Shown: one piece after another, positions 1 to 64,000 of the stretch
Layout: the number at the start of each line of letters is the position of its first letter
How positions within the stretch are numbered: position 1 is the stretch's first letter
Assembly (NCBI GenBank): GCA_030407005.1
Contig: JAUDYN010000001.1
Location: 248,001 to 312,000, forward strand
DNA from: Desarmillaria ectypa
Lineage: Eukaryota; Basidiomycota; Agaricomycetes; Agaricales; Physalacriaceae
Direction: 5' to 3'
Length of the DNA stretch: 64,000 nucleotides
Notes under the pieces: model-generated
What the model saw: the letters and a program-made list of their open reading frames with translations, nothing else
What the model was told of the DNA's origin: nothing
Database searches by the model: none
Position numbers and translations under genes: made by a program

Positions 1-603
1 GGCGCTGGCGTAAACAAACTCTCTGCCGCTGCCTTGGAGCTTGGGTATTCGGAGACGGCACCCACGTCAGGACGGGTGGCAGGGAATGGGGGTCCAGATT
101 TCGGAACTCGAGTTCGGTTTGAGCTCTCCGCGGCCCCTCGCCTGAATTTGCTGCAGACCTGTTCAATTCTGGAGAATGAAACCTGTGGCGAATCAATACT
201 GGCGCAGGAACGATGTGTGGACGAACTCACCAATGCACCGCGTGCGTCAGTGTACATATCGGCTTGCGTATATGCGTGGAGCTGGGGTGTACTGCGCATC
301 GCTCCGCTTGTTGTGGTCGCTATCGAGCTGATAGGCGGTTCTGCGAACTCGAATTCGGCGGCGTCTCTGTCAACGCTCTGAAAGGCACTTAGAGACAGCA
401 GGAGAATGATAGGTCGGGTACCTCACCATTTCGACTGGTAATGAAGCGCTCAAGTCTATCAACTGTTGTGACAATGTGAGGAGGTCTCCCAGCACCTGCA
501 GCACGGTTAAATACCAGTGGCAGATAAATGGACACAAAAGGCTTACTGTATCCACCTCTGGTAAAACGAGGTCTTCGAACGAGGTATCGAATGCCACAGG
601 CAT
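1..603 (-). CDS. Unrecognised protein, N-terminal part, cut by left window edge
   Basis: I read four exons on the minus strand: 547-603 (ATG at 603), 427-495, 231-377 and 1-182, the last running off the window. The introns are 51, 49 and 48 nt with GTAAGC, GTGAGG and GTGAGT donors and CAG acceptors, and every exon before the edge is a whole number of codons. The product starts MPVAFDTSFEDLVLPEVDT. It then has a short leucine-rich segment, followed by a Ser/Thr/Pro/Ala-rich, probably disordered stretch that stays open to base 1. I do not recognise the family and see no signal peptide or catalytic motif. A pyrimidine-rich leader and a TATA-like box at 711-718 lie upstream. The consistent phase of three introns is the main support. 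Confidence 0.6.
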
Positions 604-710
604 GGTGCACGATGGATAGTGCGAAGGGAAGCAAAGTAAAGAACTCGGGGGATGTCGCGTCGCGCAGAAGAGGATGAAGAGAAAGGAGGAAGAGAGGTGA
701 ATTGAGCCGC

Positions 711-718
711 TTATAAAG
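711..718 (-). promoter_or_regulatory. TATA-like box for the left-edge gene
   Basis: The minus strand reads TTTATAA about 110 bp upstream of the ATG at 603, with a pyrimidine-rich leader in between. This is a position and sequence match only. Confidence 0.35.
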
Positions 719-2209
719 TCGTGAATGCGCTATTAGTTTGGTGCGCTGTCTTTATGCGTCGCAAAAACATTGTATGTTGCCACACCGCCATTGTTTACAG
801 GCATTGTACTGATACTGCCACTTGAAGAATTTCCTTCGAAGATCAATGTGTAGAATGGACTGTTGGTCATGGACGTAATAGTCTATCCCCATGCTCCATA
901 TGCGTCCAGGTATGAAAATTTGGTCCAGTTGGCAGTGACGGCGCTTTGGTAAGGACCAGTCCTTTAATGATACCAATGACTCTGGCTCACTCTTTCGCCT
1001 CTTCCACAGGTCGGTCTACGTTCGCGGCTTGTCTATCAGGCTGGATTTACGACTGATCCTTCCGGAGTTATTTGTCATTGCAGACATGTCTTGGGTGGAT
1101 CAACCTTTTGCATGGTGCTGAGACCATTCGGGTTGTTGTCTTGCGCAATAAACCTTTGGACCAGGCAGAAGCATCGAAAGAAACACGCTGAATGGAGGAG
1201 TTGCTGGCACTCGTCAGTCCCACCACGGATGGCTTTCAGAATTGCGACCAGCCCAATTAACCGTAAATAGAAGATGTTCTCCTTCGCTTGCTGCTGCTTG
1301 TTCTGAAGTCTTACTGTGTGTTTTCTCTAGTCTCTGTATCTCATTCGATTTTGCGGTGAACACCATCGTAATCGTGGTTCCTTCCAAGTTTACCGGGTTT
1401 GTTGACGCGACTGTCGCCAGTGAAAAATACCCTTTGAAAGAATGCGAACTCTTAGCGTAATTGTGACGAGACTGCCTACTGGTTGGCGTAGTAAACCAAC
1501 GATTTTCTGGTATGTTCGTCGGAATGAAAGAGCACTGGTAAAGGCTAGTGTTTGGGATTTCATGGATGGGTGAGATATAGTAATTGCTGCATCTGCGGTG
1601 GCCGAAGAGTTGGCCTGCCGCTTAGTCTCCACGGGCCAACTATAAGTGTAGTGCCAAAGCCAAACACAGCGGTTTCCGTTCCTTTAAAAAATGATGGCAA
1701 AGCCTGAAAACTGCCAAACAAACTCCAGACTTTCCGGGTGCGGCCCTGCCACCTTGCAGTTATCAGTCCACAGTAAGTACACGCTACAGCGAGTGCAAAC
1801 CGGAGACTGGTCGATGTTCAATGTTCAATGTAGGGTTGCGCACGAAACCCTAGGCTTTGAGACACTAGGTTTTGGACCGGTAAGTTACTGGTAATTTACC
1901 TCCCATCGCTGTAGGGATTTTCCATCATAGACAAACAATACTTATAGGTGAGTTGCATTTCGGGAGATCAAGAAAATGTATAAATACGCTAAGCCAAGGA
2001 TTTTGGAAAAAATCTGAAAATTTCGCGCGCCAGTCGTGTGATTATTCACGATAGGTAAGTAACAGTAAAATACCATATCAAAACAACCCCCGCAGGGAGG
2101 GGTCAGTGAAAAAAACTGTAACCCTCCTGGAGGTTTCGTGCGCTACCCTAGTTGAATGCCAAGTAGCTGAGCAAAAAAAATTCACATACACATGGACAGT
2201 CTATGTGGT
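719..2209. other. Intergenic, no supported gene
   Basis: There are only short uncorroborated open frames. A region of short direct repeats of the type ACCCTAGG/ACTAGG lies near 1830-1880. I see no gene, RNA or mobile element here. Confidence 0.4.
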
Positions 2210-2280
2210 ACGCCGAAGGGGAGTCGAACCCCTACCGCTTGCTTGGAAGGCAAGCATGATAACCGTTTCACCATCGGCGT
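2210..2280 (-). tRNA. tRNA-Gly (anticodon TCC)
   Basis: The minus strand gives a 71-nt cloverleaf. A 7-bp acceptor stem pairs ACGCCGA with TCGGCGT, with a D arm beginning TGGTGAAACGG. The anticodon stem TGCTT/AAGCA closes the loop CTTCCAA (anticodon TCC), and the T arm is GGGG-TTCGACT-CCCC. There is no intron. The anticodon assigns glycine. Confidence 0.93.
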
Positions 2281-5075
2281 GACAAATGATAGGCTTTATT
2301 TTGGTAGTTATAAAATACACAAAATTCTGTCCATTTCAATATGACTTAATACCACGGTGTATGCCAAACGAAGTCCTTTTCTACCTACGAAACCGGAACG
2401 GGCCGAACGGCGCTGGGTATGGAACTACCAAAGGTATCTACTCAAGCATCCTGCCTTTACTCCCCACCGTAATCATGTCACTTCCTCCTGTATGCTGCCG
2501 TAGAGGACAAAGAATGACCACTGTTGACGATAGCCCGAGGACATCGCTGGTAAGGGACACATCGATAATAGTTTTTGGAGGAGCGGCTATCGAGATAAAT
2601 GGTCGCCTCAAATGTGCACCGTCTGGAATGTATGGAATCACTTCGTCGATCTCCTGTGAGTAAAACTTGACTCGATGTCGGATATTACGTGGTAAAGATT
2701 GATATATCTAGCGATACAGGTTGCTCATCAGAGCTTTGAATTTATGCTCTCGTTTTGTGTCATGCGATGGTGAGCCACTGTATACTTATCAATCCGAGAA
2801 CTGCACTCATCAGGATTCTCTCCGCTACAGGAACCAACGAATACCCCTGCCGCCGGTGGGAATTTTACTCTAACGCAATGTGTCTAGCTCAAGTGCTGAA
2901 CTGATGGTGCGCTGATACGTCTATCGCTCATCTGTTATATGCCCCGGGATATTTACATGGCCGACTCTTCAATCATTATCGTGGCAGCGCCTGCATTCTA
3001 GAGACTCATGTTATACCCCTATTTCATGCAACTTCATGATACTACAGCAGGACAGCGAAAAGTGAGCAAGTTTCTATCAAAAATGGCAGACTCTAGCTTA
3101 CTTCGCCTTACAGTGATCGTAGCCTACAACCGAGCCCATACTTCTTGGAATATTATCGCCAGATTATCATATGGACTTTCCATTAGTTTATTCTTTTACC
3201 TGGATAGTCCGTGGATGATGTTGCCGGTGCCTCATAGCGTACGGTCTGACGTTTTGACTGACTTTACGCATGAATCGAATTTCAAGACATTAATGAAAGG
3301 TCAAGCATGTATCTTCTTGGTTGATACTTACCGGAAATACTGACAGTTTGATGCTGTAATTTGTGTATAGGACTTGCACAGGGAGACGCCATTGTGAACT
3401 ACGTAGCATTACACCCATATGGACCCATAACATGCGTGAAGACAGCGGCGATCTCCGAAAAGTCACCCCCCAGAGTCTCAGTTTCTGTTCTGCGCAAGAA
3501 TACTGATGAAACTTTTCCGGCGGAGACCCAACGACGACCTCAGATCTATTGGCTCTTTTTTCCATATCTCCCGTCACTAATTAATGCTCATCCCTTTTTC
3601 CCGAGAATACTTGGCTGCGTCATCGAATATCCGCATAAACCTTTCACGCCCAATCGTCACCACTTTCGAGGTTAGCGGCCCAATATCAGCTTTCAGTGGC
3701 TCAGTAAATAGACCTGTCGACCTTTGATGGTGGTACGTACCTGTTCCCGGTGACATATTGTAACCTAAATTATCAATAGACAGCTATAGACATACAATTG
3801 ATTGGACACGGCTTCAGGCCTCAGGAACGGTCGCACTGCTTCGATTCGGGGCCGACATGAGAGCAGACATGTCGAACGGTGCCTCTCCGGCTATTAAACT
3901 TCTCAAACCGAACGAAGTCTCTTGCGGGTTTTGAATATCCAACCAATAAGAACTCCTTCTTACGGTTCGTTGCTCGATTGTCTCAAATCCGAGTACCGGG
4001 AGGTGTATTATCGGTTCTCTTCGTAAGGCATGTGCTCTCGACAGCTTTTTATTTATTTACGTTTCCATACCCTTACTCGACTGCGGCATCCGCTTTCTTT
4101 ACTTCGTAGATCCTCCACTTTTTGAGCTCTCCATTCTGTGATCAATGTTTCTTCAAATGATTAAGCGTTGGTGAGCTCGGATCGATGTTCACTGTTAACT
4201 TCCTGTGATGATCCACATTTGCTCCTTACCACGCCTTTGTATAAATAAAGAATTGCTTACGGTGATGACCTTCTACTGTATGACTCTTTATATTTTGACT
4301 AAACAATACTGCGAGATGATTAAGAGAAAACCCGTCCGTCCGCTCATTCCACCGTTCAAGCTGAGGAAGTAACATTTCCCTCAGTAGGGCCTGTTTCAAG
4401 CGTATATCTTTGGATATTGGATATTGTTAGTCCGAGCAGTAACGAACAATAGCATTCTGGGATGAATTGATGAAGGAGATAGTAGGCCGCCGGTTAAGAT
4501 TTGCATATGCTCTTAAATCTAAAATCACCATCAACTGACAGAGAAGACAGAAGAATGGCTTCTACCATTTGGAATACAGATACATAGATTTTAAGCAGAA
4601 AAAGCCTGTTATCCAGACTAACAGGTTTGCCTGAACACTTCCAACAATTTGGGTCGCCCAAAAAGCATCCGGATCTGTACCTTCTGTTGATTTTCACTAG
4701 AATTCCCCTGGAATTTTTATATCCGAGCATTCACGGCGTTCTGAGATGGCAAATAAGTAACCGTTACTTACCGCGGGAGTGGAAGGCCAAGAAAGGCATA
4801 ATTTCAATTTGGCATCAAAGGGGAGGCAAACAAACCCAACTCTTCCACCGTCGACGACATCGTACGCGTCTTGCTTTATTGCTTTCATGCACATATCGTC
4901 CAATCACAGCGCGATAGTCAGAAAATATCGATACTAAGTACGAACAACCGCTGCTGGTGCGCGACTTTTGCTATTCCTCGATGTCGTGGCCTGACTGATT
5001 CCCCTGCTGCAGGACGAAAAGGACGACTAGAGACGACGCCTACAGACATACAAAAATTTCTTTTTTACCGGCCGA
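2281..5075. other. Intergenic, no supported gene; 5' leader of the Bem2-like gene at its right end
   Basis: Several 70-125 codon frames exist (for example 2286-2663, 3008-3343 and 3361-3675 on +), but none shows a recognisable domain, consistent splice signals or paralogue support. The last ~200 bp before 5076 are probably the promoter and leader of the Bem2-like gene. Confidence 0.4.
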
Positions 5076-8000
5076 ATGCCACGACGCGGTGCTCCGTCTT
5101 CCAATACATTGAGTCCCCAGGATTCGTCCTCACCGAACGGTCCTGCATCCCTTCGTTCCAATTCGCCTACCGCAGGCATCACTCAGTTCCTTTCCAAGCC
5201 TTCAAAATGGTTCGGTCGCAGTGTTTCCTCACCAAAATCTAGCTCTGGTAGCGCAACAGAGCCCAGGGCGAGCAATTCGTCGGCCCGGAAGCACAAAATT
5301 TCGCACCCCACAGATCCAAGACCGATATTGGACGGGTATGCTGGTTCTAACGCCAGGTGATTTGCCTATCACTATCTATTTGGTCCCCATTAACACATTC
5401 TTGCCGCCTCAGGTCTGTGCTAGATCTTTCGGTACAACCGCCGAATTCACTCGACATATCCCCCTTTCAGCCTCCAAGCTCGCCGTCTACCCCCATCGCC
5501 TCCTCGACCGGTCTCGGTGACCTTCGAACTATCTCCCGAAAAGCATGGTCGCGATCTGCTGACGACCTGGGGAGCATGTCTGCCGTCGTCGAGTCCCCTG
5601 TCAGTGCTATATTTCAGGACAAGGTCGCCCAGTATCGCAATAGAAGCAGCGGTGGCGGCAAGAGCGAGCAAGAGCAGCCACAGCAGCATGTCGCAAACAG
5701 TCAGACAGGACGTCAACCTTTCCCTACCATCACCACTAGTGTTCCTCCGGAACAATCACCTTCCAGCGCCCCCATTCTTCCACCCGTGACCATTTCCGTT
5801 TCCGCGCCTAATGGCGAAGACTCTGCCGCTCCTTCTAGACAATCCCGTCCTTCACACGTCCATACACGCTCTCATTCCTTCACACCTAAATTATCATCTA
5901 AATTGGCTTCCCCTAGATTTCCTCCCAGCCCCAAACGTAAAGGTTCGGGCGACCTCGATGGCAAGGGAGCATTTCCTTTTGGTTTCGGGGCCCACTCGAG
6001 GCCAATTCAGCCAGAACCCGGTCCTTCCTTGGCACCTGGCACCACTGGGTCGCGTTCAACTGCACTCTTATCCCCTAACACCACCGTTGATTCCGAAATC
6101 AACGACAATGTCGAAGCTGAGATTACCAAACGGGCTTCGCAAATTGTGTACCACAAGGGGTTAATAAATCGCCTTGCAGATGTACCGCACAACCTCCAGA
6201 ATTCACACGTGGCATTGTCCAAGGGATGGAAACCGTTCAAGCTCGAGCTGAAGGGCTCCAAGCTTTACTTTTATAAGCCTCCGGGTGATAGAAGTGCCGC
6301 CATCAAGGATCTTTTTCCGACGGTGTTGGTACCGCCAAGTCAAGAAGAGATGGCGGAGCTGGAATTCGAAGGCAAGGAAAACGGGCTAGACACCGGCGGG
6401 AAGGAACATTTGCGTAAAGCTGACGGTGGGCTCCCACGGAAGAAGAGGGCATACTGGGGAAGGAGAACGCATCCTGACCTCTCCCTCGATGACAATGGAA
6501 CCATTCAGAAGGGAACCTTCGAGGCACTAGTCCACGAATGCGTCTTTGGTACCACCTTCTTTACCAGTGATGCCTCCGCCGAGCAGGAGAAATGGAAGGA
6601 TTTTGCTTCAGCCAATCTTCTCTGTCTCCCAGTGCTCGCTGGTCAAGCGAAGTATGAAGCCGAGTTCTTGCGGTGCACTGAGTATCTTATATCTGGGGCG
6701 GAGGATGATGCGAAGGAAGAATTACGTTCGAGAGTCGTATGGTTGGCTGGCGAGTATTTGAGGTACCAAGGAACGCCCGCAGACTTTTCTGCTTGGGAAG
6801 AATGGAGAGCCGAAACTATTCCAGGGGCATCTTCTGCTGTAGTAAAACCGACATCTGGTACTCTTACCACTTCGACCTCAATGCAGGCTCTCTACGTCCC
6901 CTCTCCTGTCGGATCCCCGAATCCTGTTCATTCCCCCAGTATGCCGAACGTTGCTTCCCCCAATTTAGGCACCTTCTCTCCGAGGCCTGATGAACCATCG
7001 AAGCTACCTTCATTAATGGATCTATTGACTACATATGACTCTCCCCCGTCACCCGTCCCGTCATGGAAAGGAACATCGACTGATATCAGAACATTGGAAA
7101 ATCAGACCTTACGCCCACCTTTTTCCCCGAAAACGCCACCACAAGCGTCTTGGGCTACCGCTCTTGATCAGGAAGGACTATCACGCGACGTTTTATTATC
7201 TCTTGACCCCCAACTTATAGCACGTACTCTCACCCTGTTTCATCGCAGTGCCCTTCAGAGCGCCCCGCTGAACTTGACTGCCGACTACATTCTCGGGCAC
7301 GATGGGCTATCCTCAGCGTCGAAGACATCGGAGATATATTTTGGCGCACTATTCGGCAGCGACGACCGTCCACATTGGCTCACAAAGCTGCTGCTGATGC
7401 AGATCCTAGGAGCGGACACGTCTAGTGGTTACGTGGGCTCTCCTAATCTATCTTCTCCCAATCGCAAGTCAGAAGAGCGTACATCGCGTACACATTCTCG
7501 CTCAGAGTTAATTTCCGTGTGGGTTCGGGTAGCAGAGAACTGCAGAGCGAGTGGTGATGCATGTACGTGGGAAGCGATTAAGACTGCCGTTTGCTGCGCA
7601 CCCATCGCACGGCTAGAGAAGGTGTGGAAGAGGGTGGAAACCTCGGCGATTGCTGCTGTAGAAGCGTGGGTGTATCCGGATGACGACGGTGCGTTTGTTG
7701 ATGTGCAAGAACCAAAGACGACACCATGGGGAGGCGATTTGAGGACTCGGGTGAAGACGCAGATGGACAAGGTGAAGGACGAGGGGCCCGACGAGACGTT
7801 AACGGCTCAACCGATGGAGACCATTCGCAAGTGGTTTGAGACATACAGAACTGCATTTTCGCTATGTCCGAGGAAGATAGTCTTATCAGACGACGAAGTC
7901 AGTGAAGATGTCAAGAAGCTGGTGACATACTGGCGAGAGATGTTTATGGAGGGTGGTGGTGGTGGCGGTCTCGGTGTCAAGTTCGCTCGGTACGTTATAT

Positions 8001-11000
8001 ATGCTCCCTCCGATCCTATTTAGAGCTTATTGTTTCCCATGACAGAATCGACCAATTCATGTCCCTTTCGCTAGCGGCAGAACCTCGACGAAAAGGCTTG
8101 TTCGAGCCTCACTTTTGGTCCCGACCTCCTTCGAATTATCCTCCAAATGTGTCCTTATTACCCCTGGTTTTCCCAGAACCTCTTCCCACGGTATGCCTTG
8201 TTGACCGGAGCCTTGCATTACGCGGACGAATAGATAGCGATACGGCGATAGATATCCACGCTGTCCGTGCTGTTGATGGACGTCTACGGCAAGAAGAACG
8301 TCGAGTACCACCGTTTGATCCAACAGCCGGCGTGCTCGCTTCATTGAGCCTTGGGGGTACGGTAATCCCGGTGCACAACGGAGATCTCCTTCTCGTTGTT
8401 CAAGGTGGCAATGATTCCGTACCGAGCTCTCGTCGCTCTTCTCGCGCACCTTCTCGACCGCCGAGTTCTAGTATCACCGACCTCTCCGAGAAGCCTCCGG
8501 GTCGTACACCGTCAATACGAGTCAAGCCGGGGTCGTCGCAGGTTCTAGACCGTAAAAGCAGCATGGCGCGACGAAGTTCACTCCCAGCACTCTCCAACCG
8601 GCCAACTTATGTGACGTCAGAAACATCGACAGACAGGCCATTGCGGGCTCTCGTGCAGGCAGGAACACTGAACAATCTTGTCGATATTTTGGTTCATGGA
8701 CTCAAGAATATATGCGTCTCTGTCGCTGACGACAACGGCGAGATGTCTTTGCGCGAAGGCACTCGAGAGCTTATAGTTGACCGAAAGGAGTTTTCCAATG
8801 TATGGTGGAACGTGTTTCGTAGTTTTGTGACCCCTTTGGTGTTCTTCGAAGTGAGTCTAAAAAGCGCTTCGCTTCTTTTTCTCGGCGATTCTAACTTTCC
8901 TTCTTTTGCAAGTTGCTACGAAAGATGTACATTAAGGCCCAGCCTCGAACCTCACCACCACGATTATCTGAATATTTATCAAAAGCGAATGTTCGTGCAG
9001 AGGTACTCGAGACAATGTTGGAGTGGGTCACCGGGGGAGGTGGCGCCCAGGATGTTTTGGATGACTCGCAGTTGCTGCAAAGCCTGCAGTCTTTTTTGGA
9101 CAGTCCTGATGATCACGTTTTTCGTGTTCCCGCGGACCTTGAAGGAGAGGCTAGTCTAAAGCAGTCCATGTCGTCATTACGTGAGATGAGGCAGTCTCTT
9201 CGCCGTAACTTCCGAAGTCAGTCGATGCGCCCTTCTTCACGGACTTCCTCATCATCGACTATCATCCCATCGCCAAGCAATGTCCGTGTGCGGAACATGA
9301 GCGCTAGGGAAACCCCTGATATTGATCGAATAAATGCTGAGGAGCTTGTAGACATCCTTGACGGCATGGCCCGTGCGACGTTTAGCAATGTTACGGAAGA
9401 GGTATATATTTCTCTGATGTTTCGTTTCTGACGCTGAAAATGGGTCCGTAATAGGATCTTTACATCACGTCTGACTTACTCGAAGTTCAAAGCGCTGACC
9501 GAACGGGCTGGTTTCCGTCCAAAGAAGGCCCCACCGCCGAAGATAGTATTGAAATTCAGACAATTTATTCTCACATCCAAGACGTCGAACCTTCACTTCT
9601 GATCTCGGAACTTGGTCAAGATTCCTTGTATCGACTTCTCCCTCCCGGCGTTCGCAGTTGTATCAGGGCGTACGCCATCTTACGCAAATGGCTGATATCA
9701 AAGATTGTGGCGCCACGATTGGGACTACAAGCTCGGCAAGCCCGTATGGAGCTGCTGCTCCGGACCATTGAAATCAGCCGTATACGGAATACAGAAAGGA
9801 GTACGAAATCGAGGCTAATTGATCAACCTTGTGTTCGTTCATTCGTTGAAGCCGTGGTGTCTGCTGCAGTAATGAGCGTTGAGAGTCGAATGCACTACAG
9901 GGCCTGGCAAAACGTGGCAGCAAGCCGCAGCACGCAATGCGATTCTCTGTCATCGCTACTGTCACGGTCATCTAGCCAGTCTGTAGGATCAAAGGATGCG
10001 TTAACAGTTGATATGGGCTGGGTCCTAGAACGGCTTCTTGACGTTATATCGACACCTGATGTAGTAGAGCCAAGCCAAGACGGCCAGACCCTCATCAACT
10101 TTGATAAACGCAGGTGAGTCATTTTACCCACAGCGAGGCAGGTCCTTGATTTTTGTCATTCAGGCACTTGTGCAATCTGATTGCCAACACACCGCCACTT
10201 CACTCTTCCCGGCAACGTGGCGATATAGCGCGTCGCGGCTTTGAACGTTTGAATAACATTGAACGCGAAGTCATGACCCTGCAATTTGATCATCGGGGGA
10301 TAAGAGAGGAAGGCCAACGCGAAGGTCTACATGGGAACGTAAACGTTCCGCCGTCGACTAGGAGGCTGTCTCGTCCATTTCAGCGCATAGTACTGGTCCA
10401 GATGGATAAGGCCAGACGTGATCGCAATTGGCGCAGTAGGCTTCAAAAGGAGAAGCTTCTCGAGCAGTCAAGGAATGAGAAGCGCGAAGACATGCTTAAT
10501 AAAGCCATGCGACCACGAAAGCGACCCGGCACTCCGACGAAACAGCATCGCAACAAGAAAAGCATGTCTGCGTTTTTGCACTTCATGCGACCAATCTCCA
10601 GTGCCTTTGGCAGTGAACCTACGCATGGTCCCGAATTGAAACGCACAGTCTCTGAGCTCGACTTCACCCCCACTGGGAAGCCGGCTTTAGTGCTCAGCTT
10701 GGTCGATGCTCGTGTAGTCCAGATCATCAATAACGAGCGCTCGTATCTGTTCCAGGTCAATACTGAAGACGGAGGCCATTATCTGCTGCAGGCGATGAAC
10801 AGGCGGGATATGAACAAGTGGTTGGAGACAATCAACCGGCTGACGAAAATGGCGGCTAAACGTCGACTTACGTATATCGGCAGTTCGCCCAGGCCCGAAT
10901 TGTCCGATCTCAGGGCAGGATCTTCAGCACCGTCAAGAGACCCTAATGCTGGTAAGTCGATATCCGTGCCTATTCTATTACCCTTCCTTACATCTTATGA

Positions 11001-11987
11001 TAGTCTTTGGCGTCGACCCCCAAATCCTACTAGAGCGAGAAGCCCAAGGAGGAGACGTTCCCTATGGCGCTCTGCCCAAAGTCATCGAGCAATGTCTCTC
11101 AGAGATCGAAAGCCGTGGGCTGACTGAAGTTGGCATTTGTGAGCATCATGAGAATGCAGTACTCGTTCCGTACTGACTATATTGCCCAGATCGCATTGCT
11201 GGTGCTACATCTGAGATCAACAGTCTCCGAGACGCTTATAATCGAGGTAGAAAAACTACTTCAAAAATACAACGTTGTTTGAATCTTTTTTTTTCGTAGG
11301 CCAAAGTCCGATTACAAGTTCGACGGATATACATGCTGTGTGTGACCTTGTGAAGTCCTGGTTTCGGTTGCTTCCGGAGCCGGTCTTTCCTGCTTCGTCC
11401 TACTTCGAGATCATTGAGGCGACAAGTGCGTTTTCGCACATTACTTTGTCTTGCCACCTTAATAATATTCACGTACAGAGCTCGAAGATCTGGATGCTCG
11501 GCTCTCAGCGATACAGCGCATCGTTCAGGGCTTGCCGCAAGCAAACTTTGACCTTCTAAAACGCGTTTCAGAGCACCTCGACAAGTGTGTATTGCGATTC
11601 TTTATGTATTCTCTGTTACTCATTCGCCCGTACAGAGTCACTGATTTTGAAGAGTATAACCAAATGACGGCAGAAGCACTGTCCATCGTTTTCAGCCCCA
11701 ATCTGCTACGCCCTCCAAAAAACGACTTCACCATGCTTCTGGCTAACATGGGTCATACCAATAAACTCGTCAAAGCGCTCATTACACATGTGATACCTTT
11801 TCATCAGCTGCTGTTCTTCGTCACTGATAAAAAATTGATATCATTTCAGTTCCATGCCATCTTCGACGAAGCCGACCCAGATGTAGAGGCCGACCCAGAT
11901 GATGAGGAAATCGACTCTCCGATCTTCGAGGAAGAAGAGGAAGAAGATTCCATGCCGTTTAATCCGGACCCAGAACCCACTCCCTGA
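5076..11987 (+). CDS. BEM2: Bem2-like RhoGAP with RasGEF-like and PH domains
   Basis: Twelve exons: 5076-5356, 5413-7989, 8046-8850, 8913-9401, 9455-10113, 10164-10951, 11004-11138, 11190-11246, 11300-11425, 11479-11584, 11636-11789, 11850-11987. They sum to 6315 nt, or 2104 aa, close to yeast Bem2 (about 2170 aa). Residues 1-340 are Ser/Pro-rich and probably disordered. A PH-like fold (KGWKPFKLELKGSKLYFYK) starts near 360. A RasGEF N-terminal module lies at about 1145-1290 and a RasGEF-like domain at about 1370-1690. A PH domain follows at about 1765-1835, and a RhoGAP domain at about 1870-2060. The RhoGAP arginine finger is present in GIYRIAGATSE, rebuilt across the intron 11139-11189. The tail is very acidic. 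By family knowledge it stimulates GTP hydrolysis on Rho1/Cdc42-type GTPases in polarity and wall integrity. The RasGEF domain of this family is usually considered non-catalytic. The start is the first ATG in the open frame. Confidence 0.92.
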
Positions 11988-12602
11988 CTTACCGACCACA
12001 ACACTATGCTGTTCATTCATCGTCACCATCCTTGTACCATGTTGCGTCACACATTTTACTCCTGGGACTTCGGACTCGGAATCATCATAAAACTTTCAGG
12101 ACTACTTATATGGACGTTTGGCATCCTTAATATGCATTTTTCATCTCTTATGCATGTTTTATTAGAAGGTAAAAATATCCTGTACACTGGCACCAATTTT
12201 GAGGTTCATTTAGGTCTTGACACGCTTACCATATGCGAACGTATTATTGCGTATAATTGATGTGTTTATGTTAGATTGTAACTATCAAGATGGTGCGGCA
12301 CGCCGCCTTTGTATCACGACAGCATCGTGCAGCGCAATGTTCGGCAATTCTTGGCAACAGACTCAAAGGCGGGCAGTTTCAAATTCTTCTGCAGATGGAC
12401 ATACGGATGGGGATGGGGATTCCCAAATCAGCAACACAAAGTAAGATAGTACAAAGAAACTCTGCTTAATGCGGTTTCTTTATTTTCCATCATACATATA
12501 CAGGGGACCGCAGCGAAAGTGTCATCTTTCCTTTCCTCCTCTCTCATCCCAAGCTTGCTTGATTCCTCGTCTATTTCTTTTATCATCGCGTTGACCGTGA
12601 TC

Positions 12603-13365
12603 ATGAACTCGACCTACAGCCGCTTCCGATATCTAGAAGACGTGCAGATATCTCGTGTTCCCCGTGTACGGGAGATAATGGTGCCTACATTCTGGAATTT
12701 AAACGTCGACCCTTAGCTCACGTCTGACTTTGCAGATTCTGGAGCTGAATCTCCAGCGTCTCAAGAAGACCATGGAGGTGCTTAATGCTATTTGCGACAA
12801 TTTCACGACCCTACCTCCTTCTTCCGACTCTTTATCGCTCTCCGGAGAGCCCTCCACTCCTTTTCACGACGACGAAATTATGACCGACGTCACAGACAGC
12901 GAAGATTTGTTCGATGCACGCTCCTCCGTCTCTTCTAACGATACCACGTACTACACCCCCGACACGTCTCCCATCCTGACTTCGTTTCACACGTATGATG
13001 ATGATTCCATATTCGACACCTCTCTCCCCGTCGCACCTGACGCGCTCGACGTCCCCCTATTCGAATTCGATCCTCTTTCTGAGGATATCGATGATATTCT
13101 GGAAGAACGCTTTCGATATGATGGATGGAAACAGCTCGCCAACAAGCTCAACCTCGAGTTATTTCGAGACTACTTCTTGCGCTATCACTCCGGTCCTCGG
13201 CGTAGGGTGGTCACCAGACATCCGCGTTACGTGCATTGGGCTCACGCGAAGCAAGCGGAATACGTGTCGCCTATGATGGATGTGAACACGGGTGTAGGTG
13301 ATGGCTTGCGTGGTTTTGCACATTCGCAGGGAACCTTGGTGGATCGGATAGAAATTTTACGATGA
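12603..13365 (+). CDS. Unrecognised acidic protein, 235 aa
   Basis: Exons 12603-12680 and 12736-13365 join in phase 0 across a 55-nt GTGCCT...TTGCAG intron. The product begins MNSTYSRFRYLEDVQISRVP. It has a short basic/leucine-rich helix (LNLQRLKKTMEVL), then a long Ser/Asp/Glu-rich acidic region (about residues 45-145). A more ordered C-terminal part follows, containing RYDGWKQLANKLNLELFRDY and a basic PRRRVVTRHPRY stretch. An in-frame ATG at 12519 would add a hydrophobic leader. I prefer 12603 because the intervening sequence is C/T-rich like a fungal leader. No domain is recognised. The gene lies downstream of the Bem2-like gene on the same strand. Confidence 0.65.
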
Positions 13366-13958
13366 CTGCGCTGTGATTGATGTTGACGACACTTCTACAT
13401 TACCGCTATTCACATTTCTTCCCTTTTCTGTAGGCACCTAAAGTTTGTTAATTGCTAGGCCACGACATTATGACCATATTTTAATATACGAGCATTTTCC
13501 CCAACGAGGAGTATTAAAAGCATTACACGGTAGTGGTTGCTAGTCGTGGCTTCAGAGGCTATGTCTCATAACCTTCATACAAGCTATTGTCGCTATATCA
13601 GAATACTTTTCGCCGGTGAGAGTATAACTTGAATGAAGTTGGTCGTTATCTGCGTGACAATGCCTTAATTTTAGCAACAAATGGGACAGGGAGGAAAGTG
13701 ACTTGGAGGCTGACAACTAACTGATGCACGAAATAGCAGTCCCTTCGGCAGGAGTCAAAAGCTAGGAATCAGAGGTCTTCAGCCCTTCGAGTGGCACTAA
13801 ATGTAGTAGGAGGAGAAGGATACCTTAGAGATAAGGAATTGCTCGTGATTACCTAGACTTACGTCCCATCGGAATGGGTACAGACTCGAAGTGACTTGAG
13901 ACTATGGCCTGCTAGTGCGTACAAAAAATGACCAAAAAGTTGTTGTCTAGGAAAAAGC
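13366..13958. other. Intergenic, no supported gene
   Basis: This is 3' flank of the acidic-protein gene and 3' flank of the tRNA-Leu on the other strand. I see no open frame of interest. Confidence 0.5.
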
Positions 13959-14091
13959 TGATGGGAGTGGGATTCGAACCCACGCCCTTTCGGACCAGAT
14001 ATAGCATGATCACAAGGTGATCGGATCCTACGATCGACTGATCGATCGATCGGCCTTAGTCTGGCGCCTTAGACCGCTCGGCCATCCCACC
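13959..14091 (-). tRNA. tRNA-Leu (anticodon AAG) with a 53-nt intron
   Basis: The minus strand gives a type II tRNA. The acceptor stem GGTGGGA pairs with TCCCATC, followed by discriminator A, and the D arm contains GCCGAGCGGTCTAAGGC as in eukaryotic tRNA-Leu. The anticodon stem CCAGA/TCTGG and loop C-T-AAG-G are interrupted after position 37 by an intron at 14001-14053. A variable arm GTCCGAAAGGGC and a T arm GTGGG-TTCGAAT-CCCAC follow. Mature length is about 80 nt. The intron sits at the canonical position and is unusually rich in GATC. Confidence 0.92.
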
Positions 14092-15058
14092 GCATTTATA
14101 GATGTTTATAATGGCAATGGGTATGAAAGGGATGAGCGGATGGACAGCAAACTGCTCAGAAGGTTGGTAAAGCCACTAAAGCTTGATATGGGCCTTCATC
14201 GCAAGCGATCGGTCACCTTTGATCACCTTCATTTCCATTCTTTCGCATCCGCATTTAGAAAACCCCAGCTGCAAGTTCTTCGTACAAAAGTTAGCAGCAC
14301 AGTCTGAGGTGGAGGAAATATCTGGTGCCTGTAAGCAAATATCCTTGCTTCTTGCTTCTTGTAGCTTATACGAAAGGTTTCGAGGCACAGATAGGTAGTG
14401 GAAACTCGGACTGAACATCGGGCTTCTTCTTTCTGCCTATTCCTGCAGCTGTTGTTGATATTTTCCTCCATATCTTCAGATGTTGTGCCCACTTTACCTT
14501 TCCCCCATTGAGCAAGTTCCTGATCTGTCGAGGCTGACAACCAAACATTTTTAGGGCACCAAGTGCTGGCATCTTTTCTTCCTTGGCAGTCCTCAGTCTC
14601 GATGTAGACATGTACATTTAGGCTCAGAACAGGGTATAAAAATTATTCGGCGTCCATGCTCATATCTTAGCGGTGTTGCTAATGAACTTGCAGGTGTGCT
14701 CTTGCAGGTACAACGCCGATCGAGCAATCGCGCATTTCCTCAAACGGCCGTAGTTGGGCCGTATTGAAGACAGCCCAAATACAAAAATTTGGAGAGCGAG
14801 GAGTGTGCATTTAGATTGACGTGATTTCGCCGATGCCCGCATCGTCGCTTCACGAGCATCATGCGACTTTTGAGCGCCTGGGCCTTGATTTGGAAGATTC
14901 TCCTCTCACAGGAGCTGCGCAGGTAAGGTCAGGCTCGAATCTCCTCAGTGACGTCCGACTTGCATACAATCTATCAGAAATGTCCGCAATAAATTGCACT
15001 GACCAAAAATGGCGAGCCAGCAAATCCCCACTCTTTTGTGCATTCAGTCCTGCTTACC
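14092..15058. other. Intergenic, no supported gene
   Basis: Overlapping 60-125 codon frames on both strands have no domain or splice support. The right end must hold the upstream region of the glycosyltransferase gene. Confidence 0.4.
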
Positions 15059-16198
15059 ATGCTTACGACCTCAACCCCCAGAAAATATTTGTTCTTCACG
15101 AACAGCGAGTACGGGCAAGCCAATATCATTCTCTCCGTCGCACACGAACTTTGTCTTCGCCCAAACGTCGAAGTACACATTGCGTCTTTTCCCGGTAACT
15201 TGGCTTCGTTCGCTCGATATTTATCGTTCGCTGATGTTGATTTTGGAAGTCCTCTCCCCTCGCATCAAGGAGCTGCAGGACCGTGTTCAGGCAACAGGTA
15301 GCCCTGCAAGAATCTACTTCCATCCTCTCAGGGGGATATCCCTAAAAGAGGCACGTATACGCAGAATCGGAACCAACACTCCCACTCACGCACCTAGTCT
15401 CTCTGGCGCTCTCCGGAGTTTTAGGCGTTTACCGTATTATGTCGCCGAATGGTCTGGCCCAGAGTACATGGAACTTTACGACAGCTGCGTTGAGATCATC
15501 CAGGACCTGAACGCACATTCTATCGTGATTGAATACTTCTTGAGTCAAGCTATCGACGCATGTCGTTTCTTGAATCTGAAGTTCATTATCATGACACCAA
15601 ATGCTCCCAAGGTAAGACTCGCCTTCATTTGATATCAGTCCGTGCTCTAACAGGTAGCTTTGACATACAGGACATCATTGGCCGCATCCAGCCGTACGGT
15701 TCGATATTCTGGAAGTATCCTGTCATGTCGTCCGGTATTCCGTACCCCATGGCATGGTACCACATCCCGAAGAATGCTTTTCTCACCTGCGCCATGGTCT
15801 ACTTCATGTTCTCTTCCCCCAAAATACAGGAACTCGTTCAATACCGTCAGAAGCTCGGTCTCAATAACACCATTCCCATGTTTGAACCATACATTGCCGA
15901 CGCACATTATCTTTGTCCCGCCACACCAAAAACAGACTTCCCTTGTGTCATTCCGGACAACGTAACGCTGTGCGGTCCCATCCTTGTTCCAGCCGCCGCA
16001 GTGAAGGAGAGAGACCCGGAACTCACCAATTGGCTTGACAGCGGACCGACGATTCTTGTCAACTTGGGAACGCACGCTGTTTTCGATGAGAACAACGCCT
16101 GTCAACTTGCGACGGCTCTGCATATCCTGCTCGATTACGACCACTATGTTCAGGTTATCTGGAAGCTCAAAGCACATGTGGCGCTAAGCGTCTCATAA
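15059..16198 (+). CDS. Family-1 UDP-glycosyltransferase, C-terminally truncated
   Basis: Exons 15059-15194, 15250-15611 and 15671-16198 give 341 codons with clean GTAACT/GTAAGA donors. The N-terminus (KYLFFTNSEYGQANIILSVA) matches the acceptor-binding half of fungal GT1 enzymes. Later come HIASFP, ELQDRV, then GPTILVNLGTH followed by QVIWKL, which is where the donor-binding domain begins. The frame then stops. The C-terminal segment with the HHGG-type UDP-sugar signature is absent, and I find no continuation downstream to 17280. Fungal relatives are usually about 450-530 aa. GT1 enzymes move sugar from a UDP-sugar to small acceptors. Without the donor site this copy should be inactive, so it is probably a pseudogene that keeps an open frame. 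Confidence 0.7.
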
Positions 16199-17281
16199 AA
16201 TGAAAAAAATGAACGGAACGTATAAAATTACAACATACCCTCATCACTACCTTACTCGAACTCGTCGAGCACGGGAGACCCCAGTACTCGTCGTCCTCAT
16301 GTCAACGTCCAAGATCTCCAAGCGACTCGCCACTTTCGGCGTGGCGTAAAGAAGACAGCACCAGACATATCGGAGAGGAGGGTAGAATCTTCCTCTCTAC
16401 TCCCACAACCCACGACACTTGAGCCACATAGCGCAGAATCTTGGCCCCGCAAATGGTGAAGCCGACTTAGCCTCAGTCTTCTTTGACTAAGCCTTTCACA
16501 GATATCGTTTTCAGCGATCGAGAAACTCTTCAAAGAATTCAGAGAGGAAAAAAAGTCTCGCGATCCTGCTACACGCTACGGACAGCCCTCGGACGATGAG
16601 GTCGTTGTTTATCCCCGCGTGCTACGTTGGACAGCGGTGCTTCCACCAACGGGCCATGTAGAGCACCATAGCCCCGTCTAATGCGCATATAGTCAACTCG
16701 GAGCAAGGTTAAGGCGCATATATCCAGGTCGAAGAGGCCCGCCGCCCTTCCTCAGTGACAGACAGCAGACGCCACATCAAGGCCTCGACGGGGCTACACA
16801 TAGATATCACACCTGTGTTTATCATGAGAGTAAAATATTCGAACTTCAAGATTTACTGACACGTACTTGAATGCTGTCCAGACAGCCAACGTCAACTACG
16901 ACAATTCTCGTCAACCAACAGTTGCCTTCCGCGTCTTCTTGAATCTTCGCAGAAGCATAATGGCGAGCATTCTTGAGAGTCAACAGGAGGAGAGACGAGG
17001 GAGCGCGACGACGGCGATGGTGAGTTCATGGAAGGAAGTGAAGACGGGATGCCAAAGCATGTTCAACCAGTAATGACGCATTGATGACGCATCGAAAGCA
17101 CTTGTCCGATTGCTTCCGATTTTCATCATGACGATTTTGTACAGAAATTGCCAAAACGGTACTATACAGTCGAGCTCAAGCAAGCATTACATACAAGGTA
17201 AGTATAATACAGTCCTAGTAAACAGTTTGATACTAAAATTCTAGTTCGCTCATTGCACCCACTGTACCAAAATTGTTGCAA
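16199..17281. other. Intergenic or decayed sequence downstream of the truncated glycosyltransferase
   Basis: An open stretch at about 16508-16681 (+) encodes a charged peptide (IEKLFKEFREEKKSRD) that matches nothing I know. No glycosyltransferase C-terminus is detectable in any frame. Confidence 0.35.
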
Positions 17282-17644
17282 TCAATTCTTCCTTTCCAAC
17301 GCAACAGCAGGAGTGTTCGGCGGCGCCAACAACGCGCTCGAAGGAGGATGCATGAATGCATCAGAGTCCGTGGAAAGCTTGACATGTTTCATGCTCGATG
17401 CCAAAATGGCATCATAGATGTCGTTGTCGAGGACAATGTCCGCCAAAGACTTCGCAGATGACTGTGGCGAGTCCGACGAAAAAGTCGGTGAGGACATCCT
17501 CTGGAATGAGTTTGGGTCTAACGCGAGTTCAGATATCGTTGGGCTAGAAGGTGCAGGTCTGAGCACGGGGTGTGGTGGCATGGCGTCAACGTCTGCTGCT
17601 CTGTGGTGTATCGTATGCCCGCGGCTACGGAATTCGAGAAGCAT
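17282..17644 (-). CDS. Small unrecognised protein, paralogue of the copy at 21330-21710
   Basis: A 120-codon frame starts with the ATG at 17644. The product is basic at the N-terminus (FRSRGHTIHHRAAD), then Ser/Pro-rich, and has a conserved helix-like segment SLADIVLDNDIYDAILAS near residues 65-85. The copy at 21330-21710 has SISDIVFSNAAFDALLAS at the equivalent place, which supports both as real genes. A likely 5'-UTR intron ends at the CAG just before the ATG (donor near 17700), and a TATA box lies at 17819-17826. The function is unknown and no signal peptide or CAAX end is visible. Confidence 0.55.
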   Translation of the reverse strand: MLLEFRSRGHTIHHRAADVDAMPPHPVLRPAPSSPTISELALDPNSFQRMSSPTFSSDSPQSSAKSLADIVLDNDIYDAILASSMKHVKLSTDSDAFMHPPSSALLAPPNTPAVALERKN

Positions 17645-17818
17645 ACTGTGACGGAAATGTGAGCACGAGGAATAAGATCTGTGTCGAAAAAAAAAAAATA
17701 CCTGGATAATACAGGAAGGCGGAGTTTACAGAACGAAAGTTATCACCAGAGGGCTTCAAGCCTTAGGCCTAAGTATTGGAAGATGGATGAATGATCCCTC
17801 ACCCAGGTCCTACCAGTC

Positions 17819-17826
17819 CTTTTATA
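17819..17826 (-). promoter_or_regulatory. TATA box of the small protein gene at 17282-17644
   Basis: The minus strand reads TATAAAAG about 175 bp upstream of the ATG. The same TATAAAAG stands about 140 bp upstream of the ATG of the paralogous gene at 21852-21859. Confidence 0.5.
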
Positions 17827-19416
17827 TGCAGACACAGCCAAACAACAGCGTACATCCATCGCTGTTCCCGTGATAAAAGTCATCCCATCTGAAGGTTCCG
17901 TTCCTGAGTAACAGCTACAGTAGCGCTACACTACCGCATAAGCACTTGATGGGCTCGTTACAGAAGGAAGGCCGGTCTCTACAAGTGGTCTCAAACGGCG
18001 CCGGTGCTTGTGCCCGACAAGCATTGATGTTCCGGTACGCTTCGTCGTAACCTTCAGGGTGAATGGTCAGAAAGCGAACCCGCAAAGTTGGCCTGGTTTG
18101 CCCGCTTACTGAGATCACAGTTACGTCACGTCTGGCTGGTTCGACGCCGCTACGCTTTTCTCATGCTCTTCCCAGAGACCTCATTAGAGGGTCCTCGTTA
18201 CACCGGTTGCCTGTGTATCTACCTCAGGAACTCTCCTATAGGTTTCACATCCATCATCATCCTTAATCACAATGCACAGGCATGTATCAATCCTCTATGG
18301 CGATTAGCGCTAAAGCTGTTTTGTGACTGGAATAACCTGCTCAGGCCGTGTAAGCCTTGATCATATAATATGTAATTGACCAGATCATCACCATTTCAAA
18401 CAACCGTTGGTACCTGCCCTTAGGGTCTTCAAGAATAATAGTTTATAGGCTGTTCAATCGTCACTTATGGTCATCATGATATTCTTTATAAGCCTGCGCT
18501 CGGTCGCTTCGACCCAAATGATTCCAGAAGTGTAGATAAACGGCTCGAGATCGATACGAGCTATTGCGTACGCAAAGATAGGAAAGCCTGAAAGTCATTG
18601 ATAATGAGTCTTCAGCTCATCCAAGTTATGTCAGCTATGACATACCTCCAACAAACCAAGGACGATAGATCCATCGGTTGACATCTCGACGTCGAAATAG
18701 TAATACAGTCATCAGATCCTAGACGTTGTTGAGACCCACTGTCCTGAGCGGTGGCCAACTTATGTGTTCAGCAATGTCGATAGAGCCTATGAACGCTCGC
18801 AAAGCCGTCTTCGTGCCAGTTCTTTCTTGGAAACTTGCCATTGCAGCCGTGAGAGGTGGTAGGTGACGAGACTGTGGAATCAAGTCAAGTGATTATGTGA
18901 ATTTCAGAGAACGGCAAAGGAGTGCTGCAGGTGTGCGGCAAGAAAATCTGACTTGCCAGTTGCATGACCTACATTCATAAAATCAGGCGATGCTAAAAAC
19001 ATCGAAATGAAAAGACGTACTTTAGCGCACGCACTTTGAGCAGCAGAGGCTTGTCCCCGAGCGTGCGGTATGAACTATACATGTCTCAGTTCTCGCCCCA
19101 CTATTCACCCCGACGCGTCCTGGCGCTCGAAACGGCAGCTATGAGCAGCCAGTGGGTATTCTCATTACTAAACAACCCTCTGGAGGCACAATGACTTGGT
19201 AACCTGTGGTGTTGTTGTGCGTTGTGGCAGGCGTCGCAACCCAAACCAGGCAATAGTCCGCACAAACAATGTGCTCAAATAACGCTATACATATCCATCA
19301 GCATTTCGAAGGTACGTTTATAAACTGCTCGTCGTACCTCATTTTCTCTCCACTCTTTCCCACTCTCCTTGCTCATCCTGTACCTTTTTTTAAACCTCAC
19401 CCTCTCCTAGACGTCA
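17827..19416. other. Intergenic, no supported gene
   Basis: Frames of 60-90 codons around 17915-18360 lack support. Nothing was recognised in 18360-19400. The right end (C/T-rich from about 19340) is the probable leader of the next gene. Confidence 0.4.
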
Positions 19417-20771
19417 ATGGCAGCGAGTTTTAATACTTCTTTCGGAGGCTTGACTACACGGCGAACGTCAGAGATGGTGAGTAGGCGCTTGCTGGTCCTG
19501 CCACCGCACTGATCATGGGTCGCAGATGCTCGACAACAATCTCCGGCAGCTGGCGATCAGGATCTTGAAGGATTTTGGCGGTCCAGTGGTAAGCCGCATT
19601 GTTATCATCTCCACTCACGCGGCTGAGTCTTTCCAAGACGCGTGTTCCGGAACATATTGAGACGCAGTCCACTGATTCTTGGGCTGTTGTACCCGCGAAT
19701 AACAGTGGGACAACTTCGGCCTCCGCAATGGAGAATCGAACGCGATTCGACAGAGATGAGGAATCTCCTGTACCATTGGAACTGGTACGTTGGCTTGTCC
19801 ATCATTCGCACTCAGCTCTTCATTCAAAACAGATATCAACCATCGAGATCGAAAGGCTTTTTCAGAGGATGCTTCGGAGGTTCAAGCGCAAGTTGCGAGA
19901 GCGTCGGCAACGCCACCCTCCAATAGAATATTTCGCCGATGGTTGCCCCGTCCCCAAGGACCACCCTGACGTGGATGAAATCATCATGTATCCTCAGCCC
20001 GACTCCGAATGCCAATCCTCACTGGAGCTTCCACATACCAATGATACCGCGTCGAGGGAGAGTCTCGTATTGAGCGGTGGCGACCGCAAAGACCTAGCCA
20101 TTCCTGGGTATGGACCAATGCCGGCCTTCCATTTCGTTGACGACAACCCACCCGCAAGTGAAATATCCTTCCGCGATCTGCCTATTGACCACGCCACGTT
20201 TGGCTACACAACCAGTTCCAATCCCTTTAGCGAGGAACATCCACGAGCCTTCGCTTTCCCTCCTCAGACCACGAATGTCGTGATTCCAAAACCATATGGA
20301 CACAACTTTATCGACGTATCCCACGACGTGTCGCCCTCAGTTAGATTCAACCCCTTTGCCGACGACGGGCCGATTGTAGACCAGACGTCGTTGGAAGGAC
20401 AGTCGTGTCCCGCGAATGTGAACAGGGGCAGACCCGTTTTTACGGATCCGTTCAACAACAACCACATCATTCTCGACAATACGACGTTCGGAACAGCCCC
20501 GAATAAACATACCCAGTCTTCTCCCAAGCACCAGTACGCAGGTATATCTACCGAATACGCATACACCCAGACTAAGGCCGCTGAACGCGACCAAGTCAAG
20601 TCCTACCCGAGCAGCCAGTTCATATACAGCCAATATGACAGAGTCTCGCGCACCAATACAGGCAACAGCAGCTCCAGCTCCTCTTCCAGGACCTTCGTCA
20701 ACGATAGTGAGCCAGCCGCTCCGAGAATATTCTATTGGGTGGATCGATTCAACAAATTGCGGAAGATTTAG
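19417..20771 (+). CDS. Unrecognised protein, about 402-418 aa
   Basis: Exons 19417-19476, 19526-19588 and 19638-20771 are joined in phase 0 by 49-nt introns with GTGAGT and GTAAGC donors. A further 48-nt stretch within exon 3 (starting GTACGT near 19788 and ending ACAG) could be spliced without changing frame, giving 402 instead of 418 aa. The product begins MAASFNTSFGGLTTRRTSEM. It has a basic segment (RMLRRFKRKLRERRQRH) resembling a nuclear localisation signal, then a long Pro/Asn/Asp/Phe-rich region with repeated NPF/DPF-type tripeptides (SNPFSEE, RFNPFADD, TDPFNNN). It ends with a Ser run and a basic tail. NPF/DPF repeats can bind EH or AP2 adaptor domains, but that is only an inference. 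No domain is recognised. Confidence 0.6.
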
Positions 20772-21329
20772 GTTTTTGATATGCATCCATCTGTAACATT
20801 AGCATAAATACGGGACAATGGCAAATCAATTTATTATCCATACTTTAGGTGGCTCCCGCATGAGAATCTTTTAATATTCCTGGAGGGCACAGAGAATATC
20901 TTCAGGGCGATGGAGCAAAATTCCAGCGCATCATGGCCTGAATGACCACAGTGCTGAGTACAAGGCCGTGGATCCTCTAAAGATCAGGATATAGAAGCCG
21001 TCTGGGCTAGATATCGTACATATTCCATGGATTCTGTGAGCCAGAGATAAGGAAGGGGAAAGTAGGCAACAAGTTCATGAAGAAGGGAAGACTGCAGGTT
21101 CAATATTGTTGATACTCGGCAGCTAGGCAATACACGAGGCCGCGTCTCGGCATATCCTGCCGATGCGCTCCAATCATCTTCAATTTAAATTGTATTTTCG
21201 AGGCAAAACTTTCCAAAACGGTAACTGGTACGGATTGCATCGTAGATTAGATTCTTTATAAACTACACATAAAATCATACCATCTCCCTTCTACAGAAGG
21301 GTATTCGGATGTCCTTTCAACGACGATAT
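20772..21329. other. Intergenic, no supported gene
   Basis: Convergent 3' flanks of the genes at 19417-20771 (+) and 21330-21710 (-). Nothing recognised. Confidence 0.45.
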
Positions 21330-21710
21330 CTACTGGTCAGCCCCATTCCTCGAAGCAAGGAGAGCGTCGAAAGCTGCATTGCTGAAGACAATGTCCGATA
21401 TCGACGTGATCTTGGTAGGAGAACCTAAGAGAGACGAAGGAGACGCAGCTGGAGGTAGTGACTTCTGCGTGGTGCTAGCAGAGTCCGCAGAATGAGGGCG
21501 CCGCGAATGCTATAAAGCCTCTAGAGTCGAGCCCATGGCCGGATGTGGCATGACTAGCTGGGATAAGGTTGGGAATGAAACCGCTTGGCGCTGCGAATTC
21601 TTCGGCCACTGTGCCCGTGGTACGCGCGCGCGTTCGCTTTCTGCACCCTTTTGCCTTTCGACGCATGAAACCAAACATATTGAAAGACACGGCAATTGCT
21701 GCTCAAGCAT
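21330..21710 (-). CDS. Small unrecognised protein, paralogue of 17282-17644; splice or nonsense uncertainty
   Basis: The conserved 3' part (stop at 21330-21332) encodes SRRPHSADSASTTQ, then a Ser/Pro stretch, then SISDIVFSNAAFDALLAS. It aligns with the C-terminal part of the gene at 17282-17644. In the same frame the upstream part (ATG at 21710) is interrupted by a TAG at 21510-21512. A 45-nt intron with a weak GTCATG donor, ending at that same TATAG, would remove the stop in frame. Alternatively the upstream exon uses the ATG that gives MFGFMRRKAKGCRKRTR, with a different splice. If neither intron is used, the gene is broken. A TATA box lies at 21852-21859. The function is unknown. Confidence 0.45.
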
Positions 21711-21851
21711 TTAAGCGAATGCATAATTGGAAAAACATGAGCGGCATACTGGGATTAATAAAATTGGTATGAAATACAAAGAAAGGGTACCGCTGAAGAG
21801 TTCGGATGGGGATCAAGGATGACTGGATGGGATACAAGACTGATCTGTACC

Positions 21852-21859
21852 CTTTTATA
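21852..21859 (-). promoter_or_regulatory. TATA box of the small protein gene at 21330-21710
   Basis: The minus strand reads TATAAAAG, in an arrangement like that of the paralogous gene (17819-17826). Confidence 0.5.
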
Positions 21860-22457
21860 CTTCCCCTCACCCATTGGCGTCTGTATTTCTGATTCCGTAT
21901 TTGGGTTCCTCAGTCGTGGTGCTATCATATGGCAGAAACAGCGGCGCTAGACGAGCAGGTGCAAGGAGCTGGTACAAATGTTACATGTGAACATTTCACG
22001 TTTTATAAGGGTGTCAAGAGAAAGAGACGTCGAAGCAAGTCACGACTCGGATACTCTGATCACAAGTTCTTGGAAAATACCAGAGTGGGTCAGACAGCCA
22101 GAGCAGTAGAATCCCAAAGAGTGCACTTGATAATTTGAGAGCAGGGGTTTAGTGTGCGAGAAGCAGCTATGAAAATCTTGCCGAGAAAAGGATGACAATT
22201 CAAGTTAAGTACGTCAGCCTGTGACGGCCCTGGCACTATGTCACAATGCACGTGTTTCGTTACTGTTCGTTCCTTGTCAGTCACGCCCAGCATCGACCCA
22301 GCGTCGCCACCGACATCTCTTCCGAATGACAGATTCTTCACTTCTATTTTCCGTGGCTCTGGTTAGATGAATGTAATGTAACAGGAACCAATATCTCCCT
22401 TCAGACATCCTGACTACTTCCGTAACAGTCATTCTCTTCAAGTTTCCAAAATCCACG
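21860..22457. other. Intergenic, no supported gene
   Basis: Short frames only (for example 21929-22138 on +). It contains the 3' flank of coiled-coil copy A. Confidence 0.45.
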
Positions 22458-23725
22458 TCAAATTCCCAGCACTGTGTCAAAAACCACTTTCGCTTTCAGT
22501 AGGACTTTTGTTTCCGAAACAGCGACCTCAGAGTCCTTTGGTTTGCCCTCATCCAAAAGTTTCTCGTCTGGCTTCAACCTAATATTAATGGACACCGCTA
22601 CCTTTCCATCAGAAGCGACGGCATTCGGACTCTGATTGATGTCGACCATCATGTTTGGGTCGTATGTGTCATCGTGCACTGGCATGAAAAGGTGTAAATC
22701 CTGGGCCATGGCGCCCTCCATGATTGCTCTATCAACCCCGATGGTGAGCTCGACAAGCTCCCTGATGCGATCACCGAACATCCTCTCGATGCTTTCCTTG
22801 GGTGCGAACCATTCCATCCTGCGACACAGAGGACGTCCAGGAGATTATCTATGAGCTCTCGAAGAGCAAACTTTCGAGTGGCATCGGATTGAGGACCGTA
22901 TTTGGTTATCTCCCTTGTCGCGGCTCGCCATTGGGCCACCGTCTCAAGAGAATCTAAGGGAATGCAAATGTAAGCAAATAATATATAAACATATCCCTGA
23001 AAGTACCCACTGATTTCTCGGAACTTCTTGTAAGATGTGGCGAAAAGCTTGTGCTCCTTGTTGGATATACTTCAGCGCTGAATGAGCCATTGACATGTCT
23101 TTGCCAGCACAGCTTGAATAATTGTCTGGACAATGATACTCCGCATGCCCTTGGTGATTCTTCCCATGAGAAGCTCGGTAACCCGTCGACCCAGAATACC
23201 TTACACGTTCTTCGCTGCACCATGTAGGTCTGCCAACCCTTCCAACGTCTTCGCGTATGCATGCTTGAACCGCAATTTATCCGACATCAAAGCCGCCAAC
23301 TGCATCATATCGCAATTCAAGGACTCCAGCATATCCCTTATTTCCATGCACGAGTACGCATCGGTTTTGATGTGGATTCGACGGCTATCATGTAGAGCAT
23401 TATCCGCCTATAATGCCAGCTCCCGTTTCTTTGACCTCAGGGCATTCAAGGGATCGTCCGATTCCTCGAGTTCGGAAGATAACGAGGAGACTGTGTTTCT
23501 CCCGGCGCTATGATTGCTCCCAGAAGAAAGCGTGGTGGATTGGGCATGGTCAGAGTTCTGATTGCCAAACGAAGGCACGGTAGAGCTTTTAACTCTGGCG
23601 GCTTTCAATTTCCTCTTGCCGTTAGCGTTCGATTTCTTCTCGAGCGTGACACCATTTAGGTGCTTTTCACGATCTGGAACTGTCTGGCTTCGAGTTACAG
23701 GTCTGAGATCGGTGTTCGTCTGCAT
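22458..23725 (-). pseudogene. Coiled-coil family copy A, pseudogene
   Basis: The minus strand from the ATG at 23725 can be followed through the whole family architecture. A basic, Ser-rich N-terminus (LRPVTRSQTVPDREKHLNG) is followed by ALMSDKLRF, the AQWRAATRE equivalent of the GRW motif, VLCVAGW, LTIGVDRAIMEG and LLKAKVVFDTVL. The frame is broken by in-frame TAG (23408-23410), TAA (23201-23203) and TGA (23072-23074), all in one reading frame. A single-base frameshift follows the AGW motif near 22805-22820. The last intron sits at the family position (about 22955-23007). Its start faces the Hsp70-like copy H1, 471 bp away. The lesions indicate an inactive copy, although the 3' 120 codons remain open. 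Confidence 0.75.
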
Positions 23726-24196
23726 TTTGAACTGAAAATTTCCGTTAATTAAATCGATGTGTCTCGGTATACAGATATTACCCACTCTGCACCCTGTGAG
23801 GTGTACGGTAGCTAGAGGACGCTATTGGTTTGTAAGTAGGAAGTCGAGTCATCAGATAACCGGCTTTCCTTGGATGTTTTCGGTTCCAAAATGTCTAGAA
23901 TGTTTTTTTTAACATGACGGCCACCTTCTATTGAATCAGAACATACGAGAGTTGAGTAATACTTCTTCCTTACCATAATATTATCAGAGCGAAGGCCGAT
24001 GTTTGGCCATTTCTGGACATGGCATATCCTTCGGCGAACGCCAGCGTGCTTCTTTGCTTCTGCCACCGATTGAACATTGTGGCTTCGCGACTCTTCTATG
24101 TTTCCATGGCATTCTTTTTATTTAATGCTCTCCGCGGGACAGATACCCTGGTCTTTGAACATGATCCCTCTCATCTCTTGTCTGGTGTAGTAATTC

Positions 24197-26544
24197 ATGA
24201 CGACCACCCCTACTCAGCGAAAACCTTATGGCGGCCGTCACCGAAAGTTGGTGCTATCCTTTGATCTGGGAACGACATTCAGCGGCATCTCGTACAGGTA
24301 CTGCTCCAGGGAATTTTTATTATTCCCGCAACTAATGACGGCCTACTTGAAGTATACTTGATCTTGGAGTCGTTCCAGAGATAAACGGAGTAATAACGTA
24401 CGTTCCTGATACTGGCATTTGCTGTTTAGGCTGACAGTGGTCTCCCAAGACTCCCTTTTCAAGACGCTGGTAACCATGCCAAGATACCAACGACCATGTA
24501 TTATGATGCTTTCGGGAAACTTAGAGCTGTAGGCGCGGAGACGCAGGAGACGCTTGCGGAAGAAGCCGCCCAAGTAGAAGGGTGGACGAAATACTGCAGG
24601 CGAGTATAAGAAAGCCTGAAAAAATGCGATAATATTTTGACGCTTTCACCTTGCAGATTCAAATTGCATCTTCGGCCTCAAACAGCGTCGGCATACGTTC
24701 AACAACTTTCTCCTTTAAAAGAGATTGTGACACTCTTTGCCGACTTCTATGCATACTTATACGCTTGTACCAAGTCCTTCGTGCAGGAAACTCATCACAT
24801 CTCGTCCTCCGAATGGTCCAGTATGGAAAGCAGCATTCACTTTGTCCTCGCACACCCGAACGGTTGGGAGGGCGAACATCAAAATAAGATGAGAGATGCC
24901 ATGATAATTGCTGGACTTATCAGCAATGGTGAACAAGATCATTCGCGCATGTCTTTCGTCACCGAAGGCGAGGCCAGTCTTCACTTTTGTTTAAGCAAAG
25001 GTCTCTTACGTATTCCAGGGCTGGTATGTCCGAAAACAACCGGTGTTTCGAGGAAATTGCTATCCTCCATTGTGAGTTATTGAGTTGGAATTCCAGCAGT
25101 TCCTCATCTTTTGTGCAGGTCAATTATCAGGTTCCATGTTCGTTACTAGACAAGCACATATTTATCTTCGAGGTGATTCTTGGTGTGGCTACTATTGGGG
25201 GTGTCTAATCTTTGTGCGTCTAGATAAATTAAAAGGAACAGCATACACCGAAATGGCCGATATCATTGCTGATTGTTTCGACAAGACAACGAAGTTGCGA
25301 TTCAGGAATGCTAAGGAGCCGGCATACATCCAGTTTGGGACCATTCAAGACAATGATCCTGCTCTAGGTATCCGTGGAGGAAGACTTGCATTTCCCGGGT
25401 GTGATTGTAATTGGATTCAGCTTGTCATTCTTGTGATAATAGTATCATAGGAGCACTGTTGCTGGATTTTTCGAGCCGTCTTTAAATGATATTATTCAAA
25501 TCGTTGACTATCAGCGTTTGACGTCGTCCAAACACATATCTGTTCGTACTCCTCTATCTTTTAATACTATTAGGACCTGACTTTATACCCGCCAGGCCGT
25601 ATTCCTCGTCGGAGGATTCGCTGCTAGCAACTTTATCTATGCTAAATTACAGGCACACCCGCAATCCGTTGATATTCAACTTTCTCGTCACGATAGCCAC
25701 GTTTCTGTCCCTGTCGCTTGTTATCATCTACATAATTAGTTGATGCTTCTTCTCTAGCAATAAGGCTGTCGCTGATGGTGCCGTCTCCTTCTATATTGAC
25801 CGTGCGGTAGATGCCAGGATGTCGAAGCATGACTATGGAGGGAAAGAGTTCACTTCCTCCGAAAGATCGATGCCTGAGCATCGACGTCGTTCAGATAAGG
25901 CGTATATATCCGCCAACGGCGAGTTGTCTTTGGGAGATCAATTCGATTCTATCCTTCCGAAAGTAACGTCACGCTTTGGGTAACCAATATTTTCTATGCT
26001 AATAAAATCTGACAGGGTGTTCTAGTATATGAGGCAACGGAGTTCCGGCACACCTATCATATGTACTCAGAGGATCTGGAGGATCTGGCGTCCATATCGG
26101 ATGATTTAATTTGTTATCGAGGCTCGAAAAAGGATCCGCGCTGGATGAACACCGATGAAGGTTCGTCAGACGTCTATCCTTTGGCATATACGTTGGCATC
26201 AGGCTTATACGAATCCTACAGCTATGTACAAAATACTTTACACAATTACAGCCAATACTCAGCAGGCAGCGAAAACACTCAAACCTCAACGTGGACGAAA
26301 TGGAAGAACTTTCTACAAGCTTGACTACGATGTTGTCTTACTTTTCGGTTTAACGGAGCTGCAGGCATGTGTCCTGGAAGTACGGGGTATGTATCTTTAT
26401 CGTGACCTCTTGTTCCTGCATTTGTCTCAGCTATTACAGGGGAAAGAGAAAAGGCAAGATGATTTTCAATTTCACTCCGAGTTCATCCAATCTCACCACT
26501 GTGGCAGAAGTCCCGCTCGTATTATTTATGCCCAGCACCTCTGA
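24197..26544 (+). pseudogene. HSPA12-like Hsp70 copy H1, lacking the phosphate-2 loop
   Basis: The first exons are 24197-24297, 24353-24397, 24450-24599 and one from 24657. The order matches the intact copies: LSFDLGTTFSGISY (phosphate 1), IPTTMYYD, FADFYAYLY, FVTEGEASLHFC, AVFLVGGFAASNF (adenosine motif), NKAVADGAVSFY, DYDVVLLFGLTELQA and SPARIIY before the stop at 26542-26544. Just after FVTEGEASLHFC, at about 25017-25025, the roughly 85 coding bases for the VDAGGGTVD loop seen in H2 and H4 are missing and the frame shifts. The rest of the gene is undamaged. Intron 3 has a GC donor (AG|GCGAGT). By family knowledge the missing loop contacts ATP phosphates, so a product would not cycle. The gene is head-to-head with coiled-coil copy A. 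An assembly or sequencing error at the lesion is the alternative. Confidence 0.7.
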
Positions 26545-26977
26545 TTTAGTATGATGGTGGATACATGACGCGAAGAAAAATGGTAACATCTCGAGCTGAC
26601 GCTGTCATTGCAGAGACGGGGATGTCATAGTTACTGAGCATGTGGTATGGTTATATGAGCTGTAGACCTTTCCAGGAACATCAAGGGTTTGAGATCGAAT
26701 ACGCAGCTTCTGTCTGTGAATGGGCTCTTCCTTTATGAGGCCACCAACGATATTTTCCCCAAACGAACAGATAGAAACGGAGGCATATCTATATGGACCA
26801 CACCCATAAACCTTTAATTCATTTATACAACCTTTACATGTACATTAGGCGAATCGAGGACGAAGTAATTCCCTACCTCCGATGCCTTCGACGCTATTGC
26901 TCTTTCGCTTTGAGAAGGCCAGTCAGCAAAATGGACACTACTTAGTAGCATCTAATATCAAGACGTACGCAGATGTT
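26545..26977. other. Convergent intergenic space between H1 and H3
   Basis: 3' flanks of two convergent Hsp70-like copies. Nothing else seen. Confidence 0.5.
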
Positions 26978-29396
26978 TCACATGATGCGGCCATATACGA
27001 CTCGCGCTGGACCCCTAGATGATGCAGTATGAACTACCGGTACCGCGATTCATAGGCAGGAAATGATCGCTTACCTCTTCTCTACGCCCTATGAAAATGT
27101 GAGCCTCCTGGAAGCAGATGTTGGTGGTCTGGACTTACGTTCTCCTTCCAGCTTAATTGTGCCTTGAGTTCTGTTCTTCCGAACAAAAGAACGATATCAA
27201 AAGTAAGCGCGAAGTATGATCTTCCATCCGGGCTTCGGCGAAGCTTGAGGGACTTCGCCACTTCAGAAGTGTCGGTGACGATAGTGCAAAAAAGCGATTA
27301 TGCATCTGGTATAATGCTGAGATAGCAGCTGAAACCAACCCGTACTACACAAACCTGGTTCCTCATCTATTCAAAGGGGCTCTGCAAATCTGATACCGCG
27401 GTAACATTTTATATCTGTTCTTATGTAATGCACATCGGCCAAATGGATTGATTTTCGGGAGAACGGGGGACGGAATTTTGTCGTTTCCATGACTTGCGTG
27501 TCCTGTGTACCAGCGCTAAAAGACTAGAAAGAGTAGGAAGGGTGATAACTTACCTTGGGAAGTATGATGGTAAATTGGCCCAGAATAGAAAGCACTCCAG
27601 CTCCATCAACGAAAGTTGTGTCTCTACGAGCGTAATGTTCAGCGTCGGATGGGCTATAATTCGTGTATACCGGACTTCCATACTAATATCTGGACACACG
27701 AGCAGCCACGACGTGGTCCAGATAGAATGACAGAGCACCATCAGCAACAGCTTTGTTCCTGTTGAGACAGAAGATATCAACATCAACCAGAAGGGACCGG
27801 GGAGGGAATACTCACACATGACTATCTGGCCCGGAACATTGTATTCTGAGCGGTTCCAGATGTTTTTTCAGCTTGAAAAATAGCCAACCGCTTGCGGATC
27901 GTGAGCATATGAGACGGCGTTAGAGAACCTTTACCGGCTTATGGCTTTGGCTCGTTGGTTATCAATGACTCAAATAATAGACGCTATTTATGGCTCAAAG
28001 AAGCTGGCGACCTCGAATCTATTCAGCGTCAAGCGAAAGGTTAGTACACGGAAGCCCCGAGAATCAACGCGTACCCTGCCAACTTCAACTGTCCAGAGCG
28101 AATGTCCAGCTTTGGATCTCTGTCCTTCATGGTGCCTAATTCGATATACGAGGCCTCTTCAATGGCTCTAAATCGAAGCTTCGTAGTCGCATCAAAACAT
28201 TCTCCTATGAGCTCGACTCGTCGGCAAACCGAGATCCTGCGAACTTTTCTGCAGTAAAAATTATAAGTGCATGGTTACATAAATAATTGGCACGCATATA
28301 CCGGCCAAAAATAGCTTTGCGCGAGCGGTTACATAGACGGAACCGGTAAAGTTGCCTAAGTGGACAGATGAGACCGAAGAAGAAACAAAGCCAGTGGCAG
28401 ATAAAGAGAAACAGACAGGCAGGGGCTGAGATTTCTTCGAACTCAAAACTGTCAGTATTCGGTGACTGAATGCTTTAATCAGCGCTGATATCAACGGTTC
28501 CCCCGCCAGCATCGACAATCACGACACCTTCCTCATCCTACCAAGGATTTTAGGCTGTAGCGTCAAAAGTGGCTTACTTGTATATAGGATTCGAACCCCC
28601 TGGTTGATGCAGAAGTGAAGACTAGCCTCTCCTTCAGTGACGAAACGAACGCGCGAATGCCCGCCGTCGTCATCAGGAATTAATCCCGCATCAATAGCCG
28701 CCTCCCGCATCTTGCTTTGTTGGGATAGCTAAGAAAAAATTCGATACTGTCTTCTACTGATTTCCAAATCGAGGCGGCATTTTGATGTGTATCCAAGATG
28801 AAAGTCTTCGTACAGTCGAAGAGGTACGCATAGAAGTCAGCGAATGCGGCAACGACATCCATTCCATCCGGAAGAGAAAGAATTGCTTGGGTCATCTCAT
28901 TTGAAGCTGTGGAAGGAGGGCTGAGGCATAATTTGATCTGTTCATTTTGAAGGGAAGCGCTTAGAACTCTCTTAGATGGCGGTAGATGCACACTTACAGG
29001 GAAAATTTAAGCCAGCCATTGTCCTCCGCATCTTCAATCACATTTTGTTTTAGTGCTTCTGCACAAACGGCCTTGAGGTTTCCTTCCTGGTCGTAGTACA
29101 TGATGATAGGGATTTTGGCGGTCACCGCCGACATGCTCCTGTGACGGAAACCTGAAAGAAAAGTGCGCCATAGTATAAGAATAGTACAAGAATAGGTGAA
29201 GGAGATGAAGACCTTGTTGCGCCCTTGATTTCTGGTACTCGACCAGGGTCAAGAATACTACTCAGTAAGTCTCAACGAAGTCACAAAGAAAGATGGCCAT
29301 TTATCACCTGTATGACACCCCAGAGAATGTCGTGCCAAGATCCATGGCTATAACTAACTTCTTTTCTATGAAATTGTAAGGTTTTCTTCCAGGCAT
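26978..29396 (-). pseudogene. HSPA12-like Hsp70 copy H3, pseudogene
   Basis: From the ATG at 29396 the minus strand follows the Hsp70-like order: VIAMDLGTTFSGVSY, ILDPGRVPEIKGATR, FADFYAYLFDCTKTFI, FVTEGEASLHFCINQG, VVIVDAGGGTVDIS, ECFDATTKLRF, NKAVADGALSFYLDH, LTFDIVLLFGRTEL, and GPARVVYGRIM before the stop at 26978-26980. Lesions include a one-base insertion near 29105 after GGD and a deletion of the NGWEG segment with frame change near 28715. There is a frame break just after VDIS and there are several stops in the nucleotide-binding-domain tail and after FFEP. All family introns can still be placed. The gene is divergent from coiled-coil copy B. Confidence 0.8.
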
Positions 29397-29874
29397 CGCG
29401 AAAAATACGGAGAAGAACGCGTTTCAATGGTGGATGGAAGAAAGAAAGGGGCTCAGTCGTTCAGACCGGGGTAGATCGGCTACCGGCACGGATATCCGAA
29501 CACTCTTTGCTGCTCTCTCTCCAGCGTGTGCAGCTTCCATTCAACGTCTTGCAAGAGAAAAAAAAATCGCACTAAAGGACAACTAAATCCCAAGTTGTCA
29601 ACTCTATTTGTTTTTATTTTTAACCAGGATTCCGATATTTACTCTTTTTCTTTCAGCCGCGACTCTTTCCCAGGGCCAGAGGCACTCGAGTAACTTACTC
29701 GCGCCATCTCAGTCTGACTTCGATGATTTGGTTGAACTTTAACTCTAATACGCTCCGACGCATCGTCCCAGCATTTATACTATCCGACGACCCCAGCTCG
29801 CGTGACTCAGCTGCTGATGCTCAGGACGCCCAGCGCAGCAGTGGTCATCGCTTCATAACAATGTCGACCGTCAA

Positions 29875-31131
29875 TTGCGAATCGAGACCGGCGAGGAAAC
29901 CGCTATAGATAGGATAGAAACGGCCGTCAACGATGTGGATGAATCGCACGCGATGGATTCTCAGCCACTTCATGCGACGAACAGGGGCATACTGGAGGAA
30001 GATGAACAAAGAAGAAATGCCAACAGGGACAAGCTGAAGCTGGAGACACGAGCGAGAAAGAAGGGAGAGAGAGAAAGAGACGCAGCACTATGAGAATTGT
30101 CACGTTCTCAGGCCAACTTGAGCCATCAAACATCCGAAATATGTGCGCTTCATAACCTCATCAGAACCTTGAAGCATACCCAGCTAGAAGACGCGACGGA
30201 GATATAATAGCTGTGCATGCGGAATAAGGCCCTAGAACAAGAACTTCAAGGCGTTGGTACGAAGCTTCACGGGCGGGAACAACGCCAAGTAGAATAATTA
30301 CTACTCGCGATGCGGGCACAGGAGCTTCATGACACGGAAACATTCTTGACGAAAGCTGATCTGTTCTCTGGCGCGGAAGTGAAGGTGATGGTCCAGGGTT
30401 TTAATACCGAGGTCCTGCAATTGGCTGCCGATATGATAGACACGCTGCAATTCGAAGACAATGCCATGGCGGTCGATGGAGATCAGGCGCCAACGGAGCA
30501 ACGTCTTGCAATTGACAGTGGTATGATACAGCTGTTGCAGGCTCCAGGCGACCCTGATATGCATGCCATCGTTGTCCAGGTTCCGCTGCAGGGCGTAATT
30601 ACTCGACTCTGCAGACGATTCATTTCTGAGTGGTCCAGGCACTCTTCCACGGACAAATCTGATCCATTACTGAGATCTAATACAGATGCATACAACCCTG
30701 CCATAGAAGGTAGATGGAGATTAATGACCCGCGAGAAAAGCAAGTACAGCGTAGTATCAGAAACGGAAGAGAGCTTCTATTCTCGCGTCATTGAGGTGGA
30801 GTTGGATGTGTTGCTTGTTGCTGAGCGGCCGCCTGCAGACACCAAGGGTACTCTCATACAGACTTTCAGCAAACGCGTTTCTGCGATCGTGAAGGCGGCG
30901 ATGAAACTGGATCGGGCTATGGGTGAAAGCATCACGTCTCAAGATCTAGTAGTGTATGGCGCACACTTCGACGATACTTTTGACTCTGACACAATGGTTG
31001 ATGCATATGGGAACCAGAAGGAGGACGGTAAAGCCGTGGCATGTACATGTGAGCTTGGGCTTCAAGTCTCCGGCGGGAACAATATTTTGTTGAAGACTGG
31101 TGTCGTACTGTACTCTACATTTCTAGCATAA
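29875..31131 (+). pseudogene. Coiled-coil family copy B, pseudogene with four nonsense codons and no last intron
   Basis: One reading frame runs from about 29875 to the stop at 31129-31131. It contains a charged coiled-coil region followed by MRAQELHDTETFLTKADL, FNTEVLQLAADMIDTL, IEGRWRLMTRE, LDRAMGESITSQDL, CTCELGLQ and LLKTGVVLYSTFL. These match copies C, E and G in order and spacing. The frame is interrupted at 30091 (TGA), 30205 (TAA), 30208 (TAG) and 30295 (TAA). From the ATG at 30310 it is open for 273 codons, so a truncated product is possible. The intron found just before the GRW motif in all other copies is absent without a gap in the protein. It is divergent from H3. Confidence 0.7.
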
Positions 31132-31470
31132 TGACTCAGGATAGCTTGTTTCCAGATACAACACGTGTACCTTAGTTTCAACATATAGTTCCTTCTCGCG
31201 ATTCTAATACATTCAATTGTGCGTTTCTAAGCGCGCATGTGAAAGAGTGAAGTGCAGTTGATATTCTCTAGAACAAGAAAGGCTTTCATGGACCGCTTTG
31301 AGAGCCATGCCGGTCACAGAGGTAGTCTTCACAAGGATCGAACTAGTACAGTCACGTCCTTAAGTTTATATCCTCATCTCATTCACAAAATCCCAGGCGA
31401 AGAAGGACAGCACGCTAAGGCAACCTTCAAAGGCGTGTGTCATGCATGTCAGGTCCTGCATACACGTGGA

Positions 31471-33312
31471 ATGAACATCTTTGTCGCATACTACGAAGCG
31501 CTCTTGCCATACAGTCCCGCCTTCGTCATTCGACTTGCTATGTCCATGGCAGGAATTGTATCCTCATTTCGTCGTGGCGTCAATGGCATGGCCAAGACCA
31601 TCTGGGGTAGCTCGCCGGATGAGTCGAGGAAAGGCCATCCTCGTCCTCGTATGCGCCCACCTCAAGAGTCGATGCCCAGTAGCACCGCCCAAGCACAGGA
31701 GACCAAGGACCTTCACCATCAGCCGCCGGTGAAAACCGATGCAGAGACCAAAATCGAAAACCGAACTTCACCTTCGACGAATATCCGCCCGAGCGTTCAA
31801 CGTCGGACTCAGACAGCAGAAATGTCGGTTAAAGAATCTGTACGAACGGAGCCAAAGGCAGCCGAGGTGAGTCAAAATTCAGGCCTAAAGGGAAGATCGT
31901 AAATATTAATCTCATGATTATTCAGCGAAGTCTTTACTCAGATGCTGTAAAAAAGACGGCTACAGACAAGAAACTCGAGGAAAAGAATGCTCGTATAACC
32001 CGGGAGCAGAAACCGGCGGAATCAGAGAATTTTCCGAAGATGAACAGGGCGAGCGCTGAAAATAGTCAGCTAAGCAGTCGGGCCGTGGAAGCTGAGAAGA
32101 AATATGCACTCGCTGAAAAAGAGCTTGTGAAAGCCAACGAGAAGAATGAGACGGAGCGGAAGAAGGTTGTGGAGCTACAACAAGAAATAACGCGGCTTCA
32201 GCAGGAGAGTGCCGAGAGGATGAAGAGTTTAGAGACGCAGCTACAATCGGTGATAAAGCAAAGCGATATACGGAAACTAGAAGTCGAGCGGGTTAACAAA
32301 GAGCTAGAGAAAGTGCGTGAGTTGCGAAAGGAAGAGCACGCTTTATTGGATCTTCGTATGCGGGAGCTGCAGGATGCTCGGGCGTATCTGACCACGGAAG
32401 ACGCGATGTCGGGAGAGGAAATCAAAGGGATGACGGAGGCGCTCAATACCGAAATTTACCAAGTCGCAGCCTTTATGGCGGATACACTAGATTTTGATTG
32501 GACGCTTTTGGGGGATGAACAGACTCAGGCGGCAGCGGCGCGTTGTGTCGGGGAGCACCTGGTAAGAGCGTTATCCGGCGGGGCACCAAGGGATGATTCG
32601 GAGGAGGAAACAAGACATCTAGCAACACTGGCTGCAATCCAAGCCTCCCTCGTACAATCTTGCTCCACCGTGATCAATGCCTGGGCATTGTCTCAAGAAG
32701 TCAGCGGCCATTTCGCCCATCTTTATATGAATATTCGAAGGACGTGTAAGAGTTTGTCCCTTCACCCTCGATTGGAGATTAATGGCTTTCTTTTTAGGCA
32801 CGCCAGCAGTTGCTGGCCGCTGGAGAGCCATGACACGAGCCGGGTGCAAATACCTCGGATCCGATATGGAGGTGGAGGAACAGCTGACCGGAGTCCTCTT
32901 GAGAAACCTGATTCCTGTCTTGGTCGTCGCCGGGTGGAAGCTGTCCTCAGTCGTGCAGATAGAAAATGCAATAGGTATCTTGGGCCAGGAATTCGGAACA
33001 AGAATGATACAGGTGGCGAAGAAGCTAGTGCGTTTGGATAGGGCCATGGGAGAAGGAGTTATCTCCAAGGACGCCGCGCTAGGATGGGTTCCTGGGGGAG
33101 CACCTTTCGATCTTAATGTCATGGAAAATGCCTTTGGTAAAAGCACAGGCATTTCTGCGGAAGATTTTGTCTTGTCGACGTGCGACCTTGGACTGGTATT
33201 GTCGCAGGTTATCAGGAATCAAGAGGGGGCAGGGTCTAGTATAGAGGTGGAGAGTCAAATTTTGCTGAAACCCAAGGTCGTGCTTTACAGTGCACTTTTC
33301 GAGCACAAATGA
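31471..33312 (+). CDS. Coiled-coil family copy C, 576 aa
   Basis: Exons 31471-31866, 31926-32745 and 32798-33312 give 577 codons including the stop. The N-terminus (MNIFVAYYEALLPYSPAFVI) carries a hydrophobic/amphipathic stretch of about 45 residues and may associate with a membrane. A Ser/Pro/Thr-rich linker follows, then a long coiled coil (about residues 150-300, rich in Glu/Lys with heptad leucines). The conserved C-terminal half has MRELQDARAYL, LNTEIYQVAAFMADTL, VAGRWRAMTRAG, LIPVLVVAGW, LDRAMGEGVISKD, STCDLGL and LLKPKVVLYSALF. An upstream in-frame ATG at 31288 would add 61 residues. I do not recognise the family; it is shared by seven loci in this window. It is a solo copy with no facing Hsp70 gene. 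Confidence 0.75.
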
Positions 33313-34318
33313 ACCTTGCGCCTCGTCGCCAGATTATTTTAATAAGTATCAGGTTCCTACCTAGCATCGTAAAGTCATTGGTTAGTATGTATCTATTTCA
33401 ATTACGCATCTTTCTTAAAATGATCCATGTACTTATGTGTCTTGCATGAAATTCCTCTGAGAGTGGCACAGATTTGGAAGAGGTCAAGATGTTGGTGTTG
33501 GTACCGGCACAAGGTCCCAGTAAGGAACGGCCAGGAAGGGTACCAAAAAAAAAACTGGGCCTCGGCCCTCGAACGAGGTGAAACTTCGGCTATTACCGCC
33601 ACTTTCCAAACGTGGCATAATGCTCCGGATCCCGCCCTTCGTCGCTCTATCTCTTACCATCACCATCAATCGCCGTTGTATACGATGATCTACATTGTCA
33701 CCTTTCTTCGCATCCTTGAAGTTTCAAGGCGATGGTTTATTTTGGCTGTATCTTTGGCAATGGGCCTGTATAGCCAATAGATCATAGCCATGTTTTTTGA
33801 ACGCACCACGACTAGAGTGAGTAGATATGCCTGTTCATTTTTTATCCCGCTGAACGCGGAAATTGTTTAGCAATTGGGTCTCGTCGATAGAAGAGCTTCT
33901 TGAAGCTAACGGTGACTTCCACGAAGCTCGTACCTGAATATATTCCGCTATCTGTGCCTCCGAATGTCCATTTCAAACTTGGCATCTTCGTCGGTACAGA
34001 TCCGTTTTCCCAGCTGAACAATTATCCATGCGCTAGTCATTATATGCTTCCATTCCAATGAGGTATCGTGTGACGATGTTGTGCTGTTCTGTGCGTCATC
34101 GTGAGAGCAAGAGGATGGGCAGCCCGTTGGAGGTTTCCTGAGCATGATTTTGGAAGATGGTGTGGCATCGATGGAAGGTGAATACAAAGGGTAGCTGGTG
34201 CGTTCTCTATGCTATTCATCTTCGCTTAAATCTCATCGTCCATCGTGCGCAGGCGCATAAGGGTTACAACAATGTATTACCAACACTCAAGTTGTACATA
34301 ATGATGTTCATGACTAGC
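33313..34318. other. Convergent intergenic space between copies C and D
   Basis: 3' flanks of genes on opposite strands. A 117-codon frame at 33427-33780 (+) has no domain, and its opposite strand is also partly open, so it is not supported. Confidence 0.45.
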
Positions 34319-35697
34319 TCAATGGACTTCTTCCGCCAGGATCGTATCCGCCAAGCCTGATCTCAGTATGATTTTCGGCTTCACTAATACTCTTTTCTCC
34401 CACTTCTCTCCCTTCTTCTCCATTCTCATCAACCCAAGATCCGTCGTGCAAAGAACGTTCTCCGTACTATCCTTTGATGCACTCCCAAAAGTATCCTCCA
34501 TCACATTTGCATCGAACGGCGTTTCGGGCACGAGATACAACGGCATCATTTCACATGAAGTGATCCCTTGGCCGATGACCCGGTTCAGCTGCATCGCATG
34601 CTCAACCACGGCAGATGCGTGTTCTGCGAACTGGGTGGCCATGGTCTCGCTGACTTCAGACGTCGCGGATTCCAAACCAGCAATGATAAGGATGTTGACC
34701 AAGGTCTCCATCACTACGCTTAGCAGTTGCCGTTGACTATCGGGGGCCTCCCTGAAGGCTTGAAGCGCGTATCTACGCGTCAGAGCGCGCCAGCGTCCCG
34801 CAATAGCTTGATCTTCTGTAGAACAAACCATTTCTCATTAGAGGCGGTCATCAGAAGTAGTCGACACGGCGTACCTGATTCTTGGATGATCGCATACAAA
34901 CTACTCAGCATTTGCTCCTCCTCTCTCCCTTCGAAGTACCACGACGTGACAATCCAATCCACATACGCGCACATCGCGGCTTGAAACGCGGCTTGTATGA
35001 GGATCTGGTCGTCATGGTGCAGCGTCGACTTCAGAAGCTCTGTCATGCGCGGTCCTAGTATCTCGATGACATGGTCGTATGCAACCACAGCCTCGCTCGA
35101 CTCTTCGACTTTCTTCTCGCCAAACTTGAACGCTTCGGCCACTGTAGCAGCCGTCTGGAAAATCTCGGCGTTCAAGGCGTCGATCATGCTGATGACATCA
35201 GCTCCAGAGGATTGGTCCGCCCTGTCGAGGTATACCTGTGCTGCCCTCAACTCTTCCGTCCGTGTTCTCAATAGCAATCTCGTCTGTTCGTGTGCCAACG
35301 ACACTTTTCCCACCTCGTCCCTAGCCAGTTTCGCCGCCGCCGTCTGCGCTTTCAACTGTTGATCCAAAATGTGATTCTGATTCCGCGCCTGCTGAAGTTC
35401 ATGCTCGGTATCAGTCAACCGCTGCTTGAGCACGTCTGAACTTCGCGTGAGGCTAGAAACGAAGGATTTGGTATTCTTGATCTCTGCATTCACATCTGAC
35501 AAAGATTTCTGTAAGGTGCGAATGGTAGCGTCTTTCTTTTCTCCTTCGGTCGTAAGGATGTGGTTCGATCGTTCGAGCTGGGCTTTAGTTCGTCGGCATC
35601 GCGTGATGACAGTGAAGCAGGATGCGGAAATGGCGACAATACCGAGTCCGCAGAGCACAGCAGATGTCGTGGAGCGAGGGTCATGAGAGGTCATCAT
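34319..35697 (-). CDS. Coiled-coil family copy D, membrane-anchored, 439 aa
   Basis: Exons 34875-35697 and 34319-34815 join in phase 1 across a 59-nt intron and total 440 codons. Residues 10-32 (SAVLCGLGIVAISASCF...) form a hydrophobic segment followed by basic RCRRTK, consistent with one membrane anchor and a cytosolic tail. Residues 35-165 are a coiled coil. The conserved part has TEELRAAQVYLDRADQSSG, LNAEIFQTAATVAEAF, AIAGRWRALT, LVNILIIAGL, LNRVIGQGITSCEM, CTTDLGL and LVKPKIILRSGL. It most resembles copy F. Its start is 356 bp from that of the intact Hsp70-like gene H2, on the opposite strand, and an ACGTCA array lies between them. Confidence 0.8.
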
Positions 35698-35931
35698 AAG
35701 TTAGGGTGGTTGGACGAGGAGAAGAAAAATTAGCATTAGCTTGCCATGAGGCAGGAACGTGTTGGGCTGCCGCACCCTTCTCCGGTAGGATTTCATGACT
35801 CAGAGTTCAATGAACGTGTTCACCTACCCGCTTCACTGTCGAACTTCATGTTCAACACTGGATATTAGGTTCTGGTGTTTTCGATTCATGTGTCGAGCAG
35901 TGATGCAGTGATATCCGAAAATATCTGTCAC

Positions 35932-35965
35932 CCACGTCACCACGTCACCACGTCACCACGTCAAC
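35932..35965. promoter_or_regulatory. Tandem array of four ACGTCA (CRE-like) sites between copy D and H2
   Basis: A 9-bp unit CCACGTCAC is repeated almost perfectly four times in the 356-bp divergent promoter. ACGTCA/TGACGT is the core recognised by bZIP factors of the CREB/ATF type. It lies 89 bp from the H2 start and 235 bp from the copy D start, so it could act on both genes. Confidence 0.55.
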
Positions 35966-36053
35966 CACCTCTCCCTTTGTTTCGTGAAAGAAGAATGGCG
36001 ATCATTCAGAGCCTACAAAACCGACGACCTTTTGGTCCTCACTCCCTTCCCAG

Positions 36054-38483
36054 ATGCAAATCCCCATTATGACTGTACGCAATAGATACCAAGGAACCCA
36101 CCGAAAGCTCATCATCGCCTTCGACATAGGGACGACATTTTCTGGCGCCTCGTACGCCATCCTTGACCCTGGCCTCGTGCCAGAGGTACGGGGTGTGACA
36201 AGGTGTGCTTGGGTCCCACGATGTCGGACGGCTAATAGCTTATCCATGTCACTAGGTTTCCTGCCCAGCAAAGAGTCGGTGGCGACTCAAAGATTCCTAG
36301 TATCATATATTATGACAAGGCTGGCGCTGTGCGTGCCGTTGGTGCTGAGGCCACGCAGGAGGCGTTTCTCGAGGAAGCCGAAGACAACGAATTTATCAAG
36401 GTTGAATGGTCAGTATTGCGTGCATACGCCAGAAGTAGATTTTTAATGAAAGTCATTATAGGTTCAAGCTCCACCTGCGGCCTAAGACCCTGGCGGCGTC
36501 CCATATCACCGATGCAGACATTCCGCCGCTTCCAAGAGGGAAGAAAGGAATCGATGTCCTATCCGATTTCCTGAGGTACCTCTTCGAGTGTACTCGCACC
36601 TATATTGTAGAAGCTAATCCTTCTGGGGCGACGTTCTGGGAGTCTGTGAAAGACAACGTCGAATTCGTATTGACTCACCCGAATGGATGGGAAGGACCGC
36701 AGCAGGCTATTATGAGAAGAGCGGCAGTCGTTGCTGGCCTCATTCCGGACGCTTCTTACGGACAGGCGCGACTACAATTCGTCACGGAAGGCGAGGCGAG
36801 CCTCCATTTCTGCATAAACAAAGGAGTTTTGGGCAACCTACAGGTCAGTTTATTTCTTCGTCCTGTCATTCTTTATCGGTGCTCATCCGTTGTACTAGCG
36901 AGGGGACGGTATTATTATTGTCGATGCTGGAGGCGGTACAGTTGACCTCAGTGCTTACGGAAAGACCTCGGAATCCAACACCTTCGAAGAAATTGCGGCC
37001 ACCCAATGTTTGTCTGTCCACCTGCTGTCCTAACGTCTTTTACCTTATTCTTCACAGGTCGTCTACAAGGGTCTGTTTTCGTGGGCCGACGCGCAAGAGC
37101 CTACCTCGAAGGTGAGAGGACATCATCACTGTCATTGATGTGCTCACAGCGCTGGTAGATGAATTGGCCGAATCGAAATTCAAGGGCGAAGAGGACATCA
37201 ATCAAATTGCTGGTGTTTTCGACAAAACGACTAAACTCGGATTCCGCAGTGCATCTGAGCCGCAGTTCATACGCTTCGGCAGTGCTCGGGATAAGGATCT
37301 TAGTGTTGCTATAAGGAATGGGCAAATGAAAATCGCCGGGTGCGTCTCATTGGACAGCAAGGTCGCTCTATCCTGACTTTTAATGCTCAGCGATGTCGTC
37401 GCCAAGTTTTTCGAGCCTTCAGTCACATCCATCATCGAAGCCGTAACAGATCAAATGAAAGAAGCTTCCCAGAACGTTTCTGTAGGCACGCTTTATCACT
37501 CCATTGGCACTTCTATCTTACCATTTGACAGACCATAGTTCTAGTGGGTGGTTTCGCTGCTAGCGACTGGCTTTTTTCCCAGCTGCAACAACAACTCGAA
37601 TCTCGTGGATTATCTATCTGTCGCCCGGATGGGCACGTGTAAGCATTTCTTATCGATGGCTGCTATCATGCCTTAAGATATCGTATAGAAACAAAGCTGT
37701 GGCCGATGGGGCGTTGTCATTCTATCTGGACCACTTCGTTTCCGCTCGAGTCTCTAACTTTACATACGGGATCGAATGTGTCTCAGATTTCCAACATTCC
37801 AAATCCGAGCACCTCGTGCGTGCATCGACAGTAATCCCTATGCCCTCAGGCCGGTCTGTGGTGCCTCATATGTTCAGTCCCATTTTGACGAAGGTGTGTT
37901 CTATTTAAATCGGGGACAGAATCGCACTAACCCACTACTTCTAGGGCACTCGTGTGCAGGAAGAGAAAGAGTTCCACCAGCGTTATTGGCAAGAAGGTTC
38001 ACACATCCGTTCGATGGAAAGCATTTACGTCGACCTCTTGTGTTATCGTGGACCGTCTCCGGCTCCTGATTGGATTGACCTTAACCCTCGTGAGTTTTAA
38101 TCATTTTGCCGACATTGACGTTCTCATCGTTTGGCAACTAGATATGTTTTCCACTCTTTGTACGGTAGAGGCCGACACGTCCGGTATAATGCAAGGCTTG
38201 AGTCTGGAGACGGGACGAGGTGGTCAACGCTTCTATACCCTCAAATTCGACGTCGTTCTCCTGTTTGGGCTGACGGAGCTCAAGGCACAGCTCCAGTGGG
38301 TCGAAAACGTGAGTCACCTCTAACGGGTCTTTTTTCTGTCATCTAATGACGTTCTCTGTTGAAGGGCGAAACAAAACGGTAAGTTTAGTTTCCTCGTATA
38401 TCATTGACGATGTTTTTCTGACAATATCCTGTGGAAGGTGCCCTGCTGTTATTGTGTATGATGATGTCAAAGGGATGAACTAA
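36054..38483 (+). CDS. HSPA12-like Hsp70 copy H2, intact, 603 aa
   Basis: Thirteen exons: 36054-36202, 36256-36408, 36462-36843, 36899-37007, 37058-37111, 37150-37339, 37391-37481, 37532-37638, 37689-37893, 37945-38089, 38142-38308, 38365-38378, 38438-38483. They sum to 604 codons. It carries the Hsp70-type ATPase motifs: phosphate 1 FDIGTTFSG (from residue 23), phosphate 2 VDAGGGTVD (about 236-244) and adenosine motif LVGGFAAS (about 380). A GEASLHFC element sits where canonical Hsp70s have a conserved connecting segment. No canonical substrate-binding domain or EEVD tail is seen. The family is HSPA12-like and predicted to bind ATP; partners are unknown. The intron after the phosphate 1 exon, present in H1, H3 and H4, is absent here. 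The intron at 37112-37149 is only 38 nt. Head-to-head with copy D. Confidence 0.85.
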
Positions 38484-39214
38484 ACAGCGTCTTGTTGTCA
38501 ATTGGTTCATACAGCTTCCTGTATCCTGTATATTGTACTGATCACGGTTCATGTTCCTTCAACTTCAGTTTCTTCGGGCTCTATGTATCACCTTTTTCTC
38601 CGATATAGATTCTGTCACTAATATATTCATGACTGGCCAAAGCGCCAATCAGTCACGCAGATGCCTCTCGATACCCTTCATTCAAGAATACTCGTTATCC
38701 ATTCTTTTCCTTGACACAGGACGTGTTCAGGTTGCGCAAGCCCGGAGTTTCAACCTATATCATACCCCGGCCTTTGGATTGATATTGCGATAGGTACTAC
38801 GTCAGCGCTGGTCGCTCGGTTGTGGAGTCCTGGGCGTTCGCTTTTCGCCTATACAGCTTTCTACCAACTATATGAGATGCCCATCTAATGAAGAGATCGA
38901 GGCTCGACCGCTCATTATTCTGTTTCATCCAAATCAACTTGACCTGACTATTGTGATGGAAGCGCAGCTAACCTATACATGTCATTAGTGGATGCCAAGC
39001 GCGGTCCATTTACTATTTTTACATGCTTCGCGTCCAACGCGGTACTTTGAAATTGGATTGACCTAAGCGTGAATGATGCAGTGATATCCTAAGATATCTT
39101 CGCCCCTCCACAGGATCGCCCACCTCCACGCCCTCTCTTGATCAGAACGGATGCGATACTCAAAAATGTACAACTATTCCGGGACGCTTATTTTCTAGAC
39201 ACAGCCTTGCCACA
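38484..39214. other. Intergenic; contains a duplicate of the H2 upstream element
   Basis: Positions 39075-39099 repeat, with two changes, the GATGCAGTGATATCC...ATATCT element found at 35902-35926 upstream of H2. It precedes the H5 relic. The rest shows no supported gene. Confidence 0.5.
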
Positions 39215-39720
39215 ATGGCCATCACCGCGTTTGACGTTGGTATGCCCGTGTCAAGCGTCTTACACTATCCTGAAACTTCACAAGTACACCGTTACGAGGT
39301 GCACTCGAGTTCCACGATTCCCAATGACTGTCATTTGGCTACATTTATAGGGCAGAGCGTAGAAACCAAGATTGTCAGTACCATTCATTGTGACAAGGAC
39401 GGCACTGTTGGTGCCATAGATACACAGAAGCATTCCCCGAAGCAGCTAGGACATGTCAAAGTCGAACGATTAGCCTATGACATGTGTACGCGGGAAGTAG
39501 ACCTTAAATGAAGGTGATTATAAACTCAGGCTCCGTTTTTGTTCCAAGTCCCTAGCAATGACAATAATGCTGACGTTTCCGAAATGTAATACAAAAGTCG
39601 ATTGCCTCTCCGGCTTTCTGAGATACCTGTTCGAATACGCACATTTATCACGGAAGACCATCCATCCAGAGGGGCGCACCCGTCAGTAAGGACTTGAACT
39701 TGCATAGTCGTCGAAGAGAT
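39215..39720 (+). pseudogene. HSPA12-like Hsp70 relic H5
   Basis: From the ATG at 39215 the frame gives ITAFDVGMPVSSVLHY, corresponding to FDIGTTFSGASYAILDPG of H2. It continues with PETSQVHRYEVH (compare VPEVRGVTR) and an intron-like GTGCAC...TATAG stretch. GQSVETKIVSTIHCDKDGTV follows (compare the SKIPSIIYYDKAGAV segment). Further on, 39590-39690 reads VDCLSGFLRYLFEYAH, like IDVLSDFLRYLFECTR. The phosphate 1 motif is mutated and everything after is lost where the peroxidase cluster begins. It looks like a tandem copy of H2, including part of its promoter, which later decayed. Confidence 0.6.
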
Positions 39721-39792
39721 CATCCCGTATTACTTTTGGGAACTCCGAGTGGCATATTTGATCCTACCAAGCGTGGATTCTGGGGATATTTA

Positions 39793-41624
39793 CTATGACT
39801 ATCAATCAACTAATCAGTAACCTGTAAACAAGCGTCTCGAAAAATTCACTTACACAAGTATCCGGCAAATTACCAGTGGTCTTGTACATGTCCGAGTATT
39901 CTCCCACCGTCACATCAAACGTCGTCGACCACGAATAGATCGGAAGCATGAAATGACCCGTGTATAGCGTGAAGCCGTTGTACGCGTCCGTGTTCCAAAC
40001 ACCCATTGCGGAAGACTCGGTGGCTAGCGAAGGGATGAGCATACCTGCGCGCTCCGTTTTCACGACAACATCTAGTGAGGGATCCGTCAACGAATCAGCA
40101 TTCCGGACCTAGAGTAGCGTCATTGAAAAGCGAGGAAGGACTAGAGGTTAAGACTACTTACGGCTGCAACTACCGTGAGGTTCTGGTTCCCGTTCTCATC
40201 TGTTTCTTGAACCAGACATGAATGCGGCGCGAGGAAAAATATATTATCTTGTATGGGGTATCCGGACCCTCCATTGTCGTACGTCTCCTCTTTCCCAGAG
40301 GACGGGGTGACCGATACATTGAAGGACGAAATACCGCTCGGCACAGCTGCTGAGAAAGTATAAAACTATAGCGTCGTGTTAGCGCACTGCAGACAGATAG
40401 AATAGAGGGTAGTACCTTAAACTTTGCATCAAAGCTATATCCAGTGGAGTGTATTTCTGCGGTGGAGATCATGTTATTCGAAGGAATGTTCTCATCGTGA
40501 TCAGCATAATGTAGCTGAACTATCAGGTCTGTGTCGTTTCGGTCCGATATCAAGACACGAATTTCTCCAGTGAACGTGAGCGTCCCGCTCGAGTCGAATG
40601 TCAACTGAATCGCTACGGGCTTGATAGGAATTGGGTCGATGACCTCCGACAACGTGACGGAAGATGGGACGACCTCAATCATCCGCTGGAGTATAGTCTG
40701 GCAAGTGTTTGCAAACGTGTTCGTATCTGATAACGATTGCATTGTCGCATTGCCGTCCGCTGAGAACACGAGTAGGTCAGAGTTCGTCCGTTCCGGTCCA
40801 ACGACTAAAGGGTTCTCGGTAGTGCCGTCAAGGTAGTCGGTGACGACTGCAGAGTCGAAAGAGCTGAATGTGCTATCGAAGTAGACAGAATTTGTAGAAC
40901 TATTGTCTCCAGTGATGTCAGGAAAGTCGACGCTATGTACACCGCCCAAAGCTAAGGAATAATTGAGATATACGACTTTGGAGAGGGAAAAATGGCGACT
41001 CACTATGACCGCAGGCTACCATTTGGATCATCTCCGTCGCATTGAAGCCCGCCGTCGCGAACCGAGCAACGATGGTATCCAAATCGTCAGTGGGTTGTGG
41101 AACGCCTGCAGGCCCAGCAGTGGTAGCATCGACGCGGCCCGCCCGCATTGCAATCTGTGGGCCACCACAACTCCTTACGGAGACGAATACGCCCAGAGCC
41201 AAAAGGTCGGCCATGGAGATCTGTGCACCGTAAAGACTGTACATGAAACCGAAAGTACCGTCAAATGCGTCTCCCGGATTCTCCGGTCGATCCGTCTCAA
41301 ACATAATTGACGCATCTAGTCCACCAGTTCCATCGGCAGCATTGTGCGTGATCATATCATGGAAAGCAGTTCGAACCTAGAAACCAGTAAGAGTATGGAA
41401 TTTTAACAAGCTGTAAAATTTACCCATTCTGCTGCTGCTTGTCTCCCTTTTCCCAACCCAGCGTCGAAGTTGCACGGAACTACCCCATCTATAATACCAT
41501 ATCTACGATATCCAGCCTGTTGATACATGACACCTTCGAAGTAATCGATTTTCGAGGGCCAGGTATAGGCATACAAGCCAGTCAACGAGGCCAGGAAGAG
41601 CACTGAATGTCCAATGGTAAGCAT
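39793..41624 (-). CDS. Secreted heme peroxidase P1, 524 aa
   Basis: Exons from the 5' end: 41424-41624, 41004-41376, 40416-40951, 40162-40365, 39854-40108, 39793-39798, totalling 525 codons. Residues 1-20 (MLTIGHSVLFLASLTGLYAY) are a signal peptide. The plant-type peroxidase core carries the distal site VRTAFHDM (Arg 69, His 72) and the proximal heme ligand in CGHTLGGVH (His about 191), split by intron 2. Spacing fits cytochrome c peroxidase-like members of the superfamily. Residues about 320-524 form a Ser/Thr/Asn-rich beta-type extension. Family role: H2O2-dependent oxidation outside the cell; substrate unknown. The last exon encodes only Ser and stop. It is first of three tandem copies on this strand and convergent with the H5 relic. 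Confidence 0.87.
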
Positions 41625-41799
41625 GACGCTGTGGTAGCAAACGATGAGAGCACCATGGGGACTTAAAAGGTCGACGAGAGTAGCTGTAGCGCATGGTGAA
41701 TGCCAGGACGAAACTTCGGCGGAATGCGAAGCCCGCACATGGTAATAAAACCGCGGGATAACCAGCCCTTGGTGGCAACATCCTGAAGTTATTGTAGCC

Positions 41800-43214
41800 A
41801 ATCCGTGGTCACCGAATGATCTAGTGAGTGTCCAGAACGTAAGGTCCGTCTTCAACGCTATATTTCCATGAGGTTCTGCCAAGACAAGGCGAGCTGAAGC
41901 CATACCTTAGTTCCGTCGAAATTCCAGACCCATACAGTAAGAACGAGAGAAATAATTCATCTAGAAATTACTGTCAAGGAGCCAGGCAGCGTATACGCGG
42001 GAATTAGAGGTGGATAATGTCCTACGGAAACCGACAACTATGGTGGTAGGAGGTAAAGGAGAATTTGTGAAAATGCCTGACGAACTAAATTTGGATCTAA
42101 AACTGACGTCATAGCTAGACTTTCTCCCTTCCTTACTTCTCCCTTGTTCCTTCTTTGTACAGGTAGAGAAGACTTGTAGTACTCTTTTGGTAAGTCGGAG
42201 CTATCTAAGTTATCGCTACCAGCTTGTTGGAATATTCGAGCGAATACTAGTGATCCGGCATGTCTCGGCACGCTTAGTAAGGAAGGAATCCGGTAGAAAG
42301 TACAAGATTAAGTAGAAACAGTATAAACACATGCACAGGCGGAGGAACCTCCTCGTGAGTTTGTCTACCTAGTGACTAACAACCTAACAGCTGGAGTGCA
42401 ACTACATACAAATCACAATACAGCTGTTGAAATCATCCTTAGCCTCCGATCTTCAGTGAGGCCATCAAAGATAGGTCGAGGATCCATGTCTACAGGTAGT
42501 TGTTTCATTGAAGCATTATTTACTTCTGCGCCGCTGGGTTGTCACATACGAAAGAACTCGTTCTAATTTTGGTACAGTATATAAAACTTTCCGCCTCCCC
42601 TGGGCCTATTTTGATATATAATATCTGTCGCGAACTACCTAACCGCCCAGCTGTATGGAACTCCGCTTTAGCCGCTCTTTCCATTTAATTCTTCTAACAA
42701 GAGGTATGTTATTCAGACGCGTGTCGGTCAACATCAACGTCTACGCGGTTCCATATATCCTTCTGATCCGTGGACCCATATGCACCTGTTCTTCCAGCCG
42801 TGATACTTAGGTCAAGCCTAGAGAGGTTTCTTTGATGCTCTGATATTCCGTGAGGTATTACACGGCATTAGGCTCGCGTATGTCTCACCCGACTCGCGAC
42901 TCATGAGGGATCACGAGACCGTGTCGACCGGTAGCAGTGACTCAGTCTCGGCTGGCGCAGTCAACGAAATGGAAAGAACAATATGCGCGGCTCCAAGGCA
43001 TGAGCCGCAGAAATCCTACTTCTAGCAAAGATTCACCGGTCATTGATATTGTCATTTGTTCCCCAATGCATGACACAGGGCTTCTACGTTTACATGCCAC
43101 AGTCAAAGTGAAGCCCTCCCCAAGTCCATGGCGCTCGAAAAAAACGTGTTACGGTAGACGCCCTGTGTCATATTCATTCCGTCGAACTGGACGGAGGTGA
43201 ATTTCACGATACTA
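41800..43214. other. Intergenic between peroxidases P1 and P2
   Basis: Upstream of P1, sequence up to about 41890 resembles the upstream regions of P2, P3 and the fourth relic. From about 41950 to 43214 I see no supported gene, only short frames. Confidence 0.45.
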
Positions 43215-45049
43215 CTATGACTGCAAATCATCGATCAGAAATAATACCACCGAGTTTTCAGCGGGGTCCACTTACACAAGTACCCGCCATACCACCAGAG
43301 GACTTGAACGAGTCGGAATATTCTCCCACCATCACATCAAACGTCGTCGACCACGAATAGATCGGAAGACTGAAATGACCGGTGTATAGCGTAAAGCCAT
43401 CGTAGGCATCCGTGTTCCAGATATCCATTGCGGAAGACTCCACGGCTAATGAAGGGACTGGTATACCAACACGCTCCGTCTTCACCACAACATCGAACGA
43501 AGGATTCGTCAGCGAGTCATCATTGCGGACCTGTACCGAAACCGTTACCAAAGAAACATCAAGATATAGAACGAAATTACTTACTGCTGCAACAGCTGTC
43601 AGGTTCCAGTTCCCATTCTCATCCACTTCTTGTACGAGACACGAATGCGACGAAACGAAAAAGATGTTGTCCTGTACGGGATACCCGAAACCTCCGTTAT
43701 CATACACCTCCTCTCCACCAGAGGAAGGGGTGACCGATACGTTGAAGGACGATATGCCATTCGGTACCGTCGCTGAAAAGGTGTAGAACTACAACACCAT
43801 GTTAATGAAGCTCAGAGAAATAGAACGGAGGATGATCATTGATACCTGGAAATTCACACCTAAACCATATCCGGTGCGAGGTGCCACTACGGTGGAGACC
43901 GTGTTATTAGAGGGAATGTTTCCCTCATGGTCAGCATAATGCAGTTGAACCGTAAGGTTGGTGTCAACTCGGTCTGATACCAAGACACGGATCTCTCCTG
44001 TAAATGCAAGAGCACCGCTCGAGTCGAACGTCATTTGAATCGCTACGGGCTTGATGGGGATTGGCTCAATGACATCGGAAAGTGTGACAGACGAAGGAAC
44101 GACCTCGATCATTCGCTGAAGGATATCCTTGCAGGTGGTTGTAAAGGACTCATCGTCTGATAATGACCGCATCGTCACATTCCCATCCGCCGAGAACACA
44201 AGGAGGTCGGAATTTGACCCGTCTGGTCCCACGACCAAAGGATTGTCAGTGGTTCCATCCAGGTACTCTGTAACGACCGCGGTGTCAAAAGAGTTGAAGG
44301 TATTGTCAAAGTGAACGAAGTTGGTAGAGCTGTCATTACCAGTGATATTGGGAAAGTCAACGCCATGTATACCACCCAAAGCTGAGCAATGATTGAGATA
44401 TGAAGGCTCTGGAGAGGAAATGGCGACTCACTATGTCCGCAGGCCACCATTTGTATCATATCCGACGTATTGAAACCTGCCGTGGCAAACTGTGCAACGA
44501 TAGTATCCAAGTCATCCGTTGGCTCTGGAACTCCGGCAGGCCCGGCACTGGCAGCATCGATACGGCCCCCTCGCATAGCAATAAGCGGTCCACCACAACT
44601 GCCGACGGCAAGGTAAACGGCCAGAGCAAAAAGGTCCGCCATGGAAGTCTGTTTGTTGTAATAGTTGATCATAAAATTCATAGTCCCGTTGAACGCTGCT
44701 CCCGGATTCTCTGGTCGGTCCATCTCAAACATGATTGATGCATCCATTCCTCCGGTTCCGTCAGTCGTATTGTGCGTTATCATGTCGTGGAATGCAGTGC
44801 GGACCTGAAAAGCAATAAGAACAGATTTACGGGGGACGCTGGCAAACACACCCATTCCGCTGCGGCCTGCCTCCCTTCTCCAGCACTCGAGAACCCGCAT
44901 GGGTTCACCCCATCGATGACACCATACCTACGATATCCAGCCTGTTGATATATTAAACCTTCCAGGTAGTCGATATTCGAAGGCCAGGTGTAGGCGCACA
45001 CCACAGTCAACGCGGCCAGGAAAGCTAGCGAACGTCCAATGGTAGGCAT
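43215..45049 (-). CDS. Secreted heme peroxidase P2, 523 aa
   Basis: Exons from the 5' end: 44852-45049, 44432-44804, 43846-44381, 43585-43788, 43276-43530, 43215-43220. Exons 2 to 6 have exactly the same lengths as in P1 and P3 (373, 536, 204, 255, 6). It has a signal peptide (MPTIGRSLAFLAALTVVCAY), distal VRTAFHDM, the conserved DGTGGMDASIMFEMDRPEN segment, and a proximal CGHTLGGIHG whose Thr codon is formed across intron 2. As in P1, a long C-terminal extension follows. It is the most divergent of the three in the exon 3 region. A TATA box lies 33 bp upstream of the ATG, so the leader must be very short. Confidence 0.87.
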
Positions 45050-45081
45050 AATATTTTTGTAGTAGTACGAGAACCGCAAGA

Positions 45082-45088
45082 CTTTATA
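45082..45088 (-). promoter_or_regulatory. TATA box of peroxidase P2
   Basis: The minus strand reads TATAAAG 33 bp before the ATG. TATAAT (P3) and TATAAAT (fourth relic) occupy similar places. Confidence 0.6.
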
Positions 45089-45484
45089 AGGCAAGTGAAG
45101 GTGGTTCCTGAGTGGCTGTAGCGCATGACGAATGGCGGGACGAAACCCCCGGCAGAAAGTGGGGATGCCATGTCGAGAAGCCCAAGAAGATCAACGGCAG
45201 AATAAGCCCGTTCATGGCAACTCCCGATTTTGAGAAGGATTGCAGCCAATCCGAGATCGTTCAATGGTCAAGCGAGCTTGCAGAACGTAATCAACGAAGT
45301 ACTGCAAAAACAAGACCAGAAGGAGCCATGCGCTGTTTCCGTCGGAATCCCGGGCGTTCGTCTATCATTTTTGAAAGCTTCTTCCAGTCCAGCATATGTG
45401 TAGAAATTCGAGCTGCACAATGTCCTGCAGATACCGATGATGTGATTGTATGAGGCAAAGGACAATGCATTTCAACCAAATTTA

Positions 45485-45530
45485 CTATGACTGCCAAATT
45501 GCTGATCAGCAACTGTCCGATAGTCAGCAT
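45485..45530 (-). pseudogene. Fourth peroxidase reduced to start, last intron end and last exon
   Basis: The ATG at 45530 and six codons (MLTIGQ, like MLTIGHS of P1) run directly into the end of the last peroxidase intron and its terminal TCATAG exon (45485-45490). All internal exons are gone. The upstream 250 bp (to about 45790) still match the P1 and P3 promoters, including GAAACTTCGGCGGAATG on the + strand and a TATAAAT box at 45571-45577. It is best explained as an internal deletion within a full copy. Confidence 0.75.
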
Positions 45531-45570
45531 GACGCTGTGGTACGTAGTGAACAATGAGGGCACCATAAAT

Positions 45571-45577
45571 ATTTATA
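45571..45577 (-). promoter_or_regulatory. TATA box of the deleted fourth peroxidase
   Basis: The minus strand reads TATAAAT 41 bp before the ATG of the relic. The promoter survives although the gene body is lost. Confidence 0.5.
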
Positions 45578-45799
45578 AGGTCGACGAGGGTTGCTGTAGC
45601 GTGCGGTGAATGCCAGAACGAAACTTCGGCGGAATGCAAGTCGCACGCAAAGGAGGGCAACGGGAGAACAAGCCCGTTCGTGGCAACGCTCCCAAGCCAC
45701 TGCAGCCAATCCAAGCGAACTTGCAGAACGTAAGGGCCGCCTTCAAATTGTGGGGTTCTGCCAAGACAAAGCGAGCTGAAGCCACTGTCTCTCAGGCCT

Positions 45800-46312
45800 C
45801 AGTTCCGACAAACTTCCGGCACTACAAGAGCAAACCATCCGCCCATCATCGATTCATCCTCCAGCATTGAATGCACGCCAAAGTTTAAGCTGGACGACGT
45901 CCTGTGACATGGTAGTGGTGGTAGGAGGCAAAAGTGAAATTATCATTATCTTACAAAATTGCTTTGGACATGAAACCGATCACTCGAGTTTTGCCACCGG
46001 CGAAGGAGCGGCAGGCGTTACCCTCGTTCGCGTTGTCGATCCTAAACAGGCCTGAAAAAATAGATTTTACTGCATGAGGTCGATTCCTATGGTATTTCGG
46101 CCTGAAGAGTCCAAAAAGTAGTCACCGAAGGCTGCAAATTTACGGGGAGCTACGAAAGAATTAATATAGTGCTTCATAAGGCGTGGGAATTCGATATATT
46201 AACATGATATAAATAACTTCCACGCTCGTTTCCTCAGCGTAACATTTCAGATGATGGCATGCCCTTTATATCTGTATAGACTTGATTCCAATGACTTATA
46301 ATGTCCTGAAAT
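45800..46312. other. Intergenic, no supported gene
   Basis: Short frames only, between the fourth-peroxidase promoter and the decayed oxidase. N-terminal parts of the oxidase may be hidden here but I cannot align them. Confidence 0.4.
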
Positions 46313-47439
46313 CTTGGCAGGGCGTATGCGCAGAAACCTCATGGGTTGCGTCGTTAGGGGTGAGTTACTGAACGGTGTGAACTGGTTTCATAAAGGCTGG
46401 CACAAGTGTAGGCCAACAATCTCAGTTTCGATGTCGACGAAGGTGGCTTTTCCGAGGACAATCTTCTCTCTATCTGTCAGCGAGGATTCAAAACTCTGAT
46501 CCAGCTGGAGGCCCAAGAATTTTTGCAGCCCGAGCAGGTCGTCTTTGATTCGAGAGTCACAACGATCACGTATTCAACCGACGGGGTCCAGGTAACACTA
46601 GCGAACAGTGGTACGATTGAAGGAGATTATGTGCATCTTTAGTCTTGGTGTCCTATAAGACGATGTTGTACGGTTCCGGCCTCCCCTTCCGGCCTATGAA
46701 GTGGAAGCGATTCAGACCATGACAATAGACACATATACGAAAATCTTTTTGAAGTTTCCTAAAAAGTTCTGGTTCGACACAGAGGTGAGTTTGTTTCAAT
46801 ATGTACTAAAATAGTGTACTGACCTCATGCAATAGCTAGCCCTCTATGCGGATCCGACACCGGGCACATATCCGGTTTGGCAGTCGCTAGATCATCCGGG
46901 ATTTCTCTCCGGGTCTGGACTTAGTTTTACAACGGTAACGGTCAGTGTGGCGCCACGACCAGATCTCGTTTCACTGAAGTGCATTTTTACAGGGCGACTG
47001 GTCCCAGAGAATAAAGACATTGGCGTACGACCAAGTAAAGCGTGAAGCTTTGGACGTTCTCCAACACATGTTCCCAGATACCACTATTCAGAGCCTACTG
47101 ACTTCTATTCCCGCTATGGAACGCCGATCCCCTTTACAGCGGATCATATTCCAACTGACCTCCATCGTTTTTTAGTGGGCACCAGGAGAACCCTCGAGCA
47201 AATGCCGACAGGCTATACTTTGCTGGGGAAGCGACGAGCCAGAAATATTTAGGTGAGTGGGAGATCGCAGCCATTGACTAAGTCATGCGTCTGACATGCG
47301 ATCAACAGGATATTTGCACGGTGCATACGACGAAGGTGTTAATGTAGCGAAGACAATAGTGGCATGCATCAAAGATAACGAATGTGTTGAATTGCAACAT
47401 GTGAAGGATGTAGAGAACGCATTCTCATACCAGATATGA
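46313..47439 (+). pseudogene. Decayed flavin amine oxidase (polyamine oxidase type)
   Basis: Pieces in changing frames follow the C-terminal two thirds of fungal polyamine oxidases: NGVNWFHKGW, FSEDNLLSICQRGFKTLI, VTTITYSTDGVQVTL, FSLGVL-stop-DDVVRFRPPLPAYEV, IFLKFPKKFWF, ALYADPTPGTYPVWQSLDH, GDWSQRI, LWNADPLYSGSYSN-stop, ADRLYFAGEATSQKYLG and HGAYDEGVNVAKTI. The last two form the FAD-binding end. Introns with good GT...AG ends remain (46783-46838, 46939-46992, about 47250-47308). Lesions include a frameshift after EGDY near 46630, a TAA in place of a codon after GVL, and a frameshift and TGA near 47100-47160. The N-terminal FAD-binding motif is not found. The family oxidises spermine or spermidine derivatives. 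Confidence 0.8.
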
Positions 47440-48320
47440 GGCCTAGGACTGAGCGAGGCTGTTCTGTATTTATTATCGCAGTCGGAAGCTGCGAAGGAGG
47501 TAGAATGGAGCGATGGCTTATTTGATCAAGGCTGGGTTACCAAGCCGCTTGTGTTACGGCCTTGGACTGCGGGGGATAGTCATCACCGTCAATGACCATC
47601 GGGGCCGCGACCTGACTGGAAGCTTGGCTAACATACTTATGCCCTTACCTAACCTTGAGCTATTCGATGTTCTAAGAATATAGGAGGCACAAGTCAAGCC
47701 TTAGAACAGGGTTTGTGTGCGAGACAGTGACCGAGTGATAGATCACACTATTTCTTCCTGTTTCCCCAACTCGCTTCATCAAAAATTCAAAGCGCAGGCC
47801 ACGACATATTCTCAGTGTTGTTGACTCAAAATTTTAATTTCATACTTGCTTGCTTCTTATTCAAAGTGCTTCTTTATCGTAAATAAGACGGAGCTCTGAG
47901 TTTTTTCTCTTTCTCCCAAGAGGCATCATGTCACCGTGCGACCGGCCTCAAACTGGAAGCATCTTCACTCAGAGGCGTCAGAAAACCGACCAACCTTACA
48001 TGATCATGCACGCGTCGGCTAACATTACAAATGTGTACACCGTTCCTTGTGATCCTCGTAAGGTCCACACGCGCACGTCCCAAGCCAAAAGTACTATAAA
48101 GAAGACATAGTACTTCATTACCCTAATAGTAAAGAAAAAAGACCGAAGAAACTCTCCCTTGTGATTACAGGGCTCGACAACTCCCATGCAGCTTTTTCGC
48201 CAACACAGAGAACACACGCCAGGCACCTGAGGACCTAGGCGCTCGCAATATAGTACTAAACATCCCATATTATTTTCACCCTACCGCTGGCAAACATAGA
48301 CATGTTTCAGAAAATGTTTC
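47440..48320. other. Intergenic; an open stretch after the oxidase pseudogene
   Basis: Immediately after the oxidase stop, the same frame stays open for about 50 codons (GLSEAVLYLLSQSEAAKEVE...) to about 47598. I do not recognise it. The remainder holds no supported gene. Confidence 0.35.
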
Positions 48321-50154
48321 CTATGACTGCGAAATTTCTGATCAGCAACTCGCACATCGAATATCACACAAATTCCACTTACACAAGTACCAGACAGATT
48401 GTCAGAGAATTTGAACGAATCTGCGTAGTCTCCCACTGTCACATCAAAGGTGGTCGACCACGAATAGATTGGGAGACTGAAATGACCCGCATATAGAGTG
48501 AAGCCATCATACCCATCCGAGTTCCAGACCTCCATCGCAGAGGACTCGACAGCTAACGAAGGGACGGGTATACCAATCCGCTGCGTCCTGACCACAACAT
48601 CAAAGGAAGGGTTCGTCAGCGACGCTTCATTCCGGACCTGCACCAGTGTCATTCCCGAGAAACATTGAAATATAGACAAGGGCACTTACTGCTGCAACCG
48701 CCGTGAGGTTCCAGTTGCCATTCACATCTGTCTCTTGAACAAGACACGAATGCGAATTCAGAAAAATGATATTGTCTTGTACGGGATACCCGGAACCTTC
48801 GTTATCGTACGTCTCCTCTCCACCAGAGGATGGAGTAACAGATATATTGAAGGAGGAGATGCCGTTCGGTACCGCCGCTGAAAACGTGTAGAACTATAGT
48901 GCCCTATTAGCCATGTGTATGGAATACAGGAATACAGAGATGTACCTTGAACTCTGCGTCGTAACCATATCCAGTTAAGTGTATTTCTGCGGTAGAGATT
49001 GTGTTATTCGAAGGAATGTTCCCATCGTGATCAACATAATGCAGCTGAACTGCAAGGTCTGTGTCGTTTCGGTCCGATATCAGGACACGAATTTCTCCAG
49101 TGAACGTGAGCGTCCCGCTCGAGTCGAACGTCAACTGAATCGCTACGGGCTTAATAGGAATTGGGTCGATGACCTCCGACAATGTGACAGAAGATGGGAC
49201 GACCTCAATCATCCGCTGGAGTATAGCCTGGCAAGTGTTTGAAAACGATTCAGCATCTGACATTGACTGCATTGTTGCATTGCCGTCCGCTGAGAACACG
49301 AGCAGGTCGGAATTGGAACCTTCCGGTCCAACGACTAGAGGATCCTCGGTAGTGCCGTCAAGGTAGTCGGTGACGACTGCAGAGTCGAAAGAACTGAAAG
49401 TACTATCGAGGTGGACGAAATTTGTAGAACTACTGTTTCCAGTAATGTCAGGAAAGTCGACGCCGTGTACACCACCCAGAGCTAAACGAACATTAGATGA
49501 TGCTGGCTTCTGGAGAGGAAATAGAGACTGACTATGTCCACACGCCACCATTTGTATCATCTCCATTGTGTTGAAACCCGCGGTCGCGAACTGAGTGACG
49601 ATGGTATCCAAATCGTCGGTGGGTTCGGGAACTCCTGAAGCGCCGGCACCGGTAGCATCGATACGGCCTCCCCTCATAGTGAGACGAGGACCACCACAAG
49701 TCCTGACAGCAGCATACACCGCGAGCGCAAAAAGGTCGGCCATGGAGGTTTGTATGTTGTAAAAACCGCCCATCCAATTCATAGTCCCGTTGAACGCTGC
49801 TCCCTTATTCTCTGGTCGGTCCATCTCAAACATGATTGATGCATCCATTCCACCAGTTCCGTCAGCCGCATTGTGAGTTATCATGTCATGGAATGCAGTC
49901 CGGACCTACAGGCCAATAAAAACGAGTTTCGGTATGAGAGAAATTGGTAAACGCACCCATTCCGCTGCATTTTGCCTCCCTTCTCCGAAGTTTGAAAAAC
50001 CGCATGGTGTTACTCCGTCAATAATGCCATATCGACGGTACCCTGCCTGTTGATACATAACGCCTTCCAGATAATCGTTGTTCGAGGGCCATGTGTACGC
50101 GTACAACCCAGTTAAAAAAGTCAAGAAGACCAGCGAATGTCCGATGGTGGACAT
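48321..50154 (-). CDS. Secreted heme peroxidase P3, 523 aa
   Basis: Exons from the 5' end: 49957-50154, 49533-49905, 48946-49481, 48690-48893, 48383-48637, 48321-48326. Lengths match P1 and P2 exon for exon. It has a signal peptide (MSTIGHSLVFLTFLTGLYAY), distal VRTAFHDM and proximal GHTLGGVHG assembled across an intron with a GTCAGT donor. The tail ends in GTC followed by the Ser-stop microexon. Its exon 3 is nearly identical to that of P1 over a few hundred bases, while the flanking introns differ. A TATA-like TATAAT lies at 50193-50198. Confidence 0.87.
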
Positions 50155-50192
50155 ACTGTTGTAATGGTGAATGCACAAGACTATTGCAAAGC

Positions 50193-50198
50193 ATTATA
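50193..50198 (-). promoter_or_regulatory. TATA-like box of peroxidase P3
   Basis: The minus strand reads TATAAT 39 bp before the ATG, in the promoter block shared with P1, P2 and the relic. Confidence 0.5.
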
Positions 50199-50419
50199 AG
50201 GCCGGGGACGGTGGCTGTGGCGCATAGTGAATGACAGAATGACACTTCGGTAGAATGTGAACGCCGTACGTGTAGTGAAGCCCAAGACCATCAGCGGGAG
50301 AATAAGCCCGTCGTGGAAACGGCTCCTGGGATTTCGAAGACCATTGCAGCCAATCTAAGGTCTCTGAATGGTCAAGTGAGCCCAAGGGCCGCCTTCAATG
50401 CCAATGAAGTTCTGCCAAG

Positions 50420-51192
50420 GCCATCTCGATTTCATGATTTCGGTCGTCTAGGCATTCGAAGAGTTGAGTACTTCTGCACGAGTTTTCAAGCAGATCAGTG
50501 TTTGTAGGTATCCTACAGAAGAGGACGATGACGACGACATGATGGTGTAAAGGCAAAGGCAGTGTGCCCAAAAATGGTCAACGATCCTGCAAAATTTCAA
50601 TGACGTCATAACTAAATTTCTTCCTGAATTCTCACTCTGTTGGCACTAGCACTCTCCCGCTAACTCTGTCGAAGGTAGAGGTAGGAAATTTCGCCTCTAT
50701 CAACTTGTATCCTCCATTAAGAGCTTCAAGAATCCATTCTCATCTAAAATTTCGAGCTTCTCATGGCGCTGACAGTCAGTCGGCAACGGCGCCGTTTGGG
50801 TTCTCGCACGGGTTCCGTTAATTTCCGAGGGAATTTTGTAGCATATAAGCTAACACAGCCAGTACAACCGTTAGCCCCCACCCCCCCTCCCCCCCATGTC
50901 GTCTTTGTCACAGATGTAATATTCTGTTACTTCACTCGAGTTCACCCTCGCGATTTCAACATCTCGCGGCTAAGTTCCAAGCATTCTAAGTCAACATTAG
51001 TATATCTGCCAGTGCGGCCTTCTTCTGCCTACATACCGTTTGAATATGTTCCTCTGGTCCCTTGTGTCCGTGAGACAGATACAGTTATACCTTCTCGTCG
51101 ACACGGCATCCATTCATATTCTGGCCAGTCATCCGGCGCCGTAGTTTTCAACGTTATTCTTTTTCACACAAGACGGGGTATCCGCACGAGAT
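50420..51192. other. Intergenic, no supported gene
   Basis: A 152-codon frame at 50763-51221 (+) has no recognisable domain and runs through a C-homopolymer-rich stretch near 50880-50895. I do not accept it as a gene. Confidence 0.35.
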
Positions 51193-51409
51193 ATGGCTCA
51201 AGAAGGTCTCTTAATCACTGACCCTACGCGCACAGGTGACATCAAAGTGTACACGGCTGGGCGCATACGTTAGCTTGGAAGCACCTCACATGCGGACGAG
51301 GCCTTTATTGCCCAAGCTTCCGACCTAGACCCTAATTCAGCACCGATCATCATTCCGCGAATCAAGGAGCTCGCTATCCCAGAGAAAATTCTGGACTACA
51401 TAAAATAGT
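51193..51409 (+). pseudogene. Decayed open frame, unrecognised
   Basis: A frame from MAQEGLLITDPTRTGDIKVY continues through one TAG (51271-51273) into LGSTSHADEAFIAQASDLD and ends in IPRIKELAIPEKILDYIK before TAG at 51407-51409. Composition and continuity across the single stop look like a recently broken coding region. I do not know the family. Confidence 0.3.
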
Positions 51410-51566
51410 ATGCATGATCCGATTGCAACTCATCGTAGACCCCACCTACCAATGCGTACAGATTTCTGGTACGCGGCAGTTTTGTGCGCCCGGGAATTTT
51501 TATTGTTTCCATATGGTTCTGGCTGATTTTTTCCCAGCTATATTCGTCGATTGCATTTACTATGTC

Positions 51567-52058
51567 TCAGTAACACATCCAGACTCCAGCTATAGGTATC
51601 AGTGTGTTGTGCCACCGTTTGGCTACACAGAACACGATAGAAACCGACAATACGATGAAAAGACCAAAGAAACACATCAGTCCGCCTCCCGCTGCCCCAT
51701 CTCGTGCAGCATAGACTTCGTCCAAGTGCATATTACCTCCATTCACGCCTTCATCGACCACGACGTTAGCGGTCATAGCTGTAAAGAAAGAGCTAGAAAG
51801 CGACCACATAGCACACTTGCCAGGCTCTAATCAACAGGAATAGTCGCCCGCAAAATCACCCAGATGAGCAGGTGCCAAGTAGGACTCAACCACGGCACCC
51901 AGCACGCAAGCCCAAAACAAATAGGCGTAATCCATTGGGGAAGGGACGGGGGAGGTGGGGGAGTGCCCAAACAGGGAGAACGTCGCAGCTGAATACATGT
52001 ACAGGACCTAGAGGACGAGAATATGGAGGACCATAGTGCCGTAGTAGATCCACTGCAT
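51567..52058 (-). pseudogene. Possible remnant of a membrane protein gene
   Basis: The minus strand from an ATG near 52058 gives MQWIYYGTMVLHILVL. After a stop, VLYMYSAATFSLFGHS and MDYAYLFWACVLGAVVE follow. A second block at 51567-51809 ends in a 20-residue hydrophobic segment (GGLMCFFGLFIVLSVSIVF). Several hydrophobic segments in one direction, separated by stops, suggest a decayed multi-pass protein. Introns could also explain some gaps. No family is assigned. Confidence 0.3.
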
Positions 52059-52275
52059 TGTCTGTGACGAGGAAAAATACATCACTGCCGTGCGCTTAAT
52101 AAAGGAGCAATAAATCTGCAACACATCAAAAAAAAGTTGAGTCTGGGATGAGGGGTGACGCCATCGGTGGCGCTGGGACATTCCTGTTGAGGTTGGAATC
52201 CCTCTGAGTCCCGAGATTCAGGTGCGTGAGTGGAACATTTTGCTGAGGGTAGAAGCTGTAGTCCATCATGCTTCA

Positions 52276-53445
52276 AACTAAATTGTAGATAGATTATGAT
52301 ACTTTACTTGATAGAGAGAAAACGTACGTCTGTAGGCGGTGGTGGGGTGAGACCTAAGGGATAATGCTAAAGCTCAAGACCTTTATAAAGACTCTAGAGA
52401 TCATTTACACGAGCTATCGCAACGTGAACAATAGAGCACATCCCCAGCCCTGTTTATAAGGCTGTCATTGACTTTGTTGGAGAATAAAAGAACTTGAGCA
52501 CTCAGAAGGTGTTAAGAATATGGGTATTTGGGCTAATACACGAGTTGAATGAGTACTCGAAGTAAAACTCGACTCATAAGCGAGGATGTCCGAAAGCCGA
52601 GTTCCAACCACCAAGAGGAATCCGTAAGGGTACTAACAAGCGCTAGGCATAGTTAACGAGGGTGTCAGTAGGCGCTAGACGTAACTGACGAGGCTTCTGA
52701 CAAGCGCTAGGTGTAACCGATCAGATGCTTAGTTCACACAATGAAATGGAGTTGAAGATGAGTTGATTAGCTTTGAGATCTCTGATAGAATGGTATGGAT
52801 AGTGTTTATATACTATATTGAGTCATTATTGTTCTACAAGGTTCCGTGGTATTCTAGTACCAGTGAGAAGAATAGAGAAATTAAGAGAAAGTACCGGTAG
52901 CCCGAGGTCAAGACCGAGAAGACCGAGAGCAGGCATGTGTTGACTCATGTACAATCTGGCGAAGACCCGATATCCATAACAGAAAGCTTCAGTAGCGACC
53001 ATCCAAGTACAGCGTTTCTGATCTTCTATTCCCAGGTGTTGCCATGGCATATGTTTAAAGCTGTTGGGTATGGATGGTACTAGAACTCCAGTACCAAATT
53101 TTGGAAAGATTCCAGAGAATAGAAATATCAAGGAACAGCAAAGAACATAGCAAAGAATCTCCCTCTCTTCCAGTTCTCATGCAGCCGCGTAGTTAAGCCC
53201 CAGAACTCTCAGATGCTGGTATAGACCATATATCGACGACGACGAGCGTCGACTCTAGAGACGTCGGTCGTCGCCTTCTCGCATGCAAAATTGTACCGAG
53301 GGCGTCGGAACTGGAGATGGCAGTAGTGGTTGCAGTCAAGACCCAGCTCGCCGGGTGAACTTAATGCTTCGGTTTCGCATCCGGGCAATAAATGCGCATG
53401 AATCTTAGTCACCTAACAAGATCCAAAGTGTGTACTGTACCGAAA
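52276..53445. other. Non-coding, repeat-like stretch
   Basis: Apart from the 32-bp array there are only weak short frames. AT-rich TATA-like sequence and short inverted repeats (for example GGTATTCTAGTACC near 52850) suggest a degraded mobile element. No transposase or reverse transcriptase motif is seen. Confidence 0.3.
52634..52729. repeat. Short minisatellite, about three units of 32 bp
   Basis: CGCTAG recurs at 52641, 52673 and 52705 within units of the type ACAAGCGCTAGGCGTAACTG. The units are imperfect. The array sits in a repetitive-looking stretch (52490-53200) with a TATATA block at about 52810. That stretch could be part of a solo LTR, but I cannot define its ends. Confidence 0.55.
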
Positions 53446-54118
53446 TCAAAGCTTAAACCTTGAAGAACCAGTGCACATAGTAAGGCCAGCGTTGCGGCGA
53501 CAAAACATTAATACCGTGTAACTCGATTTATAGAGAGACAATGGAAAAGCAATGTTATGAAGTATCCCGAGTATGAAGACAGCCAGCGCAGCAGCCACGA
53601 CAACGGCAGTACCCAAGCACCCGAAGACAACCGCTTCCTCCACCAAATCCTTTGTGGAGTCCAAGATCGCAGCGCCTATGGCGCCTGTGACGGGGACAAA
53701 AGCCGACACGAGGAGATACCAAAATATCTTAGCGGCCTGAGGCATAACCGCAGTCGCCAGTGACAGGACAAAGCTGACACCCACAAACGTGATCGCGTTC
53801 CCGATTAACTCAACTTTGAATGACTACAACAAAGGGACATCCTCGAGGAGATGATTATGAATTTGGTGAAGGATAGCGTGTCCAATTATGAACACTGTGG
53901 GGCTGCAGCATAGGCCCACTGGCGAAGAGGAGCGCGAGGAAGGGCACGAAGAACACGAGCGCCACAAATATGGCGACTTGTAATATGATTGTTGATGTAG
54001 AGGCGGTGAGATCAGGTTTATAGGAAGAAAGGTGATTCCGGAGCCGTTTGAAAGAGAGCTGGGACCTATTCCGTCGGTTCGAGGTAAGGTAGGCGCGTTC
54101 GAAGTAAACCGCTGACAT
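53446..54118 (-). CDS. Multi-pass membrane protein, 196 aa
   Basis: Exons 53896-54118 and 53446-53813 total 197 codons across an 82-nt intron. The donor (A|GTGTTC) and acceptor (AAAG) are weak, so the junction is uncertain. The N-terminus is basic (residues 1-35). Four hydrophobic segments follow: about 42-66 (TIILQVAIFVALVFF...), 76-97, 103-127 and 138-168 (FGCLGTAVVVAAALAVF...). The C-terminus is short with two cysteines. No signal peptide precedes the first helix. I cannot name the family. It could be related to the decayed hydrophobic frames at 51567-52058 on the same strand, but the similarity is weak. Confidence 0.5.
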
Positions 54119-54994
54119 GATACCGGAAAGACTGGTTGTTGGGGACTATCTAAGACGAGCGCCGTTGGTTCTTATGAAGAAGCCCGGCGAATTCCGATAG
54201 TTGGAGTATAAACAAAGGAAGGTCGATTTGAGTGCAATTTCTCTCGAGTGGCAACATCAGGGTCTAGGAACAAAGAGAACAAAGGTAAGAGAAGTGCAGA
54301 TAAGCGAACAGCTGAACAGCTTAAATACATCAAGACAATCGAAGTGCGTTGGGTCTAAATAGAAAACTTAATCAGTGCGGCAGCTGAGAGAGGGGGGAAT
54401 GGGTGCTCCAACTCAAGTCGAAATGGCCCCAGGCCGATACCAGTGCTTCTCTTGAAACCTTGCTTTTTTATTTATTTATTTTACAAGGAATCGATACCTA
54501 ATAAACCAAGGATGAACACGCTAAAACAACGAATTGTCAGATTTAGGGAAACCTGCAACTAACTACGTTCTGTGAGCGTAAGTGACTTCCTGTTTTCACT
54601 AGCTGTCCGGATCGACGGCACTGAAGCCATGATGGAGAAAGCTGGTAGGGAAATGAGATCATATCATTGTATCTGAATGTGATACAAGTGACGTTGATCC
54701 AAAAATGGAGCTCAAACTAGCGTCATTATATAGCCTGCGACTCGTGGTCACTGCTGTTGTGATGGGAGAAGATATTTGCGCATGTACAGTGATGGTGTTC
54801 TCACAATGCAGCAATGTTCATGTCGATCAAAGGATGAGGCATGTCCTATAGAAACATGAGGAATGCACGTTGAGTATTTCATGAGAAAATTACCTACGAT
54901 CTCTTTCTTCCTTGCATCGATCCGCTAGGCCACCCCCACCTCGAAGGTGCTTTAGCCTCCTCACTGTACGAAATTCAAGGAATCTTTCTCCGCC
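54119..54994. other. Intergenic, no supported gene
   Basis: Divergent space between the membrane protein gene and coiled-coil copy E. Nothing recognised, including no facing Hsp70 copy. Confidence 0.5.
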
Positions 54995-56382
54995 ATGTCA
55001 GACAGCCAAGGAGTGCTTGCTACTCACAATCACGACGCCCCGGGAAGCCCCCAAAAAATTAATACGGTTGACATGCCAGGCGAGGTATCCTCGTACTGGG
55101 AAAATGCGATTCGTATTGATGGGTGGGATCCAATATCAAAACAAAATAGTCGACAAAATTGCTCCTCAGAGGGACTTGAAGATCTAGCTGAAAGCGACGA
55201 AGAATTTGTAGTGGTTTCGAGAGATGACGAGGTAGGATATCGCATATTATACTAGATTTAATTCTTGTTTGACTCCGGGCCATAGAGTGTACCCAAGGAA
55301 GAAACGAAACGCGCAAAAACACCGAGTAGAGAGTGTGATTCGGATAAGGAAGCTGAAAATTTACGTCTCGAGAACTCGGAATTGAGGAAAGATCCCCTGA
55401 TAGCCCAAGAACAGCTCAAAGCTGAGCTCAATTCTCGGAATTTGGAGCTGAAGAGTTTGCAGTACCTTTTGGATGTCAGGACGAGGGAACTACAGGTCGC
55501 CCGGACGTACTTGGATACCGTTGATTTGGTATCTGGGGAAGACATCGTGTCAATGGCAGAGGCGTTGAACGCAGAGATCTTCCAGGTAGCCGCATACATG
55601 GCGGATTCGTCAATGTTTAGTGCGAAGTGTAGACTCGCAGAGACGGAGGAAATAACCCCTTGGCTCGGGGCTGACTTGGTCGAGATTTTGCGGTCGGGGA
55701 AGGACGCCGAAGGGCGAGCTCATGCTGTCCAAGTTGGGCTTCAGGCGTCACTCGCTCGATCTTGTATGGCTACCATTGGGATGTGGCATCCCGATTCGAA
55801 GATTGATGAAAGTCTCCGTCAGCTGTATGCAAAAATTCAGAAAACTAGTGCGTCTATCGATATGTATAATATTATAGGATCTTACCTTCTGATACAGGTT
55901 TGGTATCCGTAGCAGCACGATGGCGTGTAATGACTCGTTCAAAGTCGAAGTACTCGACACAGGAGGAGGCTGAAAAGTCGTATATACCTTGGATGGTTAG
56001 GCGGGCGATTCTGGTGTTGCTCCTGGCCGGATGGGATTCAGATGGAACGAAGACCTGGGACGCATGTGTCGGCACTATCATGGAAAAATACGGAAGAAGG
56101 ATACGAGACGTCGTAAAGCTGATGATGAGGTTAGACAGGGCTATAAGTGAAAGCGTTGTCTCAAAAGACATCATCATCTGCATTGCAGCTAGCGGGAACC
56201 AGTACGACCCAGGGTCCATGGAGAACGCTGATGGACCTGATGAGAAAGTGCAGGCATCTGATCGTGTTATTTGCACGTCCGATCTTGGGCTGAAGGTGAC
56301 AGAGGCATCCGATGATGGAACCTCAGAGGGAGATACTTATTTACTGAAGCCGAAGGTAGTATTACGTTCTTCATTGACATAA
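54995..56382 (+). CDS. Coiled-coil family copy E, 427 aa
   Basis: Exons 54995-55231, 55286-55847 and 55898-56382 total 428 codons. The N-terminal 80 residues are acidic (EGLEDLAESDEEFVVVS) without a membrane segment. A coiled coil spans about residues 95-150. The conserved part follows: VRTRELQVARTYLDTVDLVS, LNAEIFQVAAYMADSSMF, LASLARSCMATIGMW, then after the phase-1 intron VAARWRVMTRSKSKY, VLLLAGW, LDRAISESVVSKDI, CTSDLGL and LLKPKVVLRSSL at the C-terminus. It stands in tandem with copy F, 279 bp apart, and has no facing Hsp70 gene. Function unknown. Confidence 0.82.
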
Positions 56383-56661
56383 AAACACTATTCAGAGAGG
56401 ATATTAGTTACTGCACGGATTTTACATTGATCTTGATGTACCAATAAATCATTTCCCGACTTTAATTACCATCAGAAACGAGAAGGAATAATTAATCTCC
56501 GTCTAAGCAGTTTTGCTGAGGGGCAGTACGAAGAGCCAAATGCACGTTGGAGATCGATCCTAGTTTGACATGCATTCACCTCACGGACCACGGACCTCAA
56601 ATACAGCACCGTTACTTCACCCAGCTCAGGAAACTCACTCGTACTACGGGTACTACGCGCA

Positions 56662-58039
56662 ATGTCCTTCAGCTATGAAGACATTCCATCCGACGTGCCA
56701 TATTCCTTGTGGTCGGTGTTAGCTCCCGCCGGCGGAGCGATAATCTTGTCATGCCTGGCACTGTATCGGTACAGATATGTCGCATCCACGCTCGAAGAAA
56801 ACCGGAAGGAGTTGTCTGTGTTGAGATCGGCACTGGCGCAGAGAGACGCAGAGGTTTTATCATTGCGCAAGGCGCTTTCCGAACCAGTGCAACAGGTGAG
56901 AGGCATTTCATGTGCAAAGGGACTAGAGAAACCGATACTCAGTTTTCAGGCACAGAAAGCACCCTCACGGAAGGATGGTACTGAAGTGCAGGTGCTAAAA
57001 CGGCGCATTTCCGATCTGAACAAAGAACTAGAGGAATTCCGTGTTCACAACCGTGCATTGACCCTTGACGTTCAGGCGGGAAGGGAAGAACTGCGTGGAC
57101 TCGGGGTAAAGCTCCAGCAGAGCGACAAGTTGTCGAGGGCACGAGCGGAGGAGTTAAGAGTTGCTCAGGTGTATTTGAGCACGGCGGACCAGTTCTCTGG
57201 TGTCGAGATCATCCAAGCTGTGGAGGCACTGAACGAAGAGATCTCTGGAACGGCTGCGACACTTGCAGATGTCTACGAGCAAGCAGAGAGGGGTGCAGAA
57301 AATGCAGCAAGGGGTATCTCCTATAGACACGTTGCTGACGTCCTGGGGGATGCGATGGCGAGCTTCATCGAGTCCAATCCGCATTACGAAGTACTTCAGG
57401 TTGCGTTTAGTGCTGCTATTTGTGCGCACGTGGGGGAGATGATTATGTCGTGGCACATTGGGGGAGATACAGGCAAAGAACAGGGCTGGAACGAAGTATA
57501 TGGCCGCATACAGCAGTCAGGTAAGAGCAAATCTTCTTCAAAGTCGACGTCAGCTTAGCCTTTTTATAGAGAAGCAGGCTATTGCTGGAAGATGGCATGC
57601 TCTAACGCAGAAGGCTATAGCACCTCCATCCAAGCACGACGAGGCCGAAATAGAGACTATCCTGGAGGAAACGCTTGTTAGCATCCTCATTGTTGCTGGC
57701 TTTGATCCAGGTGACAGGAAAGTCGCAAAAAAGCTAGCGAGCTCATGCTTAGCCAGAAAAGTGGTGGAATTACGTTTGGGGACGCGGCAGGGTGTTACGT
57801 CGTGCGAGATGGAACTAATATATGTTGCGCCAGGCCTTCTATTCAATTCCGAGGTTATGGAGGACGCCTTGAGTCGGGGGGATTTCGAGCGGCAGGATAG
57901 TAAAATGCGAATATGTTCTACCACGGAACTGGGCCTTGCAGCAACTGAAAGCTGGGGAGAGGACAACAAAACAAGCTTAAAAATCTTGAAGAAAGCCAGG
58001 GTGGTCCTCCTGTCGGAGCTGAACGATATCGTGGCGTAG
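56662..58039 (+). CDS. Coiled-coil family copy F, membrane-anchored, 424 aa
   Basis: Exons 56662-56895, 56950-57520 and 57570-58039 total 425 codons. The first intron (54 nt, GTGAGA...TTTTCAG) is a multiple of three, so it would add 18 residues if retained. Residues 17-40 (LWSVLAPAGGAIILSCLALY) are a membrane segment. A coiled coil covers about 45-160. Conserved elements: AEELRVAQVYLSTADQFSG, LNEEISGTAATLADVYEQ, AIAGRWHALTQ, LVSILIVAGF, TRQGVTSCEM, STTELGL, KKARVVLLSEL. It groups with copy D by the membrane anchor, the AIAGRW motif and TSCEM. Confidence 0.82.
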
Positions 58040-58742
58040 TGGCAGTCAAACAATGTATATATTGGTCTAGTAATATATTAGTCGCCTTTGGCATCGAATA
58101 CTTTGTAATTTTGTACGCACCAGCGGACGTTGATGAGGACTGAAATTGCCGAGAACTAGTAACAAAGCACGGCTGCCGGAAGCCGGCAGCTTCGGCGTTA
58201 TGCGGCATTACGGAGATCAAGCTGAAATTAAATTAGGACTGATTGCCGTGGCTGGTCCCGGCAGCTTCCTCTATCTCTAAGTATACCTTCGACTCGTCGC
58301 TGTAATACTTCAGAATTTTTCAGGAATCACCGTCCTGGCATCATATTACGAATGCGCTCACTCAATGTTCTACTCAATTGTGCTGGATAACACGCGCACC
58401 GCGGATCAAAGATCACCCAGCAAGTTAGAACAGAGCAGTTCAAGTTTGCTAATAGGAAGGGAGGCAAATGAGTACAGTACACTACAAAATCTAGCTACTT
58501 ATATACTCTATGTATCTTTCTATTAGTTTCTCTCTCTTAATAATCCTTTACTCAGCAAAACTCGGGCTAACTGGACATCGCCAGCTCGCACAGCCACACG
58601 GTCAACAATATTCCACAAATTGCTGTTCGCGTGATTCTACTCGCAACCTCGCAGAATGTTATTGAGTGCATGGGAAGTCAAGTATCGACCGATCGCTACA
58701 ATAAAAGGTAGCTGCAGCTCTTTAGCAGTGAGCCTTTTCCCC
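58040..58742. other. Convergent intergenic space between copies F and G
   Basis: 3' flanks only. No gene or repeat recognised. Confidence 0.5.
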
Positions 58743-60252
58743 TTAAATCCTAGGTATTATCTCTAACATCGTCGAGTAGAGGAGCACTTTTGGCTTTACG
58801 AGAATGGCCAGTGGCTTCGCCGAGTAATCATCCTCTTGCATCGACCGCGAAACCTTCAATCCTAGCTCGCAAGTGCAGAGAACGTGATCTGAATCCAGTA
58901 CCGCGTATTCTCCATCACCATTCTCCATCGTGTCTGGCACGAAGCTACTGCCCCTGCCGACGGAGAAAATCACGATATCCTCTGACACGATACCCTCGCC
59001 CATTCCCCTGTCCAGGTCTATGGCTAAATTGACGACTTTTTCTATCCTCTCTCCGTATTTCCCCCCCAAAAATGACGTACATGCGTCCCAGGTCGGGTCT
59101 GTACCGACGTCAGTCCATCCGGCAAAGATTAAGACAGTCGCCAGTTTCCTGACGATAACGTTTATCCATTCTTTCTTGACGTCGGGTAGGGATTCGTACT
59201 TCGACCCAGATCGAGACATTGCCCTCCACCTACCAGCGACGACCTGTGTATCTAGGATATGCTGTCAGTGCTCGCTATTTCCAATCTTGTACAACTGGCT
59301 CACTTGTCGCTTGGATCTTTGCATATAGACGTCTGAGATTCGCGTCCGTGCGTCTTTCTATGTGCCACATAGAGATAAAGTCTGCGCAAGTTTGAACCAA
59401 TGACGCTTGCATGGCGATCTGAACGACCTGAATGCGCGTCTCTTCATTTATTGGAGAACACAGCAGATCAATGATGTAGCTTCCAAACCAGCGCACGGCC
59501 TCCCCTCGAGCGGTCTCGAAATTGACCCTAGCGCCAAATGTCATGGAATCTGCTATGTATGCTGATACCTGGTACATCTCCGCATTTAAGGATTCGACCT
59601 TCGCGACGAGATCTTCACTGGAAAACATATCGCTTATCATCGAATAAGCATGCGCATCCTGCAATTCCTGCGTGCGTATATCCAAGAGACGGCGCTCGCC
59701 TCTGCGTACCGCTTGCTCCCGCTCCAAATCCGCGTGCAGCTGGATCAGTTCCTTGTCCCGAACGGCCATTTCTTGTTCCAATGAAACAATCCTTTGTTCA
59801 GCAAAGCTCAGCTCCTTTCGCAGCTCCTTCACCCTTTCATTGCGTATTGTTTCAGATGGCTTTTGATTGATCTAAGTTGTGTCAATGTCCATGGTGCCTT
59901 GTGCATGGGGGAACCTCACCGCAGTATCAATATAGTCCCTTTGTTTTTCCTCTCTCCTGCTGCTGGGATCAACTGCGTTCATCGTATGTGCTTGGTGCGA
60001 TGACTGCAAGGTATGCCCATGACCTGAATCCGCAGTAGGCTGCCACCCTCGATCAGCGTTGGTCTCGCCTGTAGCTTTTTTCCAAGATAGTCGCTGGCGC
60101 TGGCGATGCACTAGTGCTCCAGCCTTCCCAAGCATGCTCAAACGACTGCTCTGAGGTCCAGTTGGTGAACAGAAACAATCGATGTGACTGCAGAGGGCTA
60201 GCGGGTCACATTGGGAGCGTGTAATCCACATGTTTTCCTCTGAGGGCTGCAC
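58743..60252 (-). CDS. Coiled-coil family copy G, 469 aa
   Basis: Exons from the 5' end: 59920-60252, 59304-59871 and 58743-59251, totalling 470 codons. The N-terminal exon (MQPSEENMWITRSQCDPLAL) has Cys residues, no clear membrane segment, and a low-complexity Arg/Gln/Ser stretch. A coiled coil spans about residues 115-175. Conserved elements: IRTQELQDAHAYSMISDMFS, LNAEMYQVSAYIADSMTF, VVAGRWRAMSRSGSKY, VLIFAGW, LDRGMGEGIVSEDI, CTCELGL and LVKPKVLLYSTML. The last intron uses the CTAG acceptor at 59252-59253, which restores the family frame. The start is only 98 bp from that of the intact Hsp70-like gene H4 on the other strand. Confidence 0.8.
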
Positions 60253-60350
60253 ATTCCTTTCACCATATCACTGGATGTATGAATGATAGGGGTGCGAACG
60301 AGTGTTTATATTTCCTTGTGTATGTCCTTTTGACTACCTACGACACCACC
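60253..60350. promoter_or_regulatory. 98-bp bidirectional promoter between copy G and H4
   Basis: The two start codons are separated by 98 bp, so the two transcripts must share a promoter or have overlapping leaders. An AT-rich TTTATATTTCC stretch at 60304-60314 is the only TATA-like sequence. No ACGTCA array like that of the D/H2 gap is visible. Confidence 0.5.
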
Positions 60351-62800
60351 ATGAACACCCGGTTGCCCTACGCTGGCGACTCCAGGAAGCTGCTCTTGGC
60401 TTTCGACCTCGGAACGACTTACAGCGGGATCTCATACAGGTCAAGCTTTTGGCGTGCACGTTCAACATATTTCTGAGGACTTAGTTTATAGTGTACTCGA
60501 CCCGAGTATTCCCCCAACGATTCAGCCCGTAACCAGGTACAGTCTTTGGGTTCTTCAGGTACCATAAACCTAATGATGTTCAGATATCCTTCCCTTGAAG
60601 GCACTGGTAGCAATGCCAAAATCCCGACCGTTATCTGCTACGATCAGAATGGCCAGATGAGGGCGGCCGGTGCTGAAGCGATGAGCGAAAATGTCAATGA
60701 CAAAATCCAAGAGGAGGGATGGGTCAGATGCGAAAAGTAGGCTGTACTTCTATCAGTATGCTGGTCTTATAATGAACTTTCTGTTACTCAGGTTCAAACT
60801 GCACCTCCGCCCTCCTGCCAAGGATGCCAAGTCAGACAACATCAACCAAGCCATTTCATCGCTTCCGCCTGGCAAGGACGTCCTTATGCTTTTTGCTGAT
60901 TTCTATGCATATCTCTTTCAGTGTGCCAAGACTTTCATACAGCAGACGCATCCGAGCGGTGTGACATTTTGGTCCTCGATCGAGGATTCGATTGAGTTCA
61001 TCCTGAGCCATCCGAACGGATGGGAAGGAGGACAGCAAGAACAGATGCGCGAGGCTGTGGTTCAGGGCGGTCTCGTCAGTGATGACGCCAAGAACACGCG
61101 TGTACACTTTGTTACCGAAGGGGAAGCTAGTCTGCATTTTTGTATCCAGAAAGGTCTTTCATCACATGTCAAGGTGAGCACCGCATTCTTGCAGGTACAA
61201 TAGATCTAATACGTTGCTTTAAGGAGGGAGAAGGCATAATTATCGTCGACGCTGGAGGTGGAACTGTCGATATTAGTAGCTACACTAGCACCTCAACTGA
61301 AGGTGCTGGGAAATATTCGTTCCAGGAGATTGCCGCTCCATTTTGTAAGTCCTTGAATTTCTCTCTCTATCCAGCATTTACGACCTCATGTACAGGTGAC
61401 TTTACTGGATCTATTTTTGTCACGGAGCGCGCTCGTACTCACATTGATGGTAATGTCTGGCATACTTTTGCCTTTCTTTTTATTCATAACTTCACAGGAA
61501 AGTTGAAAGGCTCTAAATTTTACGATGACGTCGGCCATATCGTGGAATGCTTCGATAAGTCTACGAAGCTTCGTTTTAAAGACCCGGAAGAACCATCTTT
61601 CGTCAAGTTTGGGGGCCTCCGGGACAGGGACCCTATGCGTGATATTCGGTCTGGTCAGCTCAAACTAAAAGGGTGAGCGAACTATCAACGTGCTGGAGAG
61701 ACTTATCTTATATTCCATAGGACAGATGTTGCGACTTTCTTTGAACCATCGGTAACTTCTATCACTAATGCTATCGATGCCCAAAGAGCTGCATCGAAGA
61801 GGCCTGTTTCGGTGAGTGCGACGCTTTAAGGGGCCGTGCCAGATGCCCATCATGTCTTCTGAAGGCCGTTTTTCTCGTTGGTGGCTTTGCTGCGAGTGAT
61901 TGGCTCTTCCTAAAAATACAAAATCACACAAATATGCTTGGCCTGACCCTTGCTCGACCTGATAGTCATGTGTCAGTCTTTTCTTCCTTTGGCTCTGCCT
62001 GATTGTGCCCTAAAATCGGACCAACAGTAACAAAGCCGTTGCTGATGGTGCTGTCTCATTCCACCTGGATCATGCTGTTACCGCACGCATCTCTAAGTGC
62101 AATTACGGTGTACGAACGTACACTGGCTACGATCGTCTAGACGAAGAGCATGTTCGCCGTCGCGCAAAGATTTTTATAGACTCTTCTGGAACACGCTCTT
62201 TGGGTGGGCAATATAGTGTCATTCTCGCTAAGGTAATGTCTCTGTTTTTTATGAGCTGGCCGTTGCCCTTATATGTCCTTTAGGACGTCCTTGTCTCTGA
62301 AGAGACGGAATTCCGCAAGTCATATTGCATGCTTGCACGATCCTTGTCCGACTTGGACACCATCACAACCCCAATTTGGCGTTATGGCGGGAAAAAGGAG
62401 GATCCAAAATGGATGGATGTTGATAAAGGTTTGTGGTATCCAAATCTTGCGACGCTACTCTCAATTCATCGTACAGACGATTACTCAGTGTATTGTTTTG
62501 TTACAGCTGATACTTCCATCGTGGCAAAGTCACTGGAGCCTCAGCGTTGCCCCGACGGGACTTACTACTATTTACTGAGTTTTGACGTTGTGATGTTGTT
62601 TGGTATGACGGAGCTGAAGGCACAGCTTGCGTGGATCGAAGACGTGAGTTACATAAACTTTGACTTTATACACGCTATTAACGATTCATGCTTCTTGTTT
62701 TAGGGCGAAGGGAAGAGGTATCGCTGTGCTCCTATTGATCAATTCGTTAGGATGCCTGACTATTTCTTACAGGGGTCCTGCTCAGGTCATATACGATTAA
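60351..62800 (+). CDS. HSPA12-like Hsp70 copy H4, intact, 591 aa
   Basis: Fourteen exons: 60351-60439, 60492-60536, 60584-60736, 60792-61173, 61224-61344, 61396-61449, 61498-61672, 61721-61811, 61865-61971, 62028-62232, 62284-62428, 62477-62643, 62704-62717, 62773-62800, totalling 592 codons. Eight of these exons have exactly the same length as in H2 (153, 382, 54, 91, 107, 205, 145 and 167 nt), as does the 14-nt microexon. Motifs: FDLGTTYSG (from residue 18), VDAGGGTVD (about 231), FLVGGFAASDW (about 373), VTEGEASLHFC, FDVVMLFGMTELKAQL and a GPAQVIYD C-terminus. No EEVD tail and no canonical substrate-binding domain. It is a predicted cytosolic ATPase-type chaperone relative of HSPA12; the client is unknown. 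Head-to-head with copy G. Confidence 0.87.
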
Positions 62801-63973
62801 CCAGGTTGATCGTTCACTGCGTACATCTCACGTCGCAGGCTCCAGCGTGTTGATTTTTCCGTGGTATTGTGTGAATCGCACCAGGAATGTCGTGCTTAAA
62901 GTTCTCCAGTGCCCATTCCTGTATTCCCGTATTCTGGAAATACAATGTTGTTTGAGGTCGTTGCTCAATATTTCGCAGCACTGAACAGTATCCTGTCAAG
63001 ACATACAATAGCGCCCACTCAGATTTTGTCCACATACCACAACGCGCTTGAATCGTTTGTTTGCACTGATGTCCCGGGCCAAACATAGGTACGAACGGTC
63101 ACTGCCCTTCTGAAATGTGTAGAAAAAGTCACGTCATTGTCAATACATCTAGCTAGCACTGACCTGCAGTGCGAAAGTGACAAGTAGAGGAAATGAAAGC
63201 ACCGTTATAAATTAAATAAGACTGACTGATGGGGTGGGACTAGTCTCTTGTAGACTACGACGTCGCAGTCCCATTGATCGGAGGACTAGATTTATCGGCT
63301 ACCTCTGCTGATGCAGCTCACGGTACCCCGCGTGCTAGTGTGACCAGCAGGCCACATCAGGCTTGCATCCGTACCATTCCCATTCCCATTTCTTGAGCGC
63401 ATTGCTCCTTCACAATTACCTCGTAAACCCGTATAGTTGCCCTCTGTTTCGTAGAGGAACTTTGTGGACATATAGCCAGTATCTTGACATTGCGGTACGT
63501 CATTGTATTTCTTTGCTAGGAGCAATATTACTGACCAGGTTCGGCATACAGAAAGTGCCCTGCTAATGACAACGCCGGACAATATCTCCGCAGCGAGCGA
63601 TTCGTGACCCCTTTTACCTCAAGAACTTTTCGATTATATCCTCGACTTCCTACGATGATATCCCTGTTTTACGGATGTGCTCTCTTGTTTCCAATAGTTT
63701 CTTTCCCAGGATCCGTCATCACATCTATTCAAGCATTTTTATCATGTAAGATATGGACCTTCACTCGTTTCTGGAATAATGTGCTGGGAAATTGTACAGA
63801 TGTGGTAACTTTGACGGAATGGTAAAACATTCCCCTCATGTCGGGCCGCTAGTGAAAACATTAGGGATGCATACCATGTCCAAGAGACTGGACGAGTTAT
63901 GCGCTGACTCTTCACTCTATCCTATCTTTCTCTCCACAATCTCTCTCGAATCCAACTCGTTGATTCGAGAGTC
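62801..63973. other. Intergenic, no firmly supported gene
   Basis: A minus-strand frame at 63292-63582 encodes a peptide with QCQDTGYMSTKFLYETEGN and a GNGNGT run. It has two cysteines in a plausible context but no start, splice or family support. The last 100 bp before 63974 are C/T-rich, like a fungal promoter or leader. Confidence 0.35.
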
Positions 63974-64000
63974 ATGTCTCGTTGGAACCGCTTTCCGATC
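63974..64000 (+). CDS. Possible start of a gene cut by right window edge
   Basis: An ATG (MSRWNRFPI...) follows a pyrimidine-rich stretch (TCTATCCTATCTTTCTCTCC) typical of leaders of fungal genes. Only nine codons are visible. Confidence 0.25.

Follow-up and report, generated by a model that had tools for sequence, protein, structure and literature searches.

Results

Genes of the cluster

The window, by which we mean the whole stretch of 64,000 nucleotides analysed here, belongs to contig C1 of the 40.6-Mb assembly of Desarmillaria ectypa. Comparing its open frames all-against-all, we found four Hsp70-like genes (H1 to H4) and seven members of a single coiled-coil (CC) gene family (A to G), at the coordinates of the initial annotation and in the order A(-) H1(+) H3(-) B(+) C(+) D(-) H2(+), three peroxidase genes (-), E(+) F(+) G(-) H4(+). 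Each of the four Hsp70 genes is faced by a CC gene. This confirms the head-to-head Hsp70/CC module, repeated four times, that had been proposed in the initial annotation. When order and strand were shuffled 400,000 times, facing in all four cases occurred in 0.2% of the shuffles, and in 0.1% when strands were kept; this test treats genes as independent (tandem duplicates are not) and omits other possible genes of the region. Left of the cluster lie RasGEF and PH domain frames (5351-8020 and 10150-11124, +), a tRNA-Gly (2206-2280, -) and a second tRNA match of 133 bases (13959-14091, -) which probably contains an intron. Within the cluster lie three tandem relatives (39809-41906, 43261-45798 and 48284-50290, -), with DNA repeats of 61-91% identity from copy to copy; the one scanned matches the Pfam heme peroxidase (E 5e-19).

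A purpose-written splice-aware alignment distinguished clean gene models from broken ones. Two of the HSPA12-like Hsp70 genes are intact: H2 (36069..38468, +), to which all 593 residues of protein P0037 align with no stop or frameshift, and H4 (60351..62800, +), modelled with 14 exons and 581 amino acids, free of stops and 98% identical to the NCBI model P0014, which is 10 residues longer. H1 (24197..26541, +) is decayed, with 2 frameshifts in its spliced alignment, and has 4 relatives at 74-76% identity in other species. H3 (26987..29396, -, ATG at 29396) is heavily decayed, with 6 stops and 7 frameshifts. The motifs which we take to be phosphate-1, phosphate-2 and adenosine are kept in H2, H4 and H5 (a gene on another contig, described below); phosphate-2 is lost in H1 and adenosine broken in H3.

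The predicted structure of H4 has the fold of an Hsp70 nucleotide-binding domain, and the predicted model comprises nucleotide-binding and substrate-binding beta domains without a lid. H4 has 1232 homologues at E <= 1e-20; several of the best 120 of these, at 48-53% identity, are named by their source "Heat shock 70 kDa protein 12A/12B", and the named ones among these 120 come from Agaricomycetes. The canonical Hsp70 profile (PF00012) gave no match to H4 at the curated Pfam cut-off, matched one of 74 relatives at E <= 0.01 (74 of the best 120 were tested and aligned), and none of its 28 matches in the genome falls at H1 to H5. A search of viral contigs with the Hsp70 alignment gave no relative.

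Among the CC genes, A (22467..23728, -), which faces H1, is decayed, with 2 frameshifts in its spliced alignment and weak genome matches at the site. B (30298..31128, +), facing H3, has an open C-terminal part and stops in the upstream coiled-coil part. D (34319..35697, -), facing H2, and G (58743..60231, -), facing H4, are intact, D by its spliced alignment and start codon, G by NCBI model P0001 and a located ATG. C (31471..33309, +) is intact and faces no Hsp70; E (55286..56379, +) is modelled without its N-terminal exon; F (56662..58039, +) is intact. Once their exons are joined, G, C and F match NCBI models, G being 100% identical to the D. ectypa protein DFS33DRAFT_1279347 (P0001), while C and F splice to P0009 and P0134; our alignment had read through one stop in G, at which NCBI places an intron. 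As for the suggestion that the CC partner is sometimes membrane-anchored, the hydrophobic N-termini of D and F make these two candidates for a transmembrane segment, as judged from hydropathy alone, and no other member looks like one. The predicted model of G shows a disordered N-terminus, a long coiled-coil stalk, helices and a C-terminal beta domain, and the invariant columns of the family lie mostly after the coil. Besides GrpE, the structures matched by this model include ATP synthase, bestrophin and Vip3, which were taken as common helical arrangements.

The start codons are separated by 371 bp between D and H2 (35698..36068) and by 119 bp between G and H4 (60232..60350). A scan of five divergent regions for heat-shock elements and other promoter motifs gave no pattern common to them.

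A fifth pair at an unlinked site

Searching the D. ectypa genome with H4, we found relatives in the window and on contig C28; searching with G, K and D, we found CC relatives in the same two places (all counts from this search are lower bounds). On C28, the Hsp70 gene H5 and the CC gene K are divergent, with 391 bp between their start codons, and have neither stops nor frameshifts. K is only 16-24% identical to the CC genes of the window, and H5 is 38-46% identical to H1-H4 in an alignment which lacks the last exons of H5. The pair (C28:1655001-1665000) is flanked by two other frames, which we take to encode pyruvate dehydrogenase E1-alpha and a 26S proteasome ATPase.

Contig C32 carries another HSPA12-like gene (one exon match in the genome search), 34% identical (170/497) to a member of the clade. 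The G, K and D queries gave no CC match on this contig, and the gene serves as a negative control, if a single-gene one. A CC-like match on C23 is below threshold (E 0.014) and has internal stops. We found no lone gene of this Hsp70 clade in the genome, these counts again being lower bounds. The layout occurs at five sites in two unlinked places: each gene found for this Hsp70 branch is back-to-back with a CC gene.

Shared fate and age of the pairs

Three pairs (D/H2, G/H4 and K/H5) have two intact members and two (A/H1 and B/H3) have two broken ones, which still face each other; the pairing does outlive gene breakage, as had been claimed. Were two of five genes broken at random among the Hsp70 genes and likewise among the CC genes, the two sets would agree fully 1 time in 10. 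The Hsp70 and CC distance matrices are correlated (r = 0.92; 2 of 120 permutations are as good, the observed one counted), some distances being inflated by the decay of A, H1, B and H3.

In the Hsp70 tree, which has 50 hand-chosen rows including 44 of the best 120 homologues, H1, H3 and H4 fall in one 37-row clade (support 99), with H2 and H5 outside; the branches of H5 and of the outgroup are long and meet. The CC tree, midpoint-rooted and including 10 of the 15 CC proteins from elsewhere, unites A, B and G in a clade that excludes D and K (94/93), and groups D, F and K with a Suillus protein (92/96); these supports are under the starred level, and K and A are long branches. The two trees split alike: the CC branch tracks the Hsp70 clade. 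Partners do come from both CC branches, as had been noticed, but not at random. We also considered a block duplication B-C-D-H2 / E-F-G-H4; it is disfavoured, since different branches supply the CC genes at two of its three corresponding positions (C and F, D and G).

Three different D. tabescens proteins, all listed on a contig of 410,178 bases, group one each with H1, H3 and H4, and so the copies seem to predate the separation of these species. Each of the three D. ectypa genes has its own orthologues in Armillaria/Desarmillaria. This means that the copies are old and that two pairs were lost in D. ectypa.

Other species

The CC relatives found are a lower bound. Half of the CC proteins (9 of 18, three of these nine being the window's own) lie on a contig of the same size as that of a listed Hsp70; among the 15 from elsewhere, 6 do and 9 have no match. 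Contigs were compared with those of the best 120 of the 1232 Hsp70 homologues (52 rows matched by computation, the others by eye), and identity was inferred from equal size in bases. As most contigs are large and partly syntenic, such sharing is weak evidence. One contig is an exception: a size of 3,463 bases is listed for both P0015 and P0136; if it is the same contig, the two must be close neighbours, since H4 spans about 2.45 kb here. Seven listed Hsp70-12 proteins (P0016-P0125) occur per contig of one size in A. solidipes (543,169 bases) and in D. tabescens (410,178 bases), which may mean a larger group in these species than in D. ectypa.

Discussion

The pairing is real, is repeated at an unlinked site, and appears to be old. 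Partners seem to share a history of divergence and decay, which, with the back-to-back layout at two unlinked places, suggests a dedicated chaperone and its helper. With moderate confidence, we propose an old, co-inherited divergent pair made of an HSPA12-like Hsp70 ATPase without a lid and a coiled-coil cochaperone of its own. The short intergenic region would drive the joint expression of the two genes, whose products would bind each other. The initial annotation had suggested that the two proteins work together and that the pair appears to be duplicated as a unit; the fifth, unlinked pair, the shared fate of the partners and the matching tree split support a joint function, which is probable, and inheritance of the pair as a unit.

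The main rival is shared ancestry without partnership: an ancestral divergent pair would have been copied whole and kept adjacent by its shared promoter, with no physical contact between the products. The pairs have a common ancestry, tandem copies and decayed genes occur in the cluster, and a single duplication history would explain the matching trees. However, the arrangement persists at an unlinked site despite a CC identity of 16-24%, and no lone gene of this Hsp70 clade was found in the lower-bound genome counts; we consider this explanation rather unlikely. A less probable one still sees in the CC protein no cochaperone but a dedicated client or a scaffold (such as a filament or a tether) which Hsp70 folds or moves. 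The long coiled coil, the disordered N-terminus of the G model and the hydrophobic N-termini of D and F would suit such a role, but a binding domain fits better, given that most of the invariant positions follow the coil. Finally, the clustered, diverse and partly broken copies had been read as the rapid turnover of a conflict or recognition system, in which the CC protein would be a sensor or guarded client and Hsp70 an ATPase switch. This reading loses support because the lineages of H1, H3 and H4 are old and have orthologues in other species; moreover, none of the CC proteins scanned has a Pfam domain above its cut-off. We regard it as very improbable.

A working Hsp70/cochaperone unit is thus, on balance, the most likely reading. 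More tentatively, the CC protein may be a nucleotide-exchange factor: by analogy with GrpE, it would dimerise through its stalk while its C-terminal beta domain opened the Hsp70 nucleotide cleft, and the candidate N-terminal anchors of D and F would tether some pairs to a membrane. It is a rather doubtful further step that the family is a far-diverged or convergent GrpE-type factor acting outside organelles, each copy dedicated to the adjoining HSPA12-like Hsp70, with the pair kept and multiplied as a unit in mushrooms. If true, mushrooms would have kept and multiplied a private Hsp70/exchange-factor pair. HSPA12-like proteins have many fungal relatives (the 1232 homologues of H4, of which the best 120 are listed). 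A CC gene adjoining Hsp70 in all five cases found offers a direct handle on their function, and the pair is small enough for expression and assay.

Comparison with known systems

The window's Hsp70 proteins resemble the HSPA12 type (Hsp70-12) by homology and by their nucleotide-binding and substrate-binding beta domains, the lid being absent from the model. They differ in that H4 lacks a Pfam HSP70 match and in their constant divergent pairing with CC genes, an arrangement which we did not find described for HSPA12-type proteins; no title or abstract among the matches listed in our literature search describes such a gene pair. None of the 12 HSPA12 passages considered from the review PMC13149161 names an exchange factor for these proteins.

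According to the passages of PMC4753570 on exchange factors, those of the cytosol and ER are Hsp110/Grp170, HspBP1/Sil1 and BAG proteins. These are partners of eukaryotic Hsp70, as the CC proteins would be; in contrast, the CC proteins scanned have no match to the BAG, HspBP1/Sil1 or Hsp110 Pfam domains. GrpE is described there as serving bacteria, and organelles of bacterial origin, as their exchange factor; one resembling it would not be expected outside organelles. The order of parts in the CC model (stalk, helices and C-terminal beta domain; 16 of the 18 CC proteins entered the fold alignment) may correspond to that of GrpE and mitochondrial GrpE-like proteins (architecture as in the same passages). 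The two families share one short motif; a whole-length profile comparison gave nothing, and PF01025 (GrpE) matched no CC gene at E <= 10 in the genome search and none of ten CC C-termini. The one clear GrpE gene of D. ectypa lies elsewhere, on C12, and is presumably the mitochondrial one; a second match to the GrpE model, at C23:1350210-1350386, is sub-threshold (E 0.2).

The closest likeness in gene order is the bacterial dnaK-grpE operon, in which an Hsp70 gene lies beside the gene of its exchange factor; dnaK is annotated beside grpE in 5 of 11 grpE regions from plasmid records. The genes of these operons are on the same strand, whereas those of D. ectypa are divergent, eukaryotic and of other families.
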